NCBI RefSeq assembly: GCF_003589595.1
Contig: NW_020653855.1
Span: forward strand, 714,266-778,265
Source of the DNA: Hyposmocoma kahamanoa
Taxonomy: Eukaryota > Arthropoda > Insecta > Lepidoptera > Cosmopterigidae
Reading direction: 5' to 3'
DNA length: 64,000 nt
The position numbers and the translations under genes are program-made. Positions 1 through 64,000 of this stretch are shown piece by piece. Positions within the stretch are counted from its first letter, which is position 1, and each line of letters begins with the position of its first letter. Under the pieces are notes generated by a model. The model searched no databases, was not told the origin of the DNA, and saw nothing but the letters and a program-made list of their open reading frames with translations.

Positions 1-445
1 CTTACAAAAAACCGGATGAATGCCGTGTAAACTGGCTGATCTGGGTTATCTGACTTAGACCGTCCCTGTGCGGTTCGCTCGCAAAGGTCCTGAATAACCA
101 AGTCGTTGATAGTGATGGGCACTATAAACAAGACTTATATAGAAAGATATGGGACTCTCCAGATTTATTAAGTTCAGTTCAGCATTCCAATTCGACCTAA
201 TAATAGGAAATTATTTTGCATTCCAAAACATCGTACTAATCTCAGACTGCACTGTCCACTCTCTCCGACGCGATGTAAGTATGTATAGCTACACTTTATA
301 CGCAATATTACAATTCAGCGGATTTGGCAACTTTGTCTGTGAATTTACTTAAAATACTTGTATTACGCTAATAGTCATAGATTCTCCTTTAAGTATTTTT
401 CAAAAAAGGAGGAGGTTCTCAATTTGACTGTATATTTGTTGTTGA

Positions 446-495
446 TGGTCCTTATTTCGTCTCTATTTCTGGTTATATACTAGATGTATCAACCC
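446..495 (+). mobile_element. P-like MITE terminal fragments
   Basis: ATTTCGTCTCTATTTCTGGT then TATATACTAGATG matches the right terminus of the P-like MITE. A left-terminus fragment of the same family is at ~10537-10590 (CATCGAG...AATAGAGACGAAATAAGG). Confidence 0.6.
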
Positions 496-992
496 GATAC
501 AAAACCATTGTGCTTGCGGACCCCCCACACAAAGTGTGTATCACTTGCTTTCGTGTCCACTGTGTCCGACCAGCTGCAACCGCGAAGACCTGCTAAAGGC
601 AACAGATAGGGGCATAGCGACGGCTGCATATTGGACCAAACAAATATAGCACTAGTTTATTAAACGACTTCAAAAAAAGGAGGTTTTCAATTCGACTATA
701 TATTTTATGAATGTTACGCGATAACTTCGGTATTTGTGAACCGATTTTGATGATTCTTTTTTGTTGGAAAGAGGGTACCTCAGTAGTGGTCCCATTTAAA
801 TTTGAAGAAAATATTCCTCCTCTAAGGGTGGCAAACTAGGGGATAAACGATTTTTGAGGTCGATTTTTTGATAACAGAATGTCAACATTATGTATTGTTG
901 GAGAACTAAATAAACGAACAAAATAAAATAAAATCGTTGTATACAAGATTGTAAGTTTTAAGTCTTGAATTTTGAACCAAATTTTTTTGCAG

Positions 993-1168
993 GGTGAGCC
1001 CTTGAAGTTTACTGTGGGCGACGTGTCTCCGGACCCTAGCATCGAAGAGGATGACGGACCGTCTCACGAGGGAGGAGATTCCTTCCCCAACGCCCCACCA
1101 CCGAACATTCGACGAATGTTGACTCCTGCTCAACAACTGGCTTTGGCTGAGAAACGTAGCAAGTTGAG
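993..1168 (+). CDS. ACC: ACC alternative N-terminal exon A (internal, AMPK-competent junction)
   Basis: The acceptor is a T-run followed by CAG ending at 992; the donor is GTAAGA at 1169. The reading frame begins at the first base and ends in phase 2 (AG|), so it joins exon 42105 in frame and completes an Arg codon. It encodes ~58 residues: an acidic Ser/Pro-rich stretch ([13 protein letters not shown]), a Pro-rich middle, then a basic end (AEKRSKLR). It needs an upstream exon outside the window; an ATG at 972 is in frame but lies before the acceptor. An internal ATG (1119-1121) could also start translation. Residues KLR before the junction supply the hydrophobic -5 and basic -4 positions of the AMPK motif around the Ser at 42115-42117. 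I infer membership in ACC from phase, composition and junction; I did not recognise the exon sequence itself with certainty. Confidence 0.8.
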
Positions 1169-4100
1169 GTAAGAGTAGGATTAGTGATTTTAAGCCTTAC
1201 AATTGAAGTCCTGGATACGTGTCTTGATTTTATAGTGACAGTTAATAAATAATAATCATATTCAAACTCACTTGGGAATACCCTGTATCGCGAGTGCCAT
1301 GAACACACACATATGTAGATAGCCACAAACATCGAGCATATAACCAAAAATAGAGACGAAATAAGGCCCATCCATCTCTGACAACTCATCAGGCAAATGG
1401 GCCTTATATCACTTTTAAATATCAACTCTCGTTTGCGCTGAAATCACAAATTAGAAAGCTGAAATAGTACAGCGCCAACAACTGACCTGTGTGTACGTCT
1501 CCGTATATTCCAAAAATATTCTGTATTTATTGTAATAAAGATAATATCTCTAACAATGGGAGGCTGCTCCATTCTGTGGTGTGGGAAAAACAGCAAAACA
1601 TCTAATTACAAAAAAAAAGGAATCACATTTCATCGGTAATTAAATATTAAATATGTAATTTTTAAATTTTCGTCCAATATATAGCAAAGCTCAAGTTAAA
1701 CTGGTCGATTTGAAGTGAAACAATTGACGACACCAGTCAATTGTTTCGAATTCGGACTGGCTAATCGTAGTGCAGTAAACATTTGGCAGAATAGTTTTCA
1801 AACAAGTTTTTGGTTATATACTCGATGACCACAAATTACACGAGAGAATTAAATTGTAGGCCATACAAATATTTCTCATTAAAAATATTTGTAGCAGGAG
1901 ATGTGAAAGATTTAGTCCAGGGAAATACAGTCAAGAGCACGTCAAGCTAAACACTTTGTACTTAGCTCGTTCTTATCGTAAGCGGCATAGAATTGGATTT
2001 AAGTCTTAAGTGTCAAGCTTAACGTGCTCTTGACTCTGTACTACCACCTTATTTATTTCTGCCGTCAAGCAGTAATGTGAGCATTACTGCGTTCCGGTTT
2101 AGAAGTGTAAGGGTGCTGGTGAAATTACAGGCACAAGAGACTTGTCAGCTTAACCCTCAGATCTTTGAGATTCAAAGTTCTCAATGGCACTGCAACTCGA
2201 GAAGAGACATAACGCATATACATTTTGGTGGCTTCCGGGATAATGGCACCTCAGGCTTTTTGTTCCTTGAAAAATGTCATTTACGATGATTTTAGGAAAT
2301 GAAACTATTTTTCCGGATTTAAATCGCGTATTTCAGTTTGGGATCCAGTATTTCCTCTGATGAAAAATCCCAAACAGACATAAGACTGCAGTAGCGGAGT
2401 GCGCGCCTCCGCTCTGCAGTATACGCGATTAAAAAAATAAGGAAACTTTCAGGCGTCGAAACCGCTAGATTGGTTTACTTCAGCTACTTTCACAGTCTAA
2501 TGACATACGGCATTTTGCTTTGGGGTAATGCTGCCGATACCAATAGAATCTTTGTCCTGCAGAAACGTGCAGTTAGGGCAACTTACAATCTGGGCCCCAA
2601 AGTATCTTTGAGAGATAAGTTTAAGGAAATTAACATTCTTACACTAGCCTCACAGTACATTTATGAAAATATAATTTATATTAAAAGGGATAGTAATTTC
2701 TTTATGAAAAATAGTGACAAACATAACATTAATACGAGGAATAGAAATAAACTAGCTTTTCTTGATAGTCGTCTTCACAAAGTCAAAAAATCATTTAAGG
2801 GGCAATGTATACGCTTCTATAACAAGATATACAAAATTTGCCTTTCACGAGGTTTAAAACTATAGTGAAACAAAAACTTTATACTAAAGGTTATATACAA
2901 CTTCTGCGTACTTGGATGACAAAAATCCGTGGTAGTAACCCGTTTAGCTCATGGAGGTAGTCTCAATCTGATGTTTCAAATAAAAAAATAAAAATATTGT
3001 AAATGTTATTTACAAAGAGCAACCCCTAGAGTTTCTTGCTCATTCTTCTCAGGGGAATCTGCCTTACGAATGAGCGGTAGAGTTTAACCATTGTGACGAT
3101 TTCAAGTGTAATAATGCTTACCTGTGAAATAAAGATTATTTTGAATTTGAATTTGCGGGGCTGAACGTTCAGATTTTAAAATAATTTGCAGTTTTGTACT
3201 GAAAATGAAGGATTTGATTTTCAACATGTGGAAATATTGAACAAATGTTTATCGCTTTTTTTAATAGTAGAGTCACTTCTACTAATATCTCAATAGTCTT
3301 TTTCATAGAGGCAAATTTTTGACAAATTTCGGAGCGGAACATCAGCCCTGCTTTGGGGCGCGTCGTTCCGCCTTTGAGGCAAATTGTTCTGCCTAGATTA
3401 TGACAGAATAACAAAGATTTTCTTAAATAAAACCACCTTTTTATAATAGTATGTATATAATGTGTATATTATACACAAGTAACTTAAAAAAAACTACATT
3501 CTTATTCATCAGTAATATTATTCATCGCTCATTTCTTCATCTGAATCACAGTTGAGACACACATAAGTGACTCTATCATCTTATCTAACCATTTGACATG
3601 AGCCCGTTTGTAGTTTCGCATCCTTAAAACAAAGAAAAATGGTAGTATGATTCAGTCAATTGGGGAAGTTGTTCCTAGGAACAACCAGCCCCTCGAGAGA
3701 GGAACTTATAGCCCCAAATTACGTTTTTATACGAAGACTGACATACCGGTAAAGTAATAGAATCAATCAAAAAATCACTCAAACAATAAGATTCCTTACT
3801 AATGTCACTACAATTTAGAAAAGTTACGGATGAATCGGCCCATAATAAACAAAGACAGACCAAAAAATTTAAACAAGAAAACATTTACTTACGCGATGTT
3901 TTGATAGCTCCATGCACATAGACACATTTCCGTCGTCGCCAGAGTTACTGAAATAGCTGCCGGCAAGACGCATTATCTGACGCTTTAACGACGCGCTTCA
4001 CATGTTTTGCTACATATTTTCCTTGCAAAGTTATTGCTGTGAGAACAACTTACCCTGGAAACTACCAGACCCGGTCTCCCCTACTAATTAAAATGTTTTA

Positions 4101-7100
4101 ATTTATTTTAATAATTATAAATATATAAATATATTATAAATATATTATAAATTTATTAATTAATAATAAATTAAACTGTATAAAAAAAATAAAATTGTTA
4201 TAATAAGATAATTTGTAAAACATAATTGGAATGTTTCTTTGTAAAATTAAAAATAAGGTATTTAATTAATGACTTTTGTAACTATAGTGAAAAAATAGGG
4301 TGGTTTTCATTAGTATTACATATAACTGGTTGATGACTGTACCACCTCAGGCAACCGTGACCATGGAACCTGTAGAGGGCCCGAAACGTTGGTTTGTTTG
4401 AAAAAACAAGTACACGCCATTTAAATCCGGAAGAATGTGCAACAATCGCAAAAACCTAAGAACTCGATGCGAAGATTTTGTTTAACAATTAAAAACTGTT
4501 ACACAGCAGCTTTTAGCAGCGATGCAAACGCGCGTTTAGTTTATTTATTTTTATTTTATTTATATTGGCACAGTTACAAGATACAAATTATGTAATACAA
4601 GTAAAAGTATGGACACTAACCAGAAACAAACAAATTTGTGGCTCAATAACGACCACACAACATGCTAATAACATTTTGCAACTTAATGAATGTGGCTAAC
4701 TAAGGGTCGTATTCTAGAACTCTACTCAATGCTCAAGTCAGGATTTGAGCAGACTTGAGTATGATTTCAAGCACTGGAAATACGACCCTAATGGCAAGGA
4801 CTTGAGTATGATTTTCAGTGCTCACTGCAATACTCAAGTCCTGACTTGAGTATTGAGTAGACTTCTGGAATACGACCCTAAGTCAACAGAAAATGTGTAT
4901 ATACTTTAAATAAAATTACTTCACTCTGTGATGTGTTCACGTGCCGCCTTTCAGTCCGGGCTTTTTGTAATTATTACAAATGTGTTGGTGCTCTGGTGGA
5001 ATATATCAAGATCTTTACGTAAAACACTTATACTGCCTGCATTGCTGTTACGTGACATATTATCTTTTGCAGAAGGCACCATAAACAAATGTTGCCTACG
5101 ATTAGACCTATTAGGGACCTACAGCGAAACATGGCTTATGATGTCAATATCTAGTTTGGAATTTACTTAAATTTCTATTGAAGTTGATATTCAATAATTT
5201 TTAAGTGAAATTACTCCATTAGTTTGTTATAATTATTAACACAAAGATTGAACACTCAGAAAAAATTCCTTCGACCCGGCCGGATTTGAACCGACATCTT
5301 CTAGCATACCGTGTCAAGCGCTATACCAATTAAGTCACGGAACGAACTAGCGGACCTCACGAATTTTTCTATGTGCTTGCGTCGTATCTTTGTATTTGGT
5401 TTTTCAACGACTTTTTAGCGTAGCGCCATCTGTGAGGAATCTATATTTTTCCTCACCCAGTCAGATGCCTTTGCAGCTTGGTAACGAATTGTAATTGGTA
5501 ATGAATAGCGACATCCTTAGCCGGGGCTAAAATAAATAAATCATATTTAATTAAAAAAATATTGAATTGATCTTCAATTATTCTTGTGTGAAATAAATTT
5601 TACTTTGAATTTACTATTTTGTCCAACATCAGGAGTTTGTATCGATGCAATCGCGCGTTTGTATCGATGCTAAAAATCGCCGTGTGTACCACTCAGTATT
5701 GAAACTAAACAACTAATTAAAAAACCGATTAGAGGAGGTTATATATGTGTAGAATAGAGATAACTCAATTTTGCTAAAAATATCGATAATGTTAGTTATG
5801 ATAAGGACGGCCGAACTGCTACGGACAGGCGCAGGCGTGTCGCTTACCGCTAGGCGCACGACTTGTCCGTACATGCCTGTAAAATTTGAGGATATCCTTC
5901 GATTTTCATGGGATTTCCTCATCAGACACTGACTTGGTGACAATGGGACCACCACGAGAGTACACCTTTTCAAACATAAAAGAATTTTCAAATTCGGTCC
6001 ACAATTGACAGAGATACCTGAAAACATACATAAAATATTAATACAGCCGAATGTATAACTTTTTTTTAAGTCGGTTAAAAAAATAGGAAGCTACTTTTAA
6101 TGTCGGATTTCCGACGAGAGTTTTTTCCATAGTTGTGAAGCCTTAATCGTAAAGGAGTTTTTGAACTCTGAGCGAGTGAAATGTGGTTTCAGGTGGTTTT
6201 CCATTTAGGTCTAAACCTAACTTCACGGTTGTGATCCTCCCCGAGGAAATGAAAACGTTCTTTAAGGCAAGACGGCTTAAGGTAAGGTAATAAAACAAAT
6301 AATAATCACCAATACTATCTGTATTAATTTAACTTAATCCGACATCGTCAGCGACGTTCAATGTCATTGTGACTCAGGCCAGAAATGGCAGCGAAATTAA
6401 TAATTATCCAGTACGAAACGAGCCTTCGCGGTGACGATACGCTATTTGGCGCGTTATTGATTACAACGTGTGTTAAATACGTAAAATTTGTGATTTCGTG
6501 AAGTGATTTTAGAAGTGAAAATTTTATATCAGTGCTTTTGTACGGTACGGTAACGTGCGAGTATCCCGCGTTTTTTGAAAAAAGTTTGGTTTTCTTTAGA
6601 AAAAAAATGTTGCCATTTATTTTTCGAAGCAATAGAGTTTCTTATGAAAGAGTTCGTCCAGGGAAGTACAGCCACCTTATTTCTGCCGTCAAGCAGTAGT
6701 GTCAGCATTACTGTGTTTCAGTTTTCAAAGATACGAGTGCTGATGGAATTACAGGCGTTTGGTACTATAATATAAAGAATACAACGCAATTAGTAACCAT
6801 AAGATCTCCTTGTGATAGAGTTCGTCCAGGGAAGTACTGCCACCTTACCTATTTCTGCCGCCAAGCAGTAATGTGAGCATTACTGCGATCTGGTTTAATA
6901 ATAATAATAATAACGCACACACTCAACATAGCCCCGCACTAGGGAAACCCTGTGTCGCGGGTGCCATGGACACACACACAGACAACCACAAATTACACCC
7001 AAACTCACGAAAGAAATAATTGTAGGCCATACAAATATTTCTCCCGGCCCGGGAATCGAACCTGGGACCTCTGCGTGGCAGTCCGGTATGGTAACCGTTC

Positions 7101-10100
7101 GGCCACGGAGGCAGTTAAGGTTTGGAAGGGTAAGGGTGCTGGTAAAATTACGGGCACATGGGACTTGTCAATTTATGTCTCAGGGTGACGGGCGCAGTGG
7201 TAGTGCTCAGATCTTTGCAATTTAAAGCTCTGAATGACACTGCAACTGTTATGGAAAGGCGTGTAGCTTATCATTAGGTGTGTTCGTCCCGTCACTTGAT
7301 ATTATAACAAATTTTTTTTTAAATTGCAATTGAATAATTGTGACGACCTCTGTGGTCGAGTGGCTTACCGGTTTTCATGGTATCACGTGCGATCCCCGGC
7401 CGGGTCAATGTAGAAAAGTAAGTTTTCTATATTGTCTCGGGTCTGTGTGTTTGTGGTACCCAGCGGTGGTTTCCGACTTCCCAAAGCAACGTATGTGATA
7501 TTGTCTAATATTTATTTAATTTACTATTTAGGATTACACGCTTTAAGAATATCTACATTTGTAATACATCTGCAATGACATGACATCAGATGAAATGTAA
7601 TCTCACATTTAGACACATATGTGATTTAAGCCTAGTTAAATTGCTTTAGGTACAAACAGGTTCTTTGTCTATAATGATCATAACGACAATGGAAAAACAG
7701 AGGTGCATTTGAGACTTAAAAATACAGGTTGTTTTTTATGATTTCCGCGCTTTTAATGCAAAAAAACTTACCCATAACAGGAAAATATTTAAAATTTGTG
7801 AACAAAATCAAGTAATCCATTCAAAATATAATAAGGTTAGCAATGAGGTATTGTCAACGAATTTATACGTTCCACTGCAAGGTACGGGTTTCCTTTCAGG
7901 CAAGTATTTAGGCCATAGTCATAGCGACGTGCAGGTTAACACGACGTATTCCTACACCGAAAAGATCATGGTACATTTTAAATTCAATTTCGTACAAAAA
8001 TTCTGCGAAACTCAGAGGTTCGAGCCCAGATTCAAACCCACAGCAGAGGCTTGAGAGGGTAACCACAGCCTATATAATTATATACATTTATAGAGAATTA
8101 CCTTAAATAAAATTTTGTAATACTGGACCTTGTTTCAAATATTTCGTAGGTGTAGGTTATATTTTTATCTTATCACGACATTTCGGTATTATGTTATATC
8201 ATGCCAATTTCTGAGCAGTAATCACGTTACAGCAGAATAACCTCGTGATTTACCCTTTGCAGTGTATTACATTTCATAACTACATGTGAGATGACGTGTT
8301 TATTAAGTTGAATGAAAATAAGACGTAACGATGATATGAAACACCACCACAGATAATATTACAAGTGCGACAATATCAATTGCAAAATAGCAAAATAAGG
8401 CATTTTTCCACGATTTTCGAGGTTTTTCGCGAGATAATTGACACGACCATAACGTACAAAGCGGAAATGGCGGATTGAGCTCAAGTTTGCGGAACTGCGC
8501 ATATTGTTGCCACACGTGTTACGCAAACTAAGCACTCTATCTATATCTATCTCGTGCTTCATGTCGCTCTCGCGCAAGTCGCGCCCTCTCGTGCTAGCCC
8601 TACTGGGGTAAGCAAAACTTTTTCATTAGGGGCCAGACAGACAAGAAATCTCACAGGGGGCCAGAATCATACACATACAAATAAAAAAGGTGCATTTCAA
8701 TTTCAATTTTAAATTTATTATTAAGTGTTATGTTATTTTGTGTGTTTGTTAACATGTACATATCCGTACAGGTTTTACAAACCTTGCCAAAAATTACGCA
8801 ATGGTAAAAGATGTCGAAATTGTTTATATAAATTAGAGCTGGCCTATAGACTATTTGTCATGTATTTAAATTTGAAAGAAAAGTTATATTCTCATAAAAA
8901 AAAAAACAAATTGTGTTCGTTGATGTCTGTAAAGACACCAGAATATACGGCTTTAGATTTTCTATCCTGGTTTTTCTTCACGAGGTGGCTGTCCCAACAA
9001 AAGATATATAAGCCTCACTCTCTTTAAAACGCTCTATAGTAAAAATTACCATTTGGCAGTTAAGGTTCTTAATTAGAGCTCCCTGTGAAAGTGTTTGTAC
9101 TGTGAAGTACCTTACCTATTTCTGCCGCCATGCGGTAATGTTAACATTACTGCGTTACAGTTTTGAAAGGTAAGGGTGTGCTGGTTAAATTTCGGATTTT
9201 TTATATCATATTTTAGACATCAGGGGATTGTAATGCGGGTGCTGATTTTATCTGTTTATAAACAAACTTGAAAAATGTACGTCCTTACTGAGTCCATCTA
9301 CTTACATGACAAAGCTTTCTATTTTCTTAAATATTGTTTCAATTATTTTATAACATTTATTAATAAACGAATCAATCTGCATAAAAACAATCAATCTGCC
9401 TAGATTCACCTTAGTGGAATTTTATCAAAGTTATATTTTAGAAATAACAGCTGACCTGCTTTTTCGAGTTGCAGTCTGTTTCTGGAAGGTTTGTAAACTC
9501 GAATATCCGTACCTATGAATATTAAGCATCAACAATCAATGCGGTGGCTGACGCGGATGAGGACATTTTAATTGACACGCCGACACCATGAGACTTCGGT
9601 TGACAAGTCCCATGTGCAATATATATGTGAATATCATCGTAATAAAATATTTTGACGAATAATAAAAGAAAAAGAAATGCAGCGCAACTAGTGACTAGTT
9701 GTAACAAAGTTCCAATACTTAATTTCGTGTAAACACTCCGTTTTACACTTATTAAAATCGTATGATGGAATGATTCAGTGTTTATCGATAGCGGCAAATG
9801 ATAGCAATAGAACGTTGCGCACGAGTCGAATGGAACATTTAGGCTGGTCCGATATTCCTATATTAAAATTTTGTTGAATACACGGCAAAAAAAACTATGG
9901 AAGTGCCTTAATACTCGATTACTATCAGAACTGCTGTCGCAAAATGTATTTTTAAAGATGTAACTAATTCTGTGAAAAATAATTTCAACATTTGAATTGA
10001 AATTTCAATCATTGTGCTGCCGTTGGTGGTCAATAGCTGCTTTCAGTTCGAATTCGAGATGTTTTCTTAGTTCTCCACAAAAGAAACGACCATATTGCAG

Positions 10101-13100
10101 CTGTATAAGGCTTACTATAGTTTCTTGTAACAAAATAATTGTTACGACAAACAGAAAATAGAAAATTAATTAAAAATAAATAAGATAAAGACTTAATGTC
10201 GATGATGGTATGAAACACTAACGTAGATAATACTACGGAATTTGGATGGCAACAATGCTTCCCCATGACCTCTCGATTAGATTGGGAATGCCCTTAAAGG
10301 TCAGGTTAAAAGCATTAAGAGTAAAACGGCATTTATGAAGAGACTAATGCGAGTGGGGGAGGCAAAGGAGATTTGTCAGGAACGTAGCAGGTGGAGGAGA
10401 TCTGTGATCTCTGCTTACCCCAGAGACAGGCATGATGATATGCATGTTTTAAAAATAATTCACTCTGAACATATTGTTCTTATTTCAAATTTGAATATCT
10501 TTGTTTCCGAATATTCATCCATAGGGTTTAGTAACAAACATCGAGTGTATCGAGTATAATCAGAAATAGAGACGAAATAAGGGCCACACATTCAACCCTA
10601 ATTTAAAACCCTAAGGTATTTTCTTAAAATTTGAACCGGACTATCACTGAGGAATTTGTTTGCAACAAAAAAAAAGAATTATCAAAATCAGTTCACAAAA
10701 TGGCGAATTAATCACGTATAACAAAAAAAATTGAAAAATAAACACATCACACAAATGCTAAATGACAACTTTTTTTAATCGACTTCAAAAAATGAGGAGG
10801 TGTGTTACGCAATTACACATCAGTACAACCCATTTAAATTTGTAGAAAATATTACACTTCGGTGGCAAACTAAGGGATGAATCCGGTTTCGTACAATTCC
10901 CAGTAACCGATTTCAATAAAACTTCGCAAATAGATGTAATTCCACGAACTTTTGAGGTCGGTTTTTTTTTTAATAAAAAAATTATAATGTATGATACCAA
11001 GTTTAAGTAACTTGAGTATAATTTAAGTCGTAAAGATCTGAGGGGCACTGCCACTGCTCCCGTCACCCTAAAACATAAGTTGAAAAGTCCCATGTGCCTA
11101 TAATTTGACCAGCTCCCTTACCCTCCAAAAGAGGAACGCAATAATGCTTACATTACACAAATATTACATTACTATCACTACATCCTAACTTTTTTTACAC
11201 TAGCTAACTAACTAACTTATAAACAGACTAATTTACTATTTTGACAATGAAACACTCCGTATAACATTAACGACAGAAAGAATGGCTTTATCATACACAC
11301 TCCAACAAAAAATGAATCATGCTAGCGACGAATGCGACCGGTCAGTCGGGTCGTCGGTGGGAGCGAAATATCTTCTTACCTACTAGGCTTCATAGTTCGT
11401 GAACTACAAACTATTAGGAATATATTCCCTACACTGACCCACATGAACTAGTTCGTCTTGCACGGTTTTAATAGTTCATCGTTCTTTTTAGTTCAGTACG
11501 AAGTAGGAACTGTCTGCGTTGATAGTTCACCTGTCTTTTATACAGTAGGAACGGTCTTTCACTGCTTTTAGTACAAGTTCGAGTGAGATGCACGATTGAA
11601 CGTTTCCAGCTCGTTCTAAATACGTATCTACATTATGTATTTATACAAGCTTGCAAAAAAGTAATATTTTTTGGTAGGTATCTGTATGTATAATATCACC
11701 CTACGTGTACGAGTATATGAAATAATTGTAACTAAATATTTAATTTTAAACACACCATTCTAACTAAAATTCTTATTTTGTAAAAAAAAGGATATTTAGT
11801 TAGAATGATAGTCTTTAAACCTGTAAAATATATAGGAATTTCAAATAGTACCGATTCCATACAAAATGTATTTTTAAATATTTAGTACAGTGTAGTATTG
11901 ACCTCATAATACTAGAAGTCCGTAGTAGTTCATGTGAATAAAATTAATAGTTTGGAGCGTTCGTTCAATGTCCGAGCAAGGACAAGACGAACTAACTTAA
12001 CTAAGGAACTAGATGAACTAAATGAACTAGAAGACTGACCTAGTTCAGTTGACCTATTGAACTAACTAGGATCGCTCCCTCCAAGGACCGATCAGGCACA
12101 AGTCTATTACCTACCCCATTTTTGTGTTTATTATTGGCAACATGATATGCAGCGGTGTACAGAAAAATCTTTAATAGGTTTATGCGACACCGTTTTATGT
12201 ATTTTTAACTTATTATAACCTATGTATGTTATAAATAAAAAAAGGTAAGATGGTAGTAAGTACTTCCATAGCCGAACTTTTTCACAAGTTACCTTACTGC
12301 TACTAAAAAACGGTGTCCCTGCTTTTAACACGTTCAATTGATTTGAACCAGGCCCACTCATACCTGTGGGGTCGCTACTATATACTACTTTAATGTCAAA
12401 TATTTGGTTGGACTTGTAGATCAAAACCCCGTTTTTTTTACTTATGAATTGGATAGTCTTTTGTAGGTGTAATAATTTTTCCTATTACAATATGATTTGG
12501 ATATATTACTTTTACAATTATAATGTGAGAGTTAAAGACAAAACTAACTATTTCATAGAAATTCCGGTGGACTTACGGGGTTGATGTCGGCCTTTATATG
12601 GGAAACTGTGAAAGTGTTAAGAGGTCACTTTTTGCATTGTTATAAAGTGAATAACGTATTCTTTTTTGTTCTGTTTTGATAGGTATTTAAAGTAGGTTAA
12701 GTATGACTTCTGTTTGGGACTCTGTCTGCCTTGAGTAGAGTAATAATTGGAGACAAACATGCGTATGTATTATACTGTGTCATAAAAAAACCGAAATCCT
12801 ACTTTTTGGCACATGTCGCCTCTGAAGGGAGGCCCAGTAGGGTTTGGAACTTGGGGACGCCTTCAGATACAGGCAAATAAAAATATAAATCAATAAAAAT
12901 TAACCAAACATGTTCGTTATATTACGAAACTTGCTATTTTTGAGATAGATCTTTCTTAATGTGTCGTTTCATCTCAGACGATACTATAAATGGAAAGTTG
13001 CACAACTAGTCAGCTATTATGGCTTAATGACGAAAAAAGGAGTTGCGAATGTTTTTTTTTAATATAAAATATACAAACAACTCTATCTTTGATCGAAATG

Positions 13101-16100
13101 TCAATGCGATTTTATACTTTAATTCTATCGGAGATTAGACAGAAAATTGTATTTTTGTTTCGTTGAAAATCGATGTTACAATTTAAAAAAAAAGTGTTAC
13201 CGTGTATTACATTTTTACTATGACTAGGACATTTAAAAAAATATATTATTAATTAACAATCAACAAATCATATTTATATAGTATTTTATGCAATCGAGAT
13301 GCTACCTTCAAACCTTCCAATCTTCAAATCAATAATAATAAAACTCACCTCATACAGTTCCATCCCCATCAAAAAATACCTATGAACTTAAATGAAGTTA
13401 AAACTTCTCAACATATCCAAGAAGTACACAATGTAGAAATGTTGGGCATAACCATTGACTCGCATTTGAACTGGAAAGCTCATATTAACAATGTTAAGAA
13501 AAATATTTCCAAATTCATCTATGCCCTAAGCGTCCTAAAAGTTAACACGCATGCAAATTGTGCCTTATCTGCATATTACGCGTATGTGTATGCTTGGCTA
13601 CGCTACGGAATAATTCTTTGGGGACAAAGTACAGATGCGCATGAGCTCTTTGTCCTCCAAAAAAAATGTCTCCGTATTATTGTGAACATCCATCAAAGAG
13701 AAAGTTGTAGACCACACTTTATTAAAGAGAAAATGTTAACACTCACGTCCCTTTACATAATGGAAGTAGCATTGTTTGTTCGTAACCAACCACAATATTT
13801 TGAAATTAATAAAAATCCTCGTCGCCAGTATAACCTGATCCTCCCTCCACCTAAATTAGAGATATACAGAAACAGCCCATTGTATAGATCTATTTTAATA
13901 TATAATAAAATTCCAATATTAATTAAAAAAGAAAATAATATAAACACTTTTAAAAACAAACTTAAACAGTATCTCGTCCAAAAAGCATACTACTCTATAA
14001 ATGAATTTTTATCAGAAAATAACTCACGGAAAGCTCACTTTTTTAATAATTAAGTGTGAAGTATAATAATTTAATTTAATTTAATAGTTAGTTTTAAGTC
14101 TCCTTGCTACACCCTGACGGGGTCATGTACCATACAAAATTTTATTATAAGACCTTTTTTATGTACATGTGCAACTTGGAAATAAATAAATAAATAAATA
14201 CGAAGCTTTGCCGAGTTATAGAGATATATAATTATTGCACACACTACTTTTTCCATGGTTAAATTAAAATAATGAAATACAACCAACACAAGATTATTTT
14301 ATTTTGTTAACTATCCACGACAACAAACTCAAACAAAAGCCGAAGAAACACTATAAAACAAAAACCAAAGAGATAGAATAGAATTGTCTGTGATGATTCA
14401 CAATAGCATTGGTCCGTATCGCGAAATATTTTAACGTCGTATAATTCTTAAATATTATTTAATTAAGATAATATACAGGTAAGATAAAAAAAACAATAAA
14501 AGCTTAAATACTAGAAAGTAAAACTAGGATTTTTAAATTATATGAATAAAATTGGGTCCCCGCGACAGGGTGCCCAAGATGCCAGCAGCGTTCCCCCTTT
14601 GTATTGCTATGCTAATGCGTTGGGCTTCCAGACAGTCTATTAATTATAAGGATAAAATTTTGTACAGATGAAGGGTACTGGGACCCCACAGGCCAAGGGT
14701 TTCGACTCCAAAGATTGTAAATAGGTAGTATATTGTTTGTGCCGATTAAATTTAGAATCTTGGCACCATTGACTTACAATTATATGGACGTCGGGTCCGC
14801 GCTAAAAAGTGTCCGAACTTATAGGGCGTTAAAATCGTATACAGAGCGTCATTCACGCTTTAGTCTTCGTTTGTTCGACTGACAGCGAAGCAAGCAAAAT
14901 TGGACAGTACTGCGATGACATTACAATTTAAATTCAACGTTTTAGCCTTTTCATATTCCTTGACATGTCACTACGTTTAAATAGGTTGACTTGGGACATT
15001 TTTTCGTGGTTTTTGTATTAGACCCGTCGTCCATTTATTTGTAAGTCAATGCTTGGCACTCTTAAAACGCGTCCGTGCACTACGTCCAATTCCTCTCCAA
15101 ATGACGGTCCGTCACAGGGAACATTAGGCGGAAGGGTCGAAGCACATAACTGCGATGCACCGTGCATCGCAGAAATCTGCGAGCTCGCACTACGCGTCAC
15201 AAGAATTTGCGAATTGCTCCACATCGCGCATTCCTGCGATGTTAATCTTCTTTGTGTTTTCTATTTGCTTATCAATAAAAGCAGTGCAACACTCTTTTTA
15301 GGATCCCTGTCGCTGCCTAGTTTAAAAAATACGTTCAGTACCGTTGACGATCGTCGAAGGAACGATCACCCGAATCGTGGCAGTGAGACGCTTTGTCGCA
15401 CAAAATCGCATCGCAGCAATTTGCGTCGCAGATCTCTTCGTTGCGAATTGGCATCTCACCGATTCGCACTTTTGTGTTTCGTCCATTAGTGCACAAGCGA
15501 CATACGAAGTTGGTCCGAGTTTTCTAGATTTGTATAGTCTCGGATTCGAAAGGAATGGAATGCGAAAACGCGCTTAAGGTTTAATATACAGCTTCGGCGT
15601 ACTTGGATGTAACTTTTTTTATAAAAAAGTTTGTGGAATTGCATCTAAGTAATAAAAGTGCGCGAAATCAGATTCATCCCCTAGTTTGCTACCCTTACAG
15701 GTGGAATATTTTCTTCAAATTTAAATTGTACCAATGCTGAGGTACCCCTTTCAAACAAAAAAGAATCAACATCGGTTCACAAATTTATCGCGAGTTATCG
15801 CGTAACATACAAACAAAAAATACATTAGAATTGTGAACCTCCTTTCTTTCTCCTTCTCTTTCGTATTTTCTCGGATTCGAATCTCGGACTTAGTGTACAA
15901 GCGACATCTGTATAGCCTTTAAAAAGGTTTATTTGAGTATTGGAGGTCTCATTCCACTCTTATCTATTGTGTTCTTAGCAAATTCTATGTATTTGCTATT
16001 CCTTATATGGTATCCAATATGTTCATAAATAATCTTATATAAATTGTTGGATCCCGGATGAACCCGTTTCAAAATAGGCCAGACTTCAATGAAACTTGTA

Positions 16101-19100
16101 ATCTTCTGTTTATTGGAGCTTCTTATTCTTAAGTGGACAGTATACACTTTTATTCTTATAACGAATACTTTGCCCAAACAATCGTGATCTATGTCTATCT
16201 GGCTTGCTTCCGTAATCTGACTTACAACACAATTCTTACAAAATTCACACTATCGTAGTCAATTCAAGTGGCTTCCCATTCGTCTCCGCAGGAATTTGTA
16301 AATGGTTTATGTTCTCTTCAATATTCTTTATAACCCTTCGTCTCCCGATTATCTGAAAGAGCGTTTCATCTTTCTCAGGTCTCAGGGCAAACCCTGTCGC
16401 TCTCTCGTTAGGTCCCACTTTTTCTTTCTTTTCCTTCCTTCAATTCCGGTTTTTATTCGCACTCCTTCACTGTTCAGTCAGACTTTGGAACGCAATTTCT
16501 ATTTCTGTTCACGAAAGTACATCGTTAGCTACTTTTAAAGTAAGAGTCTGAACTCTTCGAGCATTGTTTATCTGTTGTTCCATCCATTTTATAGGTATTT
16601 TATTATGAAATGTGTATTTACCTAGTTTATAATACTTTAACGTTATCGATACAGTATTACATAATTTTGTTTTTTGTGCATGTAAGCCAGTTATTGTAGT
16701 TATTTTGTCCTGTATTTCGGTCTGCAGGAAGAAATTTCTTATAGAAATAAGCAGTATCTTTTGTTTGTATTTTCCTTTTATTAAATGTATTCTGTGCTTT
16801 TTTCCTGTGCAATAAATAATATAATAATAGTAATAATAATATACATATGTATGCCGATACGGCGTCTCCCACACCGCACCGACCCTATCAATGCGCCGCG
16901 GACGCCACCCGGCCAATCAGAGTCTCTGAATTATTTACGTAACTTACATACTATTTCATTCTAATCAGGATACAATACATATAATTTAAATTTACGTAAA
17001 GGTGCTTTACAAAACAAAACAACTTGCTAACATAGGAAACCTGTAGTGGCCCCCTTGTCATAAACAACGCATTTACATTTTGGTAACTTTCGAAATATTG
17101 TCAGTATTTCAGAGTCTTTAGGTCATCAGAGTTTTTAGGTTGTAGCTACAAAATGGAAATGAAACATGAATTATATATTATATATATGTTGCTTTATATA
17201 TATAATATATTTACAGGTCACAGCTGACTGTTTGAAAAAACAAATATACGCTATTTAGGTCTGAAATAATAGCTACATTTCCAATAGGAAATATATCCAA
17301 AACAAAATGTATGGAAGCATTTGGCCTTTATTGATCACATTAGCACAGCAGTAAAGCTTCTTGTCAACGACTTCGTTCCTGGACGAAGTACCTGCTGCTA
17401 CTATACCTATTTCTGCCGCCAAGCAATAATGTGAGCATTACTGCGCTCCGGTTTTGAAATTAAAGGCACATGGGACTTGTTATGTACTTTATTACTGCCG
17501 CTGTTAATTGAAAGGGCGCTTGTGACAAAAACTCAAAACCGAGAAAATAATATTTAAAGAAATGCAATTTAAAAACATCTATATTTTTTGCGGTAACTTC
17601 ATACCTTATCCACCTAGAAAAAAATAGTGACAGATTCCTCTTTTTCTACTGATAACGGCAGTAACATGACAATGTATTTGAAATCAGTACAAAGTACTAA
17701 AAAACCAAGGGTTAAATCAAATGTCATTTAACCCCTCGTTTGCCCCTCAGAGGTTTCTTCAAATTTAAATGAGACCTTGTTTCACAAATTTAGTAGAGTT
17801 ATCGCGTAACATTCATACAAAAAAAACATATAGTCGAATTGAGAACCTTCCTTTTTCGAAGTCGGTTAAAAATGTCACATGCGCCCTTTAACTAACGGCG
17901 GCAGAATTCTCTAATGCATATTCACCATTACACATTCACACTCACGCTTTCCTTGATGTGAATGTCGCAGCCGTATTGTATGAAGCGCAGTAGGTATTAC
18001 ATTACATTATTTTCTAATACGGCCACATCTTGTTCAGCCGGATTGTGATCATGATACGTTCCATGAAGCGGCGGCCAACGTTTAGCCAATGAATTATACA
18101 TATGTCAAATCTTGGTAGCGCCCTCTGTTCAGTAGGTTAGTTTCAAAGCAGCCCAGAGGCGAATTTGTTCGCTCTACTTTTATTTACCATTATTCACTAT
18201 TTTCACGCATATTTTTATTTTTTCCACTCCTAAAAGTAATATTGTTTGCACTTTATTGTGACAGTTGCTGTTTGGGACGGAGTTTTTGTTGTTACGATAA
18301 AGTAGCTCTACTGGCGGCCATATTTGGAACTAAGTATCTTAAGGCAGCGTAACGATGACGCGTCCTATTGTATTCCGGCGGCACATTTCTTAGTCGCTTT
18401 ATGAAACGCCACGTGCTATAACAATGCGGCGCATTTTTAAGGCGAATTGCAATCCAACTAAATATAGGGTAGCCGTATTAGAAAACAGCCTAGTTTTTAA
18501 GCGGCTAGCCGTAATGTAATATGCCGCTTTATACAATACGGCTGCGACATAAACACTCTCTTGCAACGTGTACCATCTTACATTTTAAATATAATCACCT
18601 AATCTTAAATCATTGTTCAGTACAATAAATCAATTATACTAGTAATTCCTGTGTTATAATGAGGAAGAGCGGTGACAATTTTACTTAGAGTTAGTAAACT
18701 ACGCCTAATTAGTAGTAGTAAAATTCTTTTCACCTCACTAGCTCGGAAAGCTTTCTTTCGCATTAGAAATCTGCGCGCATTCTGCGCGTAGAAGCATATT
18801 TTCCACGCTAGCGTGGAAAAGGTTTTTGAAATTCGAACCTGACGATGAACTGGTGTTGCGGTGAACCTAACTTTTTCTTTCAATGAAAAAAAAAACATAA
18901 TGACACGTTCAACTACGCGATTTGTCGTACATTATTTAAGTAGAGATATCCGTTGGTATATTTTATTCTTGTTATTGTTGACATTAAATTGACAACGATA
19001 ACTAATTTTGTTTAATAAAACTAATTCGGTATAGTCCAACTGTTTTTCTTTCGTCTACCATTTTCCTCGCTATAGTGGCGCGGCAGCAAAGTTGTTTTGC

Positions 19101-22100
19101 TAATGGTGCCTTGAAACCCTCGCTACTCTCAGGATTCCATCTTCGAACCCTTCGCTTGCTTAGGTTTCAATAAACGCACTCGCGTGAAACAACCACTTTA
19201 CAGCCACGCATAACAAATAACTATTGTGCTTCGGGACAGGCGGCGGTGGCGTTTTAGGGTGCGTACATATCTAGCGAGATCTGACAGTATGGCTTATTAG
19301 GGTAGCCATGTAGGTCTTATTTCTCCCCACTTTATGTCCCAGCGGTATTGTAACTGTTATGGACAGGAGTGTCGTTTACCAGCAGTCTCACAACTTGCTC
19401 GTCCTTTCCATAAATATCAATAAATAAATTAAAAAATTAACCACATCGCAGATGCAATATCTGGTCAAACTAGTTTACCATCAATTCATTGTGGGCCAAG
19501 GTGTCCGTCATTACTTACTACTACACTGACAGGAAAATGACTGTTAATTTCTCTTTTTTGCCGCTTTATGTTGAATTTTATTTTTGTTGAGCAAGGTCGA
19601 ATTTAAAATGCGAGGAGTTGGTAATTGGGTGACTCGGTATACCATATTATGTAATCATAAGTCTGCCTTTTCACCAGAGATGTGCGAGGTAGCGAGGCAG
19701 TGAGACGATGTGCAGCGGCCCGGTGCGAGGATGCGTTACGGACTCTTTTTAGCAATTCGCGGGCGGGGTACGGTGTGGTGGGGTGAGCTGTGGCGATGTG
19801 TCAGTATCAGTTAGTGTCATACTTTCAGTAGCTCTAGTTTCCTACACCGTTTTGTACACATGCTTCGGCCGCATCTCTCGCACACATTTTGTATGTACAA
19901 ATACTTAGCTCCGCTAACCCTTTTCCGCCGGGGCTGCGCTAAGCAAGACTAGGAAAATGAAGTAATCATATTGGTGGCATTTTTCCTCACACCACCACCA
20001 AAGGCAGCCTTAGAGTGGTACATGCAATACAGGAATTACAGAATGTCCTAATTTGTACTCGAGATGTCTGAAGCGGGCTGTATACACATGTGAATCAACA
20101 ATATGTGCAGCAATGTGTAATCAGTGCTAACTATGATAGTCGATTTTTTTAATTAGAGATATCCTTAGAGCATACAGGACTGGAGGTATGACATGTGAAT
20201 CAACAATATGTGCAGCAATGTGTAATCAGTGCTAACTATGATAGTCGATTTTTTTAATTAGAGATATCCTTAGAGCATACAGGACTGGAGGTGTCATCGA
20301 TAGGCAGTCCCCTCTGTCAAGGTACAATTTAAAAAATCCATCGCACGATAAACACTGCTTTCTAATCGATGTTTTTTCATTTCGATCATCGAATTAACCG
20401 CGTCAAGTTCTTCACGAAATATCGCACATGACGACTGACATAGTGTTATCTCAAAATAGCTTTGAGTTATATTAATATTACCCATTGATATTACCTATTT
20501 AGTTACAAAACGACACTGTTGTCCTGTCACTTTGAAATTAAACCGTATATGAATGACACATCAATATAGCGAAATTTTGGAGATAATTTATTAATAATGT
20601 AACGCATTTTTGAGCTAAAATCATTGACTTACAATTATATGGACGTCGGGTCCGCGCTAAAAAGTGTCCGAACTTATAGGGTGTTAAAATCGTATACAGA
20701 GCGTTATTCACGCTTTAGTCTTCGTTTGTTTCTTCTGACAGAGAAGCAAGCAAAATTAGACAGTACTGCGATGACATTACAATTTAAATTCAACGTTTTA
20801 GCTTTTTCATATTCCTTTACATGTCACTACGTTTAAATAGGTTGACTTGGGACATTTTTTTCGTGGTTTTTGTAAAAGACCCGTCGTCCATTTATTTATA
20901 AGTCAATGGCTAAAATATAATTTGACGCAACCTTTGAAATAATGCTATATTAGTTGTCAAGTGCGATATGCCTACAAAATTGCAAAAAGAAATCCGCTAC
21001 ATCCAGTCAGTCTAGCCAAGGGTGGAATTACATTTCCTATAGGCACGTGATTAACCAGTACGTAATACGTACAGTACGTAATACGTACAGTACGTATGGA
21101 CGGAGCTGCCGCACTTTGTGGCTCGTAAGCCAGGGTCCCCTCTCGCGCGCCTACCCGCTCTTTTTAAACTAAATTCCCATTTTTGTTTGTTGTAAATAGT
21201 AGACACTACATTGCATACGCTTATCACTGCATATATGTATCATGAATAAATGAATTATTTAAGTATTTTATAAATATAAGAGAACACACCATACTACATT
21301 AAGGGGGGAAATCTTTATAAATACCCCTGAGCCCAGGGAGACTCAGGGGTTATGTGGGGACTCTCCCTCCAAAATGGAGGGCCTACCCCACTAAAACCCC
21401 CCACGGTTTACCTCCCGCCGGTTGAGTCGGCGTCGTGGGGTCGGTGCACATTCACCACGACGCCGCCCGGCGCCGCCCTGGCTTGCGCCGAGTTGTCCTC
21501 CGACCTGCCCCCCAGACGAGTGAGGCCGTGCAATGCAGGCTCCGGAGTCCCTGCCCAGTCCCCGCTGGCCTCACTAGGGGATCAGGCGAGCAGCGAACTG
21601 CCTTCGCCTTCTCCCCGTACGTCTGCGCCGAAGCGGGTGCGCGTCTGCCGCGTCCTCGCGCACCCGCTCCGCAGCCTCCTTTTGCGACATAACCTCTTCG
21701 CAAAAGACGCGCCCGCAGTTCATACAAACTAGCACGCCCCGTCCACGTTCCGGGCACGGCCCTGATGTGGGTGGATAGTCCTTGATAGCGCCTCCCGTCC
21801 CATATGTTCGGAGATATATTTCCACCCATTTATTACCTATGCAAATAGGCAAAGGTTCTACCATACAGCCTCTTCATATATACATGAGTATCTTTCCTCG
21901 TTTTATTATTAGCTATTAAATTGACAGCTATGAATGTAATTCATAATGCTCAGGGCTTATTGAAAACCAGCGCTACAGTCAATTATGGCTGTGGCTTATG
22001 CTGAATGAAGTCCTTTTGCGTACGTCACAACCACACAAATGACAGTACAAAATTTGTAGTCATTATTATTTGTTTTTTGTCTTAGAATAATAACGCATAG

Positions 22101-25100
22101 AAACCTAGTCCGCACACGCTAAGTGAGGCAAATTGAAGCGCGCCCAATGGGCCTACACGAGCGGGCGGGCCTTCAGTGATCAAGGTCAACTTGCACCGCG
22201 AACAGCTCAAGAATTTTAGCTAAAAATGACGAAATGTGCGGTAAATGGGTGTAAAAATACGTCAGACAAACATAAAATAGATATTAACATCACATTCCAC
22301 AAGGAAGTAATACGTTTCAGCTTGTATTTTTATACAAATATTCACTAAAACCGAAAATTAACCTACTACTAAAACTAGTCTACATGAATTTGATTTTTGC
22401 CTCACTTGTGACAGTTCGTTTGATATGAAACTATCATTCTGTGCGTTATTATTCTAAGTTTTTTGTCAGATTTGTGTTATTTAATGTTGTTTTTTTTTTA
22501 TTTAGTTTATTAATTAATTATTATTTCTTTAATTTTGTTTTCTTTGTTTGTGTTATAATTTTTTTTGTACCTGTGTTGTGGCGTTGCAATAAATATCTAT
22601 TCCATTCTAATTCTTTTTTAAAATTTATTTTATTGGTAATTTTCAGGTTACTTTTCTCTAGTTAATTTCGGTGGCAATATTTTATATATTAAATACAATC
22701 AATAGTGATATCTAAAACTATTCTGCCAAATCATTACAGTGTCAACTGCGCTTGATTGGCCAGCCCGAATACCAATCGACTAAAATGGACTAAAATTGTA
22801 AAATTACATATTTAATATTTAAATACCGATGAAATGTGATTCCGTTTGCCTTGTAATTAGATGTTTTCCTGTTTTTCCTACACCACCGAATGGAACAACC
22901 CCTATTGTTAGAGATATTATCTTTATTACACTAAATACAGAATATTTTTGGAATATACGGAGACGTACACACAGGTCAGTGGAGCTGTACGATTTCAGCG
23001 CAACCGATATTTAAAAGTGATATAAGGCCCATTTACCTGATTTGCCAGGGCTGGATGGCCTTTATTTCGTCTCTATTTCTGGTTATATACTCGATGACGT
23101 CAGTTCATTATCTCTAATTAAAATCGGACAACGGTGAACAAGCCCTGACAGAATGTACTAACTTACTAAAATAATATACTCTACATTTCGGAATACAGTT
23201 AATGGTTCAAATTAGATATTAAAACAAAATATGTCATAAAAAGAAGCCATAAACAAAGTCCACTTGAATTTACAACATGCAATAAAAAAGATAAAAATAA
23301 TAAGATACAATAAATACAAAAGATAGCGGACCGAAGGTCGCTTACTAATCTTTTTAAGTATTCAATACTTTTTAAAGTAATATAATAATAATAATAAATA
23401 TCATTATTTATCTCCACAACACAATACAAAGAAACGTTACAATTACAGTAAATATACATTATTACGTAAGCTTAGAGTAATGTATTGTGGGAGACTGGAG
23501 CCCAAACTAAGCAGAGCTTGTAATATGGGTCTCCAGGCACCCAACCCCTAGGATAGTCATGTTAGTAGTAATGATGAGATACAAAAGTACTGAGGTGGAA
23601 GTAAAAAATAAGTAAAACAAATTATGTGTGCGCGCGTGAGCGTGAGTGAGTGAGTGAGTGAGTGTGCCTGAGTGCGTGAGTGAGTGTGTGTCTGAGTGTG
23701 TGAGTGATTGTGTGTCTGTGTGTGTGCGTGTGTTTTTGTGAGTGTGGAAGTGTGAGGTTATTTGACGACTTTTAGTAGATTTTCAGTCTCATCATAGTTA
23801 AGGAGCAAGAGATATCTGGTCAATTTTAGTTTGCATTCGTATTTAGAGAGTTCACAAAAAGGGGATAATTTATTTAATTTATTATATAAGAAAGGGCCTA
23901 GGAATTGAAAGAAACGCTGAGCAGTTGTTGTCGAAACTAATTTTGAAGGACATATATTTATGTTGTAAAGTAAACAGCTTATTTAGGAATTAATCAACAN
24001 NNNNNNNNNCTTTATGCATACAATCATTATATTGACATAATTATTATTATATTATTTAATATGTTCCTACATTATTTCACATAACTACATTGACTATGTA
24101 AAAATTACGCAGTACAAAACTTGTACTGGATATTTGTAATTTTTTGAAATGTAACATTTATTACTATTTGTAACGATTCTTGTAATACAATATATTGTAT
24201 ATAATAATGTAAAGTTTACAAGATAATAAAATAAATCTAAATCTAACAGGACGAACAAGTTGTCCACCTGGTGGTAAGCGATACTTCTACCCATATAACA
24301 GTTACAGTGCTACTCAGAGCTTTAAATCGCGAACATTTGTGGAACACTGCCACTGCGCCTGTCACCAGATATAAAGTAAATAAGTCCCATGTGCTTGTAA
24401 TTTCACCAATACCCTAAAAGAGAATTTCAAAACTTCAAAAGAGAAACGCAGTAATGCTCACGTTACTGTTTGGCGGTAAAAATTGTTTTTTTTTTTATAA
24501 GTGTTCGCACGGTTACCTTGGGTAAGCCATTCAGTCTATTAGTGGCATGCTTTTATTTCATCATTCGTCTAATCAAGTTCGTTTAATATTTTTTTTACGA
24601 GCATCTTATATTAAAATTCATATTGAACGATAACTTAACACGAGAAGTCACGTCATTCTATCCAATGTAAATATATTTCCGTGGAGTTATGGAGGCAGAT
24701 TCCATAGGTACGACAAATATTAGAGTTTCTCTAGTATGTTTTGACATTTTACACTTATGCGCGTTATAATTCTAAGTTTAAGCGTGATGTTTACTGTTTT
24801 TTGTTAGCACAATTTTATTTTGCTACATTTTTGATATCACGAAATAATGGATTGTTTTCATTATACAGCTAATTAAAAAAACAGTGTAGGTCAGAATTAC
24901 GTACGTTACATTGTTTAAATAATAAGTCTACGTAATATTACGTGTTCAATACACACTACTATGCTATTTTTCCTTACTAGTTCAAAGTTGATTATAACTA
25001 GAAAATTCCATGGTTACCATGGTACTTACGTGTACCAGAGTACTTTGTATACTAGCAATTACATTACATACTCTGTGTTACTAGTGTACCGTTTCAAAAT

Positions 25101-28100
25101 ATCGGAAGAATAATAATAAGTCATAGTGTGGTAAGATCATGAAGTAAATTTTATTAATAATCTCAGTACAGTACTAAACGTCATTCTTAAAACTTAAAAG
25201 TCATTCATCTCCTAGTTTGCCACCCTTAGAGGTGGAATATTTTCTTTAAATTGAAATGGGAACACCACTGAGGTGGGTATTCTCTTTTCAACAAAAAATA
25301 ATTATTAAAATCGATTCACAAATTTAGTTATCGCTTAATGTACATAAAAAAATACAGTCGATTTGAGAAACTCATTTTTTTTAAGTCGGTTAAAAATAGC
25401 AAGTTTATTGTTGGCTGCTACGTATGGAGTTAATTAATTTAGTTTAAGTGAACATTACGTTTTGAGTTTCTTAATAAATTGGTACCTTTTGAAGCTAATG
25501 TCTCTATAGCCAATGCTCAATAAATAAATAATACTACTAAAATGGCGGGTTTTGCAATTAATTACAATTTTTAAACGATTTTTTTAATTAATAGTTTTGG
25601 CTTGGATACAAGTCCTTTGAGCCATATTTTCGTTTAATTGTCGGGATCCTCAGTAATATTTGCCATTGTAGTTCTGAATTATAATACACTATGTTTTAAC
25701 TTTCCCTTAAATAACTTAGTTCACTTATTCGGGTTTGGAGTCAATATTTATGTTGTACTTTCACTTAAATCGCATTGTCTTCTATCACTTTGAATTTGTA
25801 ATTAGTGGAGTTTTCAGGATAAAGTCTTGCAATTTGGTTTAAAATACGGAGTATAGTTCTAACTTTCTTCATCTTCATAATATACTTAAAATAAAAATAG
25901 TCTTTGTAAAAACTGTACTCGTAACTTCAAAAACCCGTAATTTTCTTTAGACGAATTCATTAGGCATATCGTCCAAAACGCACATACGAGGTTTTCAAAG
26001 TTAAACGACAGCTATATAATAGTTTTGGTAAAAATAATTTGTTTAAATGATGGATGATAAACGATAACACCTCTGCGCGTTAAAGACTGCGTGTGGCTTT
26101 AGGACGCTACAGTACCTATTAAAATCGTTAGAGAATCTGTGTCTCTAATGATTCGACACGCACGCGTGACGGGTTAAAATATATAGTTCAAATTATTTGC
26201 GTTAAACTTTTTATTTACAAGTTTACCCTAGGAAACGTGCAGTTCGCAACAGAATTTAAGTTTATATCATGTTGGTCGCAAAACATATACATAAAAGCGT
26301 TGTAAAACTCATGTATGTACGTAAATAATTTACAACAAAGGCCATTTTTTGTACCATTATTTCAATAAAAAGGTTTCTTGCGCAAACGAATAAGTACCTA
26401 TCTATGATACTGTTTTTGCCTGTTTGTTGGTTATTTTTGGCTATTTTTATACAGTTCAGGATGAGGTTATGCTACGTATAATGTTATTAATATTGAGCTT
26501 TGGCAGTAGAGCCAAAGCCAAATAATATAGGGCAGGTAACGAATAATTGAGAGGCTCAAAACGTAATAACATTTTTAAACTAATAATTAACTTTTGTAAA
26601 AATGACTGTAATAACTTTACAAAAACCTGCCATTCTTTTTCCACTTTTTTTCGCCGGTTTTTTCTGACTTAAAGCAGCTAGTTTTTATTTTTAGATTGAA
26701 AAATAATAGTGTTGTATTAAATTATCGATATCACTGTCTTATTTATTAATTTTAGTTATATAAATCTTTATTTTAAACAATCAAGAATTAGATAATAGAA
26801 AAATGTTAGACGTTTGTAGACTAAAATTAAATTTGCGTCGGAGCAAGTATAAATTCACTAATCTTTTAAGACACTTGCGCCGTTCACTTGTTGTTTATTA
26901 TTCTTCAGAAAATGATGTACACGTGCACCGGCACTTCACTGGGAAGGTCCTCGCGTCCTACGTTCAAAAACACTAAAACTTAGTGGTATAGGTACGTGAG
27001 GCAGCAATTACATCGTATATAAGAGGCATTTCGCGCAAGGCACACATTTCGCGACTTAAGTTTGTTAAACTTATGGCTTATTTGTATAATTAATTTTATT
27101 TTCCTACATTTTCCAGATAACCTGGTATAATGTTTTTTGTATTTTTATACGTTTGTTAATATTCATATTCATAAGTGAATAGGTTAAGGTTGCATCAAAA
27201 TTTTAAGTAACTATTTACATAGATATTATCGAATCCGTTTAAATAAACAAGTATGGCTTATTTACAAATACATATATTACATACACATAGAATTTTTCAA
27301 GTAAACCAAAATTGTATTCTTCATTTATTGCGCAAATCTCCTGCGCCGCAGATTAATGGTAAAAAATCTTTACAGTTCCTTTTTTGATTGACTCTGTTCC
27401 AGTGAGCTCACAGAGACACATCTCTGTACAGTTAACATTTCAACATTATATTTCAAATTGAATGATAACCTGTTAACTCTAATTAAATCTGACTATGACT
27501 GCATTTTTATAAAGTCCAATTAACCAACTAGTAAAGCCAGATTATTTACAATTCAAGGACAATGAAAAGCGATTGTAAATATACTTTGAATAAAGCGAGT
27601 AGGTAAATCAAGCATTACATCAGTGAATAAACACGAGTGATGTTAAATTTTACAACCTCTGGTATTAAATGGATATTCCTAAAGTTTGATTTTCCATTTA
27701 ACTTCGTTACGTAATAGAGATTTTCCGATATCTCCAAAAACATTGAAGCAATCAAAATAGCATTAAAATGTCATTAGATATAGTGAAATGTTGTTGAAGC
27801 ACAACTGTTTTGTCTTATCTATTGCATGATTATTGACGTCGTTGTTGGTCTTTATCATATCCTTATATAGATAAATAATTTTGAAGCCACTTATGTGACA
27901 TGTTATATCATTTTGTGTATTATCTGCTAGTTTTATCTGATATGTTTTTTAAAAATAAAAAGGTGTACAGTACAGCACATCAAGCTCGAAACTTTGCTTT
28001 GTTGTTATCATAAGTAGCAGAGTTTAATAATGTGACAGATAGCCACACCTATTGTCTTTTTTTGTGATATCAAACGACGCTCAAGTCAAAAACAAGTCGT

Positions 28101-31100
28101 GCGCCTGTTATGCGCTATAATAGTTACAGAGCCACTCAGAGCTTTAAATAGCAAAGATCTGAAGGGCACTTTGTCGTTCCCTTAACCGTGAACCAATTTT
28201 CCTGTAAGGTTCGTTACGACTTTGCCCTACAATAGTTAAAATTTTCTGGTTCAAATTCATTAGAGGTGGTGACTCAATGGGAGAATTGTTGATTTTTAAT
28301 TGAAAACGCTACGGTTCGGATCCCCGTGAAATGTACCTTCACCATGACCCATATTGAGTCATGGTGGCGGACTATGGCTTAAACTTTTGGTTGATGATAA
28401 TTTCGCATCCTTGGTGTGATAAGGCCATGTGTCCAAAATTACAACTTTTCCGGAGAGATGTTTATGAAATTACTTAATAACTTTCATGCTTAAATCGGTC
28501 ATGCATTAGAAGGAGCCCAAACCCATCATTATGACGTATAAAGGGTTCTTAATGAAGGTGTACATTCGTAGGGTTAAGCGTTTTTATTTGTTTTATTCTT
28601 CTCCCTAAGATTATTTATTTATTATTTATTATTGATCATTCATAGTTTTATTTAAAAAAAAAGAATAACTTAAATCAGACAAAAGTCTAATGATCCAATT
28701 ACCATTCTTATGTAGTTAAGGAAAATGACATATTAATTAAATTAGTCATTCGAAGGAAATTGTTCACACACGGTGGTTAGTTATTTGCGTAAAACTTCTG
28801 TGGCGTATTGTAATTTGTAGTAGAGTTAGATGTGACATTGGTGCGTATAGACGTCTGTATGTGATTTTTAGCGTGTGTGAAGCAAGTTTTTCGATGAAAA
28901 TATTACGTTTGCTTAAAACAAAACTATACTAAAAATCTGCATAAAAAAACATAATTTTTAAACACAACCAAACTTTTCTCAATAAACGTTTAAAGCTCTA
29001 TTGTATCTTACGTGCAATTTTAAAAGTGATTTTTTTTATGTGTAAGTGACAGTAAAGTGATAAAAAACAGCGGTAAGAAGGGGCTTATAATAGAGAAAAT
29101 GAAATTTTTATGATTTTTACCATCATCCAACAGTTATTTTCAATCATAATTGGATATTTAAAAAATCTATTCACAATGTTAAAACGACGAACTTCAAAAC
29201 GTTTCGTGCTGGGAGACTCCACCAGCGAAGATGCATCGGCTTACGAGAATGATGAGGTCACTGAAACTTTGCCCAGCAATTTGAAGTTTCAAATGACATT
29301 AGAAGCTGAACCTGAAATTGGAAAACAGGAGGAGAAGCCGAAGGCCAAAGAAGATGGACAGTTATTGCGTTTGCCAAACGCTACATTGACGTGAGTGTCT
29401 TGTTAAAAAAGTACTTATTAAAAAATTTATTATAAATGCCTACGGGTTTTTAAAATAAACCTTGTAAAGTAAACTTTACAACAAAAGGTTCATGTGGATT
29501 TGTGTGAACCTAAATCACGGTTGCTATAAAAAAAACTAACGATTTAAAACTTGTAGGAATAAGTCAGCTGGTAATGTTTTCCTCTAAGGTCACGTTCGAT
29601 GTCGACGGATTGTTTGTATAATATGAACAATCTTATTCTTGCAGTTAAAGAATGGTTATTAAACCATAGTACATCAGCACATTTTTAAGTGTAAAAATAG
29701 TGTTGTCCTAAACTGAACTGCGGTCTGCATTTTCTGAATTTCACAAATAGAATGAGACGTCAGTGTCAAAAAACTGATTATCTACTGGACAATATTACCG
29801 TTTTTTGAATGTCTAATATTAAAATTAAAATCATACAATAATATTAAATCATGGCCGTACATTTTCAAATGACGAAGGTTGTTAACAACAATTATGTATG
29901 AACAAAAAACTTGACACTTTGGACTTCGAACCATTTGTATCCAAAGCGACATAGAGTTGAATTTAAATCTCAAATGTCCAGTTGACATGCTCTTGGCTTT
30001 CCTAACCAGTGCAAAAAGCTCCATGTAACTGGTCTGGTGACTACCATATTATACCTGCTTTTCAAAAATAGTGTGGCCAAGTCAAAACAGTTCATTATTT
30101 TATTTATTATTCAACTGCATTCAAGGTGAGCTAAATTTTATTGTTAATAACATAGGCCTTAGAGCTATAACTGTGTTAAGCCAAAACATTCTAATATCAA
30201 AAAGAGCATTGTGAGAAAAAAGTTGCATAAAGTATTTTTTTTTTGGAATTTTTGAGTTTAATAACATTAAAAAAAATACATTTAACTTACTTGGTACAGT
30301 AAATAGTAAAGACTCCTATCCAGCCTTTACAATTTTACTTTGCAATATGAGCTATTTTTATTTAAAAACGCATATATTTCTCTTCCTTTGGTAACCGTCT
30401 AAAGATTCTTGTTGTAAAATAATTACAAAACACAGCACTGAAACCTTAGATTGTTTTGGTTGGACACGATAGAGCTTTCTTTGGTGAAAATAATCATTAC
30501 AAACAACATTGGATCGGTACCTAGTACCTACTCGATACGTCGGCTTTTCCCGCCAAACGTGCCTCTTTTTTTTAAACTTTAATGTTTTTGATTATGCCAT
30601 TTCGGCCACTGTCCTTGAAAGCCACCGATGTTATTATTAGCAAAAGTGTAATCCATCTAGCGTGCCCTAATACCAGTATGAGGTAAGAGCTTCCACGATA
30701 GTGCAGTTAAGGTGGCACCATACTACATTCAAAGTGAATATAGTCCTAAAACAAAAAAAAACATCGCCACGATTACAAGACCTATCTATCCACTAAAGAA
30801 ATCAACGATACATTGTGAGACGTGCTGCAATTTAGTAAATACTTACGTCACTTGTACATGCATTAAATAAGTTTGTAATACTTATTTATTTGATTGACAT
30901 AGCAATTCCCTGCGCGATCAATTGTGTTTGCGTGGTAAACTAGTTGTATAGCCAAAGCCAGTATTGATGGAATTTACTTCTGTTGCTCGTATACATACAT
31001 ACAGCTATACATCGAAATGTACATTTTTTTTCATTACATCGATACAATTTATCACGGTTTTAAAGGTCAATTTAGAATAACAATTAAGAACGCATTTTAA

Positions 31101-34100
31101 CGCAATCATAATTTTGAATCGGTCATTATTAAGCCTATAAGGTCAAAGGTCCGTGGAACTTGAGGCTTGAGACTTAAACTCTCAATTCTATAATGCTTAT
31201 GATAAGAACGATCAAAATGGTTGAACATCAATCTGTGGCACCTTGATAGGTTCTGCATTATTTGTTTTTTCCATCAATGAGAATGGTTTGAGTTTTTTCG
31301 TAAAATACATATTCAGATTTTATTTAGCTACACGTGACTAGTTTTATGTTTTATTCATGTTTAACAGGTCTGGCAAGGATGTTACAGATGGAACTACAGA
31401 ATGGTGAAAAAAAAAATCCACGGAATATGCAATATCAATCTTTCGATAACAATTTAAAAATGCTTATATTTATTTATATTAATGTTGTCGTTTCTTGCGT
31501 GATATTCTGTTGCTTTATCCTGATACTATAACAAAGGGATAATAAGTAGGTACGCTTCCTTAGACTTAGTAGCTAAAATAAGTGTTTTAGTTAAAAACAA
31601 ATGCGTATGTTTATTATTATTTCGAATAACACATTTCGATGGCATTTACGAATTCTAGTGTATATTTTTGATATGGTGCTCCTTCTCCGTCTGTCCTTCA
31701 TATCTGAGGATCGTGACTGTGAGCAAGTACACCGTCAATAAATCTTCTTCACTCCTCACTCTGTCTTCGGTTAGATGGAGTGCGACATTTACCTGAATAT
31801 GAGCATCAGAGCGACGGAACTCACTTCGTGACATTGTCGAGGACACCAATTTAGAAAATTTTATTTCCTGTACCTCATCCAGCGTTCATAGGGCTACTGT
31901 TGTGGGCCACCGAGATCGTCTGTCGTCGTTTTGCGACTGGGAAATCTTTAACTTTGCTGAAAGTAGGTAATTGCCGTCGATATGTAATATGACCGACCTT
32001 GATTCAAGGTAACATAGTCTCGTAATTATGTGCCTACTTAATATATTTAGTTTTATAAAACTATATTTTTTGACCGAAATTGATTTACCTTGGTGCCCGT
32101 CATAGCATAGCCGCCGGCAATGACTACCTAATGCGTTATTCCAATTTTATTTTTATTATAACACGAAACTAGAAAAACCTGTTGCATTAAGTAATGGGTA
32201 GTAGCTTAACTGTTACGTTTGGGATGCTTCATGTCTATGTATAGCAAAAAATACTATGCTTAATGATTATAAAGGTCGATATTACTATAGTAGTTGTCTT
32301 GGGGTACCTACATATTTATCATATTGTACAGATATATTACAGATCGTCCTTTTTGTGACTATTTATTCGCTTATTATTATACTATAATTAGAAATTGGAG
32401 AAACAATTTTTTTCCCTGTACAAAATTATTTCATAGACATTGTATAATAACTATGAGGATTTCAAATATTTAGTTACTTAAATTGTTTATTTTATTACCT
32501 ACTTCATTTTTTGTTACATCTGTAGACGTTGCACCACAAACTAATAAGAGTGCGTTGCACTGTTTTATAAGGGTTTATATAGTATAATTTTCTAGCTCCA
32601 TACTGAACTCACACTTAAAGAAAAAATGCATTTTTTAAAATTTACTTACGCTTCAACATTTTCGTCATTACTTTTACAATACGAATTATGTCATTATCTT
32701 CTTACTTGATATTGAACTAATTTTAATTGATTAAATGATATCTTGAATCTTTTTAGATAGTTCTTATCTGACCTGCATTTGATAATGCTTGTGTTGTATA
32801 CACATGTTTACATGAACTTGTTTACTCGATTTGTTTACAAACTATCGATGTTTATCGTACTTTGCATCACTCAATACGTCAATGGCGAAAATAATTTTCA
32901 TTTTCCTGGAGCCATAATTTCAAAACGGGCAACTTTGATTTGGTCTTCCGTCTCTTTCTAACGCTTGTAACTCAATGAGATAGGTAGAGACAATGCGATC
33001 GTACGATCTGCCAAGAGTTCCTATTGGCGTTTGTTACGTCAAACTCGTAAGAAAACAAAATAATATTAGTTACTATGAAATGATTTAATTTTGCTTGTTA
33101 ATACGCGTGTATATGTGTAAAAATCGTTATTATCGAGTAAGCTAGTGCTATTTCTATGTTGTTAAAGTGAAAAATGTATCCAGCCATGAACGGTTTATAT
33201 TCAAACAATGTATACAGGTTAGAAGAATTCAACTTAAGTTTTTCGCTTAATATCTTTGTAGTTTTACTAGTTTTTGCCATTGAAAACCTATATAAAATCT
33301 CATTTAATCATTATTTAGGCATAAAGTAGTGTTTTGTAGTCGTAAAGTGAGTTTTGACTAAGGAATTTGTTAAGTATGCCATTGGTTTCGATTTCACTTT
33401 TTTTGACTGATTTATTTGAAATTTCGCTCGTTTCTAACTCTGCTTTACGTCTAATTGTAGTTACATTATCGTATTTCGCAATTAGGTATTTATACCTTTG
33501 TATTTTAGAATTTTTTTCGTAGTTTCTTGCATGTACTTGGTATCATGCTGCCCTGCTAAGCCGAAAGGCGCTATCTCAGAGATACGCCCGTTTGGTTTTT
33601 TTTGCACCAATTTAATAGCTATAATAATTTCGCATCTAATGGTAGAATAGAAATAGCGCTGTCTAACTTAAAACATTTAAAAAACCACTAAGAAATATTT
33701 TTATATCTCAATTTTCCGCTGCCATCCGCTAACTAAAATGTGGCTATGTGACAAAATTATTTTTTGAGATATAAAAAACCTTTTTTGAAAATGTTTAGTG
33801 ATATTTCAGTTAAGCATTGTTAGGGTAAGTTCCAATAAGTCAAACACGTTTACTAATTTTAACTGTTTTTAAATATTAACTTACAAATTTTTAAAACAGA
33901 ATTTTGTGTTCTGTTTTTTGCTATTTTTTTTAATCTACTTATTTTTTATTGAGGGTTTAGCCACCTTGAGCGACTATGTCAGCCTCATGGGAATTGTTTG
34001 CTATTTAAAATGGTTATTGAAAATTTGGACATAGTTAGCAAAAAGGAGCCAATCCACAAAATTATCAAAAAATGAGTTTATGTACCAAATGGTTCCTAAA

Positions 34101-37100
34101 GTCTAACATACCTAACTCTAACATTAGATCAGCAAAAGAAATCCAACATATTCACATAAATAAATATCATGAAATACATATAAACATAAAAGTAAAACAA
34201 ATATGAGAAAACATTTTTAAACATCTAACTGCTATATCTCGAAAGTGACTGGATGTGCATTGGTTCCTTTTTGTTTAACTACGTTTATTTGTCACTTAGC
34301 CGCATTTTAGTTAGTGGTTGGCAGTAGGTAATAGAGTTTGGAATGGGAAGAATATATTTATTTAAACTTTACGGAAGTAATACATAATTTTATGCCTTAC
34401 TTTCTCAAACTCGTATCCTAAAAAGAGGGATTATTCAAGATATGGCAAAACTTTCGATTTATTTTAAATTTCTTATCAAGGGGGTTAATTTGAATGCATT
34501 ATTTTAAGAATCGGTAAAACCAGGGCTATATTCACATATGAAGGAAATGTCATGTGAAATCATCCTGCAAAATTTATATATACAATCCACTTTTTGCATT
34601 TCAGTAACTTTGTGCTTTAAGATACGAGTTTGAGGGTAACTTATGACAAATTCGAATTTTTTTCCGAAATAACGTTTTTTCGAATTTTTATTACACCGAA
34701 AACCGAATTACAACGAAACCGTTGTTCTTTCAGGATATGTTGGATGTTTATCGCAAAGACAAGATTAGGTTCGGTTAGGTTAGGTTTAAACGAAAAAACA
34801 TTTTCCTCTCAAAATTACTTTCGAAGTTATGAAAATTTCAGCTTACTTTTGGAAAATATCATTTCGGTCTACTGATAGGTAACCGAGTTTGAGAAAGTAA
34901 GGCGACAATAAATTAAAATGAACAAATAAAACATTAAAAAAAAATGGAGTGCACAATACATACTTCTGAATTTTTGGAATTATACAATTGTATTTTGTAC
35001 TATATTTTTGTTGTATTAGTAGCAATACTTGTGCCTGTTATCCTGAAACGTACATCGGCAAGTCCCATGTGCCTGCAATTTCACTAGCAATCTTGCCCTT
35101 CCAAACTGGATGCTAATGCTCCCATTACTGCTTTGCGGCAGAAATAGGAAGGTGGCAGTGCTTCCTTGGACGAACTCTTTCGCAAGGAGCTCTATTGCTG
35201 CTAGATACTTTACTACATTAGCTTAAGCTACTAAATAATATATATATAGCTTTGTAATTATGAATGAAAATTTTGTCTTCATTTTTTTGTTTTTTAATCT
35301 GTCACTTTTTCTAGAGATGCATGGTGTCCCTGGCAATTTTGGTACGTTTGCATTAGGTATACCATGTGTCGCTAGGATGCTGGTCGGATTAAATAAATCT
35401 GTGATTTCAGAGGGAGTTTTTTTTGCTCTATGTACTTCCTTTAAGTCTAGGTAAATATAGTATGCCTATTCCAATCTTTTATATGGTGCAGCATAATTAC
35501 TATTTTTTTAAATATGTTTTGTTTTGTTATAAGATACACCCCACAGCCTCTAATTCTGGTTTCATAGAAATGTGGCAACGCCGTGCCAATTTTTAAGTTA
35601 ATTGAATGGCCGGATATTTCATCACCAAAATATTTAATTATTTTTTGTGAAATTACTCCACTAGTTTGAATCGAACACTTGAATTCCTTTTATCCAGCTA
35701 GATTCGAACCAAACGTCTTCCAGCTAACCGTGCCAGACGCTATGCCAACTAAGCCACGGAACGAACTAGCGAACCCTACGAGTTTTTCTATGTGCTTGTT
35801 GCAGATCCTTGTTTAGGGTTTAAACTTTAAAGGATTAAAGGATTTTTTGCTGTTACGTCATCTGTGAGAAATCTCTTTCCATGAATCCAGCCGGATCGAA
35901 CGATTTGTTTCTAAGCGTTCGGTCTTTGAATTAATTATAACTATATGTCCAATGAACACTACTCCATTAACTCTTATGACAGTTTAGTATAAGTTCGTAA
36001 CTTCTGGTATATATAACCCAGAAATAGAGGCGAAATAAGAACCATCCATCCCTGGCAACTCATCAGGCAAATGGGCTTATATCACTTTTAAATATCAACT
36101 CTCGTTGGCGCTGAAATCACAAATTAGAAAGCTGAAATAGTGCAGCGCCAACAACTGACCTGTGTGTACGTCTCCGTATATTCCAAAAATACTCTGTATT
36201 TATTATAATAAAGATAATATCTCTAACTATGGGGCGCAGTTCTATGCGGTAATGTGGGAAAAAGAGCAAAACATCTAATTACAAAACAAACGGAATCACA
36301 TTTCATCGTTAATTAAATATGTATTATTTGATTTTTAATTCGGGACTTAATCACGTAGAAAACATATTTTATTTACCTCGACGTTTCGGACATATTGCAA
36401 CGTCCATGGTCTCGAAGGGACTTAAGAGGCGGGTGTCAGCATCTTCTAGCCGTGCGAGTTTCTCTAACTACCCGCACTTGATCTTCATTGTTTATTTATG
36501 CACTCTCACTAGACCGACACACAACACTCACGACATCTGGCGACTTTTCGGGCGATACTTGATGTCGTGATGGTACTTGATGATCCCATGACGATGAAAG
36601 CTTAAAACCGTCTTTTCGGTTGAAATTACGGTGTTTTTTAATTTCAATAGCCTCAGCGTGTGTCGGTCTAGTGAGAACCCTAGTGCACAAATAAATAATG
36701 ATTGATCTTCATTATTTATTGGTGCAGGTAGTTAGAAAAACTCTCACGGCTAGAAGATGTTGACACTCGCCTCTTCAGTCCCTTCGAGAGTATGGACGTT
36801 GCAATATGTCCGAAAATCGAGGCAAATAAAATATGTTTTATACGTGATTACTTCAACTTACATGTTCGCTCCTTCCTTGTGCTCCTACTTACTCCTACTG
36901 GTAGGAGCACGAAGACATTAATGTCCTGGTTCTCCTACTACACATAAACACAATAAGGAATATTATCAGTTATATGTTGAATTATTATTTTAAATAATTG
37001 GAAAGTTGAACTAACAGGATGAATTTCGTCCAATAAGTTCAACTTTTTGAAAAGTTGTAACTAGTTGAACTAATTGGAATACTTGTGTCCGATTAGTTCA

Positions 37101-40100
37101 ACTGATTGAACTTATAGTTGAACTTAGTGGAATAGAGGGATTAATTTCCGAATTAAAAATCAAATAATTAAATATGTAATTTTCCAATTATCGTCTATTA
37201 TAGCAAAGCTCAAGTTAAAGTGGTCGTTTTGAAGTGAAACGATTGACGACACCCGTCATTTGTTTCGAATTCGGGGTGGCCAATCGGAGCGCAGTTGTTA
37301 CTGTAATGATTTGTTTACAGAATAGTTTTCAAACAAATTAAATGACATTTCGTCTCTATTTCTGGTTATATACTCGATGGTTCGTAATGACAAAAAAGCG
37401 GGATGGTGATATACACTTCAAGCAGCGCTGTCTCACAACTATTCATTTTATATCCTAATCTGAATCGTAAGAAGAGTTCATAGTAACACCCCTGTTCTGT
37501 TTTTATTTTATGTTTCTTTTTTTTTTCCACAAAATTCAGGGAGCATAATATTTGTAAATAAATATGGCTGTTTACAAAAAGAACAGAAAATGACTGAAAA
37601 ATAAAGTTAGCGTAGTGTCCATTGGAGGTATCGATAATAAATAACACTGTTAATTAAGAAAAAAAGGAAATAGAGACACACTTAGCCACAACTCATAATA
37701 ATCTGTAAATACATTTACTATTGATAGCAGTCCCAAAATCAGATACTAACTGTCAATATCATTGTTGAAAATTAGTTCTTGCATGAATCTCATAGGGTTT
37801 TTATTTGCAGCATCAAATAGTGACAATTTTGATTGTCAAGTGTATCTTTGTTTATCTTATCATGTATTTTTACTTATCGTGCTATCAAGCAATAAAAGAT
37901 ATGATTATATAACTCTGAAAAGATTTTGAAGTTCCGACTAGTGCAGTTAGAATCAGTTACTTATTTTTAAGGTCAGAGTGTACTGGTGTGGCTTTTTTAA
38001 AATAATGAGTTGAAATTTCCTGTCTTTTTTTAACTAATAATCAGAAGTTGGAATAGACCTAGTATATTTAAACTTCAAGTAATATACAAAAAAGGGTTAA
38101 TACCCCTAGAAATGATACATAATTTTTACTTATTAAGTAGCAGTAGAGCTCCTTGTGAAACAAACCTTACTTATTTCTGCCGCCAAGCGGTAATGTGAGC
38201 ATTACTGCGTTCCGGTTTTGAAGGGTAAAAGTGCTGGTGAAATTACAGGCACATGGAACTAGTGAAGGTTCTTTGCCTTTCAGATCTTTGTGATTTCAAG
38301 GTATGAGTGGCTTTGCAACTGTTAGGGACAGGCGTGTCGCTTGTCTAGTCTCCACGTCACTTAGTATTAGAGATGCCACGAATAGTGATTTGTCCGAATA
38401 CCGAATATTCGGCTACGCTCTCGGCCGAATTCGGCTGCCAAATGTACGGCGTAAGATCTGTGCATTTTATACGCGTCCTGTTAAGACCTGTTTCATTGTG
38501 TTGCGTGCGGAGGTTACGGGGATGGGGCGTTTTTGTTGAAAAATGACAAAACGATAGAATCAATACATGATGGTTTCTGGACCTGTTTTGAAGAAGTCGC
38601 TACAGATAATATGCAAAATCATGAGGATGCGGGGAAAAGTTCTATCGCACATGAGATTGATTTTTATGTGAAAACGCCTAGATCGGACGGCAGATCCTTA
38701 CAAGTAGTGGTCAGCAAACGCAAAGCAGTATCCAAGCCTGTCAAAATTTACCAAGATTTATCTATCGTGTCCTGGTGTATGTAGTGAGATATTATTTTCA
38801 GAAGCGTTTTATGAGGAAAAGCGCAATCGTTTCTTACCAACCAATGCTGAAAAAATTGTTTTCATTCACTGCTGAATTGAAATACTAAAGCAATAATTAG
38901 TGATTAAAACACTTGATACATTTTGAATAATATGTGCTTTTTTCATTACTTGATGTACGGTATTCGGCCGAATATTAAAAAAAGTGGCCGAATATCGAAT
39001 AGTAGCCGAATGTTCGTGGCATCTCTACTTGATATCATAAAAAAAATTAAGTACAAAACTTTATTTTCAAAATACACTAGTCACAATAGTAAAGTAATTG
39101 CGAATTACACTTTAAATTTAGAGGAAAACACAATATATTCCGAAATTTCAGAGGGAGGTATTATCTACTTAATATGTTGTAGTGTATGCGGATTGTCTAT
39201 GATTTATCTCACATAATGCAGCTGTAGAGGGGGGTCAATCTTTGTATGAATGACCGCCAGCCCGGAGGCATGTAGTGGTGCGTAGATGACCCAAATGCCT
39301 ATACGCTATTCCTTGTAGGAGCGGATGGTACATAATATATGTATTACTTAGTTGAAATTTAAGCGAATATACAGGCTATTCCTTGCTGATTATGAAAGGG
39401 ACAAGTCGCACTGTTAATACAATAGTGTTAACTCAAAAAGTGAACTTTCTAAGTATCGATGAAAAACGAATTACTCGCTTCCCGCAAAAAAATCATTTAA
39501 ATTTATATATATGTTAAGTTTATTATAGACAATTAAACAATTTTCCAATTATATTTAAAAATAAAATGGAAAAATAGTTTCATATTTTTTGATAAAGGGT
39601 TATTTTGGCCAGAACTAGCTCACTGTCAGTGGCATTTTGAGTTAAGNNNNNNNNNNNNNNNNNNNNNNNNNNNNNNNNNNNNNNNNNNNNNNNNNNNNNN
39701 NNNNNNNNNNNNNNNNNNNNNNNNNNNNNNNNNNNNNNNNNNNNNNNNNNNNNNNNNNNNNNNNNNNNNNNNNNNNNNNNNNNNNNNNNNNNNNNNNNNN
39801 NNNNNNNNNNNNNNNNNNNNNNNNNNNNNNNNNNNNNNNNNNNNNNNNNNNNNNNNNNNNNNNNNNNNNNNNNNNNNNNNNNNNNNNNNNNNNNNNNNNN
39901 NNNNNNNNNNNNNNNNNNNNNNNNNNNNNNNNNNNNNNNNNNNNNNNNNNNNNNNNNNNNNNNNNNNNNNNNNNNNNNNNNNNNNNNNNNNNNNNNNNNN
40001 NNNNNNNNNNNNNNNNNNNNNNNNNNNNNNNNNNNNNNNNNNNNNNAATCCGGAAAAATAGTTTCATTTCCTATAAAAACACATATATTATATAAAGGGC

Positions 40101-43100
40101 TTTAGTTTCGTTTTAAAAAAAACTGAAATAAAGCCACTGTTCCTGCAGTTCAACCCAAGCAAAATGAACCGTATTAGTACGGGAAAAGATTGGAATTCGA
40201 ACTGAGCTAGTATCGACTCTTGAAGTAATTTGATAATGAAAGTGGTAGAAAGAAAAGGGATGTCAGGAACGTAGCAAGTGGTGGTTTGTGGTTTCTATGT
40301 ACTCGAATGGGAGACGGAAAGAGGTGTTCCACATATATAGATACATGTGCTACTACAGTTGGTGAGCTAATGGATTTTTTTACATGGCACCATTAGAGTT
40401 ACTTTAAAATCCGAATTCGACTTCCTAGGTCAGTAGTTTTGTCCGACGATGTAGTAAAACCATTTCCGGAAATCCGGAATTCGAAAAAGTTATTGACTAA
40501 TGTTTGGTGGTTTTAACAAACTCTATGTCTCTCCTTGTAGCTATATCTATACATGTATCTATATATGTGGAACACCTTTTTCCGACCATTTATGATAATA
40601 TAGAAGGTATAGTTGGCAATATATTATTTGCACCGATTCGTCGTAACGCTTCATCTTTAGAGTACAATAGGACAAAAGAGTGTGCCGCCTCGCTAACGCA
40701 CGTGCCACCTGTATAGTGCAAACACATAGTTTAAACACTTTTGCTCATTGGCAGTTAATTTTAAACTTGGTACTATTTATGCGGAACTAACTTTGTTGAA
40801 TTAGCAGTAAAAGAGTCGGCAGTTGGTACTTCACGAAGTACGTAGTAGTTTTAAAAAAACGACCTGATGAGTAAATAGATAGTAGTAGTTTAGGAGCAGT
40901 AGAGCTCCTTGTGGAAGAGTTCGTCTAAGGTAGTAGAGCCACCTTACCTATTTCTGCCGCCAAGCAGTAATGTCAGCGTTACTGTGTTCCGGTTTTGAAG
41001 GGTAAGGGTGCTTGTCACTTTGTCACCTTATGTTTCAGGGTGACGGGCGCAGTTTATTTATTTTTTATTTATTTATTTATTTATTTCAGGCAACTAGGAC
41101 CCATAGATACATACCTTACAGACTAACATACATATAATATAAAAATAATATAATAAAACAATAACAGAAATATTAAATAAATACCTTACGGACTAATCAT
41201 AAATACAATATAACATGATAATATACGTATAACACTATTTATTTACACGTATGTACGTTGACGTGTGACGCAACGTGGGTGTCCGGTAGCCGTCCTCGGA
41301 AACGCCGGTACATGACACCCTTCGGCCAAAAGTCTTCTCTCATGAAGGTCGACAGGTGTTGAGTTGGTACTCGCACCACAAATGAATTAAAATTCACATT
41401 GTGGCGCGACTCCAACCGCTCGACCCTCAGGTTTGCAGTGGTAGTAACCCTCATATTTTTGCGATTTAAAGCTCTGAGTGGCACTGTAACTGTTGTGGAC
41501 AGGCGTTTATCTTACCATCAGGCGCACGACTTGTTGGTCCCGTCACTTGACGATATAAAAAAAAAATTAAGACTAGAATTCAGAATAACTTTTTTGTTAA
41601 AAATAAAAACCGACTGTTTAATGAATGAAAGATGATTCTCAATCGTGATTGATCTTTAATCGTAAAGTAATAGATCTTTACGCTTTCAAAAACATATTGC
41701 CTAGTTTAAACGCTGCGTCAAATTATGCCTATGTGTAGCACTATAAATAACAACTCTTAATGTCGCGGTTATACTGCTCAATGTTGCAAGAAAGAATTCT
41801 TTTGTAACCTTTTCACCGTCACTGACAAAACTAGTTTTGTTGCGTAGACGCCAAGTGTAGTGATATGACATGATATGAATTTTAACCTTATATAAATTCA
41901 ATTCACCTAAGTTAAAGAAAAATGTAACTGAACATATAATGCAAGTATGAATCCATTCTTAACTAGAATGTACGAATAACAATTGGTTTCGTTGACACTT
42001 TAAAGCGTCTATGGCGGTCAAAAGTTTAATTAGTGTATCCGCTTGCTAATACAATTAGTAAAATTGTCCCAAAACTAAAAATATATACTATTTCTCCCTG
42101 GCAGGCCGTCTATGTCCCAAGGCACCGTGATACACAGCCAGCGATTCCAAGAGAAGGACTTCACGATCGCCACGCCTGAAGAGTTTGTGAGGCGATTCCA
42201 GGGGACCAAACCCATTAACAAGGTGAGTTATAATTATATTAATACAAAGAGAAATTCCTTGGATTTGACAGGAATCGAACCTCGTACAAACAGACGTGTT
42301 TTAAACGGCATCACTGAGCGTAAATAGCTTAATAATAATAGTCAGCCTCGCTAACAACTGAGGCGTATTTCTGTGGCGTGTCGCTTCCAGCACAAATGCC
42401 ATCTTTACTGCAGAATACAAAGACTTACAGTGCTCTATTTTCGCAATGTTAACTTCGTGTTACGGCTGCCATCGGGCTTTACCCAGTAGCCCTTTGTCTT
42501 TGGTACAGACCCGCGGACGCTTTCAGTCGACTTGGAAGTATATAGAGTTGCTATTACGTATTTTTATTTCTTTCCGCTCACAGGCACGACAATAACCAGA
42601 AAATGAAGAAATGATTACTTTCCGGAAAAATATTCATTTTTAATCATATAATCTCTTATAAGCACACTTTATTTATTTTATATTTTTGTTAACTTGTTTA
42701 TTGACATGGAGTAAATGTTATTAAAAATAGGGAAATAGTTTTACAGCTCTATATAGTTCATACGGAAATCAACACAAAACAACAATAAAATACATAGGAA
42801 ATGAAACTATTTTTCCGGATTTAAATCGCGTGTATTTGTTTTTTCAAATAAACCGACCCGAAGGGCCTGAAACGTCGGTTTGTTTGAAGAAACAAATATA
42901 CGCGATTTAATTCCGGAAAAATAGTTTCATTTCCTATGTGTAACAATCGCGAAAACCTAAGAACTCAACAATAAAATACGTTGTTCAAAATTCAAATATT
43001 TTTAAATCTATAATTAATGGGCTTGGAAATTAATATTCGTGTGCATTCGGAAATCCGATGATTGCCGAGTGACATTGAGAATACGTTCTTGCCACCATTG

Positions 43101-46100
43101 AAGAAATATGAATCGAATGTTTTATGAAAATACCTTCAAATGTCTGAAATATATTCAAGGAAGAAAGTCTTAAACACAGTATTTAAAAAGATAAAAAAAA
43201 TATTGTTGAAGATTTAGCTTGATAGATTTGTTCCGATGCCGAAAAAGTAATATTAAAACAAAGTAATCCAATTGTACATCGAGTTTTTAAATATATTAGC
43301 GTTTAAGAGCGGTTACACTCGGTGACTTTTAGCAGCGATGCAAACGCAATGCAATAGCGATGCAGTCGCAATGCAGTCGCGATGCAGTTGCGATGCAGTC
43401 GCAATGCAGTCGCGATGCAGTTGCGATGCAGTCGCGCGTTTACATCGATGCAGGCGCCTGTAAATCTCAAGTGTAGCGATGCAAGTCGCCGTGTGTAACC
43501 ACTCGTAAATGTTGCTGATATAATTATTTAAACATGTCTACCACACTTGTTTTAAATTAATTTAAAAAAGTGCAGGTCTTAATATTTCTTTTTTTTTATT
43601 TATTTATTTAATCATTATACGTTTGTTTATTTAATTTGATTCATTATTCTGCTAAGCTCTTTATTTCAAGGTTATATGTAGTAAAAAAGTTGAGCGTGGT
43701 TAAATTTTTCTGCGAATGCTTATTCGCAGAAAAATTTATATATAACTAATAAAAAATTATAAATAAAAAATAATTATACCAAACTCCGTACTAATTCGGT
43801 TTAGGTGTTTTCATCAAATTCATCGTACGAAAAAATGTATGAATCGGCAGTTAATAATAATTCTCTTTTAGGCCTTGGGAGAGGCGAGAGTTTAAAATAA
43901 ATATAATAATAATACTTGACTTCGGTTCGTAAACGTGATTCAAACCAACGAACAAGCTGAGAAAAATAAAGTAAATAATAATAACAATATTTCAGACAAA
44001 AACAAATATCCATAGTTTGTTAGTAAAGAACTTAATAAGGTTAGTGTGATGCCATTGAAATATTAAAATTAAAATAAAATAAAATGAGGTAAAATTAAAA
44101 TAAAATGAAATTATTAAATTAAAATTCAAATGCTATAAAATGATTGTAATTTGATTAATTCTTTTGAATTAAATTATAATCACGGAAAATTACATTAAAT
44201 ATAGAATTGAAATTGATCGAACAAAATAGATATATTATAATGAAGTCTAGTGCCCAGCTAATAACTGGTAAATTACCAAAGCCTTCCAAATGCATATAAT
44301 TTTGTATTTTCAATAATTCCAGGTATTAATAGCGAACAACGGTATTGGAGCTGTAAAATGTATGCGATCGATCCGAAGATGGTCTTACGAGATGTTCAAG
44401 AACGAACGCGCTGTCCGCTTTGTCGTTATGGTGAGTTCTTTTTTTTTAACTAAATAACGCACACACTCAACATGTCCCTGGACTAGGAAAACCCTGTGTG
44501 GCGGTCTCAATCCATTTACCAAGTTTTATTGAGATCGGTTACTGGAAAGTGCGCGAAAACGGATTCATCCCCTAGTTTGCCACCATTGGAGGTGGAATGT
44601 TTTATTCAAATTTAAATGGGACCTATACTGAGGTACCCTCTTTCCAACAAAGAAGGAATTATCAAAATCGGTTCACAAATCCGTGTAATTGCGTAACTTA
44701 CACATAAAAAAAGAGTCGAACTGAGAGCCTCCTCCATTTATTGAAGTAAGTTAATAAATGAAAAAGAAACTTATTTATTGCAATTCTTCATATCGACTGT
44801 GAACTGGCAACCGGTGCTATCAAAATTTTGACAACTTTACATTACATTTATAGCATCTGATTTATTAAATAAAAATACCTAGTTTTTAAATATTTTTATT
44901 ACACATACACTACGTATTTTTATTTAACAAACCAGATAGTATATAAATGATGCAAGCAATTTTTTTCTTCACCTGTATAGTCAATGTAAAGTTGTCAAAA
45001 TTAAGATAGTATCGGTTGCCAGTTCACAGTCTATATCGGACTTATTCATATCTATTATTTGTTTCGAAAGGGCAAAACATTGATTGATGCTTGCACGTAC
45101 TGATATGAAACATGTTTACAGAGATGAATAAAATGATAAAATTATCTCGTTGATAACAATTTTGTGCTAAAAGGCTGTGACTCCACATCAAAACACTAAA
45201 CAGCGATGTATACCTACAGCGCTGAAATCAGTGTTACATAACTATATATACCTACATCACTGAAAGCTGTGATATAAACCTACAGCGCTAAAAACTGTGA
45301 TATGGTACAGTGCTGAAGTCTGTTATCTGTACCTATATTTTTTCCTTTATAATATCAAGTGACGGGACCCGTACGCTGCCGTCCACTAACCAAAATACGC
45401 CTAAGTGACAAATGGTCAAATATCCGTTTTAAAGCAAAAGATAAAATTCAAACTTCTCTTTTAAAAATACATAAAATTAGTTAATGTGTTCGATTTATCG
45501 GAACTTACCGTAACGATGCGTAGCTGAAATATCATTAAACAAATTCAATTCTAAAACTGGGTTATTGTTTTTTTATGATATCTGAAAAAATATTTTGTCT
45601 TTTAGCCGCATTTTAGTAAGCGGACGGCAGCATGCCTGTCCACAACAGCGGTGTCACTCAGAGCTTTAAATCGCAAAGACATAAGTTGACAAGTCCTTTC
45701 AAAACCGAAATACAATAATGCTGACATTACTGCTCGGCGACAAAAATAGGCAAGGCGGCAGTGCTACCCTGGACGAACTTTTTCACAAGCAATTCTACTG
45801 CTACTGTACTACTTACATGAACCTACACCATTTAAAATTGTGATGTATATATCCATAGCGCAGAAATCAGTGATCTATACCTACAGCACTGAAAACTGAC
45901 ATATACCTACGGACAGAAAAAATATTATTACACCTATAAACATTGTATTTGAAACCTCATTTATATTGGAAATTTCATTTTCAAACGTTATACTGTCTTT
46001 AAAGATTTAGATAGCACATTGACCTTTCTGTTATTGTAGTTATAATTTTTCTTTACAAAGATAGATATAATGCAATAAATAAATGTATAATTTCAGGTAA

Positions 46101-49100
46101 CACCAGAAGATTTAAAAGCCAATGCGGAGTACATAAAGATGGCGGATCACTACGTGCCTGTTCCTGGGGGTTCAAACAACAACAACTATGCCAACGTGGA
46201 GCTTATTGTGGATATTGCTGTCAGGACTCAGGTTCAGGTAAGTTAACAACTAGCCAGTAAGTAGAATCAATGATTGTGGTTACGAGACAAATGCACACTA
46301 AATATAACAAGGTTCAAGTTACTTGACAAATAGACAGTAATTAGAAACAAAGGGTTTTAGAAATAATATCACGTTGGAAGCTTAGTAGTCAAATACACAG
46401 TTTGTAGAAAAGAAATATTTATTACAGAAAAAACGAAAAGATATTCGGTATTCGGCGACTAGGCGCCTATTTTGCTTGTAGAAAATAGATACCATTTATT
46501 GGTAATAGACAGATGAAGATCTTGATAAGTAAACAGGTGATAAACAGGAACTAGTCATTTTAGACACTACTTATAAGTAGACAGAAAGTGGACACCACTT
46601 ATTAGATAGGCAGAAGTCTGTAAAACTAAATAGTCAAACTATAAACATGTAGCAAGTAGACATTACTAAATAGCTGTTTTTTTCATGAAGTTTTACAATG
46701 TTCCAGGCCGTTTGGGCAGGTTGGGGCCACGCTTCAGAGAACCCAAAGCTCCCTGAACTCCTGCACCGCGCTGGGGTGGTCTTTATAGGGCCTCCAGAAA
46801 AAGCCATGTGGGCACTTGGTGATAAAATCGCCAGTTCCATCGTCGCTCAGACTGCTGACATCCCTACTTTGCCATGGAGTGGAAGTGGTGAGTTGTTCTG
46901 TCTCTCTCTTTCCCTGTAGCAAATAATATATTATAGCATCCGGGAACCGCAATTGCTCAAAGATGCCTCAGCCAGTGCTACAGCGTTATGCCCTTTAAGG
47001 TATGCATCTTAGGTCTAGGTCACTGGACATAACAAAACTCTTCGCTTAGAAGCTGTTGTTAGGCTTCATTGACATAGGCCTCTGATGACTAGAAACCTAG
47101 CAGCTACTTTCCTAAAGAATAGGCTTTGCCATCTAAAGGGGAAATTAGCCTACACCCGTTCTAAGGTGCGATCTTCGATGAAATTTTGTACCGTTGACTG
47201 GTTTCGAACTCCTACTGCTATCATACCTATTTTTTTCGCCAAGCGTTCCTGTTCTGAAGGGTAAAAATGGCTAGTTCAACAAAAACACGTACATGCGTCT
47301 TGACAATTTCGCGTTTCTGGGTGACGGGGCGCAGTGGCAGTGCCCCTTCTTCTTATTCTTCTTTAAAATGCTATGGCTCTATCGAAATAAACGATGATTT
47401 TGGTAATGTCAAGTAAAAATGACTATGTGCGGTAGTCTTGTAACACTATAAACTTCTACTTTACAACCCCATCGATATAATCGGTAAACCCGCCAATGCC
47501 GTTGAGGAACGCACGAGTTTTTAACTCAAAGATTGACCGGTAAATTACGATAAAATTCACTGAGAAGAGAATCTACAACAACAGAGTACATACACGGACT
47601 ATTACAAAAACAAATTGTTTTTTATAATTATTAATACAAAAATCGAACACTCAGAAAAAACACTCAGAAAAAATTCCTTCGATCGGGTCGGGTTTTTCTG
47701 TGTTCGATCTTTGTATTAATAATTATAACAAACTAGTGGAGTAATTTCACAAAAAATAATTGAATATCAATTCAATAAAAATTTAATTAATACAGTGAAT
47801 AGCGACATCTCTCGCTAGGACTGGTAGCTGTAAAGGTACTAACTGGGTGATAAATCTGTCATAGATTTCTCATAGATGGCGCTACGACTAAAAAGTCGTT
47901 GAAAGACCAAGTACAAAGACACGACGCAAGCACATAGAAAAATTCGTGAGGTCCGTTGGTTCGTTCCGTGGCTTAGTTGGTATAGCGTCTGGCACGGTAT
48001 GCAAGAAGACGTCGGTTCGAATCCGACCGGATCGAAGAAATTTTTCCTGAGTGTTTTTTCTGAATGTTCGATCTTTGTATTAATAATTATAACAAACTAG
48101 TGGAGTAATTTCAGAAAAAATAATTGAATATCAATTCAATAAAAATTTAATTAAATTGTTTTTTTTAAATAAACTTACACAGGACATAGACAAAGGAAGA
48201 GTGGACTGACGTTAAGAGGAAGTTAGATCTTTGCGATTTGAAGTTCAAAGTGGCATTGTAACTGTCATACAGGCGCGTCGTTTACGTCTAGACACTCATT
48301 ACGTAAAAAAAAACTTTTTTTCCCTTCAGAACTAAAAGCAGAATACAATACCAAGAAGATCAAGATATCATCCGAATTATTCGCCAAAGGCTGCGTAACC
48401 TCACCAGAACAGGGTCTACAGGCTGCGCATAAAATTGGCTTCCCTGTCATGATCAAGGCGTCTGAAGGTGGTGGTGGCAAGGGTATCCGGAAAGTGGAGA
48501 ACCCTGATGACTTCCATAACATGTTTCGACAGGTTAGTGTACCGATTCACTTTCAAATACAGCTTAAATATAAATTTGTATTTAAATCAATGAAACATAA
48601 TATGGTTTTGGAATATCAACTACTTATGTAATTGGTGCCTGTACCAGATCTGGAAAGCGTGTGGTCGCGATGCTCACTTCCCGGTTAAAGCAAATGCTTT
48701 GAGAGTTGCAGCATGCTCTATTTAACAACTTAAAGTGAAATATATTTATAGATTAGAAGAGAAAAAAGCATAAACACACAGGAAGATGAAAAAAACAAAG
48801 CAACAAATAGGTAATCGGACAACTTTTCAATGAAACAAAAATATATTAGATTGTTTTCTAATTTATTGTTTGTTTATACTTCCGTTACAATCCATTTTAA
48901 ACAAACAACTCACTGACCTGACCATAGACGGTTTAGTGATGGCCAATTGTAATGCCAACTACAAATTGATTAATTAATAGAATGAATTGATTTGTTTAAT
49001 TGAGTCATACTAGCGGTTTTCCTTACTTAACCTGTAAAAGCATATTTAAAATTTTCGAAATCCTAATTTCAAATCCTCCTTCAAAACTTAGATACTCGAT

Positions 49101-52100
49101 TTATTGCAATTGAAATTTTCGATTTACTAATCGATTACAAAAACTTTAATTGAATGAACCAAATGTTTTTTTCCGTACAGCTCTATGTAACCATAGACTA
49201 TTTATACCTCTATAATTAAATCATAATTTCACTTTTTGACTTCCATTTTTCAAATTTTTTCGAAATATACGTGAGAGTGTTACTTATGCGATTTATTGAG
49301 TTATTGCCATTGACTTACAATTACATGGACGTCGGGTCCGCGCTAAAAAGTGTCCGCACTTGTAAGGCGCTAAAATCGTATACAGAGCGCGACACTCCGC
49401 TTTAGTCTTCATTTGTTCTATGGACAGCGCGATACTGCGATGACATAACAATTTAAATTTCGAATAGGTTGACTTGGGACATTTTTTTCGTGGTTTTTGT
49501 ATTAGACCCGTCGTCCATTTATTTGTAAGTCAATGGTTATTGCTTTAGAATTGTAACCAGACCGGTTTGTTTACTTTTCGTCTAAAATGGATTAGATCTG
49601 ACAATACATAGCATCATGCTTGTCTCAAATTACTTCTGCTTCCTTCACTCGCATCAGCCTTATTTTTGACCTGACCTCTTTTAAAGACATTTTCAGTCTA
49701 TTCGAGATATGTACAAGGTGTGCTTTCCTTGTCCTTTCGCGTTCGCTGTATAAATTTGTATCATTACTATAGTACCTTCCATCTTTTCCGTATGCCCAAA
49801 CCATTCATCCTTATCTACAACTCTCACTAATTACACTGCTCCTCATTTTGTCTCTAAGAAAAAGATTATCTAGTAGACAGTAAGTAGACAAAAATAGACA
49901 ACTTGTACATATGTGCTATCTGTAGGTAATAATCAGTACATTGTCTATTGTGTTTGTTTTTGGAGGATTTCTAATTAAATGTAATTCTTTCGCAGGTGCA
50001 AGCGGAAGTACCCGGCTCGCCAATCTTCGTGATGAAGCTAGCGAAATCAGCCCGCCATTTGGAAGTGCAACTTCTGGCCGACCAGTACGGCAACGCCATA
50101 TCATTGTTCGGAAGAGATTGTTCCATCCAGCGACGACATCAGAAGATCATAGAAGAGGCGCCTGCTGCTGTCGCTAAGCCAGACGTTTTCATCGAGATGG
50201 AGAAAGTACGAATATCGTTCTTTATCATAAATAGACCAAACTTACAATTTTGACGAAAAAAATATTTATACAGTTCGAATCAGAATTTCACGTTGTACAT
50301 TGGTAATGTGAAAAATTCGTTTTTATCTAAAGTAACGTAGTTTTCGGGCCCTTTACAGGTCCCACCTGACCTGTAAAGGGCCCGAAACGTCGGTTTGTTT
50401 GAAAAAACAAATATATAGGCGATTTAAATCCGGAAAAATAGTTTCATTTCCGATGTGTAACAATCGCGAAAACCTAAGAACCCGATAAATTAGTTTTATC
50501 ATTTTTATATATCATTATCAGCTGTACCGCTGTAGCGCTGCAATACCACTGAAAGCAAGTGACCTCACCAATCCGCAATGGACCAACCTGATGGACTTTA
50601 AAGAAAAACCCGTACCACCCAATGAGTCTAATACACCAAAAATGTTTGCGGGCGTGGGCTCACAACTCGCGAAAGTTCTGTCAAAATCGGACGAATTATA
50701 ATTAATTGTATATGCATATAGATCGATTTTTAAATAGTAATTTAGTCAACAAGTTTTAACAATCGGATTTAAATGTCATATTGTTTTCACAGGCCGCAGT
50801 TCGTCTAGCAAAAATGGTAGGCTATGTGAGTGCAGGAACAGTGGAGTACCTGTACGATCCGTCCACTGGTTCGTATTATTTCCTGGAGTTGAATCCTCGT
50901 CTGCAAGTGGAACATCCCTGCACGGAGATGGTTGCTGACGTTAATTTACCTGCTGCTCAATTGCAGGTTAGTACTCATGAATTCTATATAAAGACAGTGA
51001 GTAGACAGTCAGTAAAATCTGAGTAGACTCTTAGACGGTTTGTAAAATATACAGTGAATTATACAAAGGGTAGTTAGATAGAATATACATTGTGTAAAAT
51101 ATTAACATTAAGCTCCAGACCTTCCCAGTAGATAATTAGTAGAATCTGAATAGACATTAAATTCGTACACATTGGATACAGTTCTATTAGGTCATGTGTG
51201 CGTGTAATAAATATATAGGTGGTGGTACGTTGGTAAATGCCTTCGTTTTTTTTTTATTAAATTCTATTTTTCCTGCCTACAGATAGCCATGGGGCTGCCT
51301 CTCTATCAAATCAAAGACATCCGCTTGCTGTATGGCGAGTCGCCGTGGGGCATGACACAGATAGACTTCGACGAGCCGAAGCAACGCCCGTCGCCGTGGG
51401 GACACGTTATTGCAGCGCGTATCACATCAGAGAACCCAGACGAAGGTTATCATCCTCTATCCATTTAAAGTATTGGTTCTATGTTAGGAATAAAACTGAA
51501 AACATATTAAGAAATCTTTAATCTAGGTTTCAAACCCTCCTCGGGCACCGTTCAAGAGTTGAACTTCAGGTCTTCAAAGAATGTGTGGGGCTACTTCAGC
51601 GTGGCAGCGTCGGGTGGTCTTCACGAGTTCGCTGACTCGCAATTCGGCCATTGTTTTTCTTGGGGAGAGACCAGGGAACAGGCTAGGGAGTGAGTATTAT
51701 AAAACTAGATATCCTCCGGTTGGTCTGGTCTTAAGCAGGTTTAGGATCTAGCCTCATCTTATTTACTTCATTCAACAGAAACCTAGTAATAGCTCTAAAA
51801 GAGCTTAGTATCCGCGGTGACTTCCGAACGACAGTGGAGTACCTGATAACGTTGCTTGAGACGGCCGCATTCCAGGACAACAACATCGATACTAGTTGGC
51901 TTGACGCGCTCATTGCCGAGAGGGTAAGTTTGTTACTAAACAAGTAGTAGACAAATGTAAATATTAAGTATTAGACAACATTATATACGTTGCTCTGATC
52001 CCTATGTATTATGGAAATCGTAAACAACGACGGTACCACAAACGCCCTGACCTAAAAGTTAGTTTTCGACATTGATCCGGCCGGCGATCGAACTCGGGAC

Positions 52101-55100
52101 CTCAGAGATGACGACACCATGAAAACCGGCGCGCAAACCATTCGATTACAGAGGTCGTCATTACGTAGACAGAAAGTAAAATATACCAATAGACATGAAA
52201 TAGACATTCCGTAGAATACATAAATAGACAAGAAGTAGTCTTATAGTGTAAGGTTTCAATAGACAACAAATAGACGTTCAGTAGAATACACGAATGGACA
52301 CTAAATAGAAGTTTTTCATCGGCTGTGGTACATATTTGCCTGCAATAAAATGTATTAACGTAATTTTCATAGGAAGTGTACACTGAAATGTTAAAATACT
52401 AGATAAAATTATTACAAAACAGTAAATATAACTTATTGCCGCAATATCACCTTTATAATAATAATAATAATAATAACGCACACACTCAACATAGCCCCGC
52501 ACTAGGGAAACCCTGTGTCGCGGGTGCCATGGACACACACATAGACAACCACAAATTACACCCAAACTCACGAGAGAAATAAATGTAGGCCATACAAATA
52601 TTTCTCCCGGCCCGGGAATCGAACCCGGGGACCTCTGCGTGGCAGTCCGGTATGGTAACCGTTCCGCCACGGAGGCAGTTATTATATTTGGAGTATTGAT
52701 AGGGCTGAAGAGTAATTATGAGCTAGAAAAAACTTGTAATATTTTTTTTTCAGGTACAATCGGAGAAGCCGGACATAATGTTGGGTGTTATTTGTGGTTC
52801 CATCCTTATTGCAGACAGCATCATCACCACGCATTTCCACGAGTTCAAGAGTGCTCTCGAAAAGTTAGAATTTATTTTTATTTAAATAGGGAGTAACGAA
52901 CAACTTATAATAAATTAAAATTGCTTTTCTATACAAATGTGCGCGATGAATCTAAAATTTATGATAATAATTATGTCCAGACAATCAAACCTATTACTTT
53001 AGAATTCCCTGTGCTTTGGGTAGCAGAGCAATGTAATTAACTTCGGCGCACTACCCACAACCCTCAGACCAGAATCAATTGAAGCTTTAGGTGCATCGAG
53101 TATATAACCAGAAATAGAGACGAAATAAGGGCCATATATTCCTGGTAACACATTACCGATACAGCTCTTATAAATATCAACTCTCGTTTGCATTGAAATA
53201 TAGACAGGCCAACTACTGACCTGTGTGTATGTCTCCGTACATTCCAAAAAATATTCTGTTCTTATTGTAATAAAGATAATAACTCTAACAATGCCGTGCT
53301 GTTCTATTCAGTGGTGTGGAAAAAACAGCGAAACATCTAATTACAAAACAAACGGAATCACATTTCATCGGTAATTAAATATTAAATATGTAATTCTGCA
53401 ATTTTCGTCCATTATAGCAAAGCTCAAGTTAACTGGTCGATTTGAAGTGAAACAGTTGACGACACCCGTCAATTGTTTCGAACTCGGGCTAGCCAATCGG
53501 AGCGCAGTTGTCACAGTAATGATATGGCAGAATAGTTTTCAAACAAATGAAATGACATTTCGTCTCTATTTCTGGTTATATTATTCGATGATTAGGTGTA
53601 ACAAGGGCATATCATTAAAAGTGAGATTCGAGAAAATTGAAAATAAAGTTTTAACGTCTTATATCTTTTGAACATTTATAATATGACTCTTATATACTCT
53701 TATAAACATTTGAAAATATTTTTTTTCCTTGTGTTATCCGCCCTTGTTGCACCAAACCGGTAAATGAACGTAGCGTTCGTTTTATTATTGGTTTTTAAGG
53801 AAATTAATTGTGAATCAGTTTTATTTGAAAGTTGCATTGAAAATAAATTAAAATTATTTTTAATCATTCATTAAATTCGCTGGATTGCAATGAATCGACA
53901 GATCCGTCTTCAGCAGGTCTCACTGGCCTCCTAGATGCTCCATGTTGAGGATGTAGTCGCCCATTTCAGACATTTTTTTAAATGGAAATAAGTTTTTACA
54001 AACTGCAGGTGGTAACGTGTCCGAAATTCAAACGGAACGAGGGCGGAGCGCCACATTGTAAATTAATGAAACTTACGCCATCTAGAAGAGAGATCGAAAT
54101 GAGTTTTCGTCACAAGATATTATACAGTGTTTTATTGTACATGTTTTGATGCAATAATATTAAAACAGGCTTTGGGTGCCGAGCTCTTGTTGTTCCCAAT
54201 GCTTCAATTTAGAAAAGTACGTTTCCCTAGTTGGTCGTCGGTATTGCGTGCCAAATACGTCTCAGAGTTTTCAAAATCACTTCCTGATGAATTAAGTGAT
54301 TTTGAAATAGGCCGCGATTGTAGAAACGCAAAAATACGTTATTTTCTCTTCACAGGGGCCAAATCCAAGGGTCTAGTACGCTCTCTAACTGTGTGGATGT
54401 GGAGCTCATTCACAGCGGTTACAAATATAAAGTGCAAGCTACGAAATCGGGACCAACATCTTATTTTGTTGCTATGAATGGGAGCTTTAAGGAATTGGAG
54501 GTTCATAAACTGGCTGACGGCGGTGAGTAACATTGTTCGAAAACTTTGTTAAATAAAATAATGCGGATATGTGGATTACTGGTTATCCCTATGAAAAATT
54601 AAATTCGAATATTTTAAATAGCACTTCTACCATTATGAAAATTTTATCTGTATATGTTATATTTCTTGTTTCGCGATAGTTTTATTACGTCAAAGATCTT
54701 CTACAATATGTGTGTAACTGTAAATACAGAAGATGTTGTTGAATGGTTAATTATTATGTTAAAGTATGTATATAAATAAGTACATAAAAAAGTTGCTTTT
54801 ACTTAATTTAATTTTAATACACATATAGTAGTCAGTGTTTTGTTGGAATAGACAGGCAGTAAACAGTGTTTTGTTATAATAGACAGCCAGTAGATTGTTA
54901 GTAGCCGCGCTGCATAGTTGATAATGGATATCTTTATTATATGGAGAACAGACTGAATAATATATTCGAATAAACAGCGCAAATTATGAGTTTTAAATTT
55001 AAAACAATACGATGTAGTACAATACAAAAGTATTTTTTTTTTTTGTACAGGTACTCTTCTATCAGTGGACGGAGCATCCTTTACAACCTATCTTAAAGAC

Positions 55101-58100
55101 GAAGTGGATAAATACCGTATCGTCATCGGAAACCAAACTGTCGTATTTGAAAAAGAGAAGGACCCTTCGAAACTTAGAGCGCCTTCTGCTGGAAAACTTG
55201 TCAATACGCTTCTTGAGGATGGTGGACATGTTGATAAGGGGCAGCCTTACGCTGAGATTGAGGTAAGAGAAATCGAAATTTGTAATAGTTGAATTATTTG
55301 CACCGACGACGTATATTATCTCTTGGAACGACTTTTAACTTATCATAAATTAACGCTTTCTTTACTCAAAGTGTACATGGAACATGGACTTAATGGTCTT
55401 GGTCCATCATACGAGTCATAGATGCGGTAAATGCTTTTTCTGAATTATAGTTTTGAATTATTTCTTTAATTATCAGGTCGTTTTTTAAACCTATAAGGAT
55501 TATCGAGTTTAGAATTAAGTGCCAATGCGTAAAGTGTTTAAACTAGTCGTCTGCACTATATAAATGGCGAGACGGCTCACTTTTTTGTCGTATTGTATTC
55601 TAAAAACGAAGCGATAAGACGGACTGGTGTAAATAATATTTCGCTAATTATATACAATATACATAGACACGTAGACATCATAAATAAATGCTTAATAGAC
55701 ATTTTGTACAATAAATACGTACATGTTTAGTGTAATTAATAGACAAAGGGTAGATTGTACAGACGAATCTTATAAGTATTTTTTTTTAGTTTATTGCCAA
55801 TAATTGAGTACGATGTAAAGGAAATAGACTATTCGCAAAGAAGGATGGTGACATCCCGTGTGTTTTGTGACCCAGTGTTTTTGAGGACGTGCATTAAGAA
55901 GACCTATCAATACTTGTAATTCATTATCTAAGCATCAAAAAAGCTAATTGAGTACAGCCTGTAGAAGCTGGGATTATAAAGTTGATGTAGGTCATGTTTA
56001 TAACATTGTCCTGTATTTCGCTTCAGATGTTTGTCCGTAGCAGAAAACAACAACTTTTCAGTTTGTTCCTAAAAATAATAAAGAACTTGCTGAATATTCC
56101 CAAATCTGCCAAACTCTGTTACTTTTAATACAACGTTAACATGTTCTGTCGCAATGAAAAATTAAATCTGCCCAAATGGCAGATATATGTATGCCACAAA
56201 TGGTCACACTGTTTTCTGAGGCCTCTTGTCAAAACGTTCCTTTGCTAAGTTTCTTATTTCTCATTTGAACAATGAAACGGAAAAATATTTGTCACAGTGT
56301 GTTTTTTTTACTTTACGTCATTACCCTTTAATTGATTATTTGATTAGGTATTATAAAACTTTAATGTTTTATGTGTGTACTATAAAATAACCAATACTTT
56401 AGGTCGGTAAACATTCAGTCATACTTAAAATGAAACGTACATACAAGAACGTTACATAATCTATGGTCGAACTGAACCAATTGCGTTGTGTTCTTGCATT
56501 TATTTTAAAATACATTGTTTTACAATTTCTTTATTCCCGACTTCTAAAAATATACAAAAATATATTGATAAATAGGCATAATAAACTAAAACGTAAAATT
56601 ATACTTATAGTCGATGAATGGCTGTTCGTTTATTTCATAATTATTGGGTCAGCTTTCTCCATCCTTCTTTACAAAAACCCATTGTTGATGAATGTTCAAT
56701 AATGTAGATGAGGCAAACGGCTTACAAAACTTATATTGTGAATAGAAAACATAAAGTGACAAGCACAGTGGCCCTTCCAATTTTTTTGTGATATAAAGCT
56801 CTGAGTGGCACTACAACTGTTATGAACAGGCGTGTAGCTTACGATCAAGCACACGACTTGTTCGTCCAGTCAATCAGTCAGTCTTAACATTATAAAAAAA
56901 GGCCAACTAAGCTGAAAATTACCTCTATATATAATAATTATTTATTTATTTATTTTTTTTATTTAGACTTTTTTTAGGCCACATGATCCACATAATATAT
57001 ACCTTAATGACTAACATACATACAATATAATATAACTATAAAATGTGTGGCGCAATCTGGTGTCATAATATTTCAAGATGAAAGAAAGAAAAGAAATTAA
57101 AATGATTATGGAATAATGTTTGGTAATTTACGCGTAACCTTAGAAAATGTAATAAACGGTCTCTTTTACAGGTAATGAAAATGATCATGACTCTATCTGC
57201 TCCTGAGTCTGGTAAAGTAACTTGGAACCTACGTCCTGGTGCTGTTTTGGATATGGGCTCTCTTATTGGAACTCTGGGTGAGTGTTACTGCTGGAAAGTT
57301 GCATTATCTCTATGTCAAACCCCCGACGCAAAAAGGCTGAGCGAGTTATAGTGTCATCGTTTGTTTGGCTCTTGTCTAAACAATCTTTAGAAATCGAAAT
57401 TGTATAGCTAGATGCATTGACTTACAATTATATGGACGTCGGGTCCGCGCTAAAAAGTGTCCGAACTTATAGGGCGTTAAAATCGTATACAGAGCGTCAT
57501 TCACGCTCTAGTCTTCGTTTGTTCGACTGACAGCGAAGCAAACAAAATTAGACAGTACTGCGATAACATTACAATTTAAATTCAACGTTTTAGCTTTTTC
57601 ATATTCCTTGACATGTCACTACGTTTAAATAGGTTCACTTGGGACATTTTTTTCGTGGTTTTTGTATTAGACCCGTCGTCCATTTATTTGTAAGTCAATG
57701 GCTAGATGTCAATATTTTGCTCTAAGTATAGAACTTTTTTGTATGATACCTAGTGTCGGGGCGAACAAGTTTTGCACCTGGTGGTAAGCGACACTCCTTT
57801 CCGTAACCATTGTAGTGCCACTCAGAGCTTTAGGCTGCCAACAGATTGCCTACATGTTTGCAGTTAATGCGTGAAGTCGTTATCAACTTGCCACGGTCAT
57901 GCTGTACCGTATCATTGCCTAACCATTCGTTGCTTAAAAAGGTATCGGCTGCGGTGAAAAGGTTAACCAAAAATCTCTTACTAGATGTCACTAGCGGCGA
58001 CGAATGTGAAAGTCAGTACAGTGATCTGTAACAAAAACACATAGGAGAGTCAGAGCAATGCTACGGTGCAGCATGGTCGTGGGTTCAAGTCCCACCGGGT

Positions 58101-61100
58101 CAACGAAATTTTTCTGCGTGTTCGATCTTTGTGTTCATAATCATAATTGAAAGCTTTCATATTTGTAATTGTTGTATTTTTTTCATAGAACTGGACGACC
58201 CGACACTAGTAACTACAGCGCAGCCCTACAAAGGGCAGTTTTCTTTGGAAGACAACCCGCCTGTGTCCGAGAAGCTGAACCACGCGCACAACAAGTTTAG
58301 GTCTATATTGGAAAACACTCTTGCTGGTTAGTACTATGAGTGATACATACAGTTATTAGCTATGTGGGCGCTAGATGAAGTCCTATTGCGTCAGCAAGAT
58401 TTTTTGAACTTTCTATTGAATTTTGTTTCTGTTGTTTTTGTATTTTTATTTGCACAAAAGTTTTGAATAGACTAGTAAATAACGCAGTAATATAGGAAAT
58501 GAAACTATTTTTCCGGATTTAAATCCCATGGGACCTGTAAAGGGCCCGAAACGTCGGTTTGTTTGAAAAAACAAATATACGCGATTTAAATCCGGAAAAA
58601 TAGTTTCATTTCCTATGTGCAACAATCGCGAAAACCTAAGAACTCGAAACGCAGTAATATTCATTTTTTTAATAAGCTTATTTTTAAGTTATTTTTCGTA
58701 GCTTTTATTACTACTCTTTTATTATTATTAATTAATTTATTTGAATCAGGCAGCTTGTCATATATTACTTAAGGACTAACATACATATGACCTAATATAA
58801 AAATTAAATTACTAATTGTACGTGTCGGCGACGTGTGACGCAATCTGGTGTCAGGTAAACGGACGCGGAAACGCCAATATACGACACTCTTCAGCCAAAA
58901 CTCCTCCTTCACGAAAGCGATGAACGTTGGGTCGGCAAATTCATTACAAGTGAATTAAAATTCACGTTGTAACGGGACTCCAATCGCTCGACAAGCAGGG
59001 TGTGTTTGGCTTTTAGACAGATGTATTCCACTGTGACCTCCTTACATCGTCATCCCACCTTTTTATCGCCTTTCTAAGGTTTTTGGCCACTCGTATTTAA
59101 ATTTTCAATTGTTCCATAGCTCATTTGCTATGCATTCTGGGGATCTTTAAATTTAAAATTAAAAGACAAGTATCACGTATGAAGCTTCATTCGCATCACG
59201 CGTCTTTTCATTTGGTCATGTATTGCTTATTTGGCAGTAATTGTTTCGGACGGAGATCGAGAGTAGACCCCCATATTTTGTTTCGTTTCACCGTCACTCC
59301 CTCGATCGCGACAGCGTACGGAGCTGGTTAAGATTCAATTGCGTCTAATTTTGATTCCTTTACTAAGTTTATAATCATTAGTAGTCTAAATCATGTGACA
59401 ACTTTAATAAGTTTATAACCACTGCAGCCTTTATCATGTACCTATGAATACGTATCTGTAATTCAGTATAACTCGGCCCTTTTAGGACTTCTTTGTTATC
59501 TTTTCTTCTCTTTAACCGACTTAAAATAAATTTTCGGCTTGTTAGGGTTACAACACTTTAACAACTATCTCCTCAGACTTCGTAGAGTAATGCAATTAAG
59601 ATTGTTATCAAAAGGGTATTGCCTCCCCGAGCCGTACAACACGCCGCGCCTGCGCGAGGTGGTCGAGAAATTCATGCAGAGCTTAAGGGATCCGTCATTG
59701 CCTTTACTCGAGCTGCAGGAGGTAAGTGCACAGCAAAGTACCATACATAATGGGTATTGAGTTATTAGCTCGTAAGACCCCTGGTGGCTAACGCGGGAAG
59801 TATTTTTTCCCTATAGATACACGTCTACCCCTCCTACGTAAAGCATCGTAGGTTGAAATTGCCAAATTTACAAGGGAACGTTTTAAAGTCTCGAATTAAA
59901 AAAAAAAGTCTGAAATTGGCATAACACGTGACTTTAGAATTTCTCAGTTTTATGTGGCAAAGCTCATTACTCACATATTTCATCGGTAATTAAATAATAA
60001 ATATGTAATTTTTCAATTCGTCCATTGTAGCAAAGCTCAAGTTAAACTGGTTGATTTGAAGTGAAACAATTGTCGACAATTGTTCCGAATTCGGGCTGGC
60101 CAATCGGAGTGTAGTTGTCACCGTAATGATTTGGCAGAATAGTTTTCAAACAAATTAAATGACATTTCGTCTCTATTTCTGGTTATATACTCGATGCTGT
60201 TTGTACTGTGTGTGTTTACTGTACTATGTGTACCACAGGATACTCATGGTACAGGGTCTTCTCTACTTCGAGAACAGGCAATTTTGTGGTTATCTGGCAC
60301 ATTATTGTTAATAATAATTTTCCCAAAGGTACTGTCGTCAACTTCAGGCCGCATCCCGATCTCGGTAGAGAAGAAAGTGCGCAAACTCATGGCCTTGTAT
60401 GAACGGAATATCACCAGCGTTCTGGCGCAGTTCCCCAGTCAACTGATCGCTAGTGTCATTGATCAGTGAGTATTTAGTTCATAATTACAGGCTTATCGCT
60501 TAATTGAGTCGGTTTCTGAAGTAGCTTCACGGTGCGGGAGGAATAACAGTTTACGGAACGGCTATGTCGCGCTGCACACGGAATAATTTCAACAAGATTT
60601 TTCTGATGATGTTCAATGGCAGGTTGACTGAAGAAACTGCCTACCAAATTATTGTTATGTGAAACGATAAAAAAGCTATTTAATTGATAATTGAAATGAA
60701 TAGACAAGCCATTTGGCACTTTTTAACCGACTTCAAAAAAGGAGAAGGTTCTCAATTTGACTGTATTTTTTTTCATGTTTGTTACGCGATAATTTGTGAA
60801 TGTGTGAATTTGTGATTTTTATTTATTTATTTATTTGTTTGCAAACATTACAGCTTTTAAATTTGGTTTACAATTCTGAATAATCTACTTACATAGCCAA
60901 TTACAAAGTTTGTCAGATTACAATTATTATTTTTTTTCAAAGAACAATCTAACAAATTGAAATACATATTGATAAGATATTATAACTAAATCCCGTTGTA
61001 TTAATAGATTTAGACATTATTTTTTTAATTACTATATTTTTTAAATGAAGCTACTTACAATATAATATAATATAATAAACAAATGGACTATAGTAGAGTA

Positions 61101-63980
61101 TGCGCATTTTGACGATTCTTTTTTTGTTAGAAAGAGGGTATATTAGTATTGGTCCCATTTAAATTTGACGACAATATTCCTCATATAGGGGGGTAAACTA
61201 GGAGATGAATCCAGTTTCGTTCACTTTCCGTTAACCGATTTCAATAAAACTTGGCATATAGGTATAATTCCAATGAAACAGCCAGTCTGTCAATTATAAT
61301 TTCGTAAACCATATCATAAAGGCGCTCTTTTTAGTTCAGAATCAAAATTCTATTGTCTATAGTATTCGTCACTACAACAAAAATTTAATTAAAGTTGTGT
61401 ACATAGAACTATAATGAATATTATACAGAACTATAGTGAGTTTCAAAAAAAGAACGTCGTATTTTTGCTAATTAAAATATCAGATATGTCGCTACTCTAA
61501 CGTTATACTGCCTCTTGTTTGGTTAAATTGGTCTAAAAGTCTTGCTACCGGGCCATAAATCTTCATTAAAAAAAATTATTTGTTGGAAATATATGCAGTA
61601 CTTGGCCAGTTCTATTCTATCTCTTTGGTTTTTTGTTTTGTAGCGTTTGTTTGGCTTTCGTCTGAATATATGGAAGAGGCTGTATGGTAGAACCTTTGCC
61701 TACCCTAATAAATGGATCAAAATTTATTAGAAAAATTGCGTTTGTTGTCATGGATCAAAATATATATTAAATATTGATTTATTATTTTAAATGGAGCGAC
61801 TTCTTTGGATTCTCCGGTAAAAATGGGTGTTCCGCAGGGCTCAATACTAGAACCTTTCTTATTTCTGATTTATACTAATGATCTGCCTTTCTTTGTTAAG
61901 GACTATTGCGAAATAGTATTGTTTGCAGACACATCCTTGATTTTTAAAACAGACAGACATGACATTAACTATGACGATATTAATGATAACCTCGCTAAGG
62001 TAGTATATTGATTTAATGCTAACAATTTATTGCTAATGCCAAGAAGACAAAATGTGTTAAATTTGAATTACCTATAATAATAAAAATCCATAAGTCCAAG
62101 CATAGAAATAAACTATATAATACGTGATATATAGTAATAGAATACGTGAGCTTACCGATGTTGCTACTGCTAGACTAGTTTACTTTAGTTACTTTCATAG
62201 TATAATGTCCTATGGGATTCTCATGTGGGGTAAAGCGGCAGATATACACACCATATTTGTGTTGCAAAAACGAGCGATTCGTTCTGTGGACCGTTTAGGT
62301 TCTCGGGTTTCTCTCAGAGAAAAGTTTAAGGAGACTGGTATCACGACTGTGGCATCACAGTACATTTACTTAAATATTTTATATGCCCGTAAAAATATAC
62401 ATAATTTCAAGACAAGAAAGAAGATAGTTATAATATTAACCTTAGAGCTAAGTCCAAACTCATGGTGCCACGATTTCATTTAACCAAGGTAAACGACTCT
62501 TTTATGGGGAACTGTATACGTTTTTATGCTTAAATGTGACGTTTTCAAGTGTAAATTTATTTTACCTATGGAATAAACGATTCTATGACTTTGACTTTGA
62601 TTAAAAGTATTGTATGCAATTATTACATAATTAGGTCTTAAAACCTCGTACCTAATACTTAGGCCACTCGGCAAAACCTTATGGCCTAAACACGCTGCTC
62701 GACTTTAAGAACCTTTATTATGCAACAATTGCAGAATTAAAGAAATTGAGTTCTATTTTTGAGTTCGGAGTCTGATATTTTAATAAATATTATAACTGCC
62801 TCCGTGGTAGAACGGTTACTGTGATGGACTGCCACGCAGAGGTCCCGGGTTCGATTCTCGGGCCGGGAGAAATATTTGTATCGTCTACATGTATTTCTCT
62901 CGTGAGTTTTGATGTCATTTGTGGTTGTCTATGTCCATGGCACCGGCGACACAGGGTTTCCCAAGTGCGGGGCTATGAGTGTGTGCGTTATTATTATTTA
63001 GAATAGAATAGAATAGAATACGTTTATTTGCCAGAATACAGTAATTATAAAGGTCTTAAGCAAAATTAGGTACATTGTATTCAACCTGCAAGCAGATGTG
63101 CTAATATTAATGGGATTCAATGTTTCTTTAGTCTCTGTAGTTTCTAATTAATGTAATGAATTTGTAAATTCTAAGTATTCTTTATTACTATAGAAGCAAT
63201 GTGTCAAAAGCCATTTTGTCAATTTTAATTTAAAAATATGTCCTTGTAACAATTTAATTTCGTTTGGTAATTTATTGTAAAATTTATTGAATATCACGAT
63301 ATTTTTTTTTTTAAATGACGTCACACCCGTACGATAACTCGAACTTCTCGACCGGCAAAGGCTACAAACGTTATTCAGAACATAGTTATCGAATGAAAGT
63401 TACCGAACGTCCTATTGCGTACAAAGCAAGAATGTACTATGGAAATCTGTTATTATTTTAAATAAAGTCTGGATTTTGTTCAATTTTATTAATTTATTTT
63501 AATGCAAGATTAATGTATTCCTATATTATAGGCCTTTAAAGTCTTAAAAATGGACGTAAAAGGATTTCCATTTTTTTATAATCTATTTCATCGACTAACT
63601 CCGTAAACGCTGTTAGATAACGATATCGTATCCGAAACCGAATCGAGCGTTTAACTCGGAATGTTTTGAATTGCTCGAAAAGCGCCCTTCGATTCGAGAA
63701 CGATACCTAATCATAAGATTCGGTTAAACATCGAAGAGTTCTGAATCGGGGACCTGGTTTGGTACAGAAACAGGTTCGAGTCCTGTCAGGTCGAAGGATT
63801 TTTTCTTTACATTTGATCTTTGTATTAATAATTTTTTTTTATAAATTATATTATTAAAATATGGTTTTTCACATTATTAACTATTGTTCACAGTCACGCG
63901 GCGTCGCTGCCAAAGAGAGCCGACAGAGATGTGTTCTTCATGAGCACCCAAGCGCTCGTTCTTTTAGTGCAGAGATACAG
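993..63980 (+). CDS. ACC: Acetyl-CoA carboxylase (ACC) gene, 5' part; continues beyond right edge
   Basis: Cytosolic multidomain biotin enzyme: ATP-dependent carboxylation of biotin, then carboxyl transfer to acetyl-CoA, giving malonyl-CoA for fatty-acid synthesis and elongation. Eighteen shared exons (listed separately) join in consistent phases from 42105 to 63980. With the 29110 first exon they give 983 codons plus 2 nt, roughly 40% of a typical ~2,300-residue animal ACC. Seen: the ANNGI start of the BC domain, [14 protein letters not shown]-grasp loop GGGGKGIR (residues ~323-330), [14 protein letters not shown] (from ~446), and the biotin motif EVMKM (Lys ~795). The carboxyltransferase domains lie outside the window. 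Two alternative N-terminal exons (993-1168, 29110-29390) feed exon 42105. The first intron spans up to 41 kb and is transposon-rich. Identity is certain from family motifs; exon borders are inferred from GT/AG sites and phase continuity, without transcript data. Confidence 0.97.
1244..1905 (-). mobile_element. Diverged SINE S1 copy split by P-like MITE A
   Basis: 1244-1329 matches the S1 tail half and 1836-1905 (ACGAGAGAA...GCCATACAAATATTTCTC) the middle; the MITE at 1330-1827 lies between. Confidence 0.7.
1330..1827 (+). mobile_element. P-element-like MITE, copy A, retaining a THAP exon (498 bp)
   Basis: Inverted ends CATCGAG / CTCGATG extending through TATATAACC...AATAGAGACGAAAT. 8-bp flanks GCCACAAA / ACCACAAA (one mismatch). 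It carries a short ORF from 1556 to 1635 (CSILWCGKN...GITFHR) resembling the start of a THAP zinc finger, followed by a GT donor at 1636 in phase 2. THAP plus 8-bp duplication points to P-element ancestry. It is inserted inside a tRNA-derived SINE (1244-1329 and 1836-1905). Confidence 0.8.
1928..2035. mobile_element. Short TIR element inside an R2 repeat
   Basis: AGTCAAGAGCACGTCAAGCT / AGCTTAACGTGCTCTTGACT arms, ~108 bp. Similar ends occur near 29900-30000. Confidence 0.6.
2441..3160 (+). pseudogene. Non-LTR retrotransposon 3' fragment (Jockey/CR1-like RT C-terminus)
   Basis: 131-codon ORF with the post-RT region [30 protein letters not shown] and [15 protein letters not shown], typical of insect Jockey/CR1-type polymerases. 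It lacks the RT catalytic motifs (5' truncated), breaks at 2863, and ends near 3155 in a short GAATTTGAATTTG tail. Confidence 0.8.
3161..4320. other. Intron, nothing recognised
   Basis: AT-rich, with a very AT-rich patch at 4090-4260. No coding or repeat family identified. Confidence 0.5.
4328..4472. repeat. Hairpin repeat family H, fragments
   Basis: GGGCCCGAAACGTTGGTTTG and GTGCAACAATCGCAAAAACC. Further fragments: 2295-2340, 17215-17265, and 40047-40075 at the edge of the assembly gap. Confidence 0.65.
4698..4882. mobile_element. Palindromic MITE with CTTAGGGTCGTATTC ends
   Basis: TAAGGGTCGTATTCTAGAA at the left, TTCTGGAATACGACCCTTA-type at the right, with internal inverted CTCAAGTC/GACTTGAG words. 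~185 bp, no ORF. Confidence 0.75.
5171..5530 (-). mobile_element. tRNA-derived SINE family S2, minus strand
   Basis: GGCCGGATTTGAACCGACAT and ACCAATTAAGTCACGGAACG are the complements of the B and A boxes of S2; near full length. Confidence 0.8.
6340..6560 (+). promoter_or_regulatory. Possible promoter / noncoding first exon (5'-UTR-like)
   Basis: Non-repeat, GC-richer block followed by GTGAAGTGATTTTAGAAGTG..., a composition common in insect 5' UTRs. It lies in the first ACC intron; an alternative noncoding first exon would have to splice to 42105 and start at ATG 42112. Purely compositional. Confidence 0.2.
6811..7312 (+). repeat. Interspersed repeat R2 (~300 bp), interrupted by SINE S1
   Basis: Runs from GTTCGTCCAGGGAAGTACTG, ATTTCTGCCGCCAAGCAGTA to GGTGACGGGCGCAGTGG and CGTCCCGTCACTTGATATTA. 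The most abundant repeat here: also ~1911-2290, 6642-6768, 9078-9195, 17378-17485, 19331-19410, 38140-38367, 40890-41550, 47200-47350, 48225-48300, 56770-56880 (+), and 11035-11160, 24247-24482, 28097-28195, 35040-35205, 45350-45800, 57745-57840 (-). No ORF or tRNA head seen. Confidence 0.8.
6898..7114 (-). mobile_element. tRNA-derived SINE family S1
   Basis: On the minus strand: a tRNA-like head CTGCCTCCGTGGCCGAACGG with B-box GGTTCGATTCC, a body with GGGAGAAATATTTGTATGGC, and a (TTA)n tail. Inserted in an R2 repeat that resumes at ~7118. Confidence 0.85.
7331..7450 (+). mobile_element. tRNA-like SINE family S3
   Basis: GACGACCTCTGTGGTCGAGTGG, a decayed B box (GCGATCCCCGGCCGGGTC) and GTCTCGGGTCTGTGTGTTTG. 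A minus-strand relative is at 52000-52160 (ATCGAACTCGGGACCTCAGA...ACAGAGGTCGTCA). Confidence 0.55.
7451..10770. other. Intron, little recognised
   Basis: Apart from an R2 fragment (9078-9195) and a P-like MITE terminus (10537-10590), I see no gene or known repeat. Confidence 0.45.
11335..12095. mobile_element. Putative TIR element dense in GAACTA/TAGTTC words
   Basis: Outer imperfect inverted ends (GGTGGGAGCGA on the left, TCGCTCCCTCC on the right). Both arms carry many TAGTTC/GAACTA words, including palindromes GAACTAGTTC and TAGTTCGTGAACTA. The middle is AT-rich with no ORF. Confidence 0.5.
12100..13290. other. Intron, nothing recognised
   Basis: A 97-codon minus-strand ORF (12131-12424) shows no family I know. 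Otherwise AT-rich sequence. Confidence 0.45.
13299..14200 (+). pseudogene. Non-LTR retrotransposon 3' end, long intact C-terminus
   Basis: 223 codons from ATG 13382; the frame is open upstream to ~13300 ([14 protein letters not shown] precedes the ATG). Includes [35 protein letters not shown] and a full C-terminus to 14053, then an (AAAT)n tail at ~14180-14200. 5' truncated, so the RT active site is absent. A different subfamily from the 2441 and 61790 copies. Confidence 0.85.
14767..15051 (+). mobile_element. MITE family M8, copy 1 (285 bp)
   Basis: Terminal inverted repeats begin CATTGACTTACAA and end TTGTAAGTCAATG. Perfect 8-bp target duplication CTTGGCAC at 14759-14766 and 15052-15059. 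No transposase. 8-bp duplications are typical of hAT and P superfamilies. Near-identical to the copies at 20622 and 57415. Confidence 0.93.
15060..15590. repeat. GCGA/TCGC-rich repeat-like block, function unknown
   Basis: Dense TGCGA/TCGCA words and a perfect hairpin CTGCGATGCAC-C-GTGCATCGCAG at ~15151-15173. 146 codons are open on + from 15049, but the start lies in the M8 MITE end and the composition is not protein-like. Abuts MITE copy 1. Confidence 0.4.
15861..17200. other. Intron, nothing recognised
   Basis: AT-rich with an (ATA)n patch near 16820-16845; no repeat family or gene identified. Confidence 0.4.
17489..17912. mobile_element. MITE with CTGCCGCTGTTAA-type ends, containing an R5 repeat
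   Basis: Left TTACTGCCGCTGTTAATTGA...GGGCGCTTGTGACA, right TGTCACATGCGCCCTTTAAC...GGCGGCAG. An R5 repeat fragment (~17736-17870) lies inside. Confidence 0.65.
17963..18555. mobile_element. Foldback/TIR element with GTCGCAGCCGTATTGTAT ends
   Basis: The left arm GTCGCAGCCGTATTGTATGA and right arm ATACAATACGGCTGCGAC are complementary; inner TAATACGGCC/GGCCGTATTA-like pairs repeat. No ORF. Confidence 0.7.
18560..20085. other. Intron, mostly unrecognised
   Basis: An R2 fragment (19331-19410) and a GC-richer block at 19675-19900 starting AGAGATGTGCGAGG and ending near GCATCTCTCGCACACAT may be a degraded TIR element. No gene. Confidence 0.4.
20086..20292 (+). repeat. 105-bp exact tandem duplication (two units)
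   Basis: The unit starting ACATGTGAATCAACAATATG at 20086 recurs at 20191 with no differences until ~20289. Very recent duplication or an assembly artefact. Confidence 0.9.
20622..20908 (+). mobile_element. MITE family M8, copy 2 (287 bp)
   Basis: Same termini and internal sequence as copy 1. Perfect 8-bp duplication GCTAAAAT at 20614-20621 and 20909-20916. A 70-codon ORF inside is incidental to the repeat. Confidence 0.93.
21300..21880 (-). mobile_element. GC-rich transposon fragment, unclassified
   Basis: An island of much higher GC than its surroundings. The minus strand is open for ~96 and ~125 codons in two frames, including [19 protein letters not shown], a zinc-knuckle/finger-like CxxC. 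Probably part of a retroelement ORF; I could not assign the family. Confidence 0.4.
22113..22410 (+). mobile_element. Second THAP-bearing MITE family (298 bp)
   Basis: Imperfect inverted ends around AAGTGAGGCAAA (CACACGCTAAGTGAGGC on the left; GCCTCACTTGTG on the right). An ATG at 22226 (reading [15 protein letters not shown] then ITFHK) has the C-x4-C start of a THAP finger. Its sequence differs from the P-like MITE above, so a separate P-type lineage is likely. Confidence 0.6.
22700..23096 (-). mobile_element. P-like MITE, copy E, minus strand, degraded
   Basis: Read on the minus strand, it starts with the CATCGAGTATATAACC terminus at 23096. The THAP exon has ATG changed to ATA. The far terminus is missing near 22700. 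Confidence 0.7.
23626..23756 (+). repeat. (GTGAGT)/(GTGT) microsatellite
   Basis: GTGTGCGCGCGTGAGCGTGA, then GTGAG and GTGT runs for ~130 bp. Confidence 0.9.
24000..24009. other. Assembly gap (10 N)
   Basis: Run of N. Confidence 1.
24510..29098. other. Long intron segment, mostly unique sequence
   Basis: AT-rich, with only an R5 copy (25195-25395) and an R2 fragment (28097-28195). It is the longest stretch with little recognised transposon content and precedes the alternative first exon, as expected for a promoter/enhancer region. No ORF of note. Confidence 0.5.
27016..27023 (+). promoter_or_regulatory. TATA-like element upstream of ACC exon B
   Basis: TATATAAG followed ~25-30 bp later by GGCACACATTTCGCG, in a stretch free of recognised repeats 2.1 kb before the exon-B ATG. 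The region 28740-29098 is also UTR-like (AAAAGTGATTTTT, GTAAGTGACAGTAAAGTGA). Neither start site can be fixed from sequence alone. Confidence 0.2.
29099..29113 (+). promoter_or_regulatory. Four-codon uORF overlapping the ACC exon-B start codon
   Basis: ATG at 29099 (A at -3) reads four codons to a TGA at 29111-29113. That stop overlaps the weak-context ATG at 29110 (ATGA overlap). A minimal upstream ORF here would be expected to reduce initiation at 29110 and favour reinitiation or scanning to the ATG at 29176. Seen directly; its function is inferred. Confidence 0.5.
29110..29390 (+). CDS. ACC: ACC alternative first coding exon B with hydrophobic N-terminus
   Basis: An ATG at 29110 opens 93 codons plus 2 nt, ending at a strong donor (GTGAGTG at 29391) in phase 2 (AC|, completed to Thr by exon 42105). 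Residues 1-22 are strongly hydrophobic ([20 protein letters not shown] at the start), followed by a basic cluster (KRRTSKR) and an acidic Ser-rich stretch. The part [13 protein letters not shown] resembles the conserved N-terminal motif of vertebrate ACC1 (RFIIGSVSED), which supports its being genuine ACC. The hydrophobic start is reminiscent of the ACC2 anchor to the mitochondrial surface. The ATG at 29110 has T at -3 (weak); the in-frame ATG at 29176 has A at -3 (better) and would give a form without the anchor. The 5' UTR and promoter lie upstream; no acceptor in frame was convincing, so I treat it as a first exon. Confidence 0.85.
29391..33700. other. Intron after exon B, no gene seen
   Basis: AT-rich, low repeat density. 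ORFs of 60-80 codons show no coding character. Some stretches near 29885-30000 resemble short TIR elements. Confidence 0.5.
33719..34327. mobile_element. TIR element, CTGCC...AAAATGYGGCTA family, long copy
   Basis: Left GCTGCCATCCGCTAACTAAA...GTGACAAA and right TTTGTCACTTAGCCGCATTT...GGTTGGCAG. ~609 bp, no transposase seen. A second copy is at 45376-45636. Confidence 0.7.
35634..35960 (-). mobile_element. tRNA-derived SINE family S2, diverged
   Basis: Same tRNA-like segment (GATTCGAACCAAACGTCTTC, GCCAACTAAGCCACGGAACG). Confidence 0.75.
36001..37379 (+). mobile_element. P-like MITE, copy B, split by a foldback insertion
   Basis: Perfect 8-bp duplication GTTCGTAA at 35993-36000 and 37380-37387. 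The left terminus has decayed; the right ends CTCGATG. The THAP exon has a stop and a lost donor (GT to TT). Interrupted from ~36320 to ~37158 by a foldback element. Confidence 0.8.
36320..37158. mobile_element. Foldback element inserted in P-like MITE copy B
   Basis: Outer ends ATTTGATTTTTAATTCGG / CCGAATTAAAAATCAAAT, flanked by duplicated TTAAATAT. Long inverted arms at ~36345-36480 and ~36720-36855 (CGACGTTTCGGACATATTGC and its complement), plus inner arms around ACTAGACCGACAC (36510 and 36660). No coding capacity seen. Confidence 0.75.
38368..39027 (+). mobile_element. hAT element remnant with transposase C-terminus (660 bp)
   Basis: Inverted ends TAGAGATGCCACGAA / TTCGTGGCATCTCTA with subterminal CCGAATATTCGGC motifs. 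8-bp flanks CTTAGTAT / CTTGATAT (two mismatches). The inside encodes pieces similar to the hAT C-terminal dimerisation region (ending [20 protein letters not shown]), broken by frameshift and stop. Inserted in an R2 repeat copy. Confidence 0.75.
39647..40046. other. Assembly gap (400 N)
   Basis: Run of N. The right edge starts inside a family-H hairpin arm (AATCCGGAAAAATAGTTTC), so the gap probably hides a hairpin repeat that was hard to assemble. The round length suggests an estimated size. Confidence 1.
41057..41446 (-). mobile_element. Retroelement 3' fragment, minus strand, with (AAAT)n tail
   Basis: The + strand opens with (TTTA)n, so the tail is at 41057. The minus-strand frame reads [39 protein letters not shown], reminiscent of the C-terminus of ORF1 proteins of CR1/Jockey elements. 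Inserted in an R2 repeat copy. Related fragments: 56940-57105 and 58690-59010 (same ORF-like stretch). Confidence 0.6.
42105..42222 (+). CDS. ACC: ACC shared exon 2 (AMPK-site exon)
   Basis: Acceptor TTTCTCCCTGGCAG, donor GTGAGT at 42223. The first base completes the split codon from either N-terminal exon; then PSMSQGTVI leads into the family-typical [14 protein letters not shown]. The Ser codon at 42115-42117 aligns with the AMPK target Ser79 of mammalian ACC1 (in MSGLHLV there, MSQGTV here). An ATG at 42112 could also act as a start for transcripts with a noncoding first exon. Confidence 0.95.
42796..42936. repeat. Near-perfect 141-bp hairpin repeat (family H)
   Basis: Arms AGGAAATGAAACTATTTTTC... 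and its complement ...GAAAAATAGTTTCATTTCCT meet around CGACCCGAAGGGCCTGAAACGTCGG. Followed by GTAACAATCGCGAAAACCTA as in the other copies. Confidence 0.85.
43305..43507. mobile_element. MITE with 11-12-bp tandem-repeat core
   Basis: Inverted ends GAGCGGTTACACTCGG / CCGTGTGTAACCACTC. The core has ~10 units of GATGCAGTCGC/GATGCAGTTGC-type. Related end fragments at 4498-4540 and 5632-5695 may be one older copy split by later insertions. Confidence 0.7.
43706..43739. repeat. Perfect short hairpin
   Basis: AATTTTTCTGCGAAT and ATTCGCAGAAAAATT around a 4-nt loop, in ACC intron 2. Confidence 0.7.
44323..44430 (+). CDS. ACC: ACC exon 3, start of biotin carboxylase domain
   Basis: 36 codons, phase 0 at both ends (AG at 44321-44322; GTGAGT at 44431). 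It encodes [20 protein letters not shown] and on to FVVM. This is the BC N-terminal nucleotide-binding fold. The family usually reads NNGIAAVK; here the first Ala is Gly. Confidence 0.97.
44454..44503 (-). mobile_element. tRNA-derived SINE S1 tail fragment
   Basis: AACGCACACACTCAACAT through CCCTGTGTGGCGG is the 3' part of S1; it joins R5 sequence at ~44504. Confidence 0.65.
44504..44750 (-). repeat. Interspersed repeat R5 (AAGTCGGTTA / CATCCCCTAGTTTGCCACC family)
   Basis: Diagnostic words CGGATTCATCCCCTAGTTTG, GAGGTGGAATGTTTT and AAATCGGTTCACAAA. Other copies: 660-895, 10772-10975, 60721-61290 (+) and 15600-15860, 17736-17870, 25195-25395 (-); fragment 395-435. Ends carry CCGACTTCAAAAA/GAGGTCGGTTTTT, possibly terminal inverted repeats. 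Confidence 0.75.
45376..45636. mobile_element. TIR element, same family as 33719, short copy
   Basis: GCTGCCGTCCACTAACCAAA / TTTTAGTAAGCGGACGGCAG ends; inserted in a minus-strand R2 repeat between ACC exons 3 and 4. Confidence 0.7.
46097..46237 (+). CDS. ACC: ACC exon 4, biotin carboxylase domain
   Basis: 47 codons, phase 0/0 (acceptor TTTCAG, donor GTAAGT). Encodes [20 protein letters not shown] followed by [20 protein letters not shown], nearly invariant in animal ACCs. Confidence 0.97.
46707..46887 (+). CDS. ACC: ACC exon 5, biotin carboxylase domain
   Basis: Starts phase 0 after TTCCAG and ends phase 1 before GTGAGT. Encodes [19 protein letters not shown], then [17 protein letters not shown] and IPTLPWSGS. 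The split Glu codon continues in exon 6. Confidence 0.97.
47811..48155 (+). mobile_element. tRNA-derived SINE family S2, full copy
   Basis: Contains TCCGTGGCTTAGTTGGTATA (A-box-like) and GGTTCGAATCCGACC (B box), then GTGTTCGATCTTTGTATTAA and AT-rich 3' end. A second 3' part lies directly upstream (47650-47810), so this is a tandem/nested pair. Located between ACC exons 5 and 6. Confidence 0.8.
48330..48532 (+). CDS. ACC: ACC exon 6, ATP-grasp glycine-rich loop
   Basis: Acceptor CCCTTCAG, donor GTTAGT; phase 1 in, 0 out, 67 full codons. Carries [20 protein letters not shown]. The Gly-rich loop and Lys bind ATP phosphates in this family. Confidence 0.97.
49308..49535 (+). mobile_element. MITE family M8, copy 3 (228 bp, internally deleted)
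   Basis: Same termini. Perfect 8-bp duplication GTTATTGC at 49300-49307 and 49536-49543. About 58 bp of the middle are missing relative to the other copies. Lies in the ACC intron before exon 7. Confidence 0.93.
49996..50205 (+). CDS. ACC: ACC exon 7, ATP-grasp / catalytic core
   Basis: 70 codons, phase 0/0 (acceptor TTTCGCAG, donor GTACGA, weaker than its neighbours). Encodes [36 protein letters not shown] and [19 protein letters not shown]. The first codon is GTG (Val) and is not a start. Confidence 0.97.
50342..50485. repeat. Hairpin repeat family H, half copy
   Basis: One long arm (GATTTAAATCCGGAAAAATA...) plus a local inverted repeat of CGGGCCCTTTACAGGT. Sits directly upstream of the unidentified ORF at 50522. 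Confidence 0.75.
50522..50701 (+). other. Unidentified intronic ORF end (59 codons + TAA), possible cryptic terminal exon
   Basis: Between ACC exons 7 and 8 an acceptor-like site (T-rich tract, ATTATCAG) is followed by 59 open codons in phase 0, ending in TAA at 50699-50701. The inferred peptide looks like real coding sequence: [20 protein letters not shown] in the middle and a C-terminus of KSDEL, similar to an ER-retention signal. I do not recognise it. Options: an alternative last exon giving a BC-truncated ACC of ~473 residues; a captured exon of another gene carried with the repeat just upstream (50342-50485); or a chance ORF. The phase matches exon 7. Confidence 0.35.
50793..50966 (+). 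CDS. ACC: ACC exon 8, BC active-site exon
   Basis: 58 codons, phase 0/0 (TTTTCACAG; GTTAGT). Encodes [20 protein letters not shown] and [17 protein letters not shown]. The Glu/Asn/Arg of ELNPR and the Glu-His of VEHP are the metal-, bicarbonate- and biotin-binding residues of the BC family; all are present. Confidence 0.97.
51283..51445 (+). CDS. ACC: ACC exon 9, BC C-terminal subdomain
   Basis: Phase 0 in (TGCCTACAG), phase 1 out (donor GTTATC, weak). Encodes [20 protein letters not shown], then [15 protein letters not shown]. Confidence 0.96.
51527..51689 (+). CDS. ACC: ACC exon 10, BC C-terminal subdomain
   Basis: Phase 1 in (ATCTAG), phase 2 out (GTGAGT). Encodes [20 protein letters not shown] and [20 protein letters not shown]. 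The flanking introns are only 81 and 89 bp, the tightest cluster in the locus. Confidence 0.97.
51779..51923 (+). CDS. ACC: ACC exon 11, end of BC domain
   Basis: Phase 2 in (TTCAACAG), 0 out (GTAAGT). Encodes [28 protein letters not shown] and LDALIAER. Confidence 0.97.
52456..52680 (-). mobile_element. tRNA-derived SINE family S1, copy in ACC intron 11
   Basis: Full-length minus-strand copy, (ATA)n at 52456, tRNA-like head ending at 52680, 73 bp before ACC exon 12. Confidence 0.85.
52754..52863 (+). CDS. ACC: ACC exon 12, linker after BC
   Basis: Phase 0 in (T-run CAG), 2 out (GTTAGA). Encodes [20 protein letters not shown] and on to FKSALEK. The segment after GSILIA is less conserved than the BC core. 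Confidence 0.95.
53094..53590 (+). mobile_element. P-like MITE, copy C, with intact THAP exon (497 bp)
   Basis: Termini CATCGAG / TTCGATG; flanks TTTAGGTG (53086-53093) and ATTAGGTG (53591-53598). The THAP-type ORF 53291-53370 (CSIQWCGKN...GITFHR) has AACA before its ATG and a donor GTAATT at 53371. Lies between ACC exons 12 and 13. Confidence 0.82.
54356..54522 (+). CDS. ACC: ACC exon 13, BT / interdomain region
   Basis: Phase 2 in (TTCTCTTCACAG), 1 out (GTGAGT). Encodes [37 protein letters not shown] and [12 protein letters not shown]. Confidence 0.95.
55051..55262 (+). CDS. ACC: ACC exon 14, start of biotinoyl domain
   Basis: Phase 1 in (T-run GTACAG), 0 out (GTAAGA). Encodes [29 protein letters not shown] and AEIE. 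The last codon gives the Glu of the biotin motif EVMKM. Confidence 0.97.
55263..56939. other. ACC intron 14, mostly unrecognised
   Basis: AT-rich. A 79-codon ORF at 56463 is hydrophobic but has no supporting signal. R2 fragment at 56770-56880. Confidence 0.5.
56940..57105 (-). mobile_element. Retroelement tail fragment, third copy
   Basis: (TTTA)n followed by the ACTAACATACATACAAT-type 3' UTR and GGCGCAATCTGGTGTCA, as in the 41057 and 58690 copies; the coding part is missing. Lies just upstream of ACC exon 15. Confidence 0.5.
57172..57277 (+). CDS. ACC: ACC exon 15, biotin attachment site
   Basis: Phase 0 in (TCTTTTACAG), 1 out (GTGAGT). Encodes [16 protein letters not shown] and [16 protein letters not shown]. 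The Lys codon at 57178-57180 (residue ~795 of isoform B) is the biotinylated lysine, placed much as in mammalian ACC1. Confidence 0.97.
57415..57700 (+). mobile_element. MITE family M8, copy 4 (286 bp)
   Basis: Same termini. Perfect 8-bp duplication GCTAGATG at 57407-57414 and 57701-57708. Lies in the ACC intron 138 bp after exon 15. Confidence 0.93.
58189..58326 (+). CDS. ACC: ACC exon 16, after biotinoyl domain
   Basis: Phase 1 in (TTTTTTCATAG), 1 out (GTTAGT). Encodes [18 protein letters not shown] and [11 protein letters not shown]. Confidence 0.96.
58493..58645. repeat. Hairpin repeat family H, copy after ACC exon 16
   Basis: Same arms (AGGAAATGAAACTATTTTTC ... TAGTTTCATTTCCT), centre GGGCCCGAAACGTCGGTTTG. 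Full hairpin 58493-58616 plus tail. Confidence 0.8.
58690..59010 (-). mobile_element. Retroelement 3' fragment, second copy
   Basis: Matches the 41057 element (GACGTGTGACGCAA..., AATTAAAATTCAC, ACTCCAA-CGCTCGAC segments) on the minus strand. Degraded. Confidence 0.55.
59615..59721 (+). CDS. ACC: ACC exon 17, central region
   Basis: Acceptor ATCAAAAG has a poor pyrimidine tract; the donor is GTAAGT. Phase 1 in, 0 out. Encodes [20 protein letters not shown] and [15 protein letters not shown]. Content and phase fix the start despite the weak acceptor. Confidence 0.95.
59978..60196 (+). mobile_element. P-like MITE, copy D, right half only
   Basis: Begins at the FHR end of the THAP exon (CATTTCATCGG-type sequence) and runs to CTCGATG at 60196. 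The left half is missing. Ends close to the acceptor of ACC exon 18. Confidence 0.75.
60329..60465 (+). CDS. ACC: ACC exon 18, central region
   Basis: Acceptor TTTTCCCAAAG, donor GTGAGT; phase 0 in, 2 out. Encodes [20 protein letters not shown] and [21 protein letters not shown]-like MITE fragment ends 132 bp before the acceptor. Confidence 0.95.
60815..61080 (-). mobile_element. Probable retroelement tail inserted in repeat R5
   Basis: (ATTT)n followed by GTTTGCAAACATTACAGC and AT-rich sequence interrupts an R5 repeat copy (60721-60814 and 61081-61290). Confidence 0.45.
61790..62605 (+). pseudogene. Non-LTR retrotransposon RT fragment with damaged active site
   Basis: ORF 61805-62011 has [20 protein letters not shown] and FAD-TSLIFK, where the family has FADDTSL; one catalytic Asp codon is lost. 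The second piece, 62124-62483 ([17 protein letters not shown]), belongs to the same family as the 2441 copy. Ends in a GACTTTGACTTTG tail. Dead copy with internal deletion. Confidence 0.85.
62796..62999 (+). mobile_element. tRNA-derived SINE family S1, plus-strand copy
   Basis: Head CTGCCTCCGTGGTAGAACGG, B-box GGTTCGATTCTC, ends with (TTA)n at 62999. Confidence 0.85.
63001..63400 (-). mobile_element. Probable retroelement 3' end with (ATTCT)n tail
   Basis: Starts with GAATA repeats and AT-rich sequence like a minus-strand non-LTR 3' end. Similar AT-rich text occurs at ~23190-23990. No conserved domain recognised. Confidence 0.35.
63750..63842 (+). mobile_element. SINE S2 3' fragments
   Basis: GGTTCGAGTCCTGTCAGGTC followed by TTTGATCTTTGTATTAATAA. 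A similar fragment is at 58040-58140 (GGTTCAAGTCCCACCGGGTC, TGTTCGATCTTTGTG), just before ACC exon 16; this one ends just before exon 19. Confidence 0.6.
63894..63980 (+). CDS. ACC: ACC exon 19, central region (last exon in window)
   Basis: Acceptor TTGTTCACAG, donor GTGAGT at 63981; phase 2 in, 2 out. Encodes [19 protein letters not shown] and [10 protein letters not shown]. The next exon is outside the window. Confidence 0.95.
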
Positions 63981-64000
63981 GTGAGTATTCGACCACAGAC

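Follow-up and report, generated by a model that had tools for sequence, protein, structure and literature searches.

The ACC locus

The window, i.e. the whole stretch of 64,000 nucleotides from Hyposmocoma kahamanoa that was analysed, contains eight exons or candidate exons of a gene for acetyl-CoA carboxylase (ACC), with which fat synthesis starts; they are here named A to H (Table 1). From exon C onward the encoded protein matches ACC (PF00289, E 1.8e-31; PF02786, E 1.1e-28). In the PDB the top hits are chains of ACC1 and ACC2, which we take to be human, with yeast ACC scoring lower; the biotin-carboxylase domain is closest to that of animal ACC, which on that criterion places the protein among the eukaryotic multidomain ACCs. 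Further downstream the open reading frames at 55050, 58191 and 60329 resemble, as recognised by eye only, BCCP and the central region.

The genome contains one match to each of exons D to H (81-96% identity), and exons A and B also gave a single match each. Genome copy searches, in which the best candidates only were scored and very common words were skipped at the DNA level, yielded one ACC locus and no second copy of the gene, of exon A or of exon B. On two other contigs lie four further, weak matches of 32-53% identity, which resemble other biotin carboxylases. With exons A and C to G as the query, no relative was confirmed among the pattern matches in genome contigs (0 of 31) or in viral contigs (0 of 3). 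We read the locus as the 5' part of the single ACC gene of the genome.

Table 1. Coordinates of exons and signals at the ACC locus (positions in the window)
Feature	Position	Strand	Remarks
Exon A, internal coding exon	993..1168	+	enters in phase 0, leaves in phase 2, last bases AG
Possible upstream in-frame ATG of exon B	29110..29112	+	would lengthen the N-terminus by 22 residues
Acceptor-like site, first exon base	29134	+	between ATG 29110 and ATG 29176
Exon B, candidate alternative first coding exon	29176..29390	+	ATG 29176, phase 2 out, ends AC
RRTS codons, Ser7 of the B form	29185..29196	+	AMPK-type and RRxS (PKA-like) motif
Exon C, common to both forms	42105..42222	+	acceptor CCCTGGCAG/GCCG; first G closes the split codon
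Codons of M-S	42112..42117	+	serine codon 42115-42117, counterpart of the AMPK serine in mammalian ACC
Exon D, biotin carboxylase	44323-44430	+	
Exon E, biotin carboxylase	46097-46237	+	
Exon F, biotin carboxylase	46707-46887	+	
Exon G, biotin carboxylase	48330-48532	+	
Exon H, biotin carboxylase	49996-50205	+	

Exon A and exon B

Exon A (176 nt) is open in frame 0 over its full length, with two bases left over, and is flanked in the window sequence by the acceptor TTTTTTTGCAG/GGT and the donor TTGAG/GTAAGA. Its protein ends in EKRSKL followed by the split codon, which is completed by the first base of exon C to AG+G = AGG, Arg. Splice sites were scored with general consensus weights, typed in and without training on this genome; the A donor is equalled or beaten by 8 of the 2506 GT sites in 1-42100 (A itself included), and the score of the exon C acceptor is reached by just 2 of the 2087 AGs in the same region. 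The codon score of exon A is matched by none of the 2763 intron windows that are 58 codons long and by 2 of the 1538 that are 71 codons long, and exon A alone hits no Pfam family up to E 1. Since no in-frame ATG is found upstream of it ahead of a stop, exon A needs a 5' exon; an upstream scan, in sequence much of which is N, gave four candidates, none of them convincing.

Counted from its ATG, exon B has 215 nt, again with two bases left over, and its donor is TTGAC/GTGAGT. The protein ends in LPNATL and the codon shared with exon C is AC+G = ACG, Thr. The strength of the B donor is equalled or beaten by 25 of the 2506 GT sites (B itself included). The in-frame ATG at 29110 has a weak context (T at -3) and is preceded by a 4-codon uORF from ATG 29099; the extension that starts there has a 19-residue Kyte-Doolittle maximum of 1.39. 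The score of the acceptor-like site at 29134 is reached by 48 of the 2087 AG sites in 1-42100 (itself included), and if this acceptor is used, ATG 29176 becomes the first ATG of exon B.

The original prediction held that A and B are alternative N-terminal exons, both ending in phase 2, that turn the AMPK motif of ACC on and off by a splice outcome at one codon. The exon coordinates, the phase-2 ends and the codons completed by G, Arg from A and Thr from B, agree letter for letter with the sequence.

Is exon B more than a chance open frame?

Exon B is the sole ATG-to-GTRAGT open reading frame of at least 40 residues in 1169-42104, in any phase and on both strands. The G+C content peaks at 0.46 in 29201-29400, against 0.25-0.40 in ten other steps of 200 bases (28001-30200). 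The alignment score of exon B against residues 1-75 of human ACC1 lies above those of all 174 intron ORF windows tested, as does that of exon A. The best local alignments cover residues 18-32 of human ACC1 for A (RFIIGSVSEDNSEDE) and 11-41 for B, and overlap at one motif (K-F-T-V-G-D-V-S and R-F-V-L-G-D-S-T-S). For exon A 140 of 5000 shuffles score equal or better against human ACC1; a direct comparison of A with B is non-significant (490 of 5000). A test on a 15-residue segment gave 0.0001 and 0.00055, values that we exclude from the evidence because the segment was picked after inspection of the alignment. Alone, exon B has no PDB match up to E 10, and the longer exon B hits no Pfam family up to E 1.

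Alternatively, exon B might be open by chance, or a relic that is not used, with the A form alone being made. In line with this its codon usage does not stand out (158 of 1538 overlapping 71-codon intron windows score as high, which lends it no support), it resembles human ACC1 weakly (156 of 5000 shuffles of B equal or better), and a frame plus donor of such size does arise in simulated introns, with 7 phase-2 frames of at least 71 residues in total over 200 introns from a third-order Markov model, or about 0.035 per intron. The initiator consensus is TCAGTY or, more loosely, TCAKTY; no TCAGTY lies on the + strand of 28001-29180, where only two of the looser TCAKTY sites occur. Against this, the ATG, the long frame, the GTGAGT donor, the fitting phase, the G+C peak and the F-x-x-G-D/S motif converge at one spot, and we consider a chance or relic origin unlikely, if by no means negligible. 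A piece of a transposon was also considered and rejected, as 28700-29400 finds only itself in the genome. Exon B, the only such frame in the 41-kb intron, single-copy and with a start weakly like that of human ACC1, looks better than a chance open reading frame.

Possible joining of exons A, B and C

For in-frame joining of A to B only three acceptors are available, all weak (ranking 270th, 600th and 1707th among the 2087 AGs), and exon B is therefore judged unlikely to be an ordinary cassette after A. As B has its own ATG and the in-frame acceptors between A and B are few and weak, we favour an alternative first exon over a one-codon switch. That part of the original prediction does not hold, since B would replace the entire N-terminus: the swap would exchange at least 58 residues (A) for 71-93 (B), probably through promoter choice.

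Exon B might also reach exon C through one further exon that ends in AG and so restores Arg at P-4. A relaxed scan for phase-2 exons between B and C found, at the stricter cut (the one passed by exons A and C to G), a single candidate, 31883-31966, which ends in AG, keeps the frame and scores in the range of the known exons here. At the laxer cut there are seven candidates on the sense strand, as against none on the antisense strand at both cuts; exon H (sum 11.4) misses both. Candidate 31883-31966, however, would place Ser at P-5, so that the core motif stays incomplete. A basic P-4 results from four of the seven laxer candidates, only one of which (30641-30682) also supplies a hydrophobic P-5 (Met), and this one has a weak acceptor (2.4). 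An additional exon of this kind thus seems quite improbable, and a direct junction of B with C remains the preferred reading.

The AMPK site in the two predicted forms

The serine at 42115-42117 presumably corresponds to Ser79/80 of mammalian ACC. The core motif of AMPK is described in the motif passages of PMC6685927 as a basic residue at P-3 or P-4 with hydrophobic residues at P-5 and P+4. A motif scan finds it at PSMS in the A+C form (L-5, R-4, V+4), with Lys at P-6 as an additional basic residue. In the B+C form the core motif is absent at PSMS, where P-4 is Thr, P-3 is Pro and P-6 is Thr. The presence and absence of the motif in the two forms, as originally predicted, are thereby borne out, as are the exons, phases and codons on which the proposed on/off control by AMPK was built.

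Compared with the sites of ACC1 (HIR-SSMS-GLHLV; HIRSSMSGLHLV in 6g2i) and ACC2 (MR-PSMS-GLHLV), the A form has the same kinds of residue at P-5, P-4, P0 and P+4, whereas in the B form P-4 and P-3 are both non-basic. Three ACC2 chains align with the A+C form from its LRPSMS, which lies over their MRPSMS; the alignment of the B form with ACC2 begins only at His82, six residues beyond the serine. With the ACC1 chains the alignment spans the serine in neither form, beginning at a residue number of at least 74 for A and at least 86 for B.

That A and B also differ in an amphipathic helix like that of ACC1 is unsupported. The hydrophobic moment of P-16 to P-5 is 0.135 in the A form (4414 of 5000 shuffles as high) and 0.315 in the B form, where the stretch contains a proline, and the measure is powerless, as it also fails on the helix of human ACC1 itself (0.292; 1272 of 5000 shuffles as high).

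When the next base is G, any consensus AG donor in phase 2 produces Arg, and the Arg in A is therefore half expected; five of the eight donors listed would yield Arg or Lys if joined likewise to G. The unusual element is the C at position -1 of the B donor (AC/GTGAGT). More generally, at a phase-2 AG/G junction the donor consensus itself encodes Arg, and an off-consensus donor directly alters the kinase motif.

A single gene with two proposed forms

We rate as evenly balanced the chances that this single ACC gene makes two forms, A with the AMPK site at PSMS and a candidate B, from its own start, without it. The A form would comprise exon A and at least one further 5' exon outside the readable sequence, spliced to C, giving a complete AMPK core site. 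The B form would begin some 28 kb downstream of A at its own ATG, probably from its own promoter, and join the same exon C; both its transcription and its splicing to C we infer from the sequence. At the junction P-4 would change from Arg to Thr and P-6 from Lys to Thr, and the B form should consequently be a poor substrate of AMPK at the classical inhibitory serine. This kinase behaviour, like any physiological effect, is a prediction.

Exon B does carry a site of its own. Ser7 (KRRTS) conforms to the AMPK core motif as well as to RRxS, and Thr6 likewise fits an AMPK-type motif, so that loss of PSMS would not equal loss of all N-terminal regulation; through Ser7 the B form could respond to PKA, AMPK or another basophilic kinase. 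It could even be that B is used and still under AMPK or PKA control, via Ser7 or docking, and that the forms differ by promoter, tissue or location. RRxS occurs in only 1% of 20000 shuffles of exon B, which speaks for such a site, but an AMPK-type motif occurs in 14% of them, and among the 22 Ser/Thr of the biotin-carboxylase piece that follows, one likewise fits the simple AMPK motif. Moreover, Ser7 is distant from the known inhibitory serine and its phosphorylation need not be inhibitory. We find it not very probable that B is controlled in this way.

Returning to two forms that differ at PSMS, a more far-reaching version is that the kinase inputs are exchanged, A being inhibited by AMPK and B being AMPK-blind at the classical serine through its AC/G donor and PKA-responsive at Ser7 (RRTS). 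This combination is doubtful. If true, it would permit fatty-acid synthesis at low energy in chosen tissues, e.g. pheromone gland, fat body or flight muscle, and the optional upstream ATG could extend B by a short, ACC2-like hydrophobic leader.

Comparison with known ACC isoforms

Fatty-acid synthesis is gated mainly by ACC, whose best-known means of inactivation is phosphorylation of this serine by the energy-sensing kinase AMPK. In mammals the promoter III/exon 5A form of ACC1 has an alternative first exon in the intron directly preceding the Ser79 exon, by which about 75 residues are replaced by 17. Both mammalian ACC1 forms retain Arg at P-4, which the candidate B form here lacks. In human ACC2 we take the AMPK serine to be Ser222, so that residue 218 is P-4. 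Passages of Castle et al. 2009 (PMC2629817) describe ACC2.v2, in which an alternative first exon, situated between exons 1 and 2 of ACACB, replaces residues 1-218; like exon B, it is a first exon with its own ATG in an intron upstream of the AMPK-site exon, with the junction at P-4. It has 16 new residues, exon B being longer (71-93 residues). Exon B shares the features of this type, i.e. an own-ATG exon that lies upstream of the AMPK-site exon and is compatible with it in frame. An alternative first exon at the AMPK-site junction is thus already known from human ACC2, and what would be new, if real, is that the basic residue is lost. The new residues of ACC2.v2 end in Lys, which would keep P-4 basic, whereas exon B gives Thr.

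Among the titles listed in a brief literature search, none describes N-terminal isoforms of insect ACC or their AMPK site; the words "isoform" and "AMPK" do not occur in the main text of PMC3431307, and the passages of PMC4506583 on moth ACC transcripts hold no N-terminal detail. The latter passages list six ACC-encoding transcripts, several called partial, in a moth pheromone gland (PMC4506583), and the abstract of PMC3431307 gives Drosophila a single ACC. With a single ACC in Drosophila and one locus here, a natural isoform without the AMPK site would, if true, mean that one gene supplies an enzyme that can be switched and one that cannot, where mammals use two genes. In moths ACC catalyses the first step of sex-pheromone synthesis, as stated in passages of PMC4506583, and the question of two forms therefore has a clear physiological reading.

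Gene identity, N-terminal exon A and candidate exon B

From the common exon C onward the gene encodes an acetyl-CoA carboxylase (ACC): Pfam PF00289 and PF02786 match far over cut-off, the biotin-carboxylase domain is carried on through exons D-H, and the closest solved structures are ACC1 and ACC2. The window lies at C649:714266-778265. In whole-genome searches (728 Mb, 2727 contigs) exon A and the predicted B+C protein matched this locus only, and the DNA surrounding exon B matched only itself. Exons D-H gave nine matches, five at this locus (81-96% identity); the remaining four, weak (32-53%) and on two other contigs, are probably other biotin carboxylases. The exons, phases and donors of the original prediction, in which a one-codon splice outcome switches the AMPK motif of ACC on or off, are confirmed.

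Coordinates of features in the window
Feature	Position	Remarks
Exon A	993-1168	N-terminal, phase 2 out
Candidate exon B	29176-29390	N-terminal, own ATG, phase 2 out
Exon C	42105-42222	first base G completes the split codon
Candidate intermediate exon	31883-31966	ends AG
tRNA-Thr (GGT) match	47961-48036	
Weaker tRNA match	5271-5344	reverse strand
Inverted repeat arms	5238-5418 / 47888-48068	87% identical
Direct repeats, 90 nt	47701, 48065	near-identical
Long open frames	2395-2865, 13253-14053, 62121-62483	like non-LTR retrotransposon remnants by eye
171-nt repeat copies	6896-7066, 52459-52629	98% identical, 45.6 kb apart
102-nt tandem copies	20086-20292	two, identical, spacing 105 nt

The junction codon and the AMPK motif

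According to PMC6685927, the AMPK core motif combines a basic P-3 or P-4 residue with L, M, I, F or V at both P-5 and P+4; in ACC1 the site also has a basic residue at P-6 and an amphipathic helix spanning P-16 to P-5. Counted from the serine of PSMS at the start of exon C (P0), the A form carries the core motif as predicted (Leu P-5, Arg P-4, Val P+4), with Lys at P-6. The B form keeps Leu P-5 and Val P+4 and has Thr at P-6; it indeed has no basic residue at P-3 or P-4, these being Pro and Thr. The hydrophobic moment of the helix region singles out neither A, B nor human ACC1 itself. When aligned to PDB chains, the A form pairs with three ACC2 chains across the AMPK serine (LRPSMS over MRPSMS), whereas the alignment of the B form with ACC2 begins only at His82; with ACC1 chains both align solely downstream of the serine.

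With G as third base, AG or CG yields Arg, AA Lys and AC Thr. Since most donors end in AG, Arg is half expected, as a splice-site by-product, for a phase-2 exon joined to the acceptor of C; five of the eight donors listed in the splice-site scan would yield Arg or Lys. The donor of exon B (AC|GTGAGT) is perfect on the intron side and, in this one genome, off consensus at the very base that decides the codon.

Evidence for and against exon B

Apart from exon B, no frame of 40 aa or more runs from an ATG to a GTRAGT donor in the 41-kb intron between A and C, whatever the phase or strand; 200 simulated introns together gave seven phase-2 frames of 71 aa or longer. Its donor score is reached by 25 of 2506 GT sites, its own included, and it sits at a G+C peak. 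The best alignments of the A and B starts to human ACC1 fall on one and the same motif and outscore all 174 intron windows; the shared F-x-x-G-D/S motif suggests that both exons may descend, as alternatives, from a single ancestral N-terminal exon. Against exon B count its undistinctive codon usage (158 of 1538 intron windows are as high), alignment scores matched in about 3% of shuffles for B with human ACC1 (156/5000) and in 10% for A with B (490/5000), and the lack of a TCAGTY initiator on the plus strand of 28001-29180.

Upstream, a four-codon uORF starts at ATG 29099 (A at -3); its stop codon shares bases with the in-frame ATG 29110 (ATGA). Use of the latter would add 22 residues, a hydrophobic stretch whose 19-residue hydropathy maximum (1.39) is below the usual membrane-span threshold. 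It resembles the hydrophobic leader of about 20 residues that PMC2629817 gives for ACC2.

Possibly a further exon intervenes between B and C. The candidate in the table scores like the weaker exons of the gene but would place Ser at P-5; relaxing the cut yields seven candidates, against none antisense. A run of N masks part of this intron, so that a small exon there would be invisible to the scan.

Choice of start and regulation

Upstream of its acceptor, exon A has no in-frame ATG before a stop, so the A form begins further 5'. Since exon B has its own ATG, the selecting step would most likely be the promoter, or splicing of a 5' untranslated exon to 29134, and not a splice switch at C. The proposed AMPK-site switch is partly supported: codons and motif differ between A and B, but a splice decision at C is the less likely cause. 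AMPK would inhibit the A form, as it does ACC in other animals, and the B form would escape AMPK at the PSMS serine. The first 11 residues of exon B fit the AMPK core motif as well as RRxS; a chance RRxS is uncommon (1% of exon B shuffles), a chance AMPK motif is not (14%). The B form may therefore have swapped one kinase input for another instead of losing control.

Comparison with mammalian ACC

In mammalian ACC1 an alternative first exon joins at the same place, and a basic P-4 is kept in both mammalian forms. The AMPK serine of human ACC2 we take to be residue 222. Castle et al. (2009, PMC2629817) showed an alternative first exon of human ACC2, between exons 1 and 2, that puts 16 new residues in place of 1-218 and leaves the enzyme active. 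If the serine is 222, that junction falls at P-4, as here. The architecture is thus known and ordinary; the interest lies in the predicted outcome, and the novelty would be an alternative exon through which the basic P-4 residue is lost.

Repeats and other features

Both tRNA matches lie inside copies of one repeat (the inverted arms), the tRNA-Thr match being flanked by the two direct repeats; they probably represent a mobile element derived from a tRNA rather than a tRNA gene proper. The three retrotransposon-like frames had no Pfam match at E 0.01, and two of them share FSYFHS.M.YGIL.WG. Each 171-nt copy overlaps an open frame, whose start is the same 26 residues in both.
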